Below, in pieces: positions 1-64,000 of a DNA stretch of 64,000 nt (positions within the stretch are counted from its first letter, which is position 1; each line of letters starts with the position of its first letter). The stretch is from Leuctra nigra (taxonomy: Eukaryota > Arthropoda > Insecta > Plecoptera > Leuctridae). The DNA is taken from contig OW203773.1 of the NCBI GenBank assembly GCA_934045905.1, positions 13,751,246-13,815,245 of the forward strand, read 5' to 3'. The position numbers and the translations under genes are program-made. Below the pieces are notes generated by a model that worked only from the letters and a program-made list of their open reading frames with translations, searched no databases and was not told the DNA's origin.

Positions 1-89
1 AGACACATTAAATAGACATACACACAATGCATTGATAATGGCAACTAATGAAAAGAATTTAATATGACACAGATCAAGTCAAAACATCA

Positions 90-302
90 TTATGCATAAT
101 ATGAGAAAAAGTAAAAATAAATTGTTATGAGTATGATGGGCCAGATAGGTTTCACATATTTTGGAGGTACTCTTAATATAATATTATTTTCTTGTTCTCT
201 AAGAAGAAGGGCTTTATATTCCCACTTGAATATTTTTGCTGACGAAACTTCTTTAAGATACTCTGGAAGTGTGTTCCATACCCTTAACCCGCCGGTAGTC
301 AC
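90..302 (-). pseudogene. C-terminal fragment of a non-LTR retrotransposon ORF2
   Basis: A 70-codon frame on the - strand with GLRVWNTLPEYLKEVSSAKI then FKWEYKALLL. The pattern RVWN.LP......S...FK...K..LL is typical of the last residues of Jockey/CR1-like reverse transcriptase ORFs. No upstream RT motif is present in the window, so this is a 5'-truncated copy. A shorter related piece, sharing CTTGTTCTCTAAGAAG, lies at 2170-2215. Confidence 0.5.
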
Positions 303-1860
303 CTGTCATTTTGTAACGCGCAGACCCCATTTACTATTGACTGCCATGTACACTGGGCCAAACAAAACTTGAACGTTCAATAAATCTGATAGTGTGATAA
401 ATGTAAGATCGCACCATCAGAAGTCAGTCTAAGCGATCTCATTGTCTCACTATAGTAGGTGACCTCACATTTCAATGATAATAACAAGCTTTGATTGGTT
501 ACGGGACATGACCAGCAGTCATTCAAATTTGGTCAACGTTCAAGTTTTGTTTGGCCGAGTGTACATTTGGAAGGTATTTTGAGTGTCAATTTATTTTTAT
601 TTTCATTATTGATGTATTAATCTAATACTTGACCACAAATATTGCAATATTAATTTTGATTTATATTTTCTTTATTGATTTTAATGAAAAACGGGAAAAA
701 TACGACATTTTAGAGGATCCTTGCTATTATTTTAAATAAATAATTTCAATCGGTTAATTTAAGCATATTATATTTTTATTTGTATACTCTATGGGTACAT
801 TGATCATATAATAGGAAAATATATATAAATAAGTAGCATGAATGTTTCCATGGCCATTGAATTATGCGTATTTTCCCATGCATTTAGCATAGGGCAACAT
901 TTTATTCCGAAAAAGCCCATTCTTAGAAAATCCTATTAAGTCGTCTCCAAAACTTAAAATGAATAATGAGTGATGGAAATATCAAAACATTAATGTAATT
1001 ACTAATTAAAATGTATTAGAAGTATAAATTAACAGAAAATAGAGATTTTTTTGATAATTGTGTAAAAATAGTGACGGGAGTAGTCACCTGGGGTCTGACA
1101 GGTCCACCAAAACTTTGAAGCCCTGCCGTTTGTCACACGATTTTTTTTAGACGTGCAACATTGTCTGTCAGTGAGTTCAGTGTCTAACTTGAAGGTACTG
1201 AGAAGGAAAAAGTCCTAGTGCTGCTATCCTTAAAGAAACAGGAGAAATGGCAAGGCTGGGGTCTGTCAGACCCACTCGCGGGGTAAAAAATTAATGAAAA
1301 AAGATTGAGATGATAAGGAGTTGTGATGGTTGAATACCATAGGTTATTTCTTTGACGCGTGTTGTAGTTACGTAAATTCTTTGTCAACTGAAGTTTTTCA
1401 TGTACCTAGATATGCTAGTGACTTGGTGTTAACGATTTTGTGAAGGAAAGTTGCAAGGTGGAGGATCCTGCGGTTCTTCATGTTCAGCCAACCAAGGATG
1501 TCACAAGTAATAGTGTCACAAGTATATCGCCATAAGGTTCCTAATACAATTAATATCCCCAGCTTTATACAAGAAATGGCTGCACAATTTAAAACGAGAA
1601 CAAATTTTAGTTTTACCAAATTTAATTCGGCAATTTTCTGATTTTCTTCACTGGTGTACTTTGGTTCATATCTATGCGGATGATTTCCAGACAGTAAATA
1701 AAATAAGTAATGGTTACATTATTCGTATCGCACGTCAACACGCTTGGGCAAACTTACTGCGAACTACAGGGAAATGTTTCATTACAATATTTAACGATAT
1801 TTATAGATAGTATAAATAAACCATTATTAAACTTATTAAATAATAAGTATTCAATATTGA
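303..1860. other. AT-rich intergenic DNA, no gene seen
   Basis: No coding or RNA gene can be supported. A short inverted match (GGGGTCTGACAGG near 1091 and GGGGTCTGTCAGACC near 1259) may mark the ends of an old element. Confidence 0.4.
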
Positions 1861-1879
1861 ATTATTGAATGAGAAATAT

Positions 1880-2085
1880 CAAATCATAACATATTAGCCC
1901 CGCCGTACGACCCGTCGAACGCCCCCGCCTATACAGCTGGTCGCGTCTACCTGTGCAGGCGAGCTACCCTCATAGCACGTCACAGCTATGTGCCCTAGTA
2001 GCCATAGCCTGTCAGAACTAGTACTAGTAGCCTGTCAGAACTAGTACTAGTAGCCTGTCAGAAAAACGCGCAGTACTCGTGATCC
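1880..2085. repeat. GC-richer patch with short tandem repeat upstream of gene A
   Basis: A 200-bp island of higher GC in an AT-rich setting. It ends with two and a half copies of a 23-bp unit (AGCCTGTCAGAACTAGTACT plus AGT) at about 2006-2060, which contains the palindrome ACTAGTACTAGT. It could belong to the gene A promoter region, but no promoter motif is convincing. Confidence 0.4.
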
Positions 2086-2249
2086 ATGGAAGATGTATTT
2101 TTTTTTTTTTCTATGAATTAGACTTGAATGTAGTTATGTAGACTTGCTAGAAGGTAAACTGAACCATTCCTTTTCTTGTTCTCTAAGAAGTAGGGCAGTT
2201 TCGTAATACAATTTTCAATTAAGTCGATACTCCCGCATGGTATAGATAA

Positions 2250-2346
2250 TTAAATTTCAAAACATTTTGTCAAACGCATTTTGTTTCCAATCGTATCCAA
2301 AAAAGTGACTGCTACCAGCGGCAAAATTGCTCGTGCTTGCACCACC
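2250..2346 (-). mobile_element. TTAA-flanked GGTGGTGCAAG element, terminal fragment
   Basis: Shares CCAATCGTATCCAAAAAAGT and the CGGCAAAATTGCTCG segment with the copies at 4181 and 8003. It ends in GCTTGCACCACC followed by TTAA (2347-2350), the inverse of the start of the copy at 4181. It lies about 110 bp before the gene A start codon. Confidence 0.6.
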
Positions 2347-2457
2347 TTAATGTCTTGATTATCTGTAAATTTCAGAAGACTGAGAGGAGACCTACAAGAA
2401 GCGTCACTGGGAGGTCCTAGCTCGACTGCTCGACGACGCTCTTGGACGAAACCGCCG

Positions 2458-2648
2458 ATGGCAGCACCCTTTTACACGACGCGATATATACCACAAATTC
2501 CGTCAGCACAAGAGCCAATCCAAGCAGATGTACCGTGTGCCAAAATACAAAAGAAGAAGAGGAAGACGAAGAAGAAGGCAAAAGACGATAATTTGTTCAC
2601 GAGAATGGGCTGCGCGTTTAAACAGAGTTTTAGCAACTTATCAGCGAG
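2458..2648 (+). CDS. Gene A exon 1 (start codon, Lys-rich N-terminus)
   Basis: Starts at ATG in a strong context (ccgccATGg) and ends at donor GTAAGT in phase 2 (63 codons plus 2 nt). The last 24 residues align with all of gene B exon 1, sharing the pattern DD..(I/L)F.RM.C......S..NL. The first ~39 residues are absent from B and contain the basic run KKKRKTKKKAK, which resembles a nuclear localisation signal. An acceptor-like TTTCAG ends at 2383, so a spliced 5' UTR is possible. Confidence 0.75.
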
Positions 2649-3388
2649 GTAAGTGTTTTACTACCCGTAAGTAAAACGTATAAACTTACGTTCAACGTAC
2701 GTTGAACAGCCCGTAGGTGCAGAAAATAGATCTTCACCTACCAACCAAAATGCATCATACCATACCCATTCACACGCTTACTTTAATTCACATGCTCACT
2801 TTAATTCACACGCTATTTTAATTACTTTAAATGCACTGTATGTTCGTACTTGGAAAACGCTCGTGTAACGCGTTGATGAGCGAGCACGGGTACGTGCAAA
2901 TTCTCGAACTGAAAATTCGTACAGAACGCACAGAAAACATATACATCCATATTGAATTGAAAAATGATCCACTCAGTCAACATAAATGTATCTACTTTTC
3001 ATTGAAACGTGGAAATAACATCTAAGCACTGTGGTTCCTAATTAGCAAATCAGATCTATGTGGTAGTGGAAAAACAGTTATTTCGATACTTCATCTCTGA
3101 CAGCTATTAAAAATGTCAATAAGTGCATACGTTCTTAACTGATAGGGCTAAAAATTTGTAAAAAAAAGAGACATTGTTGGTCTTAATGACCATGCATAAT
3201 ATGAGTTTGATCAGAATTATCGAATACCATTTTCATTTTTCAACCTATCAGGAGATATTTATTTAAATTTTAACCAATGAATGGATTTCAAAAAAATTTA
3301 AATCAGCAAACAGAAAAGGTTGTCGCTACATGTGTGCAAAATTTCAGATCGATCGGTGAAACGGTGCGACCTCCTTTGCTCCAGGTAG

Positions 3389-3421
<33 letters not shown>

Positions 3422-6400
3422 CAGAGGTCCGTGTCAAAAGAGTCAAAAGGAGACGATCGCTTCGCTCGCTCAAACAAGTCTCCAATGTTTTAACATGGGT
3501 AGTCATTTAAATTATTAACATTTATAGGTACTTTATTCAAGTGAGCTTCTGAAAGGTGTATAGAGACATTCGTTGACCAAATTGAAGTGGACCCAGGACT
3601 CCAGCCATGGCGCTAAGAATTCGTTATAATTCTTTCAAATAATGATGAAACCATATACCTCGTACAAAAGCATAAAACATATTATGATCGAATATGGAAT
3701 ATTCGATTCCGGTTCCAGTCCCTGCTTTGAAGTGATTACGATATTGATATTGAAGTTCTCTTTAAAAAATGAATGAGACGTAAAACGGCAGGTTAATAGA
3801 TTTGAATTTTCTTGTTTCAGGCTAAGTAGGACGAAGTTGCCCGAAAAACCAGGTAATACAACAGATAAATATAATTAATACTAACTATAACATCAGATAA
3901 ACAATTATATGAAAAGGGCCACTGTAGCCGATAACTAAATATCTTTTGAATATTTAAGTCAAAGTTTCGTGTCGTTCAGATTACGGTTTTATCTATTATT
4001 TGTTTAGGTAACAAGCATTTTACACATTTGAAAACGTTCCGGGTTTCTTGTGGCGCCCAAAAATGACTAATACCACTTGATATAACATGTTGCCAGCTCC
4101 CTCTTACGAAATGTGAAGAAAATAAAATTGCATTTTTACACATTCTTACACATTGCATTCTTACACAGGTGTCTTATTAAGGTGGTGCAAGCGCTAGGCC
4201 GTTTTAGAAAAATGAGAGAGAAAAATTGTTTCATAAGTAGGTGTAACATTGATAGGATGTCACATGATCAGTCTGATTGGATATTAGTAGCACTTTTTCA
4301 TTTTTGCGTCTTGCATTCATTGTTTATTAGGCGCCGGTTATTCAACAAAACGGCGAAAAACTTTGAAATTTCCGATGCAATTGGAGAACATACCCGTGAA
4401 CCAATTGATCTCAAGTTTTAATCATGAATAGATAAAAGACACGCTTATGGTTGTTTTGTTGCACAATTTTGTCAAATTAAATTTCATACGGCTCCCATTG
4501 AGACAAGAAAATATAAAATTTTTCACCAAAATCCACTGATTATTACTAATTAAAGAAGCAAAAAATTTAAAATTTACCAAGGGATTACCCTAAGCTTGTC
4601 TTTCATCTAATCATGGTTAAAATTTCAAATCATTTCGTCAACCCATTTTGTCTCCAATCGTATCCAAAAAAGTGCCTGCAAAACGCGGCAAAATCACTCG
4701 CTTAATGCCCTCTTTCAACAATTCACATTCCTCGACCTCCTTCAGCTCCTCCTCACCAGTTCTTCAACCAGCGCCCACCTCAAGACGATGAGCCACCGGA
4801 TTTACAACGTCGTCCGCAGTTATACCAGCGCCCTGGACAACAAGCGTTATCTTCAAGACAACGCGAACCAAGAGCAACATCGACCGAGAATCCGCCGTGG
4901 CAGATATCAAACCGACTTCCAGAGACACCGGATGGATGTCAGGTAGTACATCGACATCAACCAATATCGCCTACACACTCTCGAAGGCAGGGAGGACACG
5001 GAACTCAAAACTCGTCATCCCGCCGACCTCAATCAACAAGGCATGAACAGCCTTCACCAGGGACACCTCCCGAAACTCCAAAACGCGGCAAATCTGCTCG
5101 ACGCTCACTATTCGCAGCTGCTGGGGCGGCTGGAGTGGCTGGATTGGCTAGAGCGGCTGCAGCCTCTGCAAAGGCGGCGGCGGCTGCGGCGGCACGTCTT
5201 TCGCAGATTGACCAACTGCCTCCACAACTAGATGACTTTCCGCCTTCACAAGTAGATAACGTTTCGCATCCACGAGTAGAACACGTACCGCATCCACGAG
5301 TAGAACACATACCGCATCCACGAGTAGAACACATTCCGCATCCGCATGTTGATCACATACCGCATCCGCATGTTGATCACATACCGCAACCACATGTAGA
5401 TAACTTCCAGGCTCCACATGTAGATAACTGCCCGCCTCCAGATCTAAATGCGGATGAAATATTTGAAATTAGGAAAATAGGAGGATTATTTGGGGCTAAA
5501 AGACCCTCATTTTTTGCAAAAATAAAAAGGAAACTAGACAATCCTGACGCACCGGGTGTAGATCCTCCGTGGAATATGAGAACCCGGGAGGAAGAGTCTC
5601 CAAGGTCATACTTCGAACGTATTGGGCCACCTGACCTCACTGACTGCATTATTACTGTGGAAAACCAACTTCCATCGCCACCTGCTGGTGGACCATCTCC
5701 ACGGCGGCCGAACCATCCTCCAACGCCACCTTCTGGCGAACCATCTCCACGGCGACTGCACCATCCTCCAACGCCACCTTCTGGTGAACCATCTCCACGG
5801 CGACCGCACCATCCTCCAACGCCACCTGCTGGTGAACCATATTCTACTTCGCAGGCAATACTCGACCAACAGCGACAACTATACCTCGATTTCGTTGCGA
5901 AAGGACGTTCCTGTAAGTCTCTTGATAGTTCGATATCTAATAAGTTCTAGTGGTCGTTCCACCCAGCCAAGTCGTACTGTACACTCACACTCACTCAACA
6001 TACCGATAATGCCTAATGAACTGAGGAGCAGACTGACCACTTTTACTGTAAGCAATAACATGGCATTTCCGGCCTACTGGATCTTTTACCAATGTAATTG
6101 TTAACAAAATAGGGCTTTGTACGAGTATTCAGAGCTGTTCAATGAAATAATTGCATAGATTAGAATTAGTTATTAGTTTTATTTTGTCCAACAGATGCTA
6201 TGGTAGGACAAAGTAAATCTAATAAACCATTACAATATATGGAATTATTTTCATTGAACTGTTCTGAATACTTGTACAAAGCATTATTTTGCTAACAATT
6301 ACATTGGTAAAAGATATTGATGAAAATCGATTAAAAAACTCTTCAAGGTCAAACTCTCTTCCCAGCCGTCTTAAAGAGTCATGAAGAGTTCTCTAGTTAG

Positions 6401-9400
6401 AACTATTTCCGACGTGCTCTTACGTTGCCTTATCGCAAATCAGACTTTGTACAAGACTTCTTTCATCGTGGCAAACTCCTTATCTCCTAGTCCACTTTTG
6501 CGGCTTCCCATTCCCAACCTTCGACCAGACGCGTAGGAACTGCTTATATAATGGGGGGGGGGGGGGGCATTTCAGAATGAGAGGGCGTTAGAATCTGTAG
6601 AATATAAAAGTATTTCTGGGATGCTGAACTGTTCAAAATACAAATAACAACCGCAGTCTCTTGAGCCGGAGCCCACAGTTCTACTTTTAGAAAGCTATTT
6701 TCCTGGTACTAATTGTTGTTCTTGTTCTCTTCTCTCAAGGTGATGGACCAGTGGAGGTGCAAGATCCAGGTGAGTTCTTCTAACCTAAATCAACTTTATA
6801 GGACTGATAATCCATGACCTCTGAACCTTACCATTCACTATCTCTCTCTCTTACTTTGTCTCTATAGTACATATTGACAGTGTTTCGTATCAAACAGAGA
6901 CAGGAGCTAATTGAGTGACAAAATGTTTTATTAGTGGACTCTTATGATGATCACATGATTAGTCTGATTGTATAATAGTAACCACTTTTTTATTTTTGCG
7001 TCTTACCATGATAAATGTCCAGGATTTGCACAAACCCGAGCAAAACAATGCCATTTCGGATACGAATGACTCGTCAATGACTCGTCGCCAGACACAGACA
7101 GTCTTTCTCTTCACACTCCCCGCAAAAACACGAATCTAAATTTCCAACAAGATCTCTCAAACTTTCGAGCCTCTTCTCATTCCCTTGCGTTTTTCTAAAA
7201 TGTGTAAATGTTCTTCTTCCGAATAGGTTGGTTCAAAATAGGGCGTCACACCTGCCATCAGTATAAAATACAATGTTACTCGTAATATAATGATATACAC
7301 AAGAAAATGCAAGTCCTGACTCTATTCACTAAACTCACTATAGGTACACTATTCTTAGGTATCTGGATCCGTCTGAATGCAAACAAGATTGTCTTGAAAC
7401 TGCTGAGTTTTCTGCAAATAGCAGGATAGAAATAAAGATTAAATCATCAATTCTGAGGATTCATATTTAAGTCTGGTTGTGGAACTGGGAATCAAAACAA
7501 GCGACGTGCTGATAGCTCTAGAGCTACAATTTGTTAAAATCCTCTTTCAATGACTATGGTGGCGAAGATGGCAACGAAAATGATGTACTTACTACGCTGG
7601 AACCAACACAACAAACTGAAAATCAGCTAGAACTAGGTGGCACATTCAAATTAGCGGATTCACTTTGGAAAGTTTAGGTTGGCAAAGTGTGAATTCAGGT
7701 GGAAGGTCTGGATGGTGCTGCTTAGTTACACCCTAACGGCGTTGTAAGCGTAAATTGAACAGCCTGTAGGTAGCCTTTAACTTACCTTGGCTCTAGAGCG
7801 TGACGCCAGGGATGACTTTGCAGCGTGCGAGAATCATGTGCAGTGACGTCAGCAGTGGCGGACTGGCTATGTCTTATTTTCGCTCCCCAGGACCAAAATA
7901 ATTTTTTACAACAAAAATTCTTCTTACAAAGTTGTATGTTTTGAAGATACATACCTACTCTCTAGTGTGGGGCCTTTACATGTTATAGAACTATTCTTTT
8001 AAGGTGATAAAAGCGCTCGGTTGTATTAGAAATTTGAGAAAGATTTTTTTTTTCAAAAGTGTGTGTAACTTTGATAGGATGTTTACATGATCAGTCTGAT
8101 TGTATCACTTTTTCTGTTTTGATTCGTGTTTTATTAATTAGGCGCCGGTTATTAAACAAAACCTCTCAAAACTATGCAATTTCCGATACGCTTGGACACC
8201 AAACCCGTGAACCAATTGATCTCAAATTTGTATCATGATTAGAAAAAAGACAAACTTAGTGTTATCACTTAGCACATTTTTTAAATTAAATTTCATACGG
8301 TACCCAGAGAGACAAGAAAATATACAATATGTCACCAAAAACAAACTAATTATAACTAGCAAAAAATTACAAATGTATACCAAGTGATAACCCTAAGTTA
8401 ATCTTGTATATCATGATTAAAATTTCAAATCATTTCGTCTACCGATTTTGTCTCTAATCGTATCCAAAAAAGTACCTGAAACAGCGGCAAAATTGCTCGT
8501 CATGTAATGTAATGTTTGTTTGCGCAGGATACCTGCCACTGAGGGAAGAGGTGCTCGTCTTGTTAGACGGAATGGACCCGAACGCGCAGTACTTCCACTA
8601 CCTTCAGGATCTAGCGAGAGAACTCAACCACGGGGACGACGTGCCAAGCTACGAAAAGCTAGGTAATGTGATGAAAATGACTTGAGAGTAGATGTAAGGT
8701 CGCTATAGTGCTTTTTCAAAAGGTTTTACCAATGACCAGAGCCAGTTGTTTGTGGTGATAAAAAAAGCAAAAATTCGTTTTCAACATTATGAAAGCGGTG
8801 AATTGGTGGTGATAATTATGTTAATTTTCGCGATTGGTGTTGAAATGGAAAATAATATGATTTTTGTAAGAATAAGTGTGAAATATGACGCGCGAGCGCA
8901 CCGCAATACTACCAACCCCCCTCTCACTAGCGAGACTCGGCGCGTGCGCATGCGCACCCCTGTTCAAGGTCATGTAGATGCGTCATTCCATGCTCAGCAG
9001 CCAACCAACGGGCACCCCCATACACTCTTTGGCTGGCATTGACAGCTGGCTTAAAACTGTGATTCTTTCTATTTCGTGGTACCTGGAAATTTTCGTAAAA
9101 TATATGCTCGGAATCGGGAAATGTTGCAAAACACGTAGGTTTGGGACAAAATCGCGAGAAAAAGATACTTATATTTGGAATCAGGAGTGTAATAAACGTA
9201 AAGATATGACAGAAAATTCATGTTTCTAAACATTTCGCGTTTATCGTGGAAACCATAAACAACTGGCCCTGCCAATGACTTCCGCTCTATGGATTCGTGA
9301 CTGCTATAGCTGCAGCACTGAATGCTTTTGCCGATGTCTGAGGACGCACTGCATGACAAGATTCTGACAATATAATGATTAATGATATATTGTTAATTTT

Positions 9401-12400
9401 GCTTAATGCCACGGTCTGTCTTCATATTTATAACCGTCCGGTTTCCCTGCAATCTTGTCAGTTGTAAGACGATCTCAGCAGGTCGCGTGAAGAATTTGAA
9501 CAGGTCGGTATTGTTTGTCACCAGACATCGACGACAGTCTCGCGAATCCCCTTAAGATGAAGTCAATGGTTTTATGAAAGATGTATCTTCACACCATAAA
9601 ACACAAGACTACGTCTAAAAAAAAATCCGACCATTTAAAATAATATGTGAAAGAAACTCATAAAAATGACAGATCGTGTCGAAAAAGAAACAAGATGCTT
9701 GGAAAAGAGTTCAAATTTTCAAAATTTGCGTGGGCTACGCCCCGGACTTGCATGTACTCATTGGTTCTAACCAGGGCTCCCAAGTGGTCACTATTTTCAC
9801 TAAAAGTCATTTTTTGAGCCAGGTCAATAAAAATAATTTTTTTCATGATTTATAGTCATTTGGTCATTAAAAGTCATTTTTTTTGTCATGGAAGTAAAAA
9901 TTGTCTTAAAATTGTGTACAAAACGCATAAAAAGGCACAAAATTTGTTCCTGAAATTCAAAATTTTCCCGGGGCTGTTCGCCCCGGACCCTTGTTGTGTT
10001 GGGGGCCCTCTCCCCAAACCCCCCATTGTGTTCATAAGCAAATATGGTTCCCCAGACAATCGCCAATTGTTTGCACACTTATTAAAATTATCTACTGGCT
10101 GCGATTTGATTTTAGTTGAACGATAATATATCGAAGTGATTTTTGAAGCATTGCTTAGGTAAAATAACTCATTTTTAATGAATAAAGGATAGATGCAACA
10201 CCATTTGCCAATCTCGTTTTTAGAATCGTCATTTTGATGCTTTATATTCTGACCCCCTCAATTATAATTTCAGAAATCATTCATTACTAAGTCAAATGAT
10301 ATAATTTCTTTATTTTATTGAAAAACGTCGATTTACTTAGGTCATTTTTTGGTAATTTATTTCTTCCTAAAAGTCATTAAAACTCACTTTTTTTGAAGGT
10401 AGAAACTGTTGGGAGCCCTGCCTACTTAAACCTCTTACACATTTATAACTTACATTTGCCAAAAATAGCACAAATGACTATAATAATTTCATGTCCTCCA
10501 CTGTCTTACTTAAAAATATTAATAATGACCGGCCTCTTCCGAAATTTTCATCCTGAATATTCCCTTGGTATTTCAGTATAAAATTAAAATTGGGAAACTC
10601 AAGTTTTCATCAAAATCTTCATATTGGTGAAAATTAAACTGAAACATCTTCTCGTTGAATAAGATTTCAAATAGTTCCAATCATATTGAAAATTTGCATG
10701 GCCTTTTGGGTCAACATCATACTCATAATAAAACTTTTCAGTCAAATCGGCTAAAATTTGTCGACTTATCTTTGAAATTCAGCTATCAAACATTTAAAAT
10801 GGGATTTCACACTGGGTCGCAAACCGTGGCAGGAAGTGTTCGGTCTGAGCATGCGCAGTAAATAGTATCTGACTCTGCACATGCGTAGATTGAGCATGTA
10901 TAATTCCAGCCATGGTTTGTTCACTTACTTTGACTATGGGTGCATACCGTATTTGGATCCAAACGCCCAGTTTCCCTATCCTTTAACATTGTGACGTAAC
11001 ACCTGGGCGTGACCTTGAGTCGAATCGTGGTCGAATGAATGAAAATAGAGTAATCACAACGCCCGACCTCTTGAGCTTGGGCATTATGGGTACTGGTTTG
11101 AGCTCGTTTGTTGACGCGGCAAGTTGATTTAACCCGTAAATCCTATGGTGACGTCATCGCCCAACTCCACAAATATTGGAATGCACCCTATATTATGTAG
11201 CCAGCTTACTTTATGCCTTGACCGCTCCAACTCATGTTCGATCATCTTAGTTATTTCTCCGCAGATGTTGCACGTATCGGTGCTCGCTCATCAACTCGTT
11301 GCAATGAGCGTTTTCCTAGTATTACTAAGTAATTCTATTTTTTGCATGTTCTAGTGGCCGATGCAGACACGTCGGGCATTCCAGTCCGTATGTATACCCA
11401 CTTTCAATAGTTCCTATAGAAATCTTCGGAAATCTTAGAAATCTTAGGAAAATCTTTGGAAATCCTTTATATAGACCTAGATTCTAATTACAATATTCAA
11501 AAGTCTTGTAAATCTTTAAAGATGTTTAGAAATCTTTAAAATTCCTCGGAAATCCCCACAAAATCTGATTAAAATATTCAAAAATCTATAAAAATCTTTA
11601 GAAATTTTGGAAATCATAGGACATCTTTGGAACGCGGAAAATATTCAAAATCTTTTGAAATATTTAGACATTCGTACAAAATCCCAGAAAATCTAATGAA
11701 AATATTAAAAAATTTCGGAAAATGTCGAAAAATCTTTAGAAGTCTTCAAAAATCCCAGGATATCTTTAGAAATCTTCACAAATCTAAGAATTCTTTGGAA
11801 ATCTTGGAAATCCGAAATCATGTGTAGCTCAAATCTATTAGTTGATAGATCCTCTTTCTTTGATCTCTAATCTCTTTGGATTTAATCCAATAATCAGTGA
11901 TAATTCAGTGTTTACCAACGTGTTAGAGTAAAACTTCAATCAAGAATAAAACAAGTATAATCAGTAAGGGGCCAAATCATATAAAATACTAGTGAACTAA
12001 TATGATAATTTACCCATTGAGCCGTCGTTCACAATTGAGATAATATATGGAGCTGCGCCATCAAACAAACGAATTTCCCGAATCACAGGGTCTGAAAAGA
12101 CTTCACTTCAGCCAATGTTATCGGTATAGGAGTAAACGAACCTTGCCTTAGTAGTATGAATGTAGTAATGATGCCCATGAATCTTAACCCAGCCGTCTTA
12201 ATGATTGTGTTTCACTTTTCAGTGAAGTTCGCCGCGTCGCTTCTCGAGGACTTTCATGACTACGCCCATCGAAACTACGATCACCTGACTATTCCAGAAG
12301 CAAGTACGTGGAAATAGAGAACCAGTTTTACCTAGTTGACTTGTTCTTTTTTGTGTCTGGGGCTTAACGTCGTCGCACTGTTCTGCAGCGAGGCTATGGC

Positions 12401-15400
12401 GACGGATGAATGATTATGATGATGATTGGGAGATGATGGTGAAGTGTAGGTAAGGATGGAAGGTGGGAAGGAGGCGGTCTTGGCCTATAAGTAGGGTATA
12501 CCTTCCCAGCATTTGCCTGTCGACTGAGGGAATACAACGAAAATACCCCAGTCAGGAAGGACGGCCGCGGGAATCGAACCCGGGCCTCCGGAATACAAGT
12601 TCAGAGCGTTTCCACTCAGCCATACCTGTTCCGTCATGACTGTAACTACCCTGGTCTTGAGAATGTAGGTTTCTGTGGAAAACTTCCATGGAGTCGGATG
12701 ATTCATACCCCTGTTCTTATCCGTTTTGTCCAGGGTATCAACTGGCGTATCTGCAAACGCTCTGGAAAGAGCTGCTGGAGAGATTCCAACTATACAGGAA
12801 GATACTCCGCGACACTTACGGCGCCTGTTATCAGCATCCTCGCCTCGATCCAAATCACCCCGTGGGGGTCTTGAGGGTAGACGCGGAGGGGACGTACGTG
12901 GATCTGAGATACGGGTTCGAGTGGATCTTCCAGGAGCTTAGGAACAGGATGAGCGAGCTGGAGTGGATGGACCCGAGGAAGAGGAGGTTCCAGCTGGAGA
13001 GTATGCACGGCGGTACGTGAATATAGGCTTCTTGAAGAAGAAAAGGTTGCCATAGTAACCAATATCAAGTCGGGAATAAAATATCTAACAGCAATCCAAA
13101 TCTCAATAGACCAAAACATAAACTAGTGGCGCCCTCAAAGCGAACTAAAAAAGGGCGTGTCACTATGTGTGACCACTCTTTAGTGCGCATGTTCCAAGTC
13201 ACTTAAATGTCAATCTTAATGAGTTCAGTAAAAGTTATAATTACATCGCGAAATAACAGAAATTGATGCTTACCTCAGTGTCAACATTCAAATACAATCG
13301 GCATATTTCATTTCAGCACATATTCATACACATTCTTGTGAAAACTAGATGTCTATTCACCAAAATCACCATTTGACATATCGCATTTTTTTTATCATGG
13401 CTTTCTGAAACTTTTCTGATTGAGCTCATTCAGAAAGGGAACGGTTCAGAAGACCGTGATAAAAAAATGCGTTTGTCAAATGGTGATTTTGGTGAATAGA
13501 CATCTAGTTTTCACAAGAATGTGTATGAATATGTGCTGAAATGAAATATGCCGATTGTATTTGAATGTTGACACTGAGGTAAGCATCAATTTCTGTTATT
13601 TCGCGATGTAATTATAACTTTTACTGAACTATCGTTATACGATTGACATATAAGTGCCTTGACTGAATGTCACACATAGCTGGAAGAGAAAATGGCGGAT
13701 TGGGCATGCGCGTTTAGTTTAGCCGCTTTCACATAACACGCGTTTCGCGTTTTGCGTTTCGCGTCTTCGCGTCTTTTGCCAGAACCATTCACATTACCTC
13801 GACGCGACGCGGCGCGGATTATAATAAGCACTTTGGTTTCGCCTTGATTAGAGGAGATCATGGAAAACAGAATGTTGATATAAATTTATTATTTTTGTTA
13901 GTAATCATTTGTGTGTTGACAATTATTTTTTCTACAATTTTGACAAAATTTTATACAATTTCCACAAATATTTTTTCCAAAATTTCATAAAATACCACAC
14001 TTTTTTCCTCTTAAATTTTGACAAAATTTTATAAAATCTCTACAAATATTTTTTCAAAATTTTTGACAAAATTTTATAAAATTTTCACAAATATTGAAAA
14101 TGTATCCAATATGGAAATGTGTATCTCCAAATTTTGGAGACAAATATTGTGAACATTTTATAAAATTATGTGAAAATTTTGGAAAAAATATTTGTAGAGA
14201 TTTTATAATATTTTGTCAACATTTTGGAGAAAAAAGTGTGGAAATTTTATAAAATTTTGCCTAAATTTCTGAAAATTTATTTGTGGAAATTTTATTAAAT
14301 TTTGTAAAAATTTTTGAAAAAATATTTGTAGGGATTTTATATTTTGTAAAAATTTTGGAAAAAAAACTGTGGAAATTTTATAAAATGTTGGAAAATATTT
14401 TTGTGAAAATTATAAAAAAATTGTCCAAATTTTGGAAAAATATTTGTGAAAATTTTATAAAATTTTGTCAAAATTTTGGAAAAAATATTGGTGGAAAATT
14501 AAAAAAAAAATCGGTTAACTGTCGGTAGATTTCGGTAAACTGTCCGTCGGTAAACAACCCTAGAACCGACGTAGTCGCACTTGTTTGGCTGCTAGGTCGT
14601 GACGTCATTTTCGCCGCGCGTTATTTCAAAAAACCTCCCGACAATCGTGGTGAGGCGGCGAGAAGAAAAACCGCCGCGCGGCGATATTTTCGGTGGTTTT
14701 GATTGGTCAAAAAAAAGACGCGAGACGCGAAACGCGAAACGCGTGTTATGTGAAAGCGGCTTTTATGTTTTGGTCTATTGAGTGATTACTTATGAACGAA
14801 AGATATTTAAGTAAGTACAAGTTAATAATAATACACAATATTTATCCATACACCCGTTAAATTTGCATCTGTTCCATATTAATTGAAATACGTATAAGCC
14901 ACTTAATCTGTATTGAAGTGTTCGTTTTTCATTAAAACTTTACCATAGCTATCTAAACACACTGGTAGGTACAGAACGAATAGTCAGATTCAATTGCAGA
15001 GAAATGGTAGTCTGAATGTTTACGCAAAATTTAAACTTTATCTGACCATTTTAGTTTTTTCAGCCACATAGGAGACATTTATTTTAATTTCAAACAATGA
15101 ACGAATTTTTCGGACTACAAACCACAGAGTTGGTCCAACATGTGTGCAAAATTTCAGATCGATCGATGAAACTGTGCGACCTGATATCGGTGAGGGACAG
15201 AAAAAAAATTCAAAAAAATTAGGCCCATGTCAAAAGAGTCAAAGAGTCAAGAAGAGTAAAAATGTCAAAATAGTTGAAATGCGACGCTCGTTCAATAATG
15301 TAATTAATTTGATGAATGTTTGTTCCAGGTCGGGGTGATGGGGGAGAAGGTAAACAAAGCATCACTCTTTTGATATTACACTTCAAGCAGCTGCTCTTGC

Positions 15401-18357
15401 TGCTCTTTAATAGTTTCTGCTTCTCCATTGTTATCGCTCGTCATTTTCTATCTGTACCTAGCATAAAAATTAACAATATTTAGTATTTTTTTGATATTAT
15501 GTTATCTCAATTTTCTCAAAGTAATTTACTTCTTAAAATCTCTGATTGGATTGTTTATTAACTTGATATGATCAGCTTTTCCCTTAGCTTAAAAATTTTC
15601 TAGAGTATTACACCATTTTGTACTTAAATTTATTAAAACATTTAAAATACAAGAATGCAAAAGTACGTAAAAATATTTTGAAAAATAAAAGTTTATCGGT
15701 AGGACCTACATATAAATTTTGTTATCTTTCAAATGCTGGACGTTATTGTTTCAAACTTAGGGTATAGATATATTTCAGCCTAGAGATCATTTTACAAGCA
15801 TGATAATCTCATATCAAGGCGCTATTTTATTACATACTATAAGACCGTATTCTCTTCTTCTACAGACATCGACAGAGCTCTGTCTTTCATGGAAGATGCT
15901 TATGGAGTAGAAGACCTGATGTTACCAGAAATAGGTGAGTCGTCATACAGAATCAAACCCAACTTCGTTTGCAACTCCCTATTTGATAGAAAACAGAACT
16001 CCGTTGCAGAAAAACACACACCGACAGTAGTAATAATTACCCCTGATTTATCATGCAACCTCAGGTACGTGACTTAGTTTACCTATTGGCTTTTGAGCAG
16101 ACCATCTACAGTTGGGGCAATTTATCTTTGAACTCACAGAAGAATGCGCTGATCGTCAGTTATGTTAGGCTGAGAAATACTGCATAGCAAGTTCAGCGCG
16201 TAATTTAGTCGTAACATAACAAATAAATGGCAAGTGGCTCCATCGGGTGAGAGTTGAAACCGCCCCTACTGAATCTTCTATAAAATTGACGGATAAGGGC
16301 ATCTTCTTTGTCCATGCTGCAGGATAGAGATTTAAAAATAAAATACCGACATATTATGACACATGTTTCGAGTAAATCGCCAATTGTCAATCACTTCTCT
16401 GCCCTTGGAAAAATATAGCAAATTCGACTCATGTTATTAGCTTACTTCGGAACGACTCTTCATTGCTCTGTTTGATCCAGAATGTAAGTTTAAATGGTAA
16501 TTCAAATGACATTGATTGCTACCATGGCAACATACCACTAAGAAAAATAAAACTGGAAAATTACGGCAAAAGCGTCGGCAGCAAACTGCCAACAGCCTCA
16601 TGCTCAAAAGAATTTTTAGATTTATCGACGCAAGTGCCCAGAGTCTACTGGATTCCGTCCATAAGATTACTAGCACACGGTCTTGTGGCGTTGAGGACTG
16701 ACATCCGCAAATTTCTACTTGCGGACGCAACTTCTTTTGAGCATGAGGCTGCAAGGCTTTTATTGCGGTGCCGTGATTTCCCAGCATGCCAGTACCTTAT
16801 TTCTACTGTATTTCTACTGTATTTTTACGATACCGATGCCGTAAAAATACAGTAGATGCCGTAAAAATACAGTAGGCGCCGTATTTTCCCGGCATGATAT
16901 TGCCGTATTTCTGCGATGCTGGTGAGATATGTAATCGTTAAATGTATACATTCAAAAAATAAAAATATGATAAAAAAGTTTCGCCGTGTTCGGGATTCGA
17001 ACCGGGTTATATAGGGTTAGAAAACACTTGCCCTTTAGTAACTGAGCTAATCAGACAGTTAGAATTTGTAGCATCTGTTTAGGTATATGAAAGAGGAAGA
17101 ACGGAATGCTGGAATTTTCCAACAAGCCTCTGATTTCATGATTTTAACGGCACTTTTGTGAATTAACGGCTCTTCAGTGCCGTAAATTCGAAAATATTGT
17201 TGGAAATTTACAGTTATTTTTGTCAGTGAATGCTAAAGTTGTAATCCCTGCATTCTCTGTTATTTGCGACAGAAATACGAATAGTTTACCTGGTACAGCG
17301 ACTTCGAGAGTTGAGGAATGCGCAGAGAAATCGTCCTCCAGATGCCCCAGAGCCGTACAACTACGAGAAGATTGGGCGAGCGCTGAAACGCAAGATCCGT
17401 CTACTCAATAAATTGCGCGGTAAACTTAACACTTTCTATACTCAAATCATATTTACATGGTCATTGAAAACCTTTTCAGCATACGTTTCATTTCAATATT
17501 GATGGTTAGCGTATTGGATACCACGGTTATCGTTAGATCGCCGAGGGTAAGCAACATTAAGAGGGCTGAGTAGTGAGTTTGACCTTGAAGAGTTTTTCAA
17601 TCGATTTTTATCGTAATTGTTAATAAAATAATGCTTTGTATGAGTCTTCAGGCCAGTTCAATGAAAATAATTACATATCTTGGAATGGTTTACTAGTTTT
17701 ATTTCGTCCTACAGACGTTTGGTGTCAGAATATTAGTAACAAAATGGCACTAAACGTATGTAGACGAAATAAAAATAATAAACCATTCGAAGCTATGAAA
17801 TTATTTTCATTGAACTGTTCTGAAGACACGTACAGAGGCTTATTTTATTAACAATTACATTGGTAAAAGATATTTATAGAAATCGATTTAAAAAATCTTC
17901 AAGACCACGCTCACTACTCAGCCCTTTTAAGCGCTGACAGTGGTTGGATGGGTGACCATTCAACTCTGCCTTGCCAGTTGCTGCCGTTGGGCCAGAGAGA
18001 CTGAGGTGATTGGGGGTTAGTGTAACGACCTCTCTCCACCTGTTATCTCTCCACCTGTTATCAGTCTCTCGACAGCGCGAGTTGTGGAGGCCCGTGCTGT
18101 GAATGTTACACCGTCCTTCGGATGGGACGTTAAGCCGTTGGCCCCCTTGGTATCTTTCGTCAGGAGTAGGCTACATGCCGGTACCGGGTTTTCTCTCCTC
18201 CATTCTCTATATTACATTCTCACTTGTGGAGCCTGGCTCTGTTGATAATACGCCCATGATGACGTATTATTGTTTGATTACAGCTGCGAACCAGAATCTA
18301 CCCAACCGAGATTCCATCAGGATATCTGAGAAGTTTGACGACAGTGGGGAGGAATAA
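2458..18357 (+). CDS. Gene A: 12-exon microexon gene, unrecognised family (first of a tandem pair)
   Basis: Spliced gene assembled by comparison with gene B. Exons: 2458-2648, 3821-3852, 4746-5912, 6740-6769, 8528-8662, 11355-11387 (tentative), 12223-12303, 12734-13012, 15329-15349, 15866-15934, 17273-17419, 18284-18357. All introns are GT-AG. Intron 1 is phase 2 and the others are phase 1. The chain is open from ATG to TAA, giving 752 aa, or 741 aa without the tentative exon. The protein has a lysine-rich N-terminus, a disordered Pro/Ala/Arg-rich region (exon 3, 389 residues), then short helical-looking, charged segments conserved with B. I see no signal peptide, membrane helix or known catalytic motif, so no function is proposed. 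The introns are filled with SINEs and MITEs. The stop codon overlaps the poly(A) signal. Confidence that this is a real gene is high because exon lengths and phases match B. Some splice choices, and whether it is still expressed, are unproven. Confidence 0.82.
3040..3500. repeat. Dispersed repeat with a GATCGATCGG core and poly(A) stretch
   Basis: Shares TGTGTGCAAAATTTCAGATC and neighbouring phrases (GTTGGTCTTRATGACCATGC) with 15040-15300, 42470-42545, 52490-52720 and 53380-53490. Contains a run of about 28 A at 3393-3420. Probably an old non-autonomous element in intron 1 of gene A. Confidence 0.5.
3821..3852 (+). CDS. Gene A exon 2 (32-nt microexon)
   Basis: Acceptor CTTGTTTCAG, donor GTAATA. 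It enters in phase 2 and leaves in phase 1, encoding LSRTKLPEKP. The paralogous exon in B has exactly the same length and keeps LSRT. It is the only exon that switches phase; every later intron is phase 1. Confidence 0.8.
4181..4701 (+). mobile_element. TTAA-flanked GGTGGTGCAAG element (full-length-like)
   Basis: Begins TTAA|GGTGGTGCAAGCGCTAGG and ends GGCAAAATCACTCGC|TTAA, 521 bp. It carries TTAGGCGCCGGTTATT and GAACCAATTGATCTCAA, shared with 8003-8500. No coding capacity. Its right end is 44 bp from the exon 3 acceptor of gene A. Confidence 0.65.
4746..5912 (+). CDS. Gene A exon 3 (1167 nt, disordered repeat region)
   Basis: Acceptor CGACCTCCTTCAG, donor GTAAGT, phase 1 to phase 1, open throughout (388 codons plus split codons). 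Composition in order: a Pro/Gln/Arg-rich head, a basic patch (KRGKSARR), an alanine-rich run (5111-5200), about eight copies of an 8-residue repeat of the type PHPRVEHI or PHPHVDHI (5221-5430), an ordered-looking stretch with IRKIGGLFGAKRPSFFAKIK, then three copies of a 16-residue repeat of the type PSPRRxxHPPTPPSGE (5690-5840). B has an exon at the same place with unrelated repeats. The ORF also opens upstream of the acceptor to 4706, but the phase fits only at 4746. Confidence 0.78.
5949..6079. repeat. Dispersed 130-bp repeat after gene A exon 3
   Basis: Nearly the same sequence (CCACCCAGCCAAGTCGTACT through GGCCTACTGGATCTT) occurs at 53701-53838. In this copy it runs directly into a TTAA MITE fragment, which fixes the order of insertion or rearrangement. 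Confidence 0.65.
6083..6370. mobile_element. TTAA MITE family 1, left-truncated copy
   Basis: Shares the family body (GGCTTTGTACGAGTATTCAG, the inverted central piece and ATCGATTAAAAAACTCTTCA) and the right end CCCAGCCGTC|TTAA at 6371-6374. The left terminus is missing. Confidence 0.75.
6380..6730. other. Intron 3 of gene A, poly(G) tract
   Basis: A G-run lies at about 6553-6567, preceded by CAGACGCGTAGGAAC, which matches the end of the hAT-like CAGGCGCGTAGGAA family. It is probably a fragment of that family. Confidence 0.4.
6740..6769 (+). CDS. Gene A exon 4 (30-nt microexon)
   Basis: Acceptor TTCTCTCTCAAG, donor GTGAGT, phase 1-1. Encodes C-DGPVEVQDP, the Cys being split across the intron. 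The B counterpart is 45 nt and ends in the same QDP with the same split Cys at the front. Confidence 0.75.
6770..7998. other. Intron 4 of gene A, first part; nothing identified
   Basis: I see no exon, RNA gene or clear element between exon 4 and the element at 8003. Confidence 0.3.
8003..8500 (+). mobile_element. TTAA-flanked GGTGGTGCAAG element, third copy
   Basis: Left end TTAA|GGTGATAAAAGCGCTCGG; internal sequence collinear with the copy at 4181 (GGCGCCGGTTATTMAACAAAA, GAACCAATTGATCTCAA). The right end decays after GGCAAAATTGCTCG, about 28 bp before the exon 5 acceptor of gene A. Confidence 0.6.
8528..8662 (+). CDS. Gene A exon 5 (conserved YLPLREEV segment)
   Basis: Acceptor TTTGCGCAG, donor GTAATGTG, phase 1-1, 135 nt. 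Encodes YLPLREEVLVLLDGMDP followed by an acidic, aromatic stretch ending VPSYEKL. B has the same exon with three more nucleotides, starting YLPLREEVYVLLEDMDP and ending IPSYDDL. This is one of the best-conserved segments of the family and is probably helical. I know no domain with this motif. Confidence 0.85.
8945..8956. promoter_or_regulatory. Perfect NRF-1/EWG-type palindrome in a CpG-rich patch
   Basis: TGCGCATGCGCA within a locally CpG-rich stretch (8888-8960) inside intron 5 of gene A. It matches the consensus of NRF-1 and its insect homologue. Whether it marks an internal promoter is unknown. Confidence 0.3.
9772..10420. mobile_element. hAT-like non-autonomous element
   Basis: Ends CAGGGCTCCCAA ... 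TTGGGAGCCCTG, with the CAGGG terminus typical of hAT elements. Internal GGGGCTGTTCGCCCCGGACC is shared with copies at 21905 and 43350. The flanking 8-mers (GTTCTAAC and CCTACTTA) do not match, so the target duplication is lost. Confidence 0.6.
11355..11387 (+). CDS. Gene A exon 6 (33-nt microexon, tentative)
   Basis: Found by asking where the counterpart of the 33-nt gene B exon 6 could be. Acceptor TTTTTTGCATGTTCTAG, donor GTATGT, phase 1-1, exactly 33 nt, encoding ADADTSGIPV. The peptide is not clearly similar to B, so the call rests on length, phase, position and splice-site quality only. The gene stays in frame with or without it. Confidence 0.42.
11415..11825. repeat. Degenerate AAATCTTTAGAAATC satellite
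   Basis: About 400 bp of irregular 10-15 bp repeats of the type GGAAATCTTTAGAAATCTT in intron 6 of gene A. An open frame crosses it by chance. Confidence 0.6.
12223..12303 (+). CDS. Gene A exon 7
   Basis: Acceptor CACTTTTCAG, donor GTACGTGG, phase 1-1, 81 nt. Encodes KFAASLLEDFHDYAHRNYDH and a short tail. The B counterpart (87 nt) begins RLAVDLLKKFYKMGYARNDH. Both have an amphipathic start followed by a Tyr- and His-bearing tail, and both have the donor context CAAGTACGTGG. Confidence 0.8.
12347..12637 (-). mobile_element. tRNA-derived SINE, copy 1
   Basis: On the - strand: a tRNA-like head with A box (TGGCTGAGTGG) and B box (GGTTCGATTCC), then a body with CCCTCAGTCGACAGGCAAAT and a tail GTTAAGCCCCAGAC followed by A-rich sequence. 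It fills most of the 430-bp intron 7 of gene A. Two more copies lie at 32658 and 52735. Confidence 0.8.
12734..13012 (+). CDS. Gene A exon 8 (core GTYVDLR...ELEWMDPRKRR exon)
   Basis: Acceptor TTTTGTCCAG, donor GTACGTG, 279 nt, phase 1-1. The second half carries GTYVDLRYGFEWIFQELRNR followed by ELEWMDPRKRR, nearly identical in B. The first half is strongly diverged although the length is identical. A 33-nt stretch ending at the RKRR codons (about 12955-12987) is the same base for base in B. This looks like the structural core of the protein; function unknown. Confidence 0.87.
13103..13640. mobile_element. Foldback element with ~190-bp arms
   Basis: Left arm about 13226-13385 and right arm about 13478-13632 are near-perfect inverted copies (AGTAAAAGTTATAATTACAT to CACCATTTGACA and back). 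A related foldback is at 62100-62405. A 19-bp flank CAATAGACCAAAACATAAA at 13105 recurs inverted at 14762, so this may be part of a larger composite ending near 14781. Confidence 0.7.
13722..14760. mobile_element. TIR element, GCCGCTTTCACATAAC ends
   Basis: Left end GCCGCTTTCACATAACACGC and right end its inverse at 14736-14760. The interior (13910-14500) is an AT-rich degenerate repeat of AAATTTTGACAAAATTTTAT type in both orientations. No transposase. Confidence 0.7.
15329..15349 (+). CDS. Gene A exon 9 (21-nt microexon)
   Basis: Acceptor TTTGTTCCAG, donor GTAAAC, phase 1-1. Encodes GRGDGGE, including the split first codon. The B counterpart is 33 nt with the same donor and no clear peptide similarity. 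It would be missed by most gene finders. Confidence 0.62.
15866..15934 (+). CDS. Gene A exon 10
   Basis: Acceptor CTCTTCTTCTACAG, donor GTGAGT, phase 1-1, 69 nt. Encodes IDRALSFMEDAYGVEDLMLP and two more residues. B (81 nt) ends the same way: DADRFMETAYEQEDLMVPEL. The shared pattern is D(R)..(F)ME.AY..EDLM.PE. Confidence 0.83.
16594..16750. mobile_element. 157-bp MITE, TIR AGCCTCATGCTCAAAAGAA (copy in gene A)
   Basis: 19-bp terminal inverted repeats. A collinear copy of the same length lies in gene B at 25384-25540. Downstream (16790-16900) are several copies of TGCCGTAAAAATACAGTA. Confidence 0.75.
16980..17060 (-). mobile_element. tRNA-like SINE head
   Basis: On the - strand: TGTCTGATTAGCTCAGTTAC (D arm/A box) and GGTTCGAATCCCGAACA (T arm/B box). 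No complete acceptor stem can be folded by eye, so it is read as a SINE or tRNA pseudogene. Confidence 0.5.
17273..17419 (+). CDS. Gene A exon 11 (basic helical segment)
   Basis: Acceptor TATTTGCGACAG, donor GTAAAC, phase 1-1, 147 nt, the same length as in B. Contains LRELRNAQRNRPPDAPEPYN then YEKIGRALKRKIRLLNKLR. Compared with B, RNRP(P/A)D, PY(N/D)YEK and R(A)(L/M)KRKI are conserved. Both ends are basic and amphipathic. The 35 nt upstream of the acceptor are also conserved with B. Confidence 0.85.
17505..18275 (+). mobile_element. 5S rRNA-derived SINE, interrupted by a TTAA MITE
   Basis: AGATCGCCGAGGGTAAGCAAC and, after the MITE, GTTGGATGGGTGACC match the internal promoter region of 5S rRNA (A box and C box). 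The body continues to CTTGTGGAGCCTGGCTCTG, just before exon 12 of gene A. A second copy in gene B is at 24610-24960. Confidence 0.72.
17561..17926. mobile_element. TTAA MITE family 1, inserted in the 5S-SINE
   Basis: GAGGGCTGAGTAGTGAG ... CTCACTACTCAGCCCTT, 366 bp, flanked by TTAA at 17557-17560 and 17927-17930. The centre is itself palindromic around GACGTTTGGTG / CACTAAACGTATG. No ORF. Confidence 0.88.
18284..18357 (+). CDS. Gene A exon 12 (terminal exon)
   Basis: Acceptor TGTTTGATTACAG, 74 nt to the TAA stop, the same length as in B. Encodes ANQNLPNRDSIRISEKFDDS then GEE and stop. The acidic C-terminus is conserved in B (PDSDEE). The stop lies inside the hexamer AATAAA at 18353-18358, so the 3' UTR should be very short. 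Confidence 0.85.
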
Positions 18358-18400
18358 ATACACAGTTGCCACATCAAACTAGCGTTGTGTTTCATTTGAT
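18353..18400 (+). terminator. Gene A poly(A) signal overlapping the stop codon
   Basis: AATAAA at 18353-18358 contains the TAA stop. About 30 nt later comes a GT-rich tract (GCGTTGTGTTTCATTTGATT), a good downstream element. The predicted 3' UTR is roughly 15-30 nt. The same arrangement exists in gene B. Confidence 0.7.
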
Positions 18401-18409
18401 TGTTTAGCT

Positions 18410-18682
18410 ATGATTGTGGAACTGAAGCCAAGTTTGTTGACAGAAGTATTTGTACTGCCTCAAGTTCAAAACATGTTTCAGATTTGTCTAGAAGTTGAAG
18501 GGTCATTTCAGTTAAAATTTAAAAAATCACAGGATCCTTTTCAAGAACTAAGACACGAAACCCCGCTTAGGTACACTCGACAATTCATAAAACGGTATTT
18601 GAACGAAACAGATTGGCTGCGTGTCAGGTTCATTGACAATCAATCCTTGTTATTATCAATGAAATCAGAGCTCACCTACTAG
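18410..18682 (+). pseudogene. Unrecognised 90-codon ORF just after gene A
   Basis: Encodes a protein-like sequence (PSLLTEVFVLPQVQNMFQIC, then RYTRQFIKRYLNETDWLRVR). Just past its stop, the +1 frame reads HLLEVDD and then a strong donor GAGTAAGTAT at 18694. It may be a frameshifted exon of an old gene. No family is recognised and gene B has no equivalent here. Confidence 0.3.
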
Positions 18683-19029
18683 AGGTAGATGACGAGTAAG
18701 TATAGACTTCATCAGATGATGCCATCACATTTTTTTCAGATAATCCATTTCTTTCAAATACCGTTTTAAGAATTGTCCAGGGTACCTACATTACATAATA
18801 ATGGGGAATATGAATATAATTTTTAAAGACAATATTTCAAAATGGCAACATATTTGTTGGTAAAACACACTTTTTTCACACTCAAAAGTGTCAATTTCAT
18901 TCATATGAATGAATATGAATGAATATGAATGAATAATCAATAAAACCCAGTTTCTCATCGTTGTATAGCTGAAAAGCAATTACCAGCGGGTTGCGCACGC
19001 AAGTGCAATGAGACAGGGTGACAGTATCG

Positions 19030-19135
19030 TCACCGGTGGTCTGACAATTCGTGATGTCAATTCTCGTTGGTAGAGCTCTCGCCTGGCAAGTGAGAGGTCC
19101 CGCGTTCAAGCCCCGGTTCGGCCGGATACTTATCA
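19030..19135 (+). mobile_element. tRNA-like SINE head (Ala-like anticodon arm)
   Basis: CTCGTTGGTAGAGC (D arm), CTCGCCTGGCAAGTGAG (anticodon stem with 7-nt loop) and CGTTCAAGCCC (T arm). No matching acceptor stem, so more likely a SINE or pseudogene than a functional tRNA. Confidence 0.5.
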
Positions 19136-19464
19136 CTTCATATACTTTCTTTTCCAATTTGCCGCAGGAAGTGATCTCCACTATTTAGTTTGTAAGACAC
19201 TGAATATGGTCGAGGTAAGAAGGTGTAAGACGAACCTGTACTCAAGTAGGGGATGATTGATGACGACAACCACGATGTGTGACTTTGGAGACCTGCAAGA
19301 CACCTGTTTTAGCGTCAACTACTTCTTGAGCCCTGCACTCTGGCTGGTCTTAATGACAGGGCTGTATGGTGGCAAAGTATTGGAAGAACAAAGTATGGTC
19401 GGAAAATAACGAACCTGACTTAACCGGAAGTATATTTATACAACCCGGTTTCTTAAGTATTATT

Positions 19465-19740
19465 TTACCCCCGACGGCTGCCACCTTATCGCGGTAGTGG
19501 GGTTTGTATTGGCCAATGATCCACTGCAGCTACGCCGGCGAGCATATGCTCATGTCATGTGTAAGGGCTACTCACGCCGGACAGGTCAGTGGTGAAATCG
19601 GGTCCCGCCGGCCTGAATCCTTACACCCCCTGGTCCGTCCCCATTCCGGCCTAGCCTTCCCACCAGTGCTGGACTCCCCCGGATCGGGCCCGTTTGGTCA
19701 ACCCCTCCCCATGTCCTCCACTTATATTCAACAAAGTTAA
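19465..19740 (+). mobile_element. GC-rich fragment resembling a non-LTR 5' UTR or SINE
   Basis: CGGCTGCCACCTTATCGCGG to CCACTTATATTCAACAAAG, much richer in GC than its surroundings and with a sharp edge. The look is that of an RTE-like 5' region; this is from memory of the style only. Confidence 0.35.
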
Positions 19741-20124
19741 AAGTAAAAAATAATGTTCGCAATATAACCTCGTCGTTGACGCACCGTTAAACCACAATAA
19801 TCTAAACTTATCTAAGTATATATTTTATAAATTCGATAAAGAAGGAACGCGATTGCACTCAGGAGGCTATTGTGGTACTTATAAATGGCGGAAGAAAGGG
19901 GAACATTTCTATAAACTTTAGTTGTTTGTTATGGTAACAAAATGTACATAACAAAATTTCCATTTTGATTGTAAATTATGTTTTTCACTGTTATAACCTC
20001 AGATCTAGGTGGATGTGAATAACTTAATTGAATCTTGTATCCGTTTTGATTGTTTCTCTTTTTCACAGTTTTGTGAAAATTGTAGTTTCTAAGCAACGAC
20101 CACTCGACAAGACCATCCCAAGTC

Positions 20125-20184
20125 GCAGGATAAAAATTCAAAGTTTAATCACTCAAACATCTCTGCTGGGTTTAGGACTTCAAG
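20125..20184 (+). promoter_or_regulatory. Possible core promoter and 5' UTR of gene B
   Basis: A TATA-like GGATAAAAAT lies at 20128-20137, about 50 nt before the ATG at 20185. Initiator-like CA dinucleotides occur 20-30 nt downstream. This would give a 5' UTR of about 25-35 nt. The evidence is weak, since such AT-rich hexamers are common here. Confidence 0.25.
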
Positions 20185-20261
20185 ATGGCAGAAGACGATG
20201 AAAACATCTTCAGGAGAATGAGCTGTGTGATTAGAGAGAGTTTGAACAACCTGAGAGCTAT
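20185..20261 (+). CDS. Gene B exon 1
   Basis: ATG in context aagATGg, donor GTGAGT, 25 codons plus 2 nt (phase 2). Encodes MAEDDENIFRRMSCVIRESL and NNLRA. It aligns with the end of gene A exon 1 and lacks A's lysine-rich extension. It is not hydrophobic enough for a signal peptide. Confidence 0.82.
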
Positions 20262-23200
20262 GTGAGTGCTTTGGACTGTTCTATATTTTTTTTAAATCAC
20301 AGCATACTTTATTATATTTAAAGCACCTTTCCAAACTTTTGATGGAGAAGGATAAATTGCTAACATTAGGCCACACAAATAAATATACCACAATGCCGGT
20401 TGGCTAAGCCTGTCACATTACATTTCTTATGAACTAAACATACTTCAAATATTTGAGATACATTATTTCAAAACACTTCCTTCTTCTTCTTCTTCTTCTT
20501 CTTCTTCTTCTTCTTCTTCTTCTTCTTCTTCTTCTTCTTCTTCTTCTTCTTCTTCTTCTTCTTCTTCTTCTTCTTCTTCTTCTTCTTCTTCTTCTTCTTC
20601 TTCTTCTTCTTCTTCTTCTTCTTCTTCTTCTTCTTCTTCTTCTTCTTCTTCTTCTTCTTCTTCTTCTTCTTCTTCTTCTTCTTCTTCTTCTTCTTCTTCT
20701 TCTTCTTCTTCTTCTTCTTCTTCTTCTTCTTCTTCTTCTTCTTCTTCTTCCATTTTATACTCAACATTTTCTTCTTCTCTCCAGAAATCTGGATCTTCCC
20801 TCCCATCTTCATTTTCCACCCCTTCATTTTCTTCACTACATTCTTCCACCTCTATTTCCTTTCTATCCACAAAAATTCATTCCATTTCTCCTCTTCTCTC
20901 CACATTTCTTGATTCTTCACATTCTCCCAACTTTCCCCACGATCTACAATAAAAATGTAAATGTAAATTTAATTTAAGTAAATAATTTAAATTTAACTTT
21001 AAATTTAATTTTGGTAAATTATTTAAATTTTAATTTAAATTTTATTTCAATTTAAATAAACTCTTAGTCTATACCCAGTCAGCTAAGAGTTTTACCCAAA
21101 GCAAATTGTGCTCTTTGTGTCATTCTCTTCACAAAAATGACCTCTATACAACGTATAAGAAAGTGCACTTAAAAACATTAAAAAAATCATGTAACTCCGA
21201 TTTTGACGAAACTTAACAGAATTGTTCGTCATATCAAGAAATAAAACACCGTGCAGAGTGTTTAAATCTCAATGCTTCTGAAATATGTTCCAGGCTAAGT
21301 CGGACGCAGGTGAACTTACAAGAAGGTAAACAAACAGATTATTTCGCACACAATAAATTAGTTCATAAATTAGCATAAGATTTTCGAGATGTATGAGGTT
21401 TAAGACGGCTGGGTTGTGAGTTTGACCTTGAAGAGTTTTTTAATCGATTTTTATCAATATATTTTACCAATCTAATTGTTAACAAAATAAGGCTTTGTAC
21501 GAGTATTCAGAACAGTTCAATGAAAATAATTCCATAGCTTGTAATTGTTTATTAGATTTACTGTGTCTTACAGAGTGCCCGAAAATTAGTACAATTACGG
21601 CACTATTCATCTGTTGGACAAAATAAAACTAATAACTTATTTCAAACTATGAAATTATTTTCATTTAACTGTTCTGAATACTCGTACAAAGTCATATTTT
21701 GTTAACAATTACATTGGTAAAAGATATTGATAAAAATCGATTAAAAAACTCTTCAAGGCCACGCTCACTACTCAGCCCTCTTAACATCACTATGAGAACT
21801 TCTTAGTCCTCTGGAAAATTCTCTGACTGTCGCTTAAAATTGGCTTTAAATCTTGTACACATCGCGTGGAAAGGAACCATATTTGTTCAAAAAATTCAAA
21901 TTTTTAACTGGGCTATGCGCCCCGGACCCGCTATACATTAGGGGGCTATGCCTTTAAACCCCCAACCCAATGTTTTCGTATAAAGTGACCCGCAACCGAT
22001 CTGTGGATTGGGATTTTCTTGAAAAACAGGTATTATACGAATCCCTTAGCGACCTCAACCCAAGAGAAGTCTCGGTATAACAATGGGGCATGGTGCGCAC
22101 GCAGGTAAAGTAGGGGACGGGAAAGTAATATGACCCTTTTCCAATCCACAGATCGACTGCGGACGACTTTAGGCATATGTTTCCATTAACAATCGCCGAA
22201 CCAACGAACGTCCATATCCACTTATTCTTACAAATTAATCACAGCCAACAATTATGTTAACACTTATATAGATTCATTCACATATTCCCTTTGCATTTCA
22301 AATGGGAAAATATAAGTATACAAACTTTAACCGGGGTTATTATCATACCAGTTTCTGAATTGACTCTTCATGTGGCCGGCCCGTCAATTATCAATGGCCG
22401 ACGGCAGAAGAAAAGAGAGTACATGTTGTGTTCTAATCCGTTGATATTTCCTTCTCAAGATATCGAACTTCAAGAACTTGCCATTGCTCCACCGCCTCCG
22501 CCTCCGCCTCCACCGCCTCCTCAACAGTTAGTCCAGCAGCATCCACAACAACCTGTTGCAAAACCTGCTCGTCAGAATGCGATGCGACGTCCGCAACCAC
22601 AGGCTGGTCAATGTCCAGCTCAACAGCCTGTTGCGCAACCTGCTCGTCAGAATGCGATGCGACGTCCGCAACCACAGGATCATCAACCTCAACAGTTAGC
22701 TCAGCGGCATCCACAACAACCTGTTGCACAACCTGCTCGTCAGAATGCGATGCGACGTCCGCAACCACAGGCTGGTCAATGTCCAGCTCAACAGCCTGTT
22801 GCGCAACCTGCTCGTCAGAATGCGATGCGACGTCCGCAACCACAGGATCATCAACCTCAACAGTTAGCTCAGCGGCATCCACAACAACCTGTTGCACAAC
22901 CTGTTCATCAATATGCGATGCGACGTCCGCAACCGCAGGCTGGTCAATGTCCAGCTCAACAGCCTGTTGCACAACCTGCTCGTCTTCAACCTCCTCAGCA
23001 GATGTATGACCGACCGGTATATGACCGAGCCGATCAACTTCCAGATCGGGTTTATCGCCGACGTCAAGGACCACGCACTCCACCATCATCTCCTCGGCAC
23101 TTCAGTCCGGAGCGATCGCCACAACCCGGACCCTCCAGGCCACGGCTTACAGGTGAGGAGCCTCTCCAGGAACAGGGTACAGGAGGAGAATGTAAGTCAC

Positions 23201-26200
23201 TTACGGAAAATACTAACTTCATAACAGATCCAAAATCACGGGACATTCTGTCAACTGACTTTCCAGAGCTGAAGGAAGAGAAGTTCTCTCATTGGCTGAC
23301 TGCTGTCACGTGACCTTATTTGCCTTTCTGATATTCGGTCGTAATCGAAAAAGCGTACGTAGAGTTTCTTGACAGTGGATCCGGACTTTTAAACACTAAC
23401 TTAGTTCTTAGTCAATTTGTCATGAATTATGACCTCGAAAGCCATGTGTGTGATAAAGGAAACACCCACATTTTTTACAGCTATAAAAATATCACCCATT
23501 GGGTATGGGGAGACAAGTTCATCTCAGACATCAAAACGTTGCCTATGCGAGACGTATAGTTCATAAAGTGCAGAAGGGATTATTTTGTCAACCGGCACTG
23601 GTTTCAATATTTTCATCCATTTCCTCGATTTAAGGTGGCTGCATATCACGTGACTTTTCAACCAAAAAGCTACACATTTTCATTTGGAAGGGTTCAGTTT
23701 AGCAAATACTTCTCACTCATCAGATAAGTTAGGACACATCTGTTGGAACAAATCTACGCAGAAAAGAACTGCGAAAATAACTTATTAGATGATTTTACTT
23801 CCTTGCACCTAAATATTCTCAAATCAAGACCTGATGTTTAAGGAAATCCTATGAGTTGCCAAGAACAGCAAACTTTAATCTAATAAAAGGGCACATATGC
23901 ATCACAAACCTGACACAATTTTGCCAACAAAACATGCGCTCTTTCTTCATCTTTCCAACGAAATGTTGAGATATTAATTATATCCACTATTATGAATGTA
24001 ATGTTTAAACGAACAGCACTTGGTTTTGACAGTCTTCACACGCGTACGTATACACGATATTTGTGTTGTTTTTATTATAAAACCACTGCAAAATTAAATA
24101 ATATTGACTGCAAATATTGATAAGCTCCAGTATGCAGTGAATTTCCTTCATAAATCACCTTGGATTACTCAACATGAACGATGTAAGGTATGTACTCATA
24201 GGTAACTATTTCTTTTGATCGGATGTAGAGAAATAAATTCACGTGATATGTATTGGCCTTAAGTAACCTGACAAGACACGTTTATTACACAACCTAATGA
24301 AAATGAAAATATATACGCAATGCCCTGCATTGTATTGAAAACAATGAAGCTACACACATATCATCATCATTGTTTCTTTAGCCATCCTACTTTTACTGCG
24401 CAATCTTTGTTTACTTTAGAGTCGATTTGGTCCTTGAGCCGGAGTTGTGTTATTGTTGTCTCTCTTGTACATATTCTTATCCTTGTGCTCTTCCTTCTAG
24501 GTTATGAAGGAGAGGAAGGGGAACACACAGAGGAACAGGATCCAGGTCAGTGACCTCAATATGGTAAAGGAGCTCTCGTAGTTATCCAAAGTAGTTTTAC
24601 TTTTATCTTTATCGGCTGGTGTGTTGGATACCTTGGTTCATGTCAGATCACCGAAGTAACATTGAACGGGGTAAGCGGTTGGATGGGTGACCATTCTACT
24701 CTGTCCTACCAGTTGCTGTCGTTGGCCCAGAGAGACTGGGGTGTTTGGGGGTTGGTATGACCCACCTGTTATCAGTCTCTCGACGGCGCGGGTTGTGGAG
24801 GCCCGTGCTGTAAATATTACACCGTCCTTCGAATTTCTCACTATGGTCGGTGACAGGCAAATATGAACCCTGTTTAGCATTTCCAGGTATAGGCCGGCCC
24901 ATGCTAGCGCGGGTTCATCTTTGCCTGTCACCGACCTTAGTGGAGCCTCGGCTCCGTTGAGAATATATGCATAGTATTACTCTCTTCGCCAACAGAACTT
25001 CTTAGCAATCAAGTGAAAACGTACATTTCAAGTACTACATTGAACTGAATATTGCAGATCCACCAACGGGTCATGTTTGAACTACGATCTACTAGTATTA
25101 ACAAATAATGTATTGTGTGTTCAGACTACCTGCCCCTGAGGGAAGAGGTGTACGTCCTGCTGGAGGATATGGACCCAAACGATTCGCATTTCTACTACTA
25201 CGAGATCCTAGCGGGAGAACTCAACAACGAATTCGACAACATTCCAAGCTACGACGATTTAAGTAATGTGTTATTAGATTAAGTTTCAAAACGCATTCTG
25301 TCGATCGCTGCACATTTAGAGGGGGAAACACACGAATAGCAACTTTGTAACTATCGCTGTTAAAATCTTTATAAAACCCTTTCAGGCTCATGCTCAAAAG
25401 AATTTCCAGATTTATCGACGCAAGTGACCAGAGTCTACTGGATTCGGTCCATAAGATTATTAGCTCACGGTCTTGTGGTGTTGAGGACTGACACCCGCAA
25501 ATATCTACTTGCGGACGCAACTTCTTTTGAGCATGAGGCTGTTTGCAATTACAGGTTTCCTGAAATATCTTACACTCTATAGTATTTATAGAAAAATGCG
25601 TTAAAGACGGCCGAGTATAGTGAGCGTGACATTGAAGAGTATTTTAATCGATTTTTATCAATGTCTTTTAACAATGTAGTTATTAATAAAAGAAGGCTTT
25701 GTACGAGTATTCAGAACTGTTCAATCAAAATAATATCAAAGCTTGGAATGGTTTATTAGTTTTAATTCGTCATACAGACGTAAGGTCAGGGATGAGCTAA
25801 GTTGAACCCGCTCTAGCATGGGTCGGCCTATACCTGGCAATGCTAAGCAGGGTTAATCTTTGCCTGTCACCGACCATAGTACCATATTTATACTAATTTT
25901 GAGGCACTAAACGTCTGTAGGACACAATGAAAATAATAAAGTTTTCCAATCTTTGAAATTGTTTTCAATGAACTGTTCTGAAGACTCGTACAAAGCCTTA
26001 TTTTATTAACAATTAAATTGGTAAAAGATATTGATAAAAGTCGATTAAAAACGCTTCAAGGTCAAACTCACTACTCAGCCGTCTTTATTCGGATCGATGT
26101 TTATTGACATATTGCGATTTAAAACTATGATACTATAAGAGGCCTGCGTAAGGTAAAGGGACGCGCACGGATCTTCAAAGTGTTTTTGTATTGTCTTCAA

Positions 26201-29200
26201 CAATAACAGAATGTTAACAAAACTAAATTAGCTCACCTTTCAATCTCAATTTATACTAGTAAATAATGCTACTCAATGGGGTACATTTTTCGTATAAAAA
26301 GCTTGTGTGCATTGTAGTATCTGATTTGTTTAAGAGGGCTGAGTAGTGAGCGTGGCCTTGAAGAGTTTTTTAATCGATTTTTATCAATATCTTTTACGAA
26401 AGTAATTAATAACAAAATAGGGCTTTGTACGAGTATTCAGAACAGTTCAATGAAAATAATTTCATAGTTAGGAATAAGTTATTAGTGTTATTTTGTCCAA
26501 CAGATGTTTAGTACCATAATTTTACTAATTTTCGGGCACTAAACGTCTGTAGGACAAAGTTAATCTAATAAACCATTACAAGCTATGGAATTATTTTCAT
26601 TGAACTGTTCTGAATACTCGTACAAAGCCTATTTTATTAACAATTACATTGGTAAAAGATATTGATAAAAATCGATTAAAAAACTCTTCAAGGTCAAACT
26701 CACTACCCAGCCGTCTTAAAACCGTTATTTAGAAAACAAAACTAAAGATATCACTGTGAAGAACCTGTGATCGTTCCGTCACCTTACAAATGTGGCATCG
26801 ACCATAATCTTTCGCTTCATGAGTGGACTGTATTATAATTTCATGAATTTTCATTGTTTCAGGAGAACAAGTAATGAGGTCTCAAAATAATCCAAGTAAG
26901 TACATTTATCCTATTACCAGGTAGTTTCATGGTCGTCCATTGCAACATGATTGAGGACAGAGGAGAGCAGCACGATGTAGAAAAAGGGACGCCAAATTTA
27001 AAATATAAGGTGGAAACTCTTCGAGTCTTTCCGTGATATCAGTTCTAATAGCACGATTATCAAGGTCTGTAGATGCCCATCGCACGTAACATTCATTAGT
27101 GCTAGGGCTCAAGTATCTAACTAGCGACGCATTCTAAAACATTCTAATGGACATTAAAACACTCTTTAAACATTCAAAACATTCTTAACATTCTTAAAAC
27201 ATTCTTAAAAAATTAAAACTAGTCAATCGATAGACCTTGAATACAAGAAAGCGTTCCTCAAGAAAGCGCTAGTGATTTATACGCGAGCAGTGTGTTTTAT
27301 GCATCAACTTCTACCCGTTATTCGTATTCAAAGTTTTCAATGACGATTCAGCAAAGAGTTTCCATCTTATATTTTAAAGATGGCGGTCCTTTTTTTACAT
27401 CGTAAGAGCAGGGACGGCGCCAGGAATTTTGCTAGGGTGGGGGGACAATGAACGGCGGACAGTTATTTAGGGTGGGCACATAATTTTTAAGACGGCTGGG
27501 TAGTGAGTTTGACCTTGAAGAGTTTTTTAATCGAATTTTATCACTATATTTTACTAATGTAATTGTTAACAAAATAAGGCTTTGTACGAGTATTCAGAAC
27601 AGTCCAATGAAAATAATTCCATAGCTTGTAATTGTTTATTAGATTCACTGTGTCCTACAGATGTTTAGTGCCCGAAAATTAGTAAAATTACGGCACTAAA
27701 CATCTGTTGGACAAAATAAAACTAATAACTTATTTCAAACTATGAAATTATTTTCATTGAACTGTTCTGAATACTTTTACAAAGCCCTATTTTGTTAACA
27801 ATTACATTGGTAAAAGATAATGATAAAAATCGATTAAAAACTCTTCAAGACCGCGCTCACTATTCAGACCTCTTAAAGTATATAGGTGTTAGGTTCAAAG
27901 AAAGTCGTGCCCCGCAGGGCGTTTTTCAAATTTTTAAATCAATAGAATTGAATTTGGGGTGCTGAAGATACTACTTTTAATTTAAAATTTGATTGGAATA
28001 TCACATAAAATAGGGGTGGATTTATACGTAGGTGTATATATACAGCCTAAACCTAAATGCGGTGTAATTTTAGAAAATAATTCAATCTGTGTTATTTGAT
28101 TGCTTATAAATATAAGGAACCAAAAATTAAAATTCTAAAACAATAATAAAGGTATCGTCGATTATTTTTGGGTGGGCATAGGGTGGGCAGAAGACAATTT
28201 TGGGTGTGCGCTCGCCCACCTGCGCCCACCCCTGGCGCCTCCCTGGAGGAGAGCACTGCCCACTGATTCTAATGTATTGAAATTAGTTGACAATTGATAG
28301 TCAAACGTTTTGAATAACATTTGAAATTTTCAGCCTGATATCATCAGAAGGTGGGGGGGGGGGGGGGGGGGGGGATGTAAAAAGTGTGACAACTTTTTAC
28401 AAGGGGGAGGGGGTGTAAAAAAGTGACCTTTTTTACGTGACGTACTTTATTGTGCAGGTTCAAGTGTAGAAAAAATGCTTTCCGCTCGATTGGAGTGCCG
28501 AAATTGATTTTTTCATAATTATCGATTGTTTACATCACTTAATATTACCTGACGCACCTTCAATTTTTTTGGTGGCTATATCTTGGAAAATATGGCGGAA
28601 CACGTAAATTTTACAAATTATATAATTGTTGGTAGAGGAAAGGTTGAAAAATTATAAAATAATTAACTAAAACCAACTTAAATATGGGGACTTGAAAAAA
28701 ATACGCCGTGAACGAATTTTATTTTTTCATTGTTGGAATTGACCAATCACGTTACTGTGTTTTTTTGCTCTCAATTAATTATGAAACGCGTGGACTTAGA
28801 CTAAAATGTGTGGAACTAAAATTTGTAGACAATCTCATTTTGAACAATATGCGTTTAAAAAAATATAATACATTCTTTTTTTTTATAGTTAAAAAAAATG
28901 GTTTACGGCGTATTTTTTTTTCAAGTCACTATAATTATTTGAGTTAGTTTTAGTGAATTATTTCATAATTTTTCAATCTTTCCCCTACCAACAATTAAAT
29001 AATTTGTAACATTTACGTTTTTCGCTCGTTTTCCGCCATATTTTCCAAGATGGCCACCAAAAAAAATTGAAGGCACGTCAGGTAATATTAAGAATGATGT
29101 AAACAATCGATAATTATGAAAAAATCAATTTCGGCACTCCAATCGAGCGGAATTACATTTGCTCCCCTACTATTATGAACATCCCCTAAAGAAATGCATT

Positions 29201-32200
29201 CTTTTTCAGTGAGACTTGCTGTGGATCTTCTGAAGAAGTTCTATAAAATGGGCTATGCGCGTAACGACCATTACTCAAACAAAGTGGAATTGTCAAGTAC
29301 GTGGAGATCAAATAACTTTGAGTGATGTTTTAACGAACAGGGGAGCCAACTCTGGAAATTCACGTTTTGAAACCGTTTGCATTGTATACAACTTGAAACA
29401 GTTACAACTATTGCTTAGCCTTCAACTTTTTTCCTTTTTAAAAATCGACGATAACGTACCTATGGCTGCCAAGTTAACAGGTAACATACGTAAATCTAGG
29501 TAATTTTGCTGGATGGCAGCCAATTTGTCAATAGTATTTTAAATTTAGATATAGTATAAATTTAGTATAATTTTTTTTTTAGATTTTTTTTTAGATATAT
29601 TTTAAATAGTAAAAGGAAATATTAAAAAGAAAAACAAAAGTGGTGAAATTAAATACTTATTCTCTCTTGATTCAATGTCCCTCATTTTTAGGGGAACGAG
29701 TTCCTTTTTAGGAACTTTTTGGGAACTTTGTTCATTTATTTTTAAAGGAATTTTGGAACTAAAAAGTTCCTTTAGTAAGGAACTTTGGAACTTATTTTAA
29801 GTTATTTTTTAAGTTACTTTCAAATAGAAATAGTATCTTATGAAATGTGTTGCACAGATTTTATAACGAATAATAACCATTTATGCTGGCTTCCTAAATA
29901 ACATGATTTCTGAAAATATAATACTTGATCGCTTTGCTCACTGATCGAGAGCCAGTAATTAAAAAAGTATCCGGGTTGTTTATGGAGGGCATTGTAACTT
30001 AAAAAAAGTTCCTTACTGGTAACTTTCTAGTTCCTTTTTTTGAAAGGAGCAGGCACTGGCACTAGTTCCTTTTTTATCAAAGGGGCTGGAACTGGAACTG
30101 GAACTAGCCCAACACTGCCCTATTCTTACTTCGTGCAGGATGTAAACTGCAAATAATGGAAGAAATGGCGGCCAAGCTGTTCATCACCTTCATAATGTAC
30201 AAGAAGGAATTGCGCGAAACGTACGGACAGTGGAATTGCTACCCCGAGATCGGGCAAAGTAATCCCTTGGCCGTCGTGCGCCGAGATGACGATGGAACGT
30301 ACGTGGATCTGAGATTCGGCTTCGAGAGGTTGATGCAGGCTTACAGGAGCAGGATCACAGAGCTGGAGTGGATGGACCCGAGGAAGAGGAGGCAGCAGTT
30401 GGATATGCTCGGCATAGGTAAGTAGGTCACTCCATAGAGTTGGACAACATCCGGGTGTTTTCAAAAATAGTTCAGTGGGGTTTTTAACCCTACGTTTTTT
30501 ACAGATTTTTTTGTATAGTGTTTTGAATTAATAAAATTTTAAGTAATTTTATGCAGCGTGTTTAGACTACAGATACCGCTGCAAAAAGTACAGACAGAGC
30601 CACCTAAGCTGTGGGAAGGAAGCTTACCTTTTGGCAAGGCGTCCAAGTCGCTGCAGTTATATGTTATGTTGCTGCACATATTACGCATTATCACTCCTTA
30701 AAATTTACACAAGTTTATCTAATGTTTATTCGCCTACAAAATATTAATAATAAAGTGTTCACAATTCCACTGAATCTGATCACAATAGTAATTTGCGCGA
30801 CTTGGTTCTGCATCCGAAATATTTTGAGTACATTTGTTGACAAGATCGGTTGCTAGGTCACGGCCAATGAGAAATGAAACAGTTGAAGATCATTACCACA
30901 AATGTTGCTTATTTCTTTCACTCGTGGCGCTGGGGGTTTGAACACTCGGTGCCTATACAATATATTGATTGAGTATCCCTTAATTGTAGCTAGAAATTAA
31001 TGGAAAGAGTTCTGACCTGAGTGGGATTCCTTAGTACATTAGATCAGGGACTTATTAGATCTTAACCTTATTAATATTCACATAATATCGATGTATACCC
31101 AATCACTTTTCTTTATTAATTAGAGAATTGTTTGACATTTAAATAAATAATGGTTTAATATCATAACTTATTTACTTTTTTCATGATTCTTTTTTTTGTA
31201 ATGTATAATGTAATGTAATGTAATAATGCAATTGATCACATGAAATGATGTTGCAGATCGGCAAGCCGAGGTTCCATCAGCTGACGAAGGTAAACTAATC
31301 AACATTTTATGCCATGACTCTTTACTGCTTGGTTCTCGTCATTGTCTCAATTCGCGAACCGTCACGAAATCCAGAAATATTATTCTGTTGTAAGCATCAG
31401 TAAATATCAGTCAAAAACTTTTAAAGTAAGTTATTCTGGGATTTGTTGAAAGACACTAAAGTTTTACTTGGTTATTCATAAACCATTCTCCAATTACATA
31501 CATTTTAAAATACCAAGTACCAAACTTAAACAAAAAATACCCCCATACCGGCATAACTTGATTCCGTTACAGAACTACTAAGATTTCATAAGATTTAAAT
31601 TTGTTTAACTGCACACCTCCCAGGTCAATCGTGAAACCTATCGATCTGAAATTTTGCACACACTCAAGGGGGGCAACGGTCAGAAACTAAATTTTACCAT
31701 AACTACATATCAAACTATTATTATCTGTAAGACTTATGAGAAGGTACCAATCGGGTTGTGATATTGAGAGCAGCAAATCGGAAAACGCGATTTTAATCGA
31801 AAGTATCCAAAGAATTTTAGTCCCATAAGGAATAAGCTGGAAGCAAAATGTCTATTGGGAACGTAGGAGAACCAAAATCGATAGATATAAAAGAAGCTCT
31901 GCTACATATAAATGGGAGTGTATACTTCATTTTATCTCTTCCAAATTTTCTGTAAATTAAACCGTTTAGCTGCAAATAAATATAAAAACAAATCGCTACT
32001 GTTTTACACACCAATAAGGTTCCATATTTTTAGTACATAAGGTACATTCCTGCAAAACCTCCCTCTCTGTAACTGGACCCAGTTTGTTTAGACTAAAGCT
32101 CTTGGTGACACTTGAAATAGTAATAAAGTGGCCATAAACTAAACAATTTCATGCATCATCAAAACACAACACATTAAATATATATTACAGTCTGCTCAAA

Positions 32201-35200
32201 GAATGTTGATACCATAAGACAAATCCCATGTGAACTATAATATGCAATACAGACAATAATAATTATTAATTATTACAATACCGTTGGCACATTTGCACTT
32301 ATCAATTATCTTTTAACATGACAAGATAAAATAATGGTATTTTTTCATATCCTGACTGTTGTAGCCCTTTAAGGTGTTATGTGTATTATTGCAGTCAAAC
32401 TAAATCACATAACATACCTTAATGTATACTATGCGTTACGTCATCAAATTCATGACGTCCGGGAATATATTCCATGAGAGTACGTACCTTAATACATCTC
32501 CTCAAAACACCGGTGTGTAATGGAGAAAACTACAAGACAGCATGCAATACGTGATTAACACAATTAATACACGTAAAGAAACAAACTGAACTAATGATAA
32601 CATGCAACACGTCTGCAATCAAGAATGTATCTTCACAATCATCTTCTGAGCCAACGGAACAGGTTGGGTATTCAACAACTTGTATTCCGGAGGCCCGGGT
32701 TCGATTCCCGCGGCCGTCCTTCCTGACTGGGTTTTTTTCGTGGTTTACCCTCAGTCGACAGGCAAATGCTGGGAAGGTACCCTACTTATAGGCCACGACC
32801 GCCTCCTTCCACCTTCCATCCTTACCTACTCTTCACCGTCATCTCCCAATCATCATCATAATCATTCATCCGTCGCCATTAGCCTAGCTGCAGAACAATG
32901 CGACGTTAAGCCCCAGACAAAAAAATCTTCATTGCCAACTATAAATATAGTCTGGTTCAAAAGTTGTAGCGATATTTCGGAAATATTTTCTTAAATTTTA
33001 CCTTTTAGTACAGCCGACTCTTAGGCCCGGTTGCACCATGTCCCGATAAAGTTAGCGGTAGGATTTATCGGCTGAAACCATGGCAACAGCCAATGAAACA
33101 CAGCCATCTAGACCGCTAAAGTTCACTTTAGGCTAAAGTGAGCTTTATCTTTCTAATCGGGACACGGTGCAACCGGGCCTTAACCATTTTGTGTTTCATA
33201 AGAGATAGCTTATTGCTTGAGGGGTAAGTCGATTGTCACAACCGTAAGCCTTTCTCTATTCACTGTAATAATGAAATAATATTCTCCTATAGCGATGGTG
33301 GCAATGACAGCGGATGCTGACAGATTCATGGAGACAGCCTACGAACAAGAGGACCTGATGGTACCAGAGTTAGGTGAGTTTGTGTTGTGAAAGCTACTTT
33401 TAAAATGTAGCAGTGTTACAGTTACAGTTAAATGCTCAAAATTCTAAGAGTGTTACAGCTACAGTTACTGGGGTTTCAAAAGTAACACCGATACAGTAAC
33501 TTTTTAAGCGACATGTATCAGTGTTAAGTTACAGTGAAAGTTCGTTCACGTTAAGAATATTTCTGACGTTTTAGTCATCACGTCGTTCATTGGTCGTTCA
33601 CTAGAACACTGCCCTGTCAATGGCACGACTTTCTTCTTTGTATTATTGAAATTGTGTAAATTATGTCAAATACACAGTTTTTAATAGTATTAAATATTAT
33701 AAAATTTCAATAAATTGATTTATTTTTATCTACAGTCGTATTATACACATTTTTTGATTATTATATTGATATTTACATGTTTAGGGGGTTATTCTAAAAC
33801 ATACAATTCCGGATTCGGCCCGTATACGATTCACGGCCATATGGATTAACATTGCAACCGAATCGTATTCGGGCCGAATCGCGAATTTTAAGTTTTATAA
33901 TAACCCCCCAAGTATACGTTCGCTTAGACTATACGGTAGTACACGGCCGCCATTACGGCTCGATATTCTAAACGTGAACGAACTTTATACTTTCATATTG
34001 ACAGAAGTTACTTTCACAGATATTTGAAATTTACTAGAACTTTTCCTTTATTTCTTTTTTACAATGAAGGGATTGAATTACGTTTTGAATGATAACTGAA
34101 AATAGTGAACAGAGCTGACAGGACAAGAAAAAAATTCTAGTCCAGAGGCATTTTAGAAATATGTTGTGTTCGTATGCCTTCTAGAGCAACTTTTTACATT
34201 TGTTTTACTGATTTTGACATTTTACATTATTCAGAGATGAATTAAATGTGACATGTTACATTTCACTAAGGCCGGGTAGGACCAAAATTGGATTAAGTTA
34301 ATTATCGATAGTTAGTGGAAGTTAGTGAATCTTATTGGCTGTGGAATTCGCGCCAACTGGATTCATTGGTTAACTGCTCACTAACTATCGATAGTTAGCT
34401 AATCCAAAGTTGGTCCTACCCGGCCTAAAGTTACTCAAAATTGTAACGGGATAAAAGTTACAGTTACTTTTTTCAAAAGAAGAAAGTAATTGAATACAAT
34501 TGCAATTATTTCATTTTTAAGGTAACATTATTACAGTTACTTTTACTTGAAAAAAGTAGCATGTTACCAGTAACATGCTACTTCACAACAATGCAATAGG
34601 GAAGTGAAGTTAAGTTAATAGATTTTAGAATAAAAAATATTTTATGAAAGTTGAGATGTTGTTGAAGACAGATGTGGTATTATTTTTGTTGTGTGATGAA
34701 TAGTTTTCAAGGAACGAGTTTACAAAGTTTGGTAGATTGTAGCTGTCCATGAAATACAATTTGACGTCACACACCGAGTCGGGCCGTATAGACAATGTTA
34801 GCCAGAGCCAGTTTTATGCATCCCGTAACACAGGGAACACGGTGTGTGACGTACAGCTTGTTTTTGCAGAGGAGTGAAATGTCGAAAACTAATAAATTAG
34901 TTTATAGGAAATATATTAATTAAAAAAATGTAATAACATTTCACATTGCTTTGAGGCTATTCTGTAAATAAACAAAATATAATCTCAACATTCACCTATT
35001 CCTCATTCATGCTGTCGACAACTCAACTGATTCCTATTTGTAACCCTGCATTCTCTGTTGGTTTGTGACAGAGGAACGAATAGATTTTCTGGAGAATCGT
35101 CTGCGAGAATTCCGGAGAGCGGAGAGGAATCGTCCAGCAGATGATTCTCTGCCATACGACTACGAGAAGCTAGTGAGAGCGATGAAGCGGAAGATCTGTC

Positions 35201-38200
35201 AACTCAAGAAGTTGCTCGGTAAGCTTAACATAACCTCAATATATAGGCATCCTGCATCAACTCGCATCAACTCGCATCAACTCACATCAACTCGCATCAA
35301 CTCACATCAACTCGCATCAACTCGCATCAACTCGCATCAACTCGCATCAACTCGCATCAACTCGCATCAACTCGCATCAACTCGCATCAACTGGCATCAA
35401 CTCGCATCAACTCGCATCAACTCAAATCAACTCGCATCAACTCGCATCAACTCGCATCAACTCGCATCAACTCGCATCAACTCACATCAACTCGCATCAA
35501 CTCGCATCAACTCGCATCAACTCGCATCAACTCGCATCAACTCGCATCAACTGGCATCAACTCGCATCAACTCGCATCAACTCGCATCAACTCGCATCAA
35601 CTCGCATCAACTCGCATCAACTCGCATCAACTCGCATCAACTCGCATCAACTCACATCAACTCGCATCAACTCGCATCAACTCGCATCAACTCGCATCAA
35701 CTCACATCAACTCGCATCAACTCGCATCAACTCGCATCAACTGGCATCAACTCGCATCAACTCGCATCAACTCACATCAACTCGCATCAACTCGCATCAA
35801 CTCGCATCAACTCGCATCAACTCGCATCAACTCACATCAACTCGCATCAACTCGCATCAACTCGCATCAACTCGCATCAACTCGCATCAACTCGCATCAA
35901 CTCGCATCAACTCGCATCAACTCGCATCAACTCACATCAACTCGCATCAACTCGCATCAACTCGCATCAACTCGCATCAACTCGCATCAACTCGCATCAA
36001 CTCGCATCAACTGGCATCAACTCGCATCAACTCGCATCAACTCACATCAACTCGCATCAACTCGCATCAACTCGCATCAACTCGCATCAACTCACATCAA
36101 CTCGCATCAACTCGCATCAACTCGCATCAACTCGCATCAACTCGCATCAACTCGCATCAACTCGCATCAACTCACATCAACTCGCATCAACTCGCATCAA
36201 CTCGCATCAACTCGCATCAACTCGCATCAACTCACATCAACTCGCATCAACTCGCATCAACTCGCATCAACTCGCATCAACTCGCATCAACTCGCATCAA
36301 CTCGCATCAACTGGCATCAACTCGCATCAACTCGCATCAACTCACATCAACTCGCATCAACTCGCATCAACTCGCATCAACTCGCATCAACTCGCATCAA
36401 CTCACATCAACTCGCATCAACTCGCATCAACTCGCATCAACTCGCATCAACTCACATCAACTCGCATCAACTCGCATCAACTCGCATCAACTGGCATCAA
36501 CTCGCATCAACTCGCATCAACTCACATCAACTCGCATCAACTCGCATCAACTCGCATCAACTCGCATCAACTCGCATCAACTCACATCAACTCGCATCAA
36601 CTCGCATCAACTCGCATCAACTCGCATCAACTCGCATCAACTCGCATCAACTGGCATCAACTCGCATCAACTCACATCAACTCGCATCAACTCGCATCAA
36701 CTCGCATCAACTCGCATCAACTCGCATCAACTCACATCAACTCGCATCAACTCGCATCAACTCGCATCAACTCGCATCAACTCGCATCAACTCGCATCAA
36801 CTGGCATCAACTCGCATCAACTCGCATCAACTCACATCAACTCGCATCAACTCGCATCAACTCGCATCAACTCGCATCAACTGGCATCAACTCGCATCAA
36901 CTCGCATCAACTCACATCAACTCGCATCAACTCGCATCAACTCACATCAACTCGCATCAACTCGCATCAACTCGCATCAACTCGCATCAACTCGCATCAA
37001 CTCGCATCAACTCGCATCAACTCGCATCAACTGGCATCAACTCGCATCAACTCGCATCAACTCACATCAACTCGCATCAACTCGCATCAACTCGCATCAA
37101 CTCGCATCAACTCGCATCAACTCACATCAACTCGCATCAACTCGCATCAACTCGCATCAACTCGCATCAACTCACATCAACTCGCATCAACTCGCATCAA
37201 CTCGCATCAACTGGCATCAACTCGCATCAACTCGCATCAACTCACATCAACTCGCATCAACTCGCATCAACTCGCATCAACTCGCATCAACTCGCATCAA
37301 CTCACATCAACTCGCATCAACTCGCATCAACTCGCATCAACTCGCATCAACTCGCATCAACTCGCATCAACTGGCATCAACTCGCATCAACTCGCATCAA
37401 CTCACATCAACTCGCATCAACTCGCATCAACTCGCATCAACTCGCATCAACTGGCATCAACTCGCATCAACTCGCATCAACTCACATCAACTCGCATCAA
37501 CTCGCATCAACTCACATCAACTCGCATCAACTCGCATCAACTCGCATCAACTCGCATCAACTCGCATCAACTCGCATCAACTCGCATCAACTCGCATCAA
37601 CTGGCATCAACTCGCATCAACTCGCATCAACTCGCATCAACTCGCATCAACTCGCATCAACTCGCATCAACTGTTACATTGAAATTACACGTTCAAAATA
37701 CGTTTTCATACATTTCAACTATATTTAAGTATAACAGACTCATTTAAAGTCCTGTAGTTTGCAACTCCAGTCCAACAATGAGTTTTCAATTTTAGGTCAT
37801 CAGAGGATGAACAAAACTTTAACATTGGAGGTATAGGAAAATAAGCTAGAATTTGGATTATAACTTAAAAAAGCTCACGTTGGTATTGTTTTCAATTTTT
37901 TTTCTGATAGTATGTCCATATGTCTACCATTATAAAAAAAAATCGTTCAAATCTGTCGACTTAAAGCCTAAAAATGACACGATTCTCTTTTTCCGCCATA
38001 AGATAACATGGGGGAAACAAATCAATTTATCTCAGAAACTGGACACGCGAATTGTTTAATTTTTTCAGGGATTGAGTTTTGCATGATTATCAGTAAGTCA
38101 CCAAAATTTCAAGTAAATCGGAAAAATTGAGGTTATGATCGTTCTACCTTAAGTTAACAAGTTACCCAGCAAACACAGAGTGTCAGATTTGTGCCGGGCC

Positions 38201-40978
38201 GATGCCTACCAACGGCGCCGGTCCGGTGTCGCACGTTGACACTGGCCCGGCAAAATTGTGTCCGCCGGGCCGCCTCCTATTTGTTATCGGACAGCGGACA
38301 CCAAGCAGTCACATATCCGCGTCTATTCCGTCACGAATATGACACTCACTAAAAGACTAGATGAGCGTACTACACTGGCCCGGCATCAAAACGATACGTT
38401 TCGAACACTATTCTGACACATTGCGGACAGAATTCTGATATCTTTCGGACGCCATTCTGATACATATCGGACGCCATTCTGTTACATTTTGGACACCATT
38501 CCGTTACATATCGGATACAATGCGGATACCATTCCTGCATTGAATCCCGCCCCCTTCCCCCACCCCCTTCCTGCTAAATATTCATAATTTGATTATTTAT
38601 TGGTAATTAATTAATTGATTAATTTTTTAAATTATTATTTCAGGGAAACGAAGGGAGGAAATAATTAATTTTGATTTAAACGAATAATTTATTTATTGGT
38701 TTTAGAATTGACACAAATATACAAAAATTACGAACGTAAATTCAAGTCTGATGCGTTTCGCAGCCAAGGCACCAGCCGCAGACATCATCTTTCTTCATAC
38801 AGCTGTGTAGGATCTTATTTCGCAGAGCAGCAACTAAAACACAAACAATTTTCATACAATAAATAAAAATTGAAAACTTGTCTTGATGATGAACGAACAC
38901 TTTAACTACCAACGATCAAGATAATCACAACTTAAAATACTTTCTTTCCCCCAATGCCCCCCGTGTTGATAGTTTTTAAATTAATCATCGTACATAAAAC
39001 ATTCATTCATTGTTCATAAAAATAAGTGAACGTAAGTGTGACATTTTACTTCTAATTTAACTAGGTAATAGTTGATCTATTTTCAAAAATAAAAAACGAA
39101 TACATTAATTGTGCTTAAAAGTTAAATCTAGGTGATCGTGCACTGCACATCAATTTCTCAATTATTGATAATTTTGATATATCGATTTTTAAGCGCAGGT
39201 TCTCTATCCCTTTCTATTGTCAGTGGTCAAGGCAACCTTGAAGGGAAGCAAAGAACTCCCCCTACCCGTCCCCCGCTCCGGGGGGGGGGGGGGGTTGAAA
39301 TATGCTTGAAATATATGTTGAAATATGTTAATATGCTTACTAATACTTTATTTTTAAGAGACGTAGAATTATTGTCCGGTTTTTAATTTCTAAGATGTTA
39401 CATAATTTGAATGGCATTAAATTAAAATGTTATTAAAATTGGGTAGAACAAAATTGAATTAACATATTAATACCTTTAAATATGGAGATCTGTACAACTA
39501 AAATTATTTTTATGTTTCCGTAATGTAATTATACTACCCTCTTGTACAGAATCTGCTGCAAACAACTTAAATTATTTGGAAAGAGAGAGAACTGTGAGTG
39601 GAGGGACGCGTAATGCGGGACGTTTTTACATGCTGTTAGTTCATTTAGAGACACAGTTACATTATTGCATTACGTGTTAAGAAATTGGTACTTACCCTGC
39701 AATTAACAATTGTCTTCTGGTGGGTAGCAGTTGATTAGCAGTTGTATCTTTGCTTCTTGTAGTGTAGCGTCAAAAATCAAACTTGTAGTCAAGATAAAAA
39801 CCGTTGGACTGCTTGAATGACCTCCCTCCCTCACCCTCACGAAACCGAGCTCCCGAAGGCCGAACCGAAAAGACACGAACGATTCGTTTTATTTTGAAAT
39901 AACTAACACAAAACAATTAATTTAAATTTCATTGTGCGATTTTCTAAAATAACTGTTGATGTTTAATAAACTATATGAAATAATCTTTATATTTATATAG
40001 CTTCACCTTGATAATTGATGTGCTGAATAGTGCAATTTAAAGATAATTGATTCTTGATGTCCTTTTTGTGTCGGTTTTGCACTGGGCCAGCATCGTGCGG
40101 ATACAACAAATTTTAAACTGATTTAAAACAAATATGAATGGATAAAACTTCAATCAAAAGCTATAAAATGTATTAGAAATACAAAATCTACTCTATTTTG
40201 CAAAATCAGACTGTTTCGTTGCAATATGAGGCATATGTCTTGATTTTTGTTTCACTATTAAATTCTTCTAAATGATGCATGAAAATGCTATAGGCCGCCA
40301 TAGTTTGTTTTGGGAAATTAAGAGTGTCATATTTGTGTCCAACGAGTGTCGGGCCGGTATCAGTCTGACGGCGATGCGACGGTACGTGAAAAACATGTTC
40401 GAAACGCGCGCGCTCCCGGCGACATCAGCCCGGCACAATGTGGACACCGTGCCGACATATCCGCAGAGTGTCCGCCAGTAGACATCGGCCCGACACCGAC
40501 ATGGTGACACCGCGCGGACATATCTGAATAGTGTCTGGCAAAAGACAACGGCCCGACACCGGCATTGTGACACACGCGGATATATCTGAATAGTGTCAGG
40601 CAGTGCGGCACTGGCCCGATAGCAGAACACTGTCCGAGTGCTGATATATCCGCTTGTCAGTAGTGGGCCGGCATCAAATCGGTATCTACATGCGACGCAC
40701 CATCGCCGTTGCCGACACTCCGTCATCGTTATGATACAGGTCCAGCATAGAACTGACAGTCGTGTGTTTGCTGGGTAAAGTTATTATTTGTTAGAAATCA
40801 TCGAAGTTATTATAGCAGCGGAGATTTCGAAATGTTAACTTCCTTGTGTGTTAAACTATAACCTTGGCAATGATGAGTGATGACGTATTATTGTTTGATT
40901 GCAGCGGCGAACCGGAATGTGCCGAACCGACAAAACATCAGGATTCTTGAGAGTTTCCCAGACAGTGACGAGGAATAA
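20185..40978 (+). CDS. Gene B: 12-exon microexon gene, paralogue of gene A
   Basis: Exons: 20185-20261, 21294-21325, 22460-23191, 24501-24545, 25125-25262, 26863-26895, 29210-29296, 30139-30417, 31257-31289, 33293-33373, 35072-35218, 40905-40978. The sum is 1758 nt, exactly 585 codons plus stop. All introns are GT-AG, the first phase 2 and the rest phase 1, matching gene A exon for exon. The protein starts at the conserved block (no N-terminal extension), has a Pro/Gln-rich repeat region in exon 3, and ends PDSDEE. It has no visible signal peptide or known domain. Its introns are longer than in A, holding a (TTC)90 tract, a 2.4-kb 10-bp minisatellite and many MITEs. The end of the terminal exon is amplified into an 18-unit array. 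Intact reading frame and splice sites argue that both copies are or recently were functional. Confidence 0.84.
20481..20750 (+). repeat. (TTC)90 microsatellite in intron 1 of gene B
   Basis: 270 bp of uninterrupted TTC, followed by a C/T-rich tail to about 20950. It yields long poly-Leu, poly-Glu and poly-Lys open frames that are artefacts. Confidence 0.97.
20950..21065. repeat. AT-rich AAATTTAA repeats
   Basis: Repeated TTTAAATTTAATTTAAAT in both orientations in intron 1 of gene B. Confidence 0.7.
21294..21325 (+). CDS. Gene B exon 2 (32-nt microexon)
   Basis: Acceptor TATGTTCCAG, donor GTAAAC. Phase 2 in, phase 1 out, identical in length and phase to gene A exon 2. Encodes LSRTQVNLQE. The first eight nucleotides (GCTAAGTM) are the same as in A. 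Confidence 0.82.
21404..21780. mobile_element. TTAA MITE family 1, intron 2 of gene B
   Basis: GACGGCTGGGTTGTGAG ... CTCACTACTCAGCCCTC, 377 bp, TTAA at both ends (21400-21403, 21781-21784). Confidence 0.88.
21830..22200. mobile_element. hAT-like fragment with GGGCTATGCGCCCCGGACCC
   Basis: The block at 21900-21990 matches those at 9960 and 43350 (GGGCT.TGCGCCCCGGACC followed by a C-rich inverted piece). The ends are not defined. Confidence 0.45.
22460..23191 (+). CDS. Gene B exon 3 (732 nt, Pro/Gln-rich repeats)
   Basis: Acceptor TTTCCTTCTCAAG, donor GTAAGT, phase 1-1, open throughout. Begins DIELQELAIA then a run of about 11 prolines. Next come about five copies of a ~28-residue repeat containing QQPVAQPARQNAMRRPQPQ (22510-22990), in a higher-order period of 168 bp. 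An Arg/Pro/Ser-rich tail follows, with RRRQGPRTPPSSPRHFSPER. The alternative donor GTGAGG at 23152 is also in phase 1. The repeats have no sequence relation to those of gene A exon 3. Confidence 0.78.
23192..24500. other. Intron 3 of gene B; no feature identified
   Basis: AT-rich, without clear repeats. A frame continuing exon 3 stays open to 23313 past the donor. Confidence 0.35.
24501..24545 (+). CDS. Gene B exon 4 (45-nt microexon)
   Basis: Acceptor CTCTTCCTTCTAG, donor GTCAGT, phase 1-1. Encodes C-YEGEEGEHTEEQDP, the Cys split by the intron. It shares the ending QDP and the split Cys with gene A exon 4. Confidence 0.8.
24610..24965 (+). mobile_element. 5S rRNA-derived SINE, copy in intron 4 of gene B
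   Basis: CAGATCACCGAAGTAACATT and GCGGTTGGATGGGTGACC correspond to 5S promoter sequence. The body matches the gene A copy (CAGTCTCTCGACGGCGCGGG). A palindromic element is inserted near its 3' part. Confidence 0.72.
24846..24940. mobile_element. ~95-bp palindromic TA-flanked MITE
   Basis: TGGTCGGTGACAGGCAAA ... TTTGCCTGTCACCGACC, flanked by TA. A related copy at 25787-25883 lies inside another MITE. The element sits in the 5S-SINE where the gene A copy reads CTCACTTGTGGAGCC. Confidence 0.7.
25125..25262 (+). CDS. Gene B exon 5 (conserved YLPLREEV segment)
   Basis: Acceptor GTGTGTTCAG, donor GTAATGTG, phase 1-1, 138 nt. Encodes DYLPLREEVYVLLEDMDPND and a Tyr-rich stretch ending IPSYDDL. About half the residues match gene A exon 5, and the donor context GTAATGTG is the same. 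Confidence 0.86.
25384..25540. mobile_element. 157-bp MITE, TIR AGCCTCATGCTCAAAAGAA (copy in gene B)
   Basis: Same length and about 90% the same bases by eye as 16594-16750. It lies in intron 5 of gene B, whereas the A copy is in intron 10, so the two are independent insertions. Confidence 0.75.
25605..26084. mobile_element. TTAA MITE family 1 with a nested palindromic MITE
   Basis: Left TTAA at 25601-25604; right end GCCGTC followed by TTTA (target site mutated). Enlarged to 480 bp by a TA-flanked palindromic element at about 25787-25883. Confidence 0.8.
26334..26715. mobile_element. TTAA MITE family 1, intron 5 of gene B
   Basis: GAGGGCTGAGTAGTGAGCG ... CTCACTACCCAGCCGTC, 382 bp, TTAA at 26330-26333 and 26716-26719. 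The centre has inverted GGCACTAAACGTCTGTAGGAC pieces. Confidence 0.9.
26863..26895 (+). CDS. Gene B exon 6 (33-nt microexon)
   Basis: Acceptor TCATTGTTTCAG, donor GTAAGT, phase 1-1. Encodes EQVMRSQNNP after a split Arg codon. Both splice sites are strong. The A counterpart is proposed at 11355-11387 with equal length. Skipping it would not disturb the frame, so it could be an alternative exon. Confidence 0.68.
27120..27215. repeat. AAAACATTCTTAAAACATTC short tandem repeat
   Basis: About 95 bp of irregular 10-14 bp repeats in intron 6 of gene B. Confidence 0.6.
27409..28245. mobile_element. hAT-like element containing a TTAA MITE
   Basis: Ends CAGGGACGGCGCCAGG and CCTGGCGCCTCCCTG. The flanking 8-mers do not match well. 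The TTAA MITE at 27491-27872 is nested inside. GGTGGGC pieces near both ends are inverted. Confidence 0.6.
27491..27872. mobile_element. TTAA MITE family 1, nested
   Basis: GACGGCTGGGTAGTGAG ... CTCACTATTCAGACCTC, 382 bp, TTAA at 27487-27490 and 27873-27876. Confidence 0.88.
28483..29152. mobile_element. Long-TIR foldback element, intron 6 of gene B
   Basis: Arms of about 170-200 bp: TTCCGCTCGATTGGAGTGCC onward and its inverse ending GGCACTCCAATCGAGCGGAA. A poly(G) run (28352-28373) lies just outside. The arms reach within 60 bp of the exon 7 acceptor. Confidence 0.7.
29210..29296 (+). CDS. Gene B exon 7
   Basis: Acceptor CATTCTTTTTCAG, donor GTACGTGG, phase 1-1, 87 nt. Encodes RLAVDLLKKFYKMGYARNDH then YSNKVELS. 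The same position, phase and donor context as gene A exon 7. Confidence 0.8.
29690..30115. repeat. GGAACTTT/AAAGTTCC repeats in intron 7 of gene B
   Basis: Many inverted and direct copies of GTTCCTTTTTAGGAACTTT-like words, ending about 25 bp before exon 8. Confidence 0.55.
30139..30417 (+). CDS. Gene B exon 8 (core GTYVDLR...ELEWMDPRKRR exon)
   Basis: Acceptor TACTTCGTGCAG, donor GTAAGT, 279 nt, exactly the length of gene A exon 8. The second half has GTYVDLRFGFERLMQAYRSR then ELEWMDPRKRRQQLD. The first half (CKLQIMEEMAAKLFITF and on) is largely different from A. This split between frozen and fast-changing halves is a hallmark of the pair. Confidence 0.88.
30418..31256. other. Intron 8 of gene B; no feature identified
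   Basis: AT-rich without a supported gene. A short TAATGTAATG repeat occurs near 31200-31225. Confidence 0.3.
31257..31289 (+). CDS. Gene B exon 9 (33-nt microexon)
   Basis: Acceptor ATGATGTTGCAG, donor GTAAAC, phase 1-1. Encodes DRQAEVPSADE. The A counterpart is 21 nt with the same donor; both end in Glu plus a G. Confidence 0.65.
31290..32640. other. Intron 9 of gene B, first part; no gene
   Basis: A phrase of the dispersed repeat (ATCTGAAATTTTGCACAC) occurs near 31645. Otherwise featureless AT-rich DNA. Confidence 0.3.
32658..32927 (+). mobile_element. tRNA-derived SINE, copy 2
   Basis: B box GGTTCGATTCCC, body and tail GTTAAGCCCCAGAC followed by A7 in the + orientation. The A box region is degraded (CAGGTTGGGTATTCAAC). 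Confidence 0.8.
33024..33179. mobile_element. Harbinger-like MITE with TTA duplication
   Basis: GGCCCGGTTGCACCATGTCC ... GGACACGGTGCAACCGGGCC, 156 bp, flanked by TTA on both sides. Confidence 0.82.
33293..33373 (+). CDS. Gene B exon 10
   Basis: Acceptor TATTCTCCTATAG, donor GTGAGT, phase 1-1, 81 nt. Encodes AMVAMTADADRFMETAYEQE then DLMVPEL. Its C-terminal half matches gene A exon 10 (ME.AY..EDLM.PE). Confidence 0.84.
33374..33560. repeat. GTTACAGTTAC repeats
   Basis: Degenerate CAGTGTTACAGTTACAG words, continued after the inserted MITEs at 34435-34600; probably one older element split by insertions. Confidence 0.5.
33783..33909. mobile_element. Palindromic MITE, GGGGGTTATTCTAAAAC ends
   Basis: GGGGGTTATTCTAAAACATA and its inverse ending TTATAATAACCCCC, about 125 bp, with inner inverted GAATCGTATTCGGGCC / GGCCCGTATACGATTC. 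Confidence 0.7.
34270..34425. mobile_element. Harbinger-like MITE with TAA duplication
   Basis: GGCCGGGTAGGACCAA ... TTGGTCCTACCCGGCC, 156 bp, TAA on both sides (34267-34269, 34426-34428). Confidence 0.82.
35072..35218 (+). CDS. Gene B exon 11 (basic helical segment)
   Basis: Acceptor GGTTTGTGACAG, donor GTAAGC, phase 1-1, 147 nt as in A. Contains RLREFRRAERNRPADDSLPY then DYEKLVRAMKRKICQLKKLL. The reading frame runs on through the following intron for about 840 codons because the 10-bp repeat there has no stop; this is discussed as a finding. Confidence 0.86.
35249..37672 (+). repeat. 2.4-kb minisatellite of CATCAACTCG in intron 11 of gene B
   Basis: About 242 copies of a 10-bp unit with variants CATCAACTCA and CATCAACTGG. 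The CTGG variant lies at irregular steps (80-300 bp). The step series 180-160-(150)-80-150 occurs twice between 36311 and 37601, pointing to duplication of blocks of several hundred bp. No frame has a stop codon. Confidence 0.96.
37673..38163. other. Intron 11 of gene B between minisatellite and TIR element
   Basis: No feature identified. Confidence 0.3.
38164..40776. mobile_element. 2.6-kb TIR element, ACCCAGCAAACAC ends
   Basis: ACCCAGCAAACACAGAGTGT at the left and its degenerate inverse ACAGTCGTGTGTTTGCTGGGT at the right. Near each end are GC-rich degenerate repeats of CGGACACC / CATTCTGATACATATCGGA type (38200-38530 and 40330-40720). A C-run and G-run lie at 38560 and 39281. No transposase ORF; target duplication unclear. 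Confidence 0.6.
40905..40978 (+). CDS. Gene B exon 12 (terminal exon)
   Basis: Acceptor TTGTTTGATTGCAG, 74 nt to TAA as in A. Encodes ANRNVPNRQNIRILESFPDS then DEE and stop. The intron end is conserved with A (GATGACGTATTATTGTTTGATT before the acceptor). From 40942 on, the exon is the first unit of the 18-fold array. Confidence 0.86.
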
Positions 40979-42334
40979 ACACACAGAATTGTCACATCTA
41001 ACAGGCGTTGTGTTTCATTTGATTCTTGAGAGATTCCCAGACAGTAATGAGGAATAAACACACAGAATTGTCACATCTAACAGGCGTTGTGTTTCATTTG
41101 ATTCTTGAGAGATTCCCAGACAGTAATGAGGAATAAACACACAGTTGAAACATCTAACAGGCGTTGTGTTTCATTTGATTCTTGAGAGATTCCCAGACAG
41201 TGATGAGGAATAAACACACAGTTGTCACATCTAACAGGCGTTGTGTTTCATTTGATTCTTGAGAGATTCCCAGACAGTGATGAGGAATAAACACACAGTT
41301 GTCACATCTAACAGGCGTTGTGTTTCATTTGATTCTTGAGAGATTCCCAGACAGTGATGAGGAATAAACACACAGTTGTCACATCTAACAGGCGTTGTGT
41401 TTCATTTGATTCTTGAGAGATTCCCAGACAGTGATGAGGAAAAAACACACAGTTGCCACATCTAACAGGCGTTGTGTTTCATTTGATTCTTGAGAGATTC
41501 CCAGACAGTGATGAGGAATAAACACACAGTTGTCACATCTAACAGGCGTTGTGTTTCATTTGATTCTTGAGAGATTCCCAGACAGTGATGAGGAATAAAC
41601 ACACAGTTGTCACATCTAACAGGCGTTGTGTTTCATTTGATTCTTGAGAGATTCCCAGACAGTGATGAGGAATAAACCCACAGTTGTCACATCTAACAGG
41701 CGTTGTGTTTCATTTGATTCTTGAGAGATTCCCAGACAGTGATGAGGAATAAACACACAGTTGTCACATCTAACAGGCGTTGTGTTTCATTTGATTCTTG
41801 AGAGATTCCCAGACAGTGATGAGGAATAAACACACAGTTGTCACATCTAACAGGCGTTGTGTTTCATTTGATTCTTGAGAGATTCCCAGACAGTGATGAG
41901 GAATAAACACACAGTTGCCACATCTAACAGGCGTTGTGTTTCATTTGATTCTTGAGAGATTCCCAGACAGTGATGAGGAATAAACACACAGTTGCCACAT
42001 CTAACAGGCGTTGTGTTTCATTTGATTCTTGAGAGATTCCCAGACAGTGATGAGGAATAAACACACAGTTGTCACATCTAACAGGCGTTGTGTTTCATTT
42101 GATTCTTGAGAGATTCCCAGACAGTGATGAGGAATAAACACACAGTTGTCACATCTAACAGGCGTTGTGTTTCATTTGATTCTTGAGAGATTCCCAGACA
42201 GTGATGAGGAATAAACACACAGTTGTCACATCTAACAGGCGTTGTGTTTCATTTGATTCTTGAGAGATTCCCAGACAGTGATGAGGAATAACACACAGTT
42301 GTCACATCTAACAGGCGTTGTGTTTCATTTGATT
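40942..42334 (+). repeat. 18-unit tandem array of gene B's stop codon / poly(A) cassette
   Basis: Eighteen head-to-tail units: two of 79 bp, fifteen of 77 bp and a last of 76 bp, which adds up exactly to the span. Each unit holds the last 37 nt of coding sequence including the stop (ILERFPDSDEE), TAA within AATAAA, about 25 nt of 3' UTR and the GT-rich downstream element. Unit 7 (near 41438) has lost both stop and signal by T to A; unit 18 has lost one A (AATAAC); unit 10 has a third change just after the signal. The junction is GATT, present both in the exon (AGGATTCTTG) and in the flank (TTTGATTGTT), suggesting a microhomology-seeded duplication. Gene A carries a single unit. Confidence 0.92.
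40974..42290 (+). terminator. Serial poly(A) signals of gene B
   Basis: AATAAA occurs at 40974-40979 (overlapping the stop) and again in 15 of the 17 later array units, each followed by a GTTGTGTTTCATTTGATT-like GT-rich tract. Cleavage after any unit would leave the encoded protein unchanged but alter 3' UTR length in 77-nt steps. Confidence 0.65.
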
Positions 42335-42609
42335 GTTAAGAAAATAGGCTGTGGAAATGCGCGGACAGATGCGTTGAATAAGAGACATCAGACGTACCAT
42401 GAATTTGGTAATTTCCTATCAAACTGTTTTGAGAGCCTAATTACTTGACTGGTTGGGCCTAAAATGTGTAAATAATTAGATACTGTTGGTCTTGATTACC
42501 ATGCAAAATGTGTACTCAATCGGAAACTTTTGATAATTTTAGACATGACGGCAATGTAACGCCGTCCATTTAACATAAATTGAGCGTGTGCAACCGACGG
42601 CGTTCCTGA

Positions 42610-43610
42610 CAGGGACGACGCTAAGGGGGGGCCTGGGGGGGCCACGGCCCCCCCAAACATTCGCGCGGCCCCCCCCCCCCCCTTGTGCCCCCCCAAACCA
42701 AATGTGGGAAAATAAATATCTTGAAAGTATATACTTTTCTTCAATTTTTTGCACTGTTCAAATTATCAAATAAAACTTCAGCTGACATGTTTTGCAAATA
42801 GGCGACTTTCGTATGCCAGACATAATGAAGTTCCTAAGAAGTATAGCAGGGTTGACAAAAATTGGATAAGATACGGAGCTCAAAGATAGGAAAGATCTTG
42901 CAATGGAGACTCTAAGTTTCAAATTAGGAAAGGAGATATTGAAATGGTTTCAACGATTGAAAAGGATGGGACAAGAGAGGATACCGAGAAGGAAGGCAGA
43001 TAGAGCAGCAATGGGAGGGAAAAGAAATGCATGGAGACCGCGAACGAAGTGGATGAGTGGAGTGAAGGTGGCTGTGGAAAAAGAGGAGAGTCTTGGGAAA
43101 TGGTAGGGACGAAAAATGGTGGGAAGACAGTTCATAAAAATTAGTGTAGGGATAATTTTTTGAAGGCTTCAGTTTTTTTAATTATCCCCACCAGGCGCGT
43201 AGGAAGGGGGGGGGGGGAATGGGGGGAGAATCTCCCCCTCTGATTCAATACCCCTCCCTATGTACTTATATTTATGTGTCAAGAAAAAAATGTGCTTAAA
43301 AAATGTTAAAATCGCATAGAAATGCACCAAATTGATGTCTGAAATTCAAAAAATTTCCGGGGCTGTGCGCCCCGGACCTGCATTTTACTGGGGGGTCCTC
43401 CCACCCGACCCCCCATTGTCTTCGTAGACACTAGTATCTCCAGCTCAAATTATTTTACATATTATTTCCCCCCTTGCAAATTTAGTTCCTACGCGCCTGA
43501 TCCCCACGCCACAATATGAAAATATACATGTGAAAATACGTTTGCCCTCCCTACAAAGTTTATTGCCCTACCTAGGCCCCCCCTGTATACAAATCCTAGC
43601 GTCGTCCCTG
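42610..43610. mobile_element. hAT-like element with perfect 8-bp duplication
   Basis: CAGGGACGACGCTA ... TAGCGTCGTCCCTG, flanked by GTTCCTGA at 42602-42609 and 43611-43618. It holds a second hAT-like element at 43192-43499. G-rich and C-rich tracts follow the left end. No intact ORF. Confidence 0.88.
43192..43499. mobile_element. Nested hAT-like element, CAGGCGCGTAGGAA ends
   Basis: CAGGCGCGTAGGAA ... TTCCTACGCGCCTG, 308 bp, flanked by ATCCCCAC at 43184-43191 and 43500-43507. Contains GGGGCTGTGCGCCCCGGACC, as in 9960 and 21905. Confidence 0.9.
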
Positions 43611-43619
43611 GTTCCTGAC

Positions 43620-44794
43620 AGACAGACAAAACTGGTAACTATAAGTAAGTAGGTATTGATAAATATAAGGAAAGCGTTTGGTACCGTGAGAGGAAGAAAC
43701 GAGGAGTTGGAAGACCCAGAGGAGTTTGACCAGATTAACCTCCTCAGACCCCTGGTATCCTGTAGGATACACAAAAAGTGACTGACTTCGGTATTTATTT
43801 GCTGAGCCACCGAAGTCGTAGGGACTTGCAGTTCAGTGTTTTTAGATGTAACATAGGTTGAAGCACATAACATAATTTTTTTTAAGATTGTATGTTATTG
43901 GTCGACGCTGTGACAATCATCTGAATATTAGCTACCCAAAAAAATGGGCGCCATGGTACAGTAATTTAATTAAATTGTAATTATTCATTGGGGAATATAT
44001 AAAATGAAAGTTTTATTGCTCAATGCCATAACAAAACACCATAGATTATATTTAAAAAAAAAATACACCGCAACAATGACTTTTTAATTAGTTAAAAATT
44101 AAAACATAAAAAAACACTGGATTTTTTATTTTTTTTTATATTATTTCAAATTTTTCTAAGAGATTTTTTCTTAGGAAAATAAATTTCACCAAAATCAGGG
44201 CAAAAAATATGTCTGGGTCTGAGGGGAGAAGAGGAGCTTGGAAGATGGTAAGCGGAGGGATGTATTGATGAAGGAAGAGGAAGAGAGCGAGATGTTGATT
44301 ATTTAAGAAGAGAAGAAAGACAAAGATGCGACAGAACCGGCCTTTAACCTGATAGGAAGAAAAGAGAATAGAAATAAATGATGACGAATTTAATTAATGT
44401 TTTTAGCCAATTCTCAGACAATTCAAATAAAAGCAGATATATGAAGATTTTGTTACTTTAACAATAAAAATACATGAGTAATTCTGACAGTTTTAGGGTT
44501 AATTAACACAAAAAAGGGATATTCTTACCTTTTTAATTAGCATTTTGGCTTCAAAATTGTTTTTTGTTTTATAGCACAAAGAATAGCTACCTATGTAGTC
44601 ATTTTCTTCATTTTAATGTGATGGACTACACCATAAAATATTTAATTAACAAAATACATGATTAACAATCGTGTAAGGGGAATTATTAAAACAACTTTTT
44701 ATATCAATACGATCAGTGATGGAACTCGTGTGTCAACCGTGATGATGTAGATGTTGATGAAGGAGATGGAGGCGGTGAAAGAAACATGGTTTAC
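43620..44794. other. Intergenic DNA, no gene supported
   Basis: Chance frames only. If the exon at 44795-45802 belongs to a - strand gene, its downstream exons would lie here, but I cannot identify them. Confidence 0.3.
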
Positions 44795-45802
44795 CATCAT
44801 CTCCATCCCTGCTTTTCCCAGCCTCTTTTCCACCAGCCTCTTCACCTCCATGCTCTCTTCCTCCATGCTCTTCCCTTTCCTCCTCTTTTCCTCCATTATC
44901 TCTTCCTCCATGTTCTCTACCTCCAGTCTTTCTACCTCCGGTTTCTTCATATTCAGCGTCTCTTTCTCCGGTCTCTCTTTCATCAGCATCTCTTCCTCCA
45001 TGCTCTCTTCTTCCATGCTCTCTTCCTCCATGCCCTCTTCCTCCAGTCTTTCTACCTCCGGTTTCTTCATATTCAGCTTCTCTTTCTGCGGTCTCTCTTT
45101 CATCGGCATATCTTCCTCCATGCTCTCTTCTTCCATGCTCTCTTCCTTCATGCCCTCTTCCTCCAGTTTCTCTTCCATCAACATCTCTTCCTCCATGTTC
45201 TCTACTTCCATGCTCTCTTCCTCCATGCCCTCTTCCTCCAGTCTTTCTACCTCCGGTTTCTTCATATTCAGCTTCTCTTTCTGCGGTATCTCTTTCATCA
45301 GCATATCTTCCTCCATGCTCTCTTCTTCCATGCTCTCTTCCTTCATGCCCTCTTCCTCCAGTTTCTCTTCCATCAACATCTCTTCCTCCATGTTCTCTAC
45401 TTCCATGCTCTCTTCCTCCATGCCCTCTACCTCCATTCTCTCTTCCTTCGTTCTCTCTTCCTCCATTCTCGCTTCCTTCATGCTCTCTTCTTCCAGTCTC
45501 TTTTCCACCATCATCTTCTAAAACAATGTTTCCTCCAGCATTTCCCAAACTTTCGCCTCCAAGTTGACCACTTCCCCCTCCACCTCCCGAGCCACCAATC
45601 CCTCCTCCTCCTCCCCCTCCTCCACCAGTGTTGAAAGTATTTCCGTTAGACTTGGCACTTGAGAAACCTCCTCCTTGCCCCGACCCCCCATTTTGACCCC
45701 CTCCACCCCCCGAGCCCGACAAATATCCGGCATTTAATTTCTCTTGACCGTCTCCCCCGATCATCATGTTCTGCGCAAGCGCTTTGTGATTTTGTTCGAC
45801 AT
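44795..45802 (-). CDS. Possible internal exon of a - strand gene, Gly/Arg/Glu repeats
   Basis: On the - strand the sequence has acceptor CGATTGTTCCAG before 45802 and donor GGTAAAC after 44795. The exon is 1008 nt, phase 1 at both ends, open throughout (335 codons). It begins DVEQNHKALAQNMMIGGDGQ, has a glycine-rich part (GGGGGG runs), then imperfect ~64-residue repeats rich in GGREHG, RDVDGRETGG and EREAEYEETGG. A shifted frame with MEEES repeats is also open because of the repeats; the chosen frame is favoured by the splice sites and by the glycine-rich head. No family recognised and no partner exons found. Confidence 0.4.
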
Positions 45803-45873
45803 CTGGAACAATCGGATAAAACACATTGTTTGAAACATTTCAGATAAATACATCAATATAGTACGAAGTAGGG

Positions 45874-46749
45874 ATGGAGAAAATATCGATATATCGATAT
45901 ATATCGATATCAAAAAAATATCGAAATATCGATACCTGAATATATTGAATATCGATATATTGAAATATCGATAATTCGAAATATTGAAATATCGATATAT
46001 TGAAATATTGAAATATCGAAATATTGAAATATCGATATATTGAAATATTGAAATATTGAAATATTGAAATATCGAAATATCGAAATATTGAAATATTGAA
46101 ATATTGAAATATTGAAATATTGATATATCGATATATTGAAATATCGATATATCGAAGCTTTACCGTATGATACAACTATATTCTTAATTGAAGTTTATAC
46201 CTACTATGGCAAAATAATTCATATTTGCAGTGCAGCGTTTATCAGATTTTAGAACAATTTCTCAGATTATTCACATTTCTTTCTTATCTGGCCGGTGACC
46301 CTATATTTTGGAACGGCTGTGTTATTTCTATTTAAATTTTCTTTTGAATTTCCTATCATTTTTAGGAGCAATTTAAGGCATTTAAGGCATTTATGCGATA
46401 TATCAATATTTCCATACCTACATCGAAATATAATATTGTCATATATCAATATTTCGATATTTCAATATATCGATATTTCGATATTTCAATATTTCGATAT
46501 TTCGATTATTCAATATATCGATATTTCGATATTTTAATATTTCGATATTTCGATATTTTAATATATCGATATTTCGATATTTCAATATTTCAATATATCG
46601 ATATTTCAATATATCGATACTTCAATATATCGATATTTCGATATTTCAATATTTCAATATATCGATATATCGCGATATCGATATATCGATATATATCGAT
46701 ATATAAATGATATCGATAGTCGATATCAAAATCCAGGTTCGCTCCATCC
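45874..46749. mobile_element. hAT-like element filled with CGATATTT satellite, copy 1
   Basis: TAGGGATGGAG ... CTCCATCCCTA, flanked by GTACGAAG on both sides (8-bp duplication). The interior is ATATCGATATTTCGATA-type repeats on both sides of a ~200-bp unique middle (46160-46400). Confidence 0.85.
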
Positions 46750-46765
46750 CTAGTACGAAGACATA

Positions 46766-47152
46766 AGAGGGCTGAGTAGTGAGCGTGGCCTTGAAGAGTT
46801 TTTTAATCGATTTTTATCAATATCTTTTACCAGGGTAATTGTTAACAAAATAGGGCTTTGTACGAGTATTCAGAACAGTTCAATGAAAATAATTTCATAG
46901 TTAAGAATAAGTTATTAGTTTTATTTTGTCCAACAGATGTTTAGTGCCATAATTTTACTAATTTTCGGGCACTAAACGTCTGTAGGACAAAATAAATCTA
47001 ATAAACCATTACAAGCAATGGAATTATTTTCATTGAACTGTTTTGAATACTGGTACAAAGCCTTATTTTGTAAACAAATTACCTTGGTAAATGATATTGA
47101 TAAAAATATATTAAAAAACTCTTCAAGGTCAAACTATCACTACCCAGCCGTC
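46766..47152. mobile_element. TTAA MITE family 1 next to the satellite hAT
   Basis: GAGGGCTGAGTAGTGAGCG ... CCCAGCCGTC, right TTAA at 47153-47156. The left target site reads ATAA. Confidence 0.82.
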
Positions 47153-47418
47153 TTAAGGCACAATTCAAATTCAAATTAGCAGTACATTAGTGAAGGTAGG
47201 TATTGGAGATTATATTTTATAAATATCGTTAAAACTTTTGTAACCAATCACTTTGGTGGTCGCTTAATTAATAATGCGTTTTTCTAGTAATTGCTACAAA
47301 ATGTGTTTCCACAGGAACCTTGATGATGACAAATCCATTTTCATTATTGATCTCTGTCATTATAACAATCATAATATGTTAGTTTTCGGTCGTATTTTCC
47401 CGGATATGAAAACGCTCC

Positions 47419-49175
47419 TTGTTCAGAAGAACCAAGATGGCCGACGAGGCCAGTCACGGGAAAAAACTGCTCCAAAAAATCGACGATTTCAAAGTGAAAG
47501 ATCTTCAGAAAGTACTTGAAAAGGCAGGCCTCAGCAAGGAGGGAAAGAAGGAAGATCTGTCTGAAAGGTTAAATTGTGCAATAGTTGCTCTAATAGAGTT
47601 GTGCGACTCCGTGGGCCTAGTAATCGCCGAGAAGAAGCAATCTCCTGACCAGGTTGGTGATGATGATCTTATTACTTCTGTGCTTCTTAAAGCAATAATT
47701 GTTGAGAAGGACAAGAGACTGGACGCACAAGGCGTAATTAATGGTCTATTGAAGGATAAGATTGACTATTTAACTAGGGATGGAGCGAACTTGGATTTTG
47801 ATATCGACTATCGATATCATTTATATATCGATATATATCGATATATCGATACTTCGATATATCGATATATTGAAATATCGAAATATTGAAATATTGAAAT
47901 ATCGAAATATTGAAATATTGAAATATCGAAATATCGAAGTATCGATATATTGAAATATCGAAGTATCGATATATTGAAATATCGAATATTGATATGGAAA
48001 TAATATTTAGATGTATAGGTATGGAAATATTGATATATCGTATGAATGTATTAAATTGCTCCTAAAACTGCTAGGAATTTCAAAAGAAAATGTAAAAAGA
48101 AATAACACAGCCGTTCCAAAATATAGGGTCACCGACCATATAAGAAAGAAAATGTGAATAATCTGAGTAATTGTCCATAAATCTTGTAAACGCATGCACT
48201 GCAAATGAGAATTATTTTGCCATAGTAGGTATAAACTTCAATTAAGAACATAATTGTATCATGCGGTAAGGCTTCAATATATCGATATTTCGATATTTCA
48301 ATATTTCGATATTTCAATATATTGATATTTCAATATTTCAATATATCGATATATCGATATTTCAATATATCGATATTCAATATATTCAGGTATCGATATT
48401 TCGATATTTTTTTGATATCGATATATATCGATATATCGATATTTTCTCCATCCCTATATTTAACTACAAAATTCAATGTTGAAAGTTTGAAGGGGGCGTT
48501 GCCCGCTGTTTACCTTAATAGTACGTCAAACAGCTACAGGCAGGCAGTGGCAGCACGAGCTAGCAAGGCGGTAGTGTCTACCAAGTCACCCGAGGCGAGT
48601 AAGGGGGGAGGCTACCATCTACCCCTTCCACCCCTTCCACCCCTACCACTCTCTCCTAAAGTCGCAGACCGGGTCAACAAGTATGAGGCGGCCTGTGGAA
48701 TGAGAACTGATAAGGAAACAGCTGATCGGGGTCAAGCTACTACCTCACCAACATCAACAATAACATCCTTGTTTGACCCAATTGATGTTCCGGTGGCGGA
48801 AGTGGATGATGAATTCAAAGAAGTCAGGACCAAGAGAAGACGTCGGCAACCATTCACATTGGGTACAGCTTCGTCTTCGGAGGGATCAAACAGTCTTACG
48901 GTGGCGCTGAGAATGAATTTTCTTCATGTGTGGCGACTGGACAAGAACGTCAAGAATGACGACATCTTATCGTACATTAAAAGCAAATTGACGGATTTGA
49001 AGTGTGACACGTCTGTTTCAGAATCCATAACATGTGAAAAGCTAAACGCCAGGGGAGACTACAGCTCCTTTAAAGTATGACTGTATTCGACGCTGCTCAA
49101 AACGCTTAGTGATCCTGAGTTCTGGCCTGCGGGCGTCGCTATCAAAAAAATTTTTCAACAGCGTGCGAAGCCTTC
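47419..49175 (+). pseudogene. Retrotransposon ORF1 (SAP-like N-terminus), interrupted
   Basis: The first part (47419-47774) encodes KVKDLQKVLEKAGLSKEGKK then EDLSERL, matching the SAP fold pattern for DNA/RNA binding. After the insertion at 47775-48456 the frame resumes in phase (48465 on) with a proline-rich linker and MNFLHVWRLDKNVKNDDILS. A frameshift near 49080 separates the ending SDPEFWPAGVAIKKIF, a typical ORF1 C-terminus of Jockey-like elements. Confidence 0.75.
47775..48456. mobile_element. hAT-like satellite element, copy 2, inside retrotransposon ORF1
   Basis: TAGGGATGGAG ... CTCCATCCCTA, 682 bp, flanked by TATTTAAC at 47767-47774 and 48457-48464. Inverted relative to copy 1; the same unique middle is recognisable (48010-48260). 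Confidence 0.9.
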
Positions 49176-52007
49176 CTCAGTAACGTAATTAATCTTTTCC
49201 ACTTAAATATTCGCAGTCTGGAAAACAAAACTGAAGAGCTGGAATTATTTGTTGACTCTTTGACTACTAAGGTTGACATTCTCTGTTTGACTGAGACTTG
49301 GCTAGGCCGCGGTCAAGAAGATTCTATTGTTATCAATGATTTTATTTTGGCTTCCCACTACTCAAGAGATGTGAAGAGAGGAGGAGGGGTTGGCATTTAC
49401 GTGCGGAGTGAAGCTCATCTCTCTTTTGAGGTATATGACATTGTGTGTGTTGAAGGTGTCTTCGAAGCCTGCGCTATCAAAATTTAAGATGAAACACCTG
49501 TTCTCATTATTGCGATTTACCGACCCCCGGACTCCGGGAATGTAAACTGTTTCCTCGCTATGTTGGACAGTGCCTTGGACAAAGCCTGCAGCCCAGGTAA
49601 GCGTCTACTGCTATGTGGGGACTGGAACTTTAATCTTCAACGGCCAGAGATGAGGTATTTGATTGAGAACGTTCTTGAGGCCTATGACTGCCGAATTTTA
49701 GATTTTGGTGCGACAAGGGTCCATGGTAGTTACCAGTCTACCCTGGATGTTATTGTTTCAAATTCTGAGTCAGTTGACTTCCTCAAAAACATTGATCCTT
49801 GTCTATCCGACCACATGGGACAACTGGCTTCCTTCACCATCGTCAATGATACAATGCACATCGCTCAAAATCCTCCTCAAGTGACTAGTATGAAGAGGCG
49901 TTTCCATGACGAAGCGATCCAAGACTTCATTGCCGATTTGGGGACTGCGGACTGGACGAATGTCTTCCAAGAAGGAACTGTTGATAATAAATTCGACTCA
50001 TTTCTTCGTAATTTCATTCTTCTCTTCGAGAAACACTTCCCCAAGAAGCTCAAGTCGAGCAAGAACCATGGAGCTAGAACGAAGGGTTGGGTCACGCCTG
50101 CAATTAAAGAAGCCTGTGAACGGAAGAGAAGGTTGAGTCATCTTGTGAAATGGGGAACTGTAGACAAATCTCTACTCATACAGTTGAAGAAGGAGCTTAG
50201 GACAGAAATAACCAGCGCTAAGAGAAATTACCACTCCAAGATTATTGACAATGCTGGTAACAAGAGCGCTGCGACCTGGAAACTAGTCAAAACTTTGACA
50301 AATGGTAATATGAGACCACCAACGCCTATCACTCTTCTGGAAGGCGAGAATGTGCTCTCTAGACCTAATGAAGTGGCAAATCATCTTAATAATTATTTTC
50401 TTTCGGTGGGTGCGGATACAATAGACTTTTCTGTTGACTCAACTGAAGAATGCATGCGTCTACTGAGAAGCGCAATACCGGAGACGGTGTCTGTGCTTGG
50501 GCCCCCCTTGGTCACAGAAACCCATGTTCTTGATATCCTTAGAAGCTTCAAACCTAAACACTCGGCAGGGTGGGACGAGGTCCCTATGTTTCTTCTTCGT
50601 AAAGTGGACCCTGGTTATCAATTCCACTAGCCCATATACTAAACTGTTCATTCCAGACTGGTGTATTTCCTGATAAGTTGAAGAGGGCAGTAGTTAAACC
50701 TATTCATAAGAAGGGTGACAAAACCTTAAAAGCCAACTATCGCCCGATTTCGCTACTCACATCATTCTCTAAAATAATCGAAAGGATCATGCATCGGCAT
50801 CTATCTGATCATCTGGACAAACACGGTTCTCTATCCAAGGACCAACATGGCTTCAGAGCAGGATTCAGCACGTCATCGGCTATATTTCAACTAGTAAAAT
50901 AGATAACAGCTGCCCTGGAGAAGAAGAATAAAGTTGGAGCTATCTTCTGCGATATGTCTAAAGCGTTCGATACTTTGGACCATGGACTACTCCTGCAAAA
51001 GATGAAGCACTATGGCGTGTCGGGAGTTACTGGGGCTTGGTTTGAATCATACTTGTCCAACCGTTATCAGCGTGTTAAGCTAGGTGAATTTGGGATATCG
51101 TGCTGGCAAACTATGACCTGTGGGGTACCGCAGGGTTCTATCCTGGGACCACTCCTGTTTTCTATACTGGTCAATGACCTAGCTAGCACCAAGCATCACT
51201 ACGATATGCCCTATCCGTAGCACTATCCAGTACGCGGACGACACTAGCGCCATAGTTGAGATGTCTAATTCTACTGATCTCGACAAGGAGTTAACATCAA
51301 CCATCAAGGACCTAGCCAACTGGTTCTGCCCCAACAAATTGAAGCTCAACGAAGAGAAGACAACCGTCATGGCTTTCTCCCCTCGTGGTAGTGTCAACCT
51401 CGAAACATTTAACACAGTAACACATACTAAATTCTTGGGTGTTCTGATCGATCATAATCTTAATTGGAAGGCGCACATTTGTAGTCTGGTGTGTAATCTT
51501 GCTAGAGTCAGATTCGCAATTAAGTCCCTGTCCCGTCAATGCAACCTCAATACCTTGAAGACTGTCTACTTTGCTCAGGCGCAGTCTCTCCTGTCGTATG
51601 GCATTATTTTCTGGGGGTTATCTACTGATAGTAGCAGAGTTTTCAAAGCCCAGAAAAGAATTATTCGCTGTATGCCCTACCACCAACACTCGGAAATCCA
51701 GCTTCACCCTCAGCGGCAATCGTGCCGGCCAAGATTCAAAGTATTTAACATCCTACCGCTCCCCTCCCTTTACATTCTGGCGATGTGCGTCTTCACAAGG
51801 AACAATCTGCATCTCTTCTCCGACGGCGAGCTCCTTCCCCATCGCACAAGACAAGCCTCTGAACTGCGGCACGAATTCTGCCGACTCAGAATTTCGTCTG
51901 TCGGCGTTTTGCAGAATGGCAGGAGGCTGTACAATGCACTCCCAGGGAAGATCAAAGACATCAAGGACGACACTCACTTCAAGTCGAAAGTTAATTTTAA
52001 CTTTTAA
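49176..52007 (+). pseudogene. Retrotransposon ORF2: endonuclease and reverse transcriptase, broken
   Basis: Endonuclease: LFHLNIRSL, LCLTETWLG, IYRPPDSG, LLCGDWNFN and SDH are visible, so the catalytic N, E, D and H are kept. RT: KPIHKKGDK, YRPISLL, DQHGFRAGFST, CDMSKAFDTLDH, GVPQGSILGPLLF, IQYADDT (the catalytic YADD) and LGVLID. Breaks: TAA near 49485, a frameshift near 50620, TAG near 50900 and a frameshift near 51215. The C-terminal part with RLYNALPGKIK runs to 52007. Confidence 0.88.
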
Positions 52008-52734
52008 TTATTAATAATTAATTAATTTTAATTATTAATTATTAATTTTATAATCCTATTAATTTTAACCTGTTTTTTCACTTTGTTTTTAACTATGATT
52101 TTATTTGATTCCAGGACAAGTACGGAACAACCGTTTTTGTACACTACTCTTAATAATTGATGCAGCTCTGCTTCCTATCACTCTTGTAACTTAATTATAA
52201 ATGTACTTATGGTTGTATTTGTAATACTATTCTTATTATAATATTATGTTTATTTCACTTTATAAAATTGACAATGTTCATACAAGTATTATACTCTGTG
52301 ATAACTGACAATAAATAAATAAATATAAATAAATAAAAAACACATTCCGATGATCGAACACCGATATATGCAAACCTCTTATCGGAATTTTGTTCCACAC
52401 AGAAAACATATAAATCCATATTGAATTGAAATATGTATCGATCAATCAAGATAAAAATATATGTTCTTTACAATTAAACTGAGAATAGCCATCTGTAAAC
52501 TCTGGTACAAAAAGCAAACAGTTGCAGTGGATTCCCATTTTACCATCACCTTTGACAGCCATATAAAAGAGTTAGAAATGTCAATTAGTGCATACTTTCT
52601 CGTCCGATTGGGCTGAAAATTTGTAAAGTAAGAGAAAATATTATCTTGTCTTTATATCAATGCAAAATATGACCTTTATCTGACCATTTAAACTTTCAGT
52701 ATCATCAGATGAAATTTATTTTAAGTTTAATTTT

Positions 52735-53012
52735 TTTGTCTGGGGCTTAACGTCGCACTGTTCTGCAGCGAGGCTAATGGCGACGGATGAATGGTTATGA
52801 ATTATGATGATGATTGGGAGATGATGGTGAAGATTAGGTAAGGATGGAAGGTGCGAAGGAGGCGGTCGTGTCCTATTTGTAGGGTACCTTCCCAGCATTT
52901 GCCTGTCGACTGAGGGAATACCACGAAAAAACCCCAGTCAGGAAGGACGGCCGCGGGAATCGAACCCGGGCCTCCGGAATACAAGTTCAGAGCGTTACCA
53001 CTCAGCCAACCT
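52735..53012 (-). mobile_element. tRNA-derived SINE, copy 3
   Basis: Same body as at 12347 in the - orientation: tail GTCTGGGGCTTAACGTCG at 52739 and B box complement GGGAATCGAACCCGGG at 52956. Confidence 0.82.
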
Positions 53013-53032
53013 ACTCAAGCATTCAGTCTGTA

Positions 53033-53307
53033 GAGGCGCAAAGGAAGGGAGATGGGGGGATGAGCCCCCCCCCCCCACTCGAGCAAACTGACCCCCCTAT
53101 TCACAATACAAAATTAAGTTTAGCATCACTTTTAAATCGTTTAAATTTGAAAAACAACCTGCAGGGCTACAAATACAGATGGTGTTATGCTTCAGTTTGT
53201 GAATTTTAGAGCCCCAAAACACTTTTAAAATGTTAAATACGAAAAAATTTCCTGAAGGTTGAACTGGGGGTATTTCTCTCCCTATACCCCACCTTCGGGT
53301 GTCTAAA

Positions 53308-53342
<35 letters not shown>

Positions 53343-53366
53343 ATGAAAGTTGTTCCTACGGGCCTG
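53033..53366. mobile_element. hAT-like element, CAGGCGCGTAGGAA family, diverged
   Basis: GAGGCGCAAAGGAAGGG ... TTCCTACGGGCCTG with flanks AGTCTGTA and AGTCTGCA (one mismatch). Holds a C-run of 29 at about 53310-53338. Confidence 0.75.
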
Positions 53367-53700
53367 AGTCTGCAAACCATTGGCTTGGTTCGAAATGTCA
53401 GTTTGATCGGATGAACGTTGCGACCAGTATCTAACAGTAACCGACTTAAAACAATATAGCGGAAAGAGCTCTCATTTCGCTCGCTCAAAAACTATGATAA
53501 TTAAATTAATTACTTACTTCCGAAGACGCAGAGAAGTAAAACAATTCCGATGGCGTTCTTCATACTTCATATGGAATGAAAACCATTCACAATGCTGCTT
53601 CAGTTCATACAACATAGTTAAAGAGTCGATCACTGGTATATGGAATTCAACATTAAACTTTTATTGGTACCTTTACAGGACATTAAATGTTTAATCTAGT

Positions 53701-53838
53701 GGAGCGGTCGCTCCACCCAGCCAAGTCGTACTATACACTCACAATCACTCAACATACCGTAAATGCCTAATAAACTGAGGAGCAGACCAAACACTTTTAC
53801 TGTAAGCAACAACATGGCATTTTCGGCCTACTGGATCT
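53701..53838. repeat. Dispersed 130-bp repeat, second copy
   Basis: Collinear with 5949-6079 (CCACCCAGCCAAGTCGTACT ... GGCCTACTGGATCTT). Confidence 0.65.
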
Positions 53839-54129
53839 TAAAATTGGAAAATCTCACATTGTTGTGAAATGTCTTAATTTCGAGCTATGGCCCACCCCAC
53901 TACATATACCAAATTTGGGAACAATAGGTTATGCCATTTGCGCGCTAGAGGACCGAGAAAACAGTGAAATTACACCACTTTCTGATTCTGAAGATGATTC
54001 TGATGATATCAGGAAACCCTGTTGACAGCGCCACAGCCTAAACGGCTAAACCGATCGACCTGAAACTTTTACCACATATGCACTTTTGGCGTCTGATGAT
54101 ACCTTGCCTCTTGTGATTTTTTGTGCCGC

Positions 54130-54840
54130 CATTTTTAAACCGGAAGTGACGTCATAACTCAAAAACGTCTGGACCGATTAGAACGAAATTAGCGCCATTC
54201 GATTTAGATGGTCATCTATATGAAGTATCAATAAAAAAAATATTATTTTCTTATTTTCTAAACCGGAAGTGACATCATAAATACGCAATATTTAACTTAT
54301 TTCAACAAATTATACTTAAAATACGTACATAATTAACTTACATTGTAACATAGACAATACAATTTATATATTCAAGGTAGCAGTGTTCTCGGCCGCCATT
54401 CCTGAAACCGGAAGTGACGTCATATATCTAAAACGCCTGTACCGATTGCAACTGAACTAGCTCCTGCGTATTCATTCTGCTATTTATTTGAAAAATCAAT
54501 TGTGAAAAATGAATAAATAAATTAATGGTACCGGAAATGGCGGCAGGAACCACTAAATGAAACCGGAAGTGACGTCATATATTACAAACGGCATGACCGA
54601 TTTTACGGAAATATAGGGATTAGGAATTCAGATGGTCGTTCATGAAGGTATCAACTAGATAAAACTAGATTGTTTTCTTATTACCTATACCGGAATTCGG
54701 CCGCTATTTCAAAACCGGAAGTGACGTCATGTATCGAAAACGGCTGGATCGATTATAACGAAACTTAAGCTATTCTTCTTGGATAATCATTTTCATCTTA
54801 TACCAAACGCAACTTTTCATAGTAACCAAATCGGTTGAGG
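54130..54840 (+). repeat. Tandem repeat with CCGGAAGTGACGTCA motif
   Basis: Five degenerate units 122-155 bp long, each with CCGGAAGTGACGTCA or a one-base variant (54140, 54263, 54408, 54563, 54715), followed by an AAACGxCTGxACCGATT phrase. No ORF. Confidence 0.8.
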
Positions 54841-54917
54841 CGTATTTTTTTAAAGAAATTAGTCCCTGCTCGGACATGTGCTACAAGCTGTATGAATAAA
54901 CTAACAAAAGAAGTGAT

Positions 54918-56044
54918 ATCCCAGAAAAAACACTCCGTGTAAAAATACCAGCCAAGTCTCTTTAACTATAAAAAAAATAGAAGAAATCTAAAAATTCAGC
55001 ACTGAAAAGGAGTGATATCAAAAAAGGAGCCAAGTCAACGAATTTTCCAAATTTTAATCGTACCATTGAAATAAAAATATCAACCCCCGAGAAATACTTA
55101 AAAAAAGGACTTGGCGCATCGTTTTTTTAAAGACATTTTTCTATTCTTAAGCTTATGCCACTCACATACTACGTAGTTCAGAAATGCCTAGAAAAATTGG
55201 GACAAAACTTTCAAATTAAATATTGAACATTCTGTAAAATATTTTAAATTTAAATATAAGTACGCAAAGAAACATAGCATTGTCTTACAAGCAATAAATA
55301 CAGAACAGTTGTGTTTGTGATTGGTAGGTACCTATAGTTTTGTGGGTACATCAACATACCTACTACAGCATTATACTTTGAACCTTCTCGCCGTGTAATT
55401 AATTGCTATTAATTAACATTTTATACCAAAAAAATTCATAAATTTCATAACGTATTACTTTAGATAAAAATCTAGTCAGTAATTATTTGAGCAGCATGGC
55501 TCAGTGCACTAGTCACTTATACAAATCTCATTGACGGCCTTCTTGTAATGAGCGCTTTCGCTATTTCCCTCAGTCACGATATTGAGAAGTATGATTGATT
55601 AATATGACCCTAGAAATAGTGGCAATAACGAATAGACTAGGCCGCTTCCGTTTATTCGTTATTCGTTTATCCGTTTATTTCCTCTGAATATTGACAAAAT
55701 ACCAAAACTGCCAGTAGGTAAGAGTACTAGTTATATTAAAACGTAGTATGATTCGTCGATAATGAATGTGATATACTCAGGAAAATATACTTGTAGAGTT
55801 CTTCCTATACTTTTAGGATAGAAAAGTGTCTTTAAAAAAACGATGCGCCAAGTCCTTTTTTTAAGTATTTCTCGGGGGTTGATATTTTTATTTCAATGAT
55901 ACGATTAAAATTTGGAAAATTCGTTGACTTGGCTCCTTTTTTGATATCACTCCTTTTCAGTGCTGAATTTTTAGATTTCTTCTATTTTTTTTATAGTTAA
56001 AGAGACTTGGCTGGTATTTTTACACGGAGTGTTTTTTCTGGGAT
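54918..56044. mobile_element. 1.1-kb element with ~230-bp terminal inverted repeats
   Basis: ATCCCAGAAAAAACACTCCG at the left; near-perfect inverse ending GTTTTTTCTGGGAT at the right. Arms 54918-55152 and 55818-56044. The ~665-bp middle has no coding capacity. Target duplication not resolved. Confidence 0.8.
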
Positions 56045-56177
56045 TTACTCAGTACGTGCACTGTTTCATTAATATTTATATTATTTTTTATTTATGGTTA
56101 CGCTAGATTTCTGGGTAAAATACGTACCTACTAAAGAACATAACGAGCATAGTTTTAAATTGTTATGAGTGGCTAAT

Positions 56178-56330
56178 ACCCTGTTCACACTATAATATTT
56201 GATCTCCATTAACTTAATCTCTGTTAAAAGATAATCGAGTTCAGTTATCTAGCATGCATTCATATTGTGACTAAATTGAGATTAAATATTTAACAGAGAT
56301 TATCTTTCATAGTATGAACGAGGTAAAGTC
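56178..56330. mobile_element. Short palindromic MITE
   Basis: ACCCTGTTCACACTATAATA and its degenerate inverse ATAGTATGAACGAGGT, with inner AGATTAA...TTAATCT pairs. Confidence 0.55.
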
Positions 56331-56699
56331 AACTGTGATCTAAGATAAAGGCATTAGATTGGACCATGACATCATACTATAAGGCAAACTTGGCCTGAAA
56401 ACTTTGTATCATTTTCAGTTATCTATTTTCTGCGTTTCATATTATTTATTGTGTTTTTTTTTACTTGTTTTTTGCACATTTTAAATATTTGACTGGCGAA
56501 ACTATACTTTTTATTTCTTATCCACTATAGTATTTTATTTGTCACAATATGTTGCATACATTCATCAAAATTAATTTAAAACAGCTCCTATATTTTCGTA
56601 CAGGATTATTATTTTAATTTCTTATGTAACATATTTTTTTCTGTTCTGTTATTAAATCAAAAAGAAACACTGATTTTCTTCTTCATTATACCCTCCGTC

Positions 56700-57081
56700 A
56701 TTTGCATAAAAACGAATTTACGCATCTCTACAATCAACTCATAAAAAACCAAATCACCGTGTATCAACAACAACAATTACAAATCAAACCGACAAACGAC
56801 ATTATGGATTTTAAGTCAAGTACTTTGGCGCCTGAAAGTCCGTCACCCGCCGCGCGCTGGCAGAATGCCGAGCAAACAGTCACCGCTTTTACCACACGGA
56901 CCGGCGCCGCCTGCTCAGTCGATATCTCTCCATTGCAGTTCGCGCTTGACATTCGTAGAGGAAGGACGTGCACATTCCATTCTAAAAACAACTGTTTTAA
57001 ACCGTGTCAAGTGCTTTGAAAGATAAATATAGTGAGATATTAGTGTTTTCGTTTCAATTAAGTGATAAACAACTGATTTCA
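56700..57081 (+). promoter_or_regulatory. CpG-rich possible promoter / first exon with strong donor
   Basis: A GC- and CpG-rich block (56815-56985) in AT-rich DNA, with a short open frame (56702-57019) that is not convincing as protein. At 57081 there is an ideal donor CAG|GTAAGT, and 57180-57240 keeps CpGs and an inverted CCAAT box (GATTGGCTG). This looks like the 5' end of a + strand gene whose next exon lies beyond the window. Confidence 0.35.
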
Positions 57082-57419
57082 GGTAAGTTTTAAGTTGATA
57101 TTTGATGTCATAAGATCATGCAATACCCGGTTGTGTGACAGGTTAGTCATAGAGGTGACGCCATGTCAGCTGGTGGTCACGTGAGGCGTTCTCGCGATGT
57201 GATTGGCTGGGAAGTGCCGGCGTTATTTGAACATGACCGTGAATATGAAACTATTACTTTACTAGGAAAACGTGTGGTGTGATGCGTTGATTAGCTATCT
57301 ATTGATGCAGCGGTGGGAATTATGACTTTGCTATGACTCATATTTTAAGCTAGGTTCTGTAAATTGGTACAATTTATTATTAAATTGTTTTTTAAATTTA
57401 CAAAATAAAATAAAGAAAC

Positions 57420-57490
57420 GCAATAAGAAAATATAAGAAATATAAGTATAAGTATAAGTATAAGTATAAGTATAAGTAAATATAAGTAGC
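57420..57490. repeat. TATAAG microsatellite
   Basis: About ten copies of TATAAG, some shortened. Confidence 0.8.
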
Positions 57491-57532
57491 TAGGTTGGTA
57501 CATGTTTAAATTTACATTAGTTTTTCTAAATA

Positions 57533-58495
57533 GGGGAGCCGGGGGCTAAAAGGGACGTTTTTCATAAAAAAAAATTATTTTCTTCAACGTTCGACTTTCC
57601 AGAATTGATTTAACTGTTTTAATATAAAAATTGGACTATTACTCACTATATTAAAAAATAAAATCATTGTTGGAGGCCCAATTGTTAAACAACAGCCATT
57701 ATTTTAAAAAATAGTCTGCCTCTGTCCCTTTCAACCCCGACCATGAGGTTGAAAGGGACACTCCCGGGGTTGAAAGGGACACTTAAAAAAATTGATTGTA
57801 AACAATCCTAAATGCATTAATGTCATTAAAGAAGCAATAAATTATTATTATTCTTCATTGTGACGTTAAAAATATCACATTTAGTGCATCACGAGCTCTT
57901 CAAAACTTGCATCGACAAAAGATAGTCCTCGACATCGCACAAACTCAGGAAAATAGTGCGTATAATTAGTTTTTTGAAGAATTAATAACATTTTATTGCA
58001 AGTTTGGTTCATAAATAGGGAACTCGTGTATTCACTGTCATTTCAACCTGTTTTTAATATTTTTCATTGTAGCACCATATAAACTACCTGTCCCTTTCAG
58101 CCCCCAACGATTTGTCCCTTTCAACCCCGAGGCATGCCTCGATATAAAAAGATAACTTGTGTAAAAACTGCCTGTTCAATTTTGCAAATTATGATGTGAA
58201 AATATAACTAATCCATACTAGAGTGATAAAGACAAATGATACAAACCATATTTTTAATACTTTCCATGATATTGACGGTTAAATAACATTGAAAATTCTT
58301 ACTTGCTCGGTGCAAAAACACAAAATATTTTTTTTTCCATTTACTGTTTACAGATTTAGTTGAACTTGATGGTTTAAAATGTTCTTCTTTCTAGTGGCAT
58401 AAAGTGATAAAATTAGGAGACTCTATATGTTACACATTCTAAAGATATTGGCTCTGTCCCTTTCAACCCCTGTCCCTTTCAGCCCCCGGCTCCCC
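57533..58495. mobile_element. TA-flanked TIR element, GGGGAGCCGGGGGCT ends
   Basis: GGGGAGCCGGGGGCTAAAAG at the left and the inverse CCCCCGGCTCCCC at the right, with TA on each side (57531, 58496). Internal copies of GTCCCTTTCAACCCC lie in both orientations near both ends (57720-57790, 58090-58130, 58455-58485). 963 bp, no ORF. Confidence 0.8.
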
Positions 58496-58499
58496 TACC

Positions 58500-59890
58500 T
58501 AGTACTTATATTTTTTTTAGAAGGATTTAAACTTTTTAAATTATTTTTAATTCCAAATTTCGTATTTTTTTACTAGGTACCTACAATTTTACTTTTTTTT
58601 AACTTGAAGTAAATAATTACAGGTAATAATATTAGATATTTAAACCGCTTTAAAGGTAAATGACAAGCAGGAAGGTTGAAAATTGTAGGTATTTAAGGTG
58701 AGTATTTCTCACTGCATTTAATTTATAACATGTAATAAATTTCTAGTTAAAACCCCCGGGAAACCAGGTTTTACTGGAATAAAACATTGCTTCTTAGGAA
58801 AAGTAAGTTGCATTTTAACTTCCTACCAACCAAGCACAGTAATCAGCTTTTAAATACCTACCCGATTATGAATTTACACATGAACAAATCTTCTCTGAAA
58901 CTTACAGTAACTGTAGTGACTGAAATTTACATAGGTATTGAAGTCGTTATAAATTGTAATTCTTAGCAAAATGCAAGAAGTCATACGTTGTGCCTCTGTG
59001 ATTGTATGGATCTTTGCGTTCATGAGAAGTGTAAGAATAGAATATGATACACTTGAATTACACTGGCATGCTAAGTTATTTTTAAAAACGTTATCGACGC
59101 AAAGTCTTGATCAGTAGGTAGCTGGTATTCGTGTCCTACGAAATGTTTCAGAAAACTGTTCACAGCCAAGTCCGTTTTAGCAGAGACCATGTTAAACTGC
59201 ACTAAAATATTTAAATTAACTGTAAAATAACAGTTCATTAGGATTAGTGATGGCCCATTGAAAATTTTCATTTGATAATTTTGAGAAAAATGACATTTTC
59301 AGAAAATTTTCAATGACTATTTATTGAAAATTTGAAATTTTTTGAAAAAGTTTAAATCAATTATACCTATTTGATTTAATAAATGTATGGGCATACTTTG
59401 GATGCATACTGAACTCTATTATGATGTGTGTTGTTGTCTGAGTGGTAAATGTGCAAATTGATCATTAATACAGCATTCAAATTTCCCGCGTATGTAGAAA
59501 TTACAGTCTGGCCAAAATTACAATGAAGAAAAACTGAGATTTGGGATTATATTTGGCTTTCATTTTGATTTTGATTTTACGCTTTTTTCAGATATATTAT
59601 TAACAATTGTGTGCAATAAAGCAATAAAAAAAGTAATTTAAAAAATTTTCAACGCATTGAAAATTTTCAAAAAAAAAATTTTTCAGAAAATTGCCATCAA
59701 TAATTAGGATACAAAAAATTTTGGGTTTATGTATTGTAACAGCTGGCAATAATAATTACTCTTCATTATTTTAATCGTTGTGATGAAAACGGACATACCC
59801 AAATCTTTGTAAATTGTAAAACGATTATTCCGAGATGTTTTCACACTCACAACGTGTAATGGGCTGGAATGATCCTTGAAGTTTTAATTT
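58500..59890. other. AT-rich intergenic DNA
   Basis: No gene seen. 59260-59345 and 59640-59700 carry inverted GAAAATTTTC-rich pieces, probably the ends of a decayed element. Confidence 0.35.
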
Positions 59891-59914
59891 CAGGATATTC
59901 GCATTGGTCGAATT

Positions 59915-60035
59915 GGGGGGGGGGGGGGGGGGAGGGTCTGAAATACCCCATGGGGAATATATTGCCTTTCCCCCCCCCCCCCCCCCCCGCCCCCCATGGC
60001 TAATTTGTCCACTTCACCATCCCCCCCCCCCCCCT
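59915..60035. repeat. Poly(G)/poly(C) tracts
   Basis: G-run at about 59916-59932 and C-runs at about 59970-59988 and 60020-60034, inverted relative to each other as in the hAT-like elements above. Confidence 0.75.
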
Positions 60036-60129
60036 GAGATATTTAAAAATTCAGCACTTTAAGTAAATAAATGTACCCACTTCAAAATATTACCAATTTC
60101 AGAGACCAGTTACGTATCCCTGCTGAAAA

Positions 60130-60595
60130 TTCTTGCCAAGATCTTGCTAAGATCTTGTATTAACCAAGATCTTGCTAAGATCTTATCAAGATCTTGGATT
60201 TACCAAGATCTTGACAAGATCTTGGTAAGGTTTTTGCAAGATCTTGTATTAAACAAGATCTTGCTAAGATCTTACCAAGATCTTGGTAATATCTTGATAA
60301 GATCTTATCAAGATCTTGACAAGACCTAATCAAGATCTTGCTAAGATCTTACCAAGATCTTACCAAGATCTTGGTAATATCTTGATAAGATCTTATCAAG
60401 ATCTTGACAAGACCTAATCAAGATCTTGCCAAAATCTTACCAAGATCTTGGTAAGATCTTGGTAAGATCTTGGTAATATCTTAATAAGATTTTATCAAGA
60501 TCTTGACAAGACCTAATCAAGATCTTGCCAAGATCTTACCAAGATCTTGCCAAGATCTTACCAAGATTTTTTCAAGATCTTGCTAAGGCCCTTAG
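60130..60595. repeat. AAGATCTTG palindromic satellite
   Basis: About 35 copies of a 12-bp word of the type CCAAGATCTTGC; each contains the palindrome AAGATCTT. A further short array lies at 61672-61726. Confidence 0.9.
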
Positions 60596-60599
60596 GAAA

Positions 60600-61265
60600 A
60601 TTTCCTATAGTATATTTTGAAGTAGGTATTCCAAAGTATTATGTAATAACGTGTAGTAAACTATAGTATGTGCTATAGTACTTGAAGTACATGCAAAAAC
60701 TTACTCCATAATACCATAGATTACTGAAGTAAATTCTACAGTATCGGTGGTAAACTAAAGTATAAACTACAGTATTTTTACTACCGCTGAAATAGACTGT
60801 TTTTTACTCTGGAGTAAATATACTTGACCTACTGTAGTAATTGTTGATAAATAAATAATAATAATAATTCTAAGTATGTACTATAGTGTTTTTACTACTT
60901 GCGATATATACTGCAGTTTTCTATAGTAAAGTTATAGGGAACGTACTTCACTGTAGTAATTCGAAGTATGTAGCTAGAGTACTTTGACTACAGACAGAAT
61001 AAGTTTGCTATAGTAAGTTCTATAGGTAGTATATATACTTCATTGAAAATCTATAGTATCTCATCTGTAGTAAAGAAAAGTGTAATCTACAGTATGTTTA
61101 CTATAGCCGATTTATATTGTAGTTTAGTAAATTCTGAAGTATCTTCATTGACTTTTTACTACAGTATTTGTAGTAGTAAGGTATATAAACTACAGAATTT
61201 TTACTTCATTGACTTAGAAAATTTGCACCACATCACCTAGTAAAATAAACTATAGTAATGATACT
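60600..61265. repeat. CTATAGTAA/TTACTACAG degenerate satellite
   Basis: Dispersed words such as CTATAGTAAACTACAGTATT in both orientations over 660 bp, directly following the AAGATCTTG array. Confidence 0.75.
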
Positions 61266-61461
61266 ACAGAGCGTGAGCTGATATATTTTATGGGGAAATA
61301 TCACAGATCAATTTACTTTATAAATAAATCTTAATATTTATCGTTTCTCCTATTTTATCATGTTAATAACAATATAATGATCCACTAAATAATATAAATA
61401 TGTTCACTTAAATATGAAAACTCAATATGATCACTATTAGCGCAGCTAAGTCTTGTCTGCA

Positions 61462-61540
61462 CCGGTGGCCTACTCGGTAAGACGCTCGACTACGGACCAC
61501 GAGATCGCAGGTTCAAAACACGGCGGTTCCACGGGATTTT
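61462..61540 (+). mobile_element. tRNA-like sequence (SINE head or pseudogene)
   Basis: TGGCCTACTCGGTAAGACGC resembles an A box/D arm and GGTTCAAAACA a weak B box. The T loop is poor, so not a functional tRNA. Confidence 0.4.
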
Positions 61541-61724
61541 ATAATTGAAATGTGTAATCAAACCTTGTCCAATACTTCAGAAGAGGTTTCCCGAATGCAA
61601 ATGAGTATTCATAAATATAGAAAATTTTATTTTTTTATGAAATTTTAACGTTTTTTTGGCAGCAAAATGTAGCAAGATCTTAGCAAGATCTTGCTAAGTT
61701 CTTGCAAGATCTTGCTAAGATCTT

Positions 61725-61760
61725 GCGTTTCTACGTGATTTTAAAATCACGTAGAAACGC
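61725..61760. repeat. 36-bp perfect palindrome
   Basis: GCGTTTCTACGTGATTTT followed immediately by its exact inverse, at the end of the second AAGATCTTG array. Confidence 0.9.
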
Positions 61761-62084
61761 ACCAGGAAAAAACAAAGAATAAAATAAATAAAATAAGGAA
61801 AATTTATACGGGTAAATTTATTTTAAGGAAAAAATAAAAGTTTAACGGGGTTTAGCGTTATAAACAAAATCCACCTCAAAACATCTTAAAATTGATTTTA
61901 AAGTGCCAAAAAACTAAAAGCCAATAGCCGGCATGCGGGGTAAGGTTTTTGGTGCATGCCCCCCTCCCCCCACCCCCTCCCCCCACCTTATTCGACACTA
62001 AAAGTTGCAAAACGCCACCTAGCGGAAAAAGTTAGCATCTATACCACGAGTACTTGTGCACATGCGCACAGGGCGGGTTCAGCC

Positions 62085-62410
62085 AAGTCACTTAGATGTC
62101 AATCGTAACGAGTTCAGTAAAAGTTATAATTACATCGCGAAATAACAGAAATTGATGCTAAACCTCAGTGTCAACATTCAAATACAATCGGCATATTTCA
62201 TTACAGCACACATTCATTCAAATTCTTGTGAAAACGAGTTGTCTTTTCACCAAAAATCACCATTTGACAGATGCAAATTGTTTTTCTCACGGCATTCTGA
62301 ACACACATTTTTCTTGACGCATCGTTCAAACAACTGGAATCTGTCAAATGCTGCTTTTGGTGAATAGACATCTCGTTTTCACAAGAATTTGAATGAATGT
62401 GTGCTGTACA
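62085..62410. mobile_element. Foldback element related to 13103-13640
   Basis: Arms with AGTAAAAGTTATAATTACAT, CATTCAAATACAATCGGCAT and CACCATTTGACAG, returning as CTGTCAAATG...CACAAGAATTTGAATG. The right arm is shorter than in the first copy. Confidence 0.65.
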
Positions 62411-62894
62411 CTGTAAAAATTATTTGTAAATTTATATCGCCGAGGTACATTTGATTTTAAATGTTGTGTCTGGTTAATTGGCAATTACCCATACATATTG
62501 AGTCTATTTACCCATAAAGTATTGGTTTTCGAGCATTAAGTGCACATAGTATCATTGAAATTACGGGCTAAAATAACGGAGACATGTTTGGTGAATTTAG
62601 CTGTTCGTTACAATAACTTTACATAGATAGCGTTGCCGTATTTTTATATTATGTCGGGCTCAATTTAACAGCCTGTTCAATATTAATTAACAAAGACACA
62701 GTCGGGCTAAAATAACGGAGACATGTATAGTAAATGGAGGTGTTCGTTAATCGTTACAATTCTTTCATACTCCCAAATTCCGCCAGTAATTCATCATTAA
62801 TGTTCAATGCATTTAAAAATATTTCCTTGAACGACAATGTTTGAATGAAGTCTAAAATAGTATTATTGACGAATAGCAGCAAGAATTTCCATCT

Positions 62895-62965
62895 GCCTGT
62901 TTAGCTCAGCTTGATGAGCCGTGGACTTCTACGCAAAAGAAGTCAAATCTCGGGAAAGGCAAACC
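62895..62965 (+). mobile_element. tRNA-like sequence (SINE head or pseudogene)
   Basis: GTTTAGCTCAGCTTGATGAGC (D arm), GACTTCTACGCAAAAGAAGT (anticodon-like hairpin) and CAAATCTCGGGAAAGG. The acceptor stem is not paired. Confidence 0.45.
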
Positions 62966-63224
62966 AATTTAATTTCTACAACTAGTAGTATGTGAAATGG
63001 CTTCAATTAATCCGTTGTCAAAATGTGATTATTGTAGTTCATTAAGTTGTAATGATTAATTCAAATTTAATTTTTTTGAAGAAGATAGTTGAAATTACCC
63101 AAACATTGGGGCAGTAAATTTATAGCATTGGTGTGCTATATAGCATCACAAAAACGCCCTGCGGACCAAGGTGGGGGCCGCTCCCCCCCTCCCACTTTAT
63201 TAACGCGTGGCAATTTGTTTTCCT

Positions 63225-63255
63225 TGACTTGCCCCCCCCCCCCCCCCCTGGCAGA
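63225..63255. repeat. Poly(C) tract
   Basis: C-run at about 63232-63248 within a C-rich block that resembles the inner part of the hAT-like families. Confidence 0.5.
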
Positions 63256-63632
63256 AATCCTGCCGGCGCCCAAGGACACCATACCTCATCCATGGACCAA
63301 CTTCCAATATTTAACTATGTTTCGATCGTCTACACGGTGTATTTAAGTACACACTGTAGGTACTTAAACATTGTTTAAATACAGCGTGTAGACGAGGCAT
63401 AAGTAAAACTTGGAATCTTTGTACCCATCCACTTATAAAGTAATTTTATTTGTTGGATTGTTGAAAGCATTTTCTTGTCAAGTTGTCCCTCTGAGAGAGT
63501 CTGGCATTTGTCCAGCAAGAATCATGACCCAGAACTTGACTGCTCAGATCGATAACAATGCCGTGGGTAGAACTATTCCTGTGATCAAGCTTAAATTTAA
63601 TAGGTGTTTGAATCAATATTCGATTAGCAGCA

Positions 63633-63900
63633 GCGAGTTTGGCCTTGAAGAGTTTTTAATCGATTTTTATCTTTACCATGCACTTGTTAAAAAATAAGGC
63701 TTTGTACGAGTATTCAGAACAGTTCAATGAAAATAATATCCTAGCTTGGAATGGTTTATTATTTTTATTTTGTCCTACAGACGCTTAGTGTCCGAAAATT
63801 AGTAAAAATACGGCACTAAACGTCTGGTGGAAGAAATAAAACTAATAACCCCTTCCAAACTATCAAATTATTTTCATTGAACTGTTTTGAAGACTCGTAT
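63633..63900. mobile_element. TTAA MITE family 1, truncated at both ends
   Basis: GAGTTTGGCCTTGAAGAG through the central palindrome (GACGCTTAGTGTCCG ... GGCACTAAACGTCTG) to GTTTTGAAGACTCGTA. The extreme termini are missing. Confidence 0.75.
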
Positions 63901-64000
63901 TATTTTTCTTCCTTTTTTATTTTAATTTTGTTTATAAATATAGGTAGTACGTACTACGTACCTTTCTAATGTAAATTTGTACAGAAATTACAAAAACGAA

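What the first reader, a model, noticed from the sequence alone, without database searches (positions are those of the whole stretch)
2458..40978. Tandem pair of 12-exon microexon genes of an unrecognised family
Seen: two + strand genes can be chained from conserved exons with the same order, the same splice phases (first intron phase 2, all later introns phase 1) and identical lengths for four exons. Both chains stay in frame to a shared C-terminus. Exons of 21, 30, 32, 33 and 45 nt are interleaved with 0.3-5.7 kb introns. Known: bicycle effector genes of gall-forming aphids and microexon genes of schistosomes use symmetric phase-1 microexons. Inferred: a fast-evolving lineage-specific family with similar architecture. 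Unlike bicycle proteins it has no visible signal peptide and no paired Cys-Tyr-Cys motif.
Basis: partly seen in the sequence, partly recalled or inferred. Interest (0 to 1): 0.88.

Follow-up and report, generated by a model that had tools for sequence, protein, structure and literature searches.

The report
Modular phase-1 exon gene family cluster
Two neighbouring genes are real and belong to a larger, fast-changing family of genes on one chromosome; their exons are cut so that blocks can be copied or skipped without breaking the protein, but, unlike the two known gene families they resemble, these proteins show no secretion signal.

Summary
The two 12-exon genes look real. With GT-AG junctions they read stop-free as 752 aa (g1) and 585 aa (g2); intron 1 is phase 2, the other ten phase 1. 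Six exon pairs match collinearly by tblastn, best E 5e-24. The window lies in a held 536-Mb genome. One search with g2 found relatives at six further loci, all on the same contig, plus a weak last-exon match. One relative (C) was modelled completely: 19 exons, 645 aa, same phase pattern; its tandem copy D over 17 exons. C and D carry two copies of the block E4-E8 that g1 and g2 carry once; E6 is 33 nt in all six modelled blocks. In five of six last exons seen, the stop codon lies inside AATAAA. No signal peptide was found. dN/dS is 0.51 and 0.62. No Pfam family reaches cut-off and no PDB match is significant; the protein collection seems poor in animals, so lineage restriction is untested. No transcript evidence. 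Most likely: intracellular helical modular proteins; function is inferred only.

The parts
2458..2648 (+). g1 E1, start ATGGCA, lysine-rich stretch, donor phase 2
   Evidence: matches g2 E1 (E 1e-4)
3821..3852 (+). g1 E2, 32 nt
   Evidence: (rank 1 of 2)
4746..5912 (+). g1 E3, Pro-rich low-complexity exon, 1167 nt open; acceptor chosen among three in-frame sites
6740..6769 (+). g1 E4, 30 nt
   Evidence: rank 1 of 4; acceptor flank rank 1 of 97
8528..8662 (+). g1 E5, 135 nt
   Evidence: E 3e-12
11355..11387 (+). g1 E6, 33 nt; weakest exon inside the pair
   Evidence: rank 5 of 10; same-length exon in C and D
12223..12303 (+). g1 E7, 81 nt
   Evidence: (rank 1 of 4)
12734..13012 (+). g1 E8, 279 nt, core ELEWMDPRKRR
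   Evidence: E 5e-24
15329..15349 (+). g1 E9, 21 nt
   Evidence: rank 2 of 7; acceptor 1 of 135, donor 1 of 147
15866..15934 (+). g1 E10, 69 nt
   Evidence: E 5e-4
17273..17419 (+). g1 E11, 147 nt, predicted helical hairpin
   Evidence: (E 2e-9)
18284..18357 (+). g1 E12, stop codon inside AATAAA
   Evidence: (E 4e-6)
20185..20261 (+). g2 E1, start ATGGCA, donor phase 2
21294..21325 (+). g2 E2, 32 nt
   Evidence: rank 1 of 3
22460..23191 (+). g2 E3, Pro/Gln-rich exon with 168-nt tandem repeat
24501..24545 (+). g2 E4, 45 nt
   Evidence: (rank 3 of 5)
25125..25262 (+). g2 E5, 138 nt
26863..26895 (+). g2 E6, 33 nt
   Evidence: rank 1 of 8
29210..29296 (+). g2 E7, 87 nt
   Evidence: rank 1 of 12
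30139..30417 (+). g2 E8, 279 nt
31257..31289 (+). g2 E9, 33 nt
   Evidence: (rank 3 of 10)
33293..33373 (+). g2 E10, 81 nt
35072..35218 (+). g2 E11, 147 nt
40905..40978 (+). g2 E12, stop codon inside AATAAA
40942..42341 (+). 77-nt unit, about 18 copies: end of g2 E12 plus the 3' flank, tandemly amplified

Best explanation
g1 and g2 are two members of a clustered multigene family that grew by tandem gene duplication and by duplication of an in-frame exon block (E4-E5-E6-E7-E8). Because nearly every intron interrupts the codon after its first base, blocks can be copied or skipped without a frameshift. Shown from sequence: gene models, phases, paralogues, internal block duplication, constrained divergence, stop codon fused to the poly(A) signal. 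Inferred: each protein is intracellular, with a short N-terminus, a Pro/Ser/Arg-rich linker that looks disordered, one or two helical blocks of about 180 residues, a helical hairpin (E11), and an acidic tail that ends [ST]-x-E-E in five of six genes and fits a CK2 site (consensus recalled). I think it most likely acts as a helical adaptor or scaffold whose binding surface diversifies by block duplication and sequence drift; the ligand and tissue are unknown.
For: Stop-free models g1, g2, C complete and D over 17 of 19 exons. Nine of 20 C12 rows with E<1e-3 lie outside the window, all at 14.60-14.93 Mb. C and D are collinear duplicates; their blocks are 64% (first) and 80% (second) identical between the genes but 32-38% between first and second copies, so the block duplicated before C and D split. 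The top donor site is phase 1 in 14 of 17 internal-exon anchors in relatives. Relative B, absent from the E5 training set, was found by the E5 profile at E 8.5e-12 in the expected order. Stop codon in AATAAA in g1, g2, A, B, C. Helix: E11 model pLDDT 85, two helices; E8 model pLDDT 64, 58 of 92 residues helical. No signal peptide by hydropathy in g1 or g2; C and D start MAHRG.
Against: No transcript. The scan that found most C and D exons looked only for phase-1 symmetric exons, so it cannot itself prove the phase pattern. The top acceptor is phase 1 in only 13 of 20 anchors. One weak last exon reads AATAAG, not AATAAA. No structure of a whole block: the folding tool takes no spliced protein. 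No known fold or family supports adaptor function. Location inside the cell rests on simple hydropathy; the most hydrophobic 19 residues of g1, an Ala-rich stretch in E3, reach 1.51, close to a usual membrane cut-off of about 1.6 (recalled).
Confidence: 0.6

Rival explanations
1. A secreted effector family of the bicycle or schistosome MEG type, with a signal peptide on an unseen upstream exon.
For: Same habit of internal exons starting at codon position 2, small exons and internal repetition as bicycle and megacycle genes (PMC9168663 sections 6 and 12). Cysteine-free bicycle proteins exist (PMC13041983 abstract). Of 6 weakly hydrophobic ATG frames upstream, three nested ones at 127-136 have a usable phase-1 donor.
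Against: No hydrophobic N-terminus in g1 or g2; in the scanned upstream 2457 and 1827 nt the 6 frames above the threshold reach 10-residue means of only 2.06-2.14. Start codons ATGGCA in g1, g2, C and D. First intron phase 2.
Confidence: 0.08
2. A germline or genetic-conflict family (for example gonad-expressed) in which rapid turnover reflects conflict rather than adaptor diversity.
For: Clustered fast-diverging duplicates, dN/dS 0.51-0.62, variable linker, intracellular look.
Against: No expression or mapping data; nothing in sequence points to gonads.
Confidence: 0.2
3. An ordinary animal gene family already annotated elsewhere as uncharacterised proteins.
For: The protein collection seems poor in animal proteins (control), so known relatives could be missed.
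Against: No Pfam family above cut-off for g1, g2 or C; no significant PDB relative.
Confidence: 0.25
4. Decaying duplicates: some or all copies are pseudogenes.
For: Locus A holds two truncated extra E11 copies and only weak E8 fragments upstream.
Against: g1, g2 and C read stop-free from start to stop; dN/dS below 1.
Confidence: 0.05

Closest known systems
Bicycle and megacycle genes of aphids, phylloxerans and scale insects (PMC9168663: abstract and sections 3, 6, 11 and 12 read; PMC13041983: abstract and outline seen)
   Same: Many small internal exons starting at codon position 2 (intron phase 1), gene family, rapid divergence, internal repetition of an exon block in megacycles.
   Different: No signal peptide found, no CYC motif, first intron phase 2, one long Pro-rich exon in g1 and g2, internal exon means of 199 and 161 nt. 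No sequence comparison with a bicycle protein was made.
Schistosome micro-exon genes (MEG) (PMC10526429, passages seen)
   Same: Short exons mostly a multiple of three among long introns.
   Different: MEG proteins keep an N-terminal signal peptide, the longest is given as 189 residues and the short exons as at most 81 nt. Here 585-752 aa without a detected signal peptide.
Peptidase M13 N-terminal domain (PF05649)
   Same: Short helix resembling the E8 core (E 0.0068 for g2 E8; 0.012 for C).
   Different: Far below the curated cut-off (16.3 and 15.5 against 32 bits); PDB M13 chains score E 0.8 with the block profile. Treated as chance.

Membership tests
Bicycle genes | N-terminal signal peptide | tested here: not met
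   (g1, g2 and upstream scan, hydropathy only); C and D starts by inspection
Bicycle genes | Internal exons mostly small and starting at codon position 2 | tested here: inconclusive
   Phase met for 9 of 10 internal exons in g1 and in g2; size only partly: 4 of 12 exons <=51 nt, means 199 and 161 nt. The published classifier was not run
Bicycle genes | CYC motifs (many members, not all) | tested here: not met
   Cys positions of g1 and g2 listed are never two apart
Bicycle genes | Salivary-gland expression | not testable with these tools
   no RNA data
Bicycle genes | Saposin-like fold | not testable with these tools
   spliced proteins cannot be folded here; single-exon models E8 and E11 only
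Schistosome MEG | Signal peptide | tested here: not met
Schistosome MEG | Coding exons very short (up to 81 nt) | tested here: inconclusive
   6 of 10 internal exons in g1 and 5 of 10 in g2 are <=81 nt; the rest up to 1167 nt
Death-fold domains (an impression of mine for E5-E7) | Profile similarity to a death effector domain | tested here: not met
   hhalign probability 0.2% against one domain sequence; no Pfam hit
Peptidase M13 | Score above curated cut-off | tested here: not met

The most novel reading that the evidence does not exclude
An intracellular counterpart of bicycle and MEG families: a clustered family whose frame-neutral exon blocks duplicate within genes, and could be skipped combinatorially, to diversify intracellular binding proteins. 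In g1 and g2 nine consecutive exons (E3-E11) are each frame-neutral, so 2^9 in-frame isoforms are arithmetically possible. That would show that the symmetric phase-1 small-exon architecture is not tied to secretion or parasitism.
Probability: 0.2. Interest if true: 0.8.

Novelty: new variant of a known kind. Interest (0 to 1): 0.58.

Why it matters
Genes with many small exons of one phase are reported as rare (PMC9168663, section 6), and the two such families compared here are secreted proteins of plant or animal parasites. A family without a detected secretion signal but with the same habit, caught with one and two copies of the same exon block in genes of one cluster, would let one test whether this exon design is a general route to fast protein diversification. 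It also shows that such relatives can be found by exon phase and block structure.

Tried and rejected
Internal repeat inside g1/g2 alone: in 11 comparisons with two-sequence profiles the best was reached by 10 of 300 shuffles, not convincing. With profiles enlarged by relatives, of 6 comparisons E7-E10 was reached by 4 of 200 shuffles, E8-E11 by 1 of 200, E5-E11 by 0 of 200, and the other three by 90, 162 and 116 of 200; the idea that E9-E11 is a worn-down block is suggestive only. The block duplication in C and D is separate and clear.

Death-fold reading of E5-E7: rejected. M13 peptidase relation: not significant. Fold searches of the E8 and E11 models: no match with E <= 0.001. Virus origin: no relative in viral contigs. 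NCBIfam: 0 families; PHROGs: three weak rows, best E 0.091; Rfam: 0 at gathering score. A SINE string for naming the species: 0 matches in viral contigs. CpG ratio 0.90-0.99 in the genes and 0.96 in the window, uninformative. Text search for three peptide strings of E8: 0 papers. Listings of paper searches showed no title or abstract matching this family, in an open-licence library only.

Full report
OBSERVATION. The window is eukaryotic, repeat-rich DNA. g2 (20185-40978) reads as 585 aa without a stop through 12 exons. g1 (2458-18357) reads as 752 aa once the E3 acceptor is set at 4746, one of three in-frame choices. Every junction is GT-AG; intron 1 is phase 2, introns 2-11 are phase 1. Five exon lengths agree exactly. 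BLASTP of the two proteins gives 47% identity over 293 aligned positions, E 4e-67.

HOW SURE IS EACH EXON. Because E3 to E11 are frame-neutral, an open frame does not test them one by one. E1, E5, E8, E10, E11 and E12 are supported by tblastn between the genes. For short exons I enumerated splice-bounded open candidates with a matrix trained on the other exons: ranks for g1/g2 are E2 1/1, E4 1/3, E6 5/1, E7 1/1, E9 2/3. Intron-flank identity places E4, E9, E2 and E7 first on at least one side and gives E6 nothing; it also ranks some exons that are certain by homology low, so it is a weak test. E6 gains support from relatives, below.

THE FAMILY. After five unanswered requests the own genome answered: window = C12:13751246-13815245 of 536,196,549 bases in 144 contigs. 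Searching it with g2 gave 32 matches at E<=1. Of 21 with E<1e-3, 20 lie on C12 (11 in the window, 9 at 14.60-14.93 Mb) and one on C3 matches residues 32-87, a low-complexity stretch. Of the 11 weaker rows, one is E8 of relative D and ten match residues 4-92. Loci: A and B (- strand), C and D (+ strand, a tandem duplicate), E and F seen only as short matches, and a weak further last exon at 14695830-14695774 (E 0.0043). That is eight clear loci with g1 and g2, nine with the weak one. No second protein search of the genome was answered, so this is a lower bound, and the confinement to C12 holds for this one search.

RELATIVES C AND D. Comparing C with D, I listed conserved symmetric phase-1 exon candidates: 28 rows, of which I used 14 and dropped 14 nested or overlapping alternatives. 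That scan admitted phase 1 only, so it is not evidence for phase by itself. E1, E2, E5', E11 and E12 of C were placed by me from the alignment or from profile hits. The resulting C gene has 19 exons, 645 aa, no internal stop, intron 1 phase 2 and 17 introns phase 1; D is open over 17 of 19 exons. The independent phase test is, which listed splice sites of all phases around 20 homology anchors: the best donor is phase 1 in 14 of 17 internal-exon anchors (misses: two truncated E11 copies in A and E8' of C), the best acceptor in 13 of 20.

EXON-BLOCK DUPLICATION. C and D each hold E4'-E5'-E6'-E7'-E8' followed by E4-E5-E6-E7-E8; g1 and g2 hold one such block, and B shows single E5, E7 and E8 matches. 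In the six modelled blocks E6 is always 33 nt, E5 is 135 nt in five and 138 in one, E7 is 81 nt in five and 87 in one. Block identity between C and D is 64% for the first and 80% for the second copy, but 32-38% between first and second copies, so the block duplicated before the C/D gene duplication. Sixteen columns are invariant over six blocks, among them the E8 core R-x2-E-L-x-W-M-x-P. This also supports E6 as an exon from outside the window pair.

SHARED 3' END. In g1, g2, A, B and C the gene ends GAG GAA TAA with the stop codon inside AATAAA; the weak sixth end reads AATAAG. The 3' flanks of g1 and g2 share 43 identities in a 61-column alignment whose last stretch is overhang. In g2 this end, 77 nt long, has been amplified to about 18 tandem copies.

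EVOLUTION. g1 against g2 without E3: dS 0.77, dN 0.39, ratio 0.51. C against D over 17 exons: dS 0.27, dN 0.17, ratio 0.62. This is fast but constrained; two-sequence ratios cannot show positive selection. Constraint is uneven between g1 and g2: E5, E10, E11 and E12 are kept best, E8 less, and E3, E6, E7 and E9 least.

WHAT THE PROTEIN LOOKS LIKE. Hydropathy finds no signal peptide in g1 or g2 and no good signal exon upstream; the most hydrophobic 19-residue stretch is an Ala-rich piece of g1 E3 at 1.51. C and D begin MAHRG. The E11 pair folds as a helical hairpin at pLDDT 85; E8 is mostly helix at pLDDT 64 with a low-confidence loop, too weak for a useful fold search. The acidic end fits a CK2 site in the six ends seen (consensus recalled).

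DATABASES. No Pfam family reaches its cut-off, nothing significant in NCBIfam or PHROGs, no significant PDB sequence, best E 0.13, no protein at E<=1 in the 5.8-billion collection within the tool's word and length limits. The control matters: a LINE endonuclease fragment from the same window, of a kind common in animal genomes (recalled), found one distant protein at E<=1e-5. That suggests the collection does not test animal homologues.

COMPARISON. Bicycle genes share the phase-1 small-exon habit and, in megacycles, internal repetition (PMC9168663 sections 3, 6, 11 and 12), but many carry a signal sequence. Schistosome MEGs keep a signal peptide (PMC10526429 passages). So this resembles those families in gene design, but is not a member on the features tested.

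VERDICT. The finding is real by sequence evidence and larger than first described. Architecture and family are well supported; function is inferred; expression, species and taxonomic range are open.

Noticed in passing
53563-53518 and 45802-44733, minus strand: Two-exon gene model for a 371-aa Gly/Arg/Glu/His-rich repeat protein that looks secreted: 46-nt exon with a hydrophobic start, 7.7-kb phase-1 intron, 1.07-kb exon. No Pfam match.
   Followed up: partly
40942-42341: 77-nt unit, about 18 copies; copies carry the last 11 codons of g2, its stop and poly(A) signal. The g1 3' flank also resembles the far end of the array, so the array probably grew inside an ancestral single copy.
   Followed up: partly
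47410-52010: Broken LINE with a SAP-domain first reading frame, endonuclease and reverse transcriptase fragments, interrupted by ATATCGAA-type repeats.
   Followed up: no
about 12340-12640, 32660-32990, 52720-53014: Three related tRNA-like SINE copies; ARAGORN calls one as tRNA-Thr.
   Followed up: no
about 5994-6392, 21397-21803, 25592-26104, 26318-26742, 27435-27889, 46753-47186: Copies of one repeat, in both orientations, in introns of both genes and elsewhere; a similar sequence lies between E4' and E6' of C and D.
   Followed up: no
35254-37672: 10-nt minisatellite GCATCAACTC, about 242 copies, inside g2 intron 11.
   Followed up: no
L024 (C12:14605225-14604816): Relative A has two extra truncated tandem copies of the start of E11 just upstream of the full E11.
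   Followed up: partly
L040 (C12:14765593-14765697): Relative D has an extra partial copy of the start of E8' directly before the full exon.
   Followed up: no
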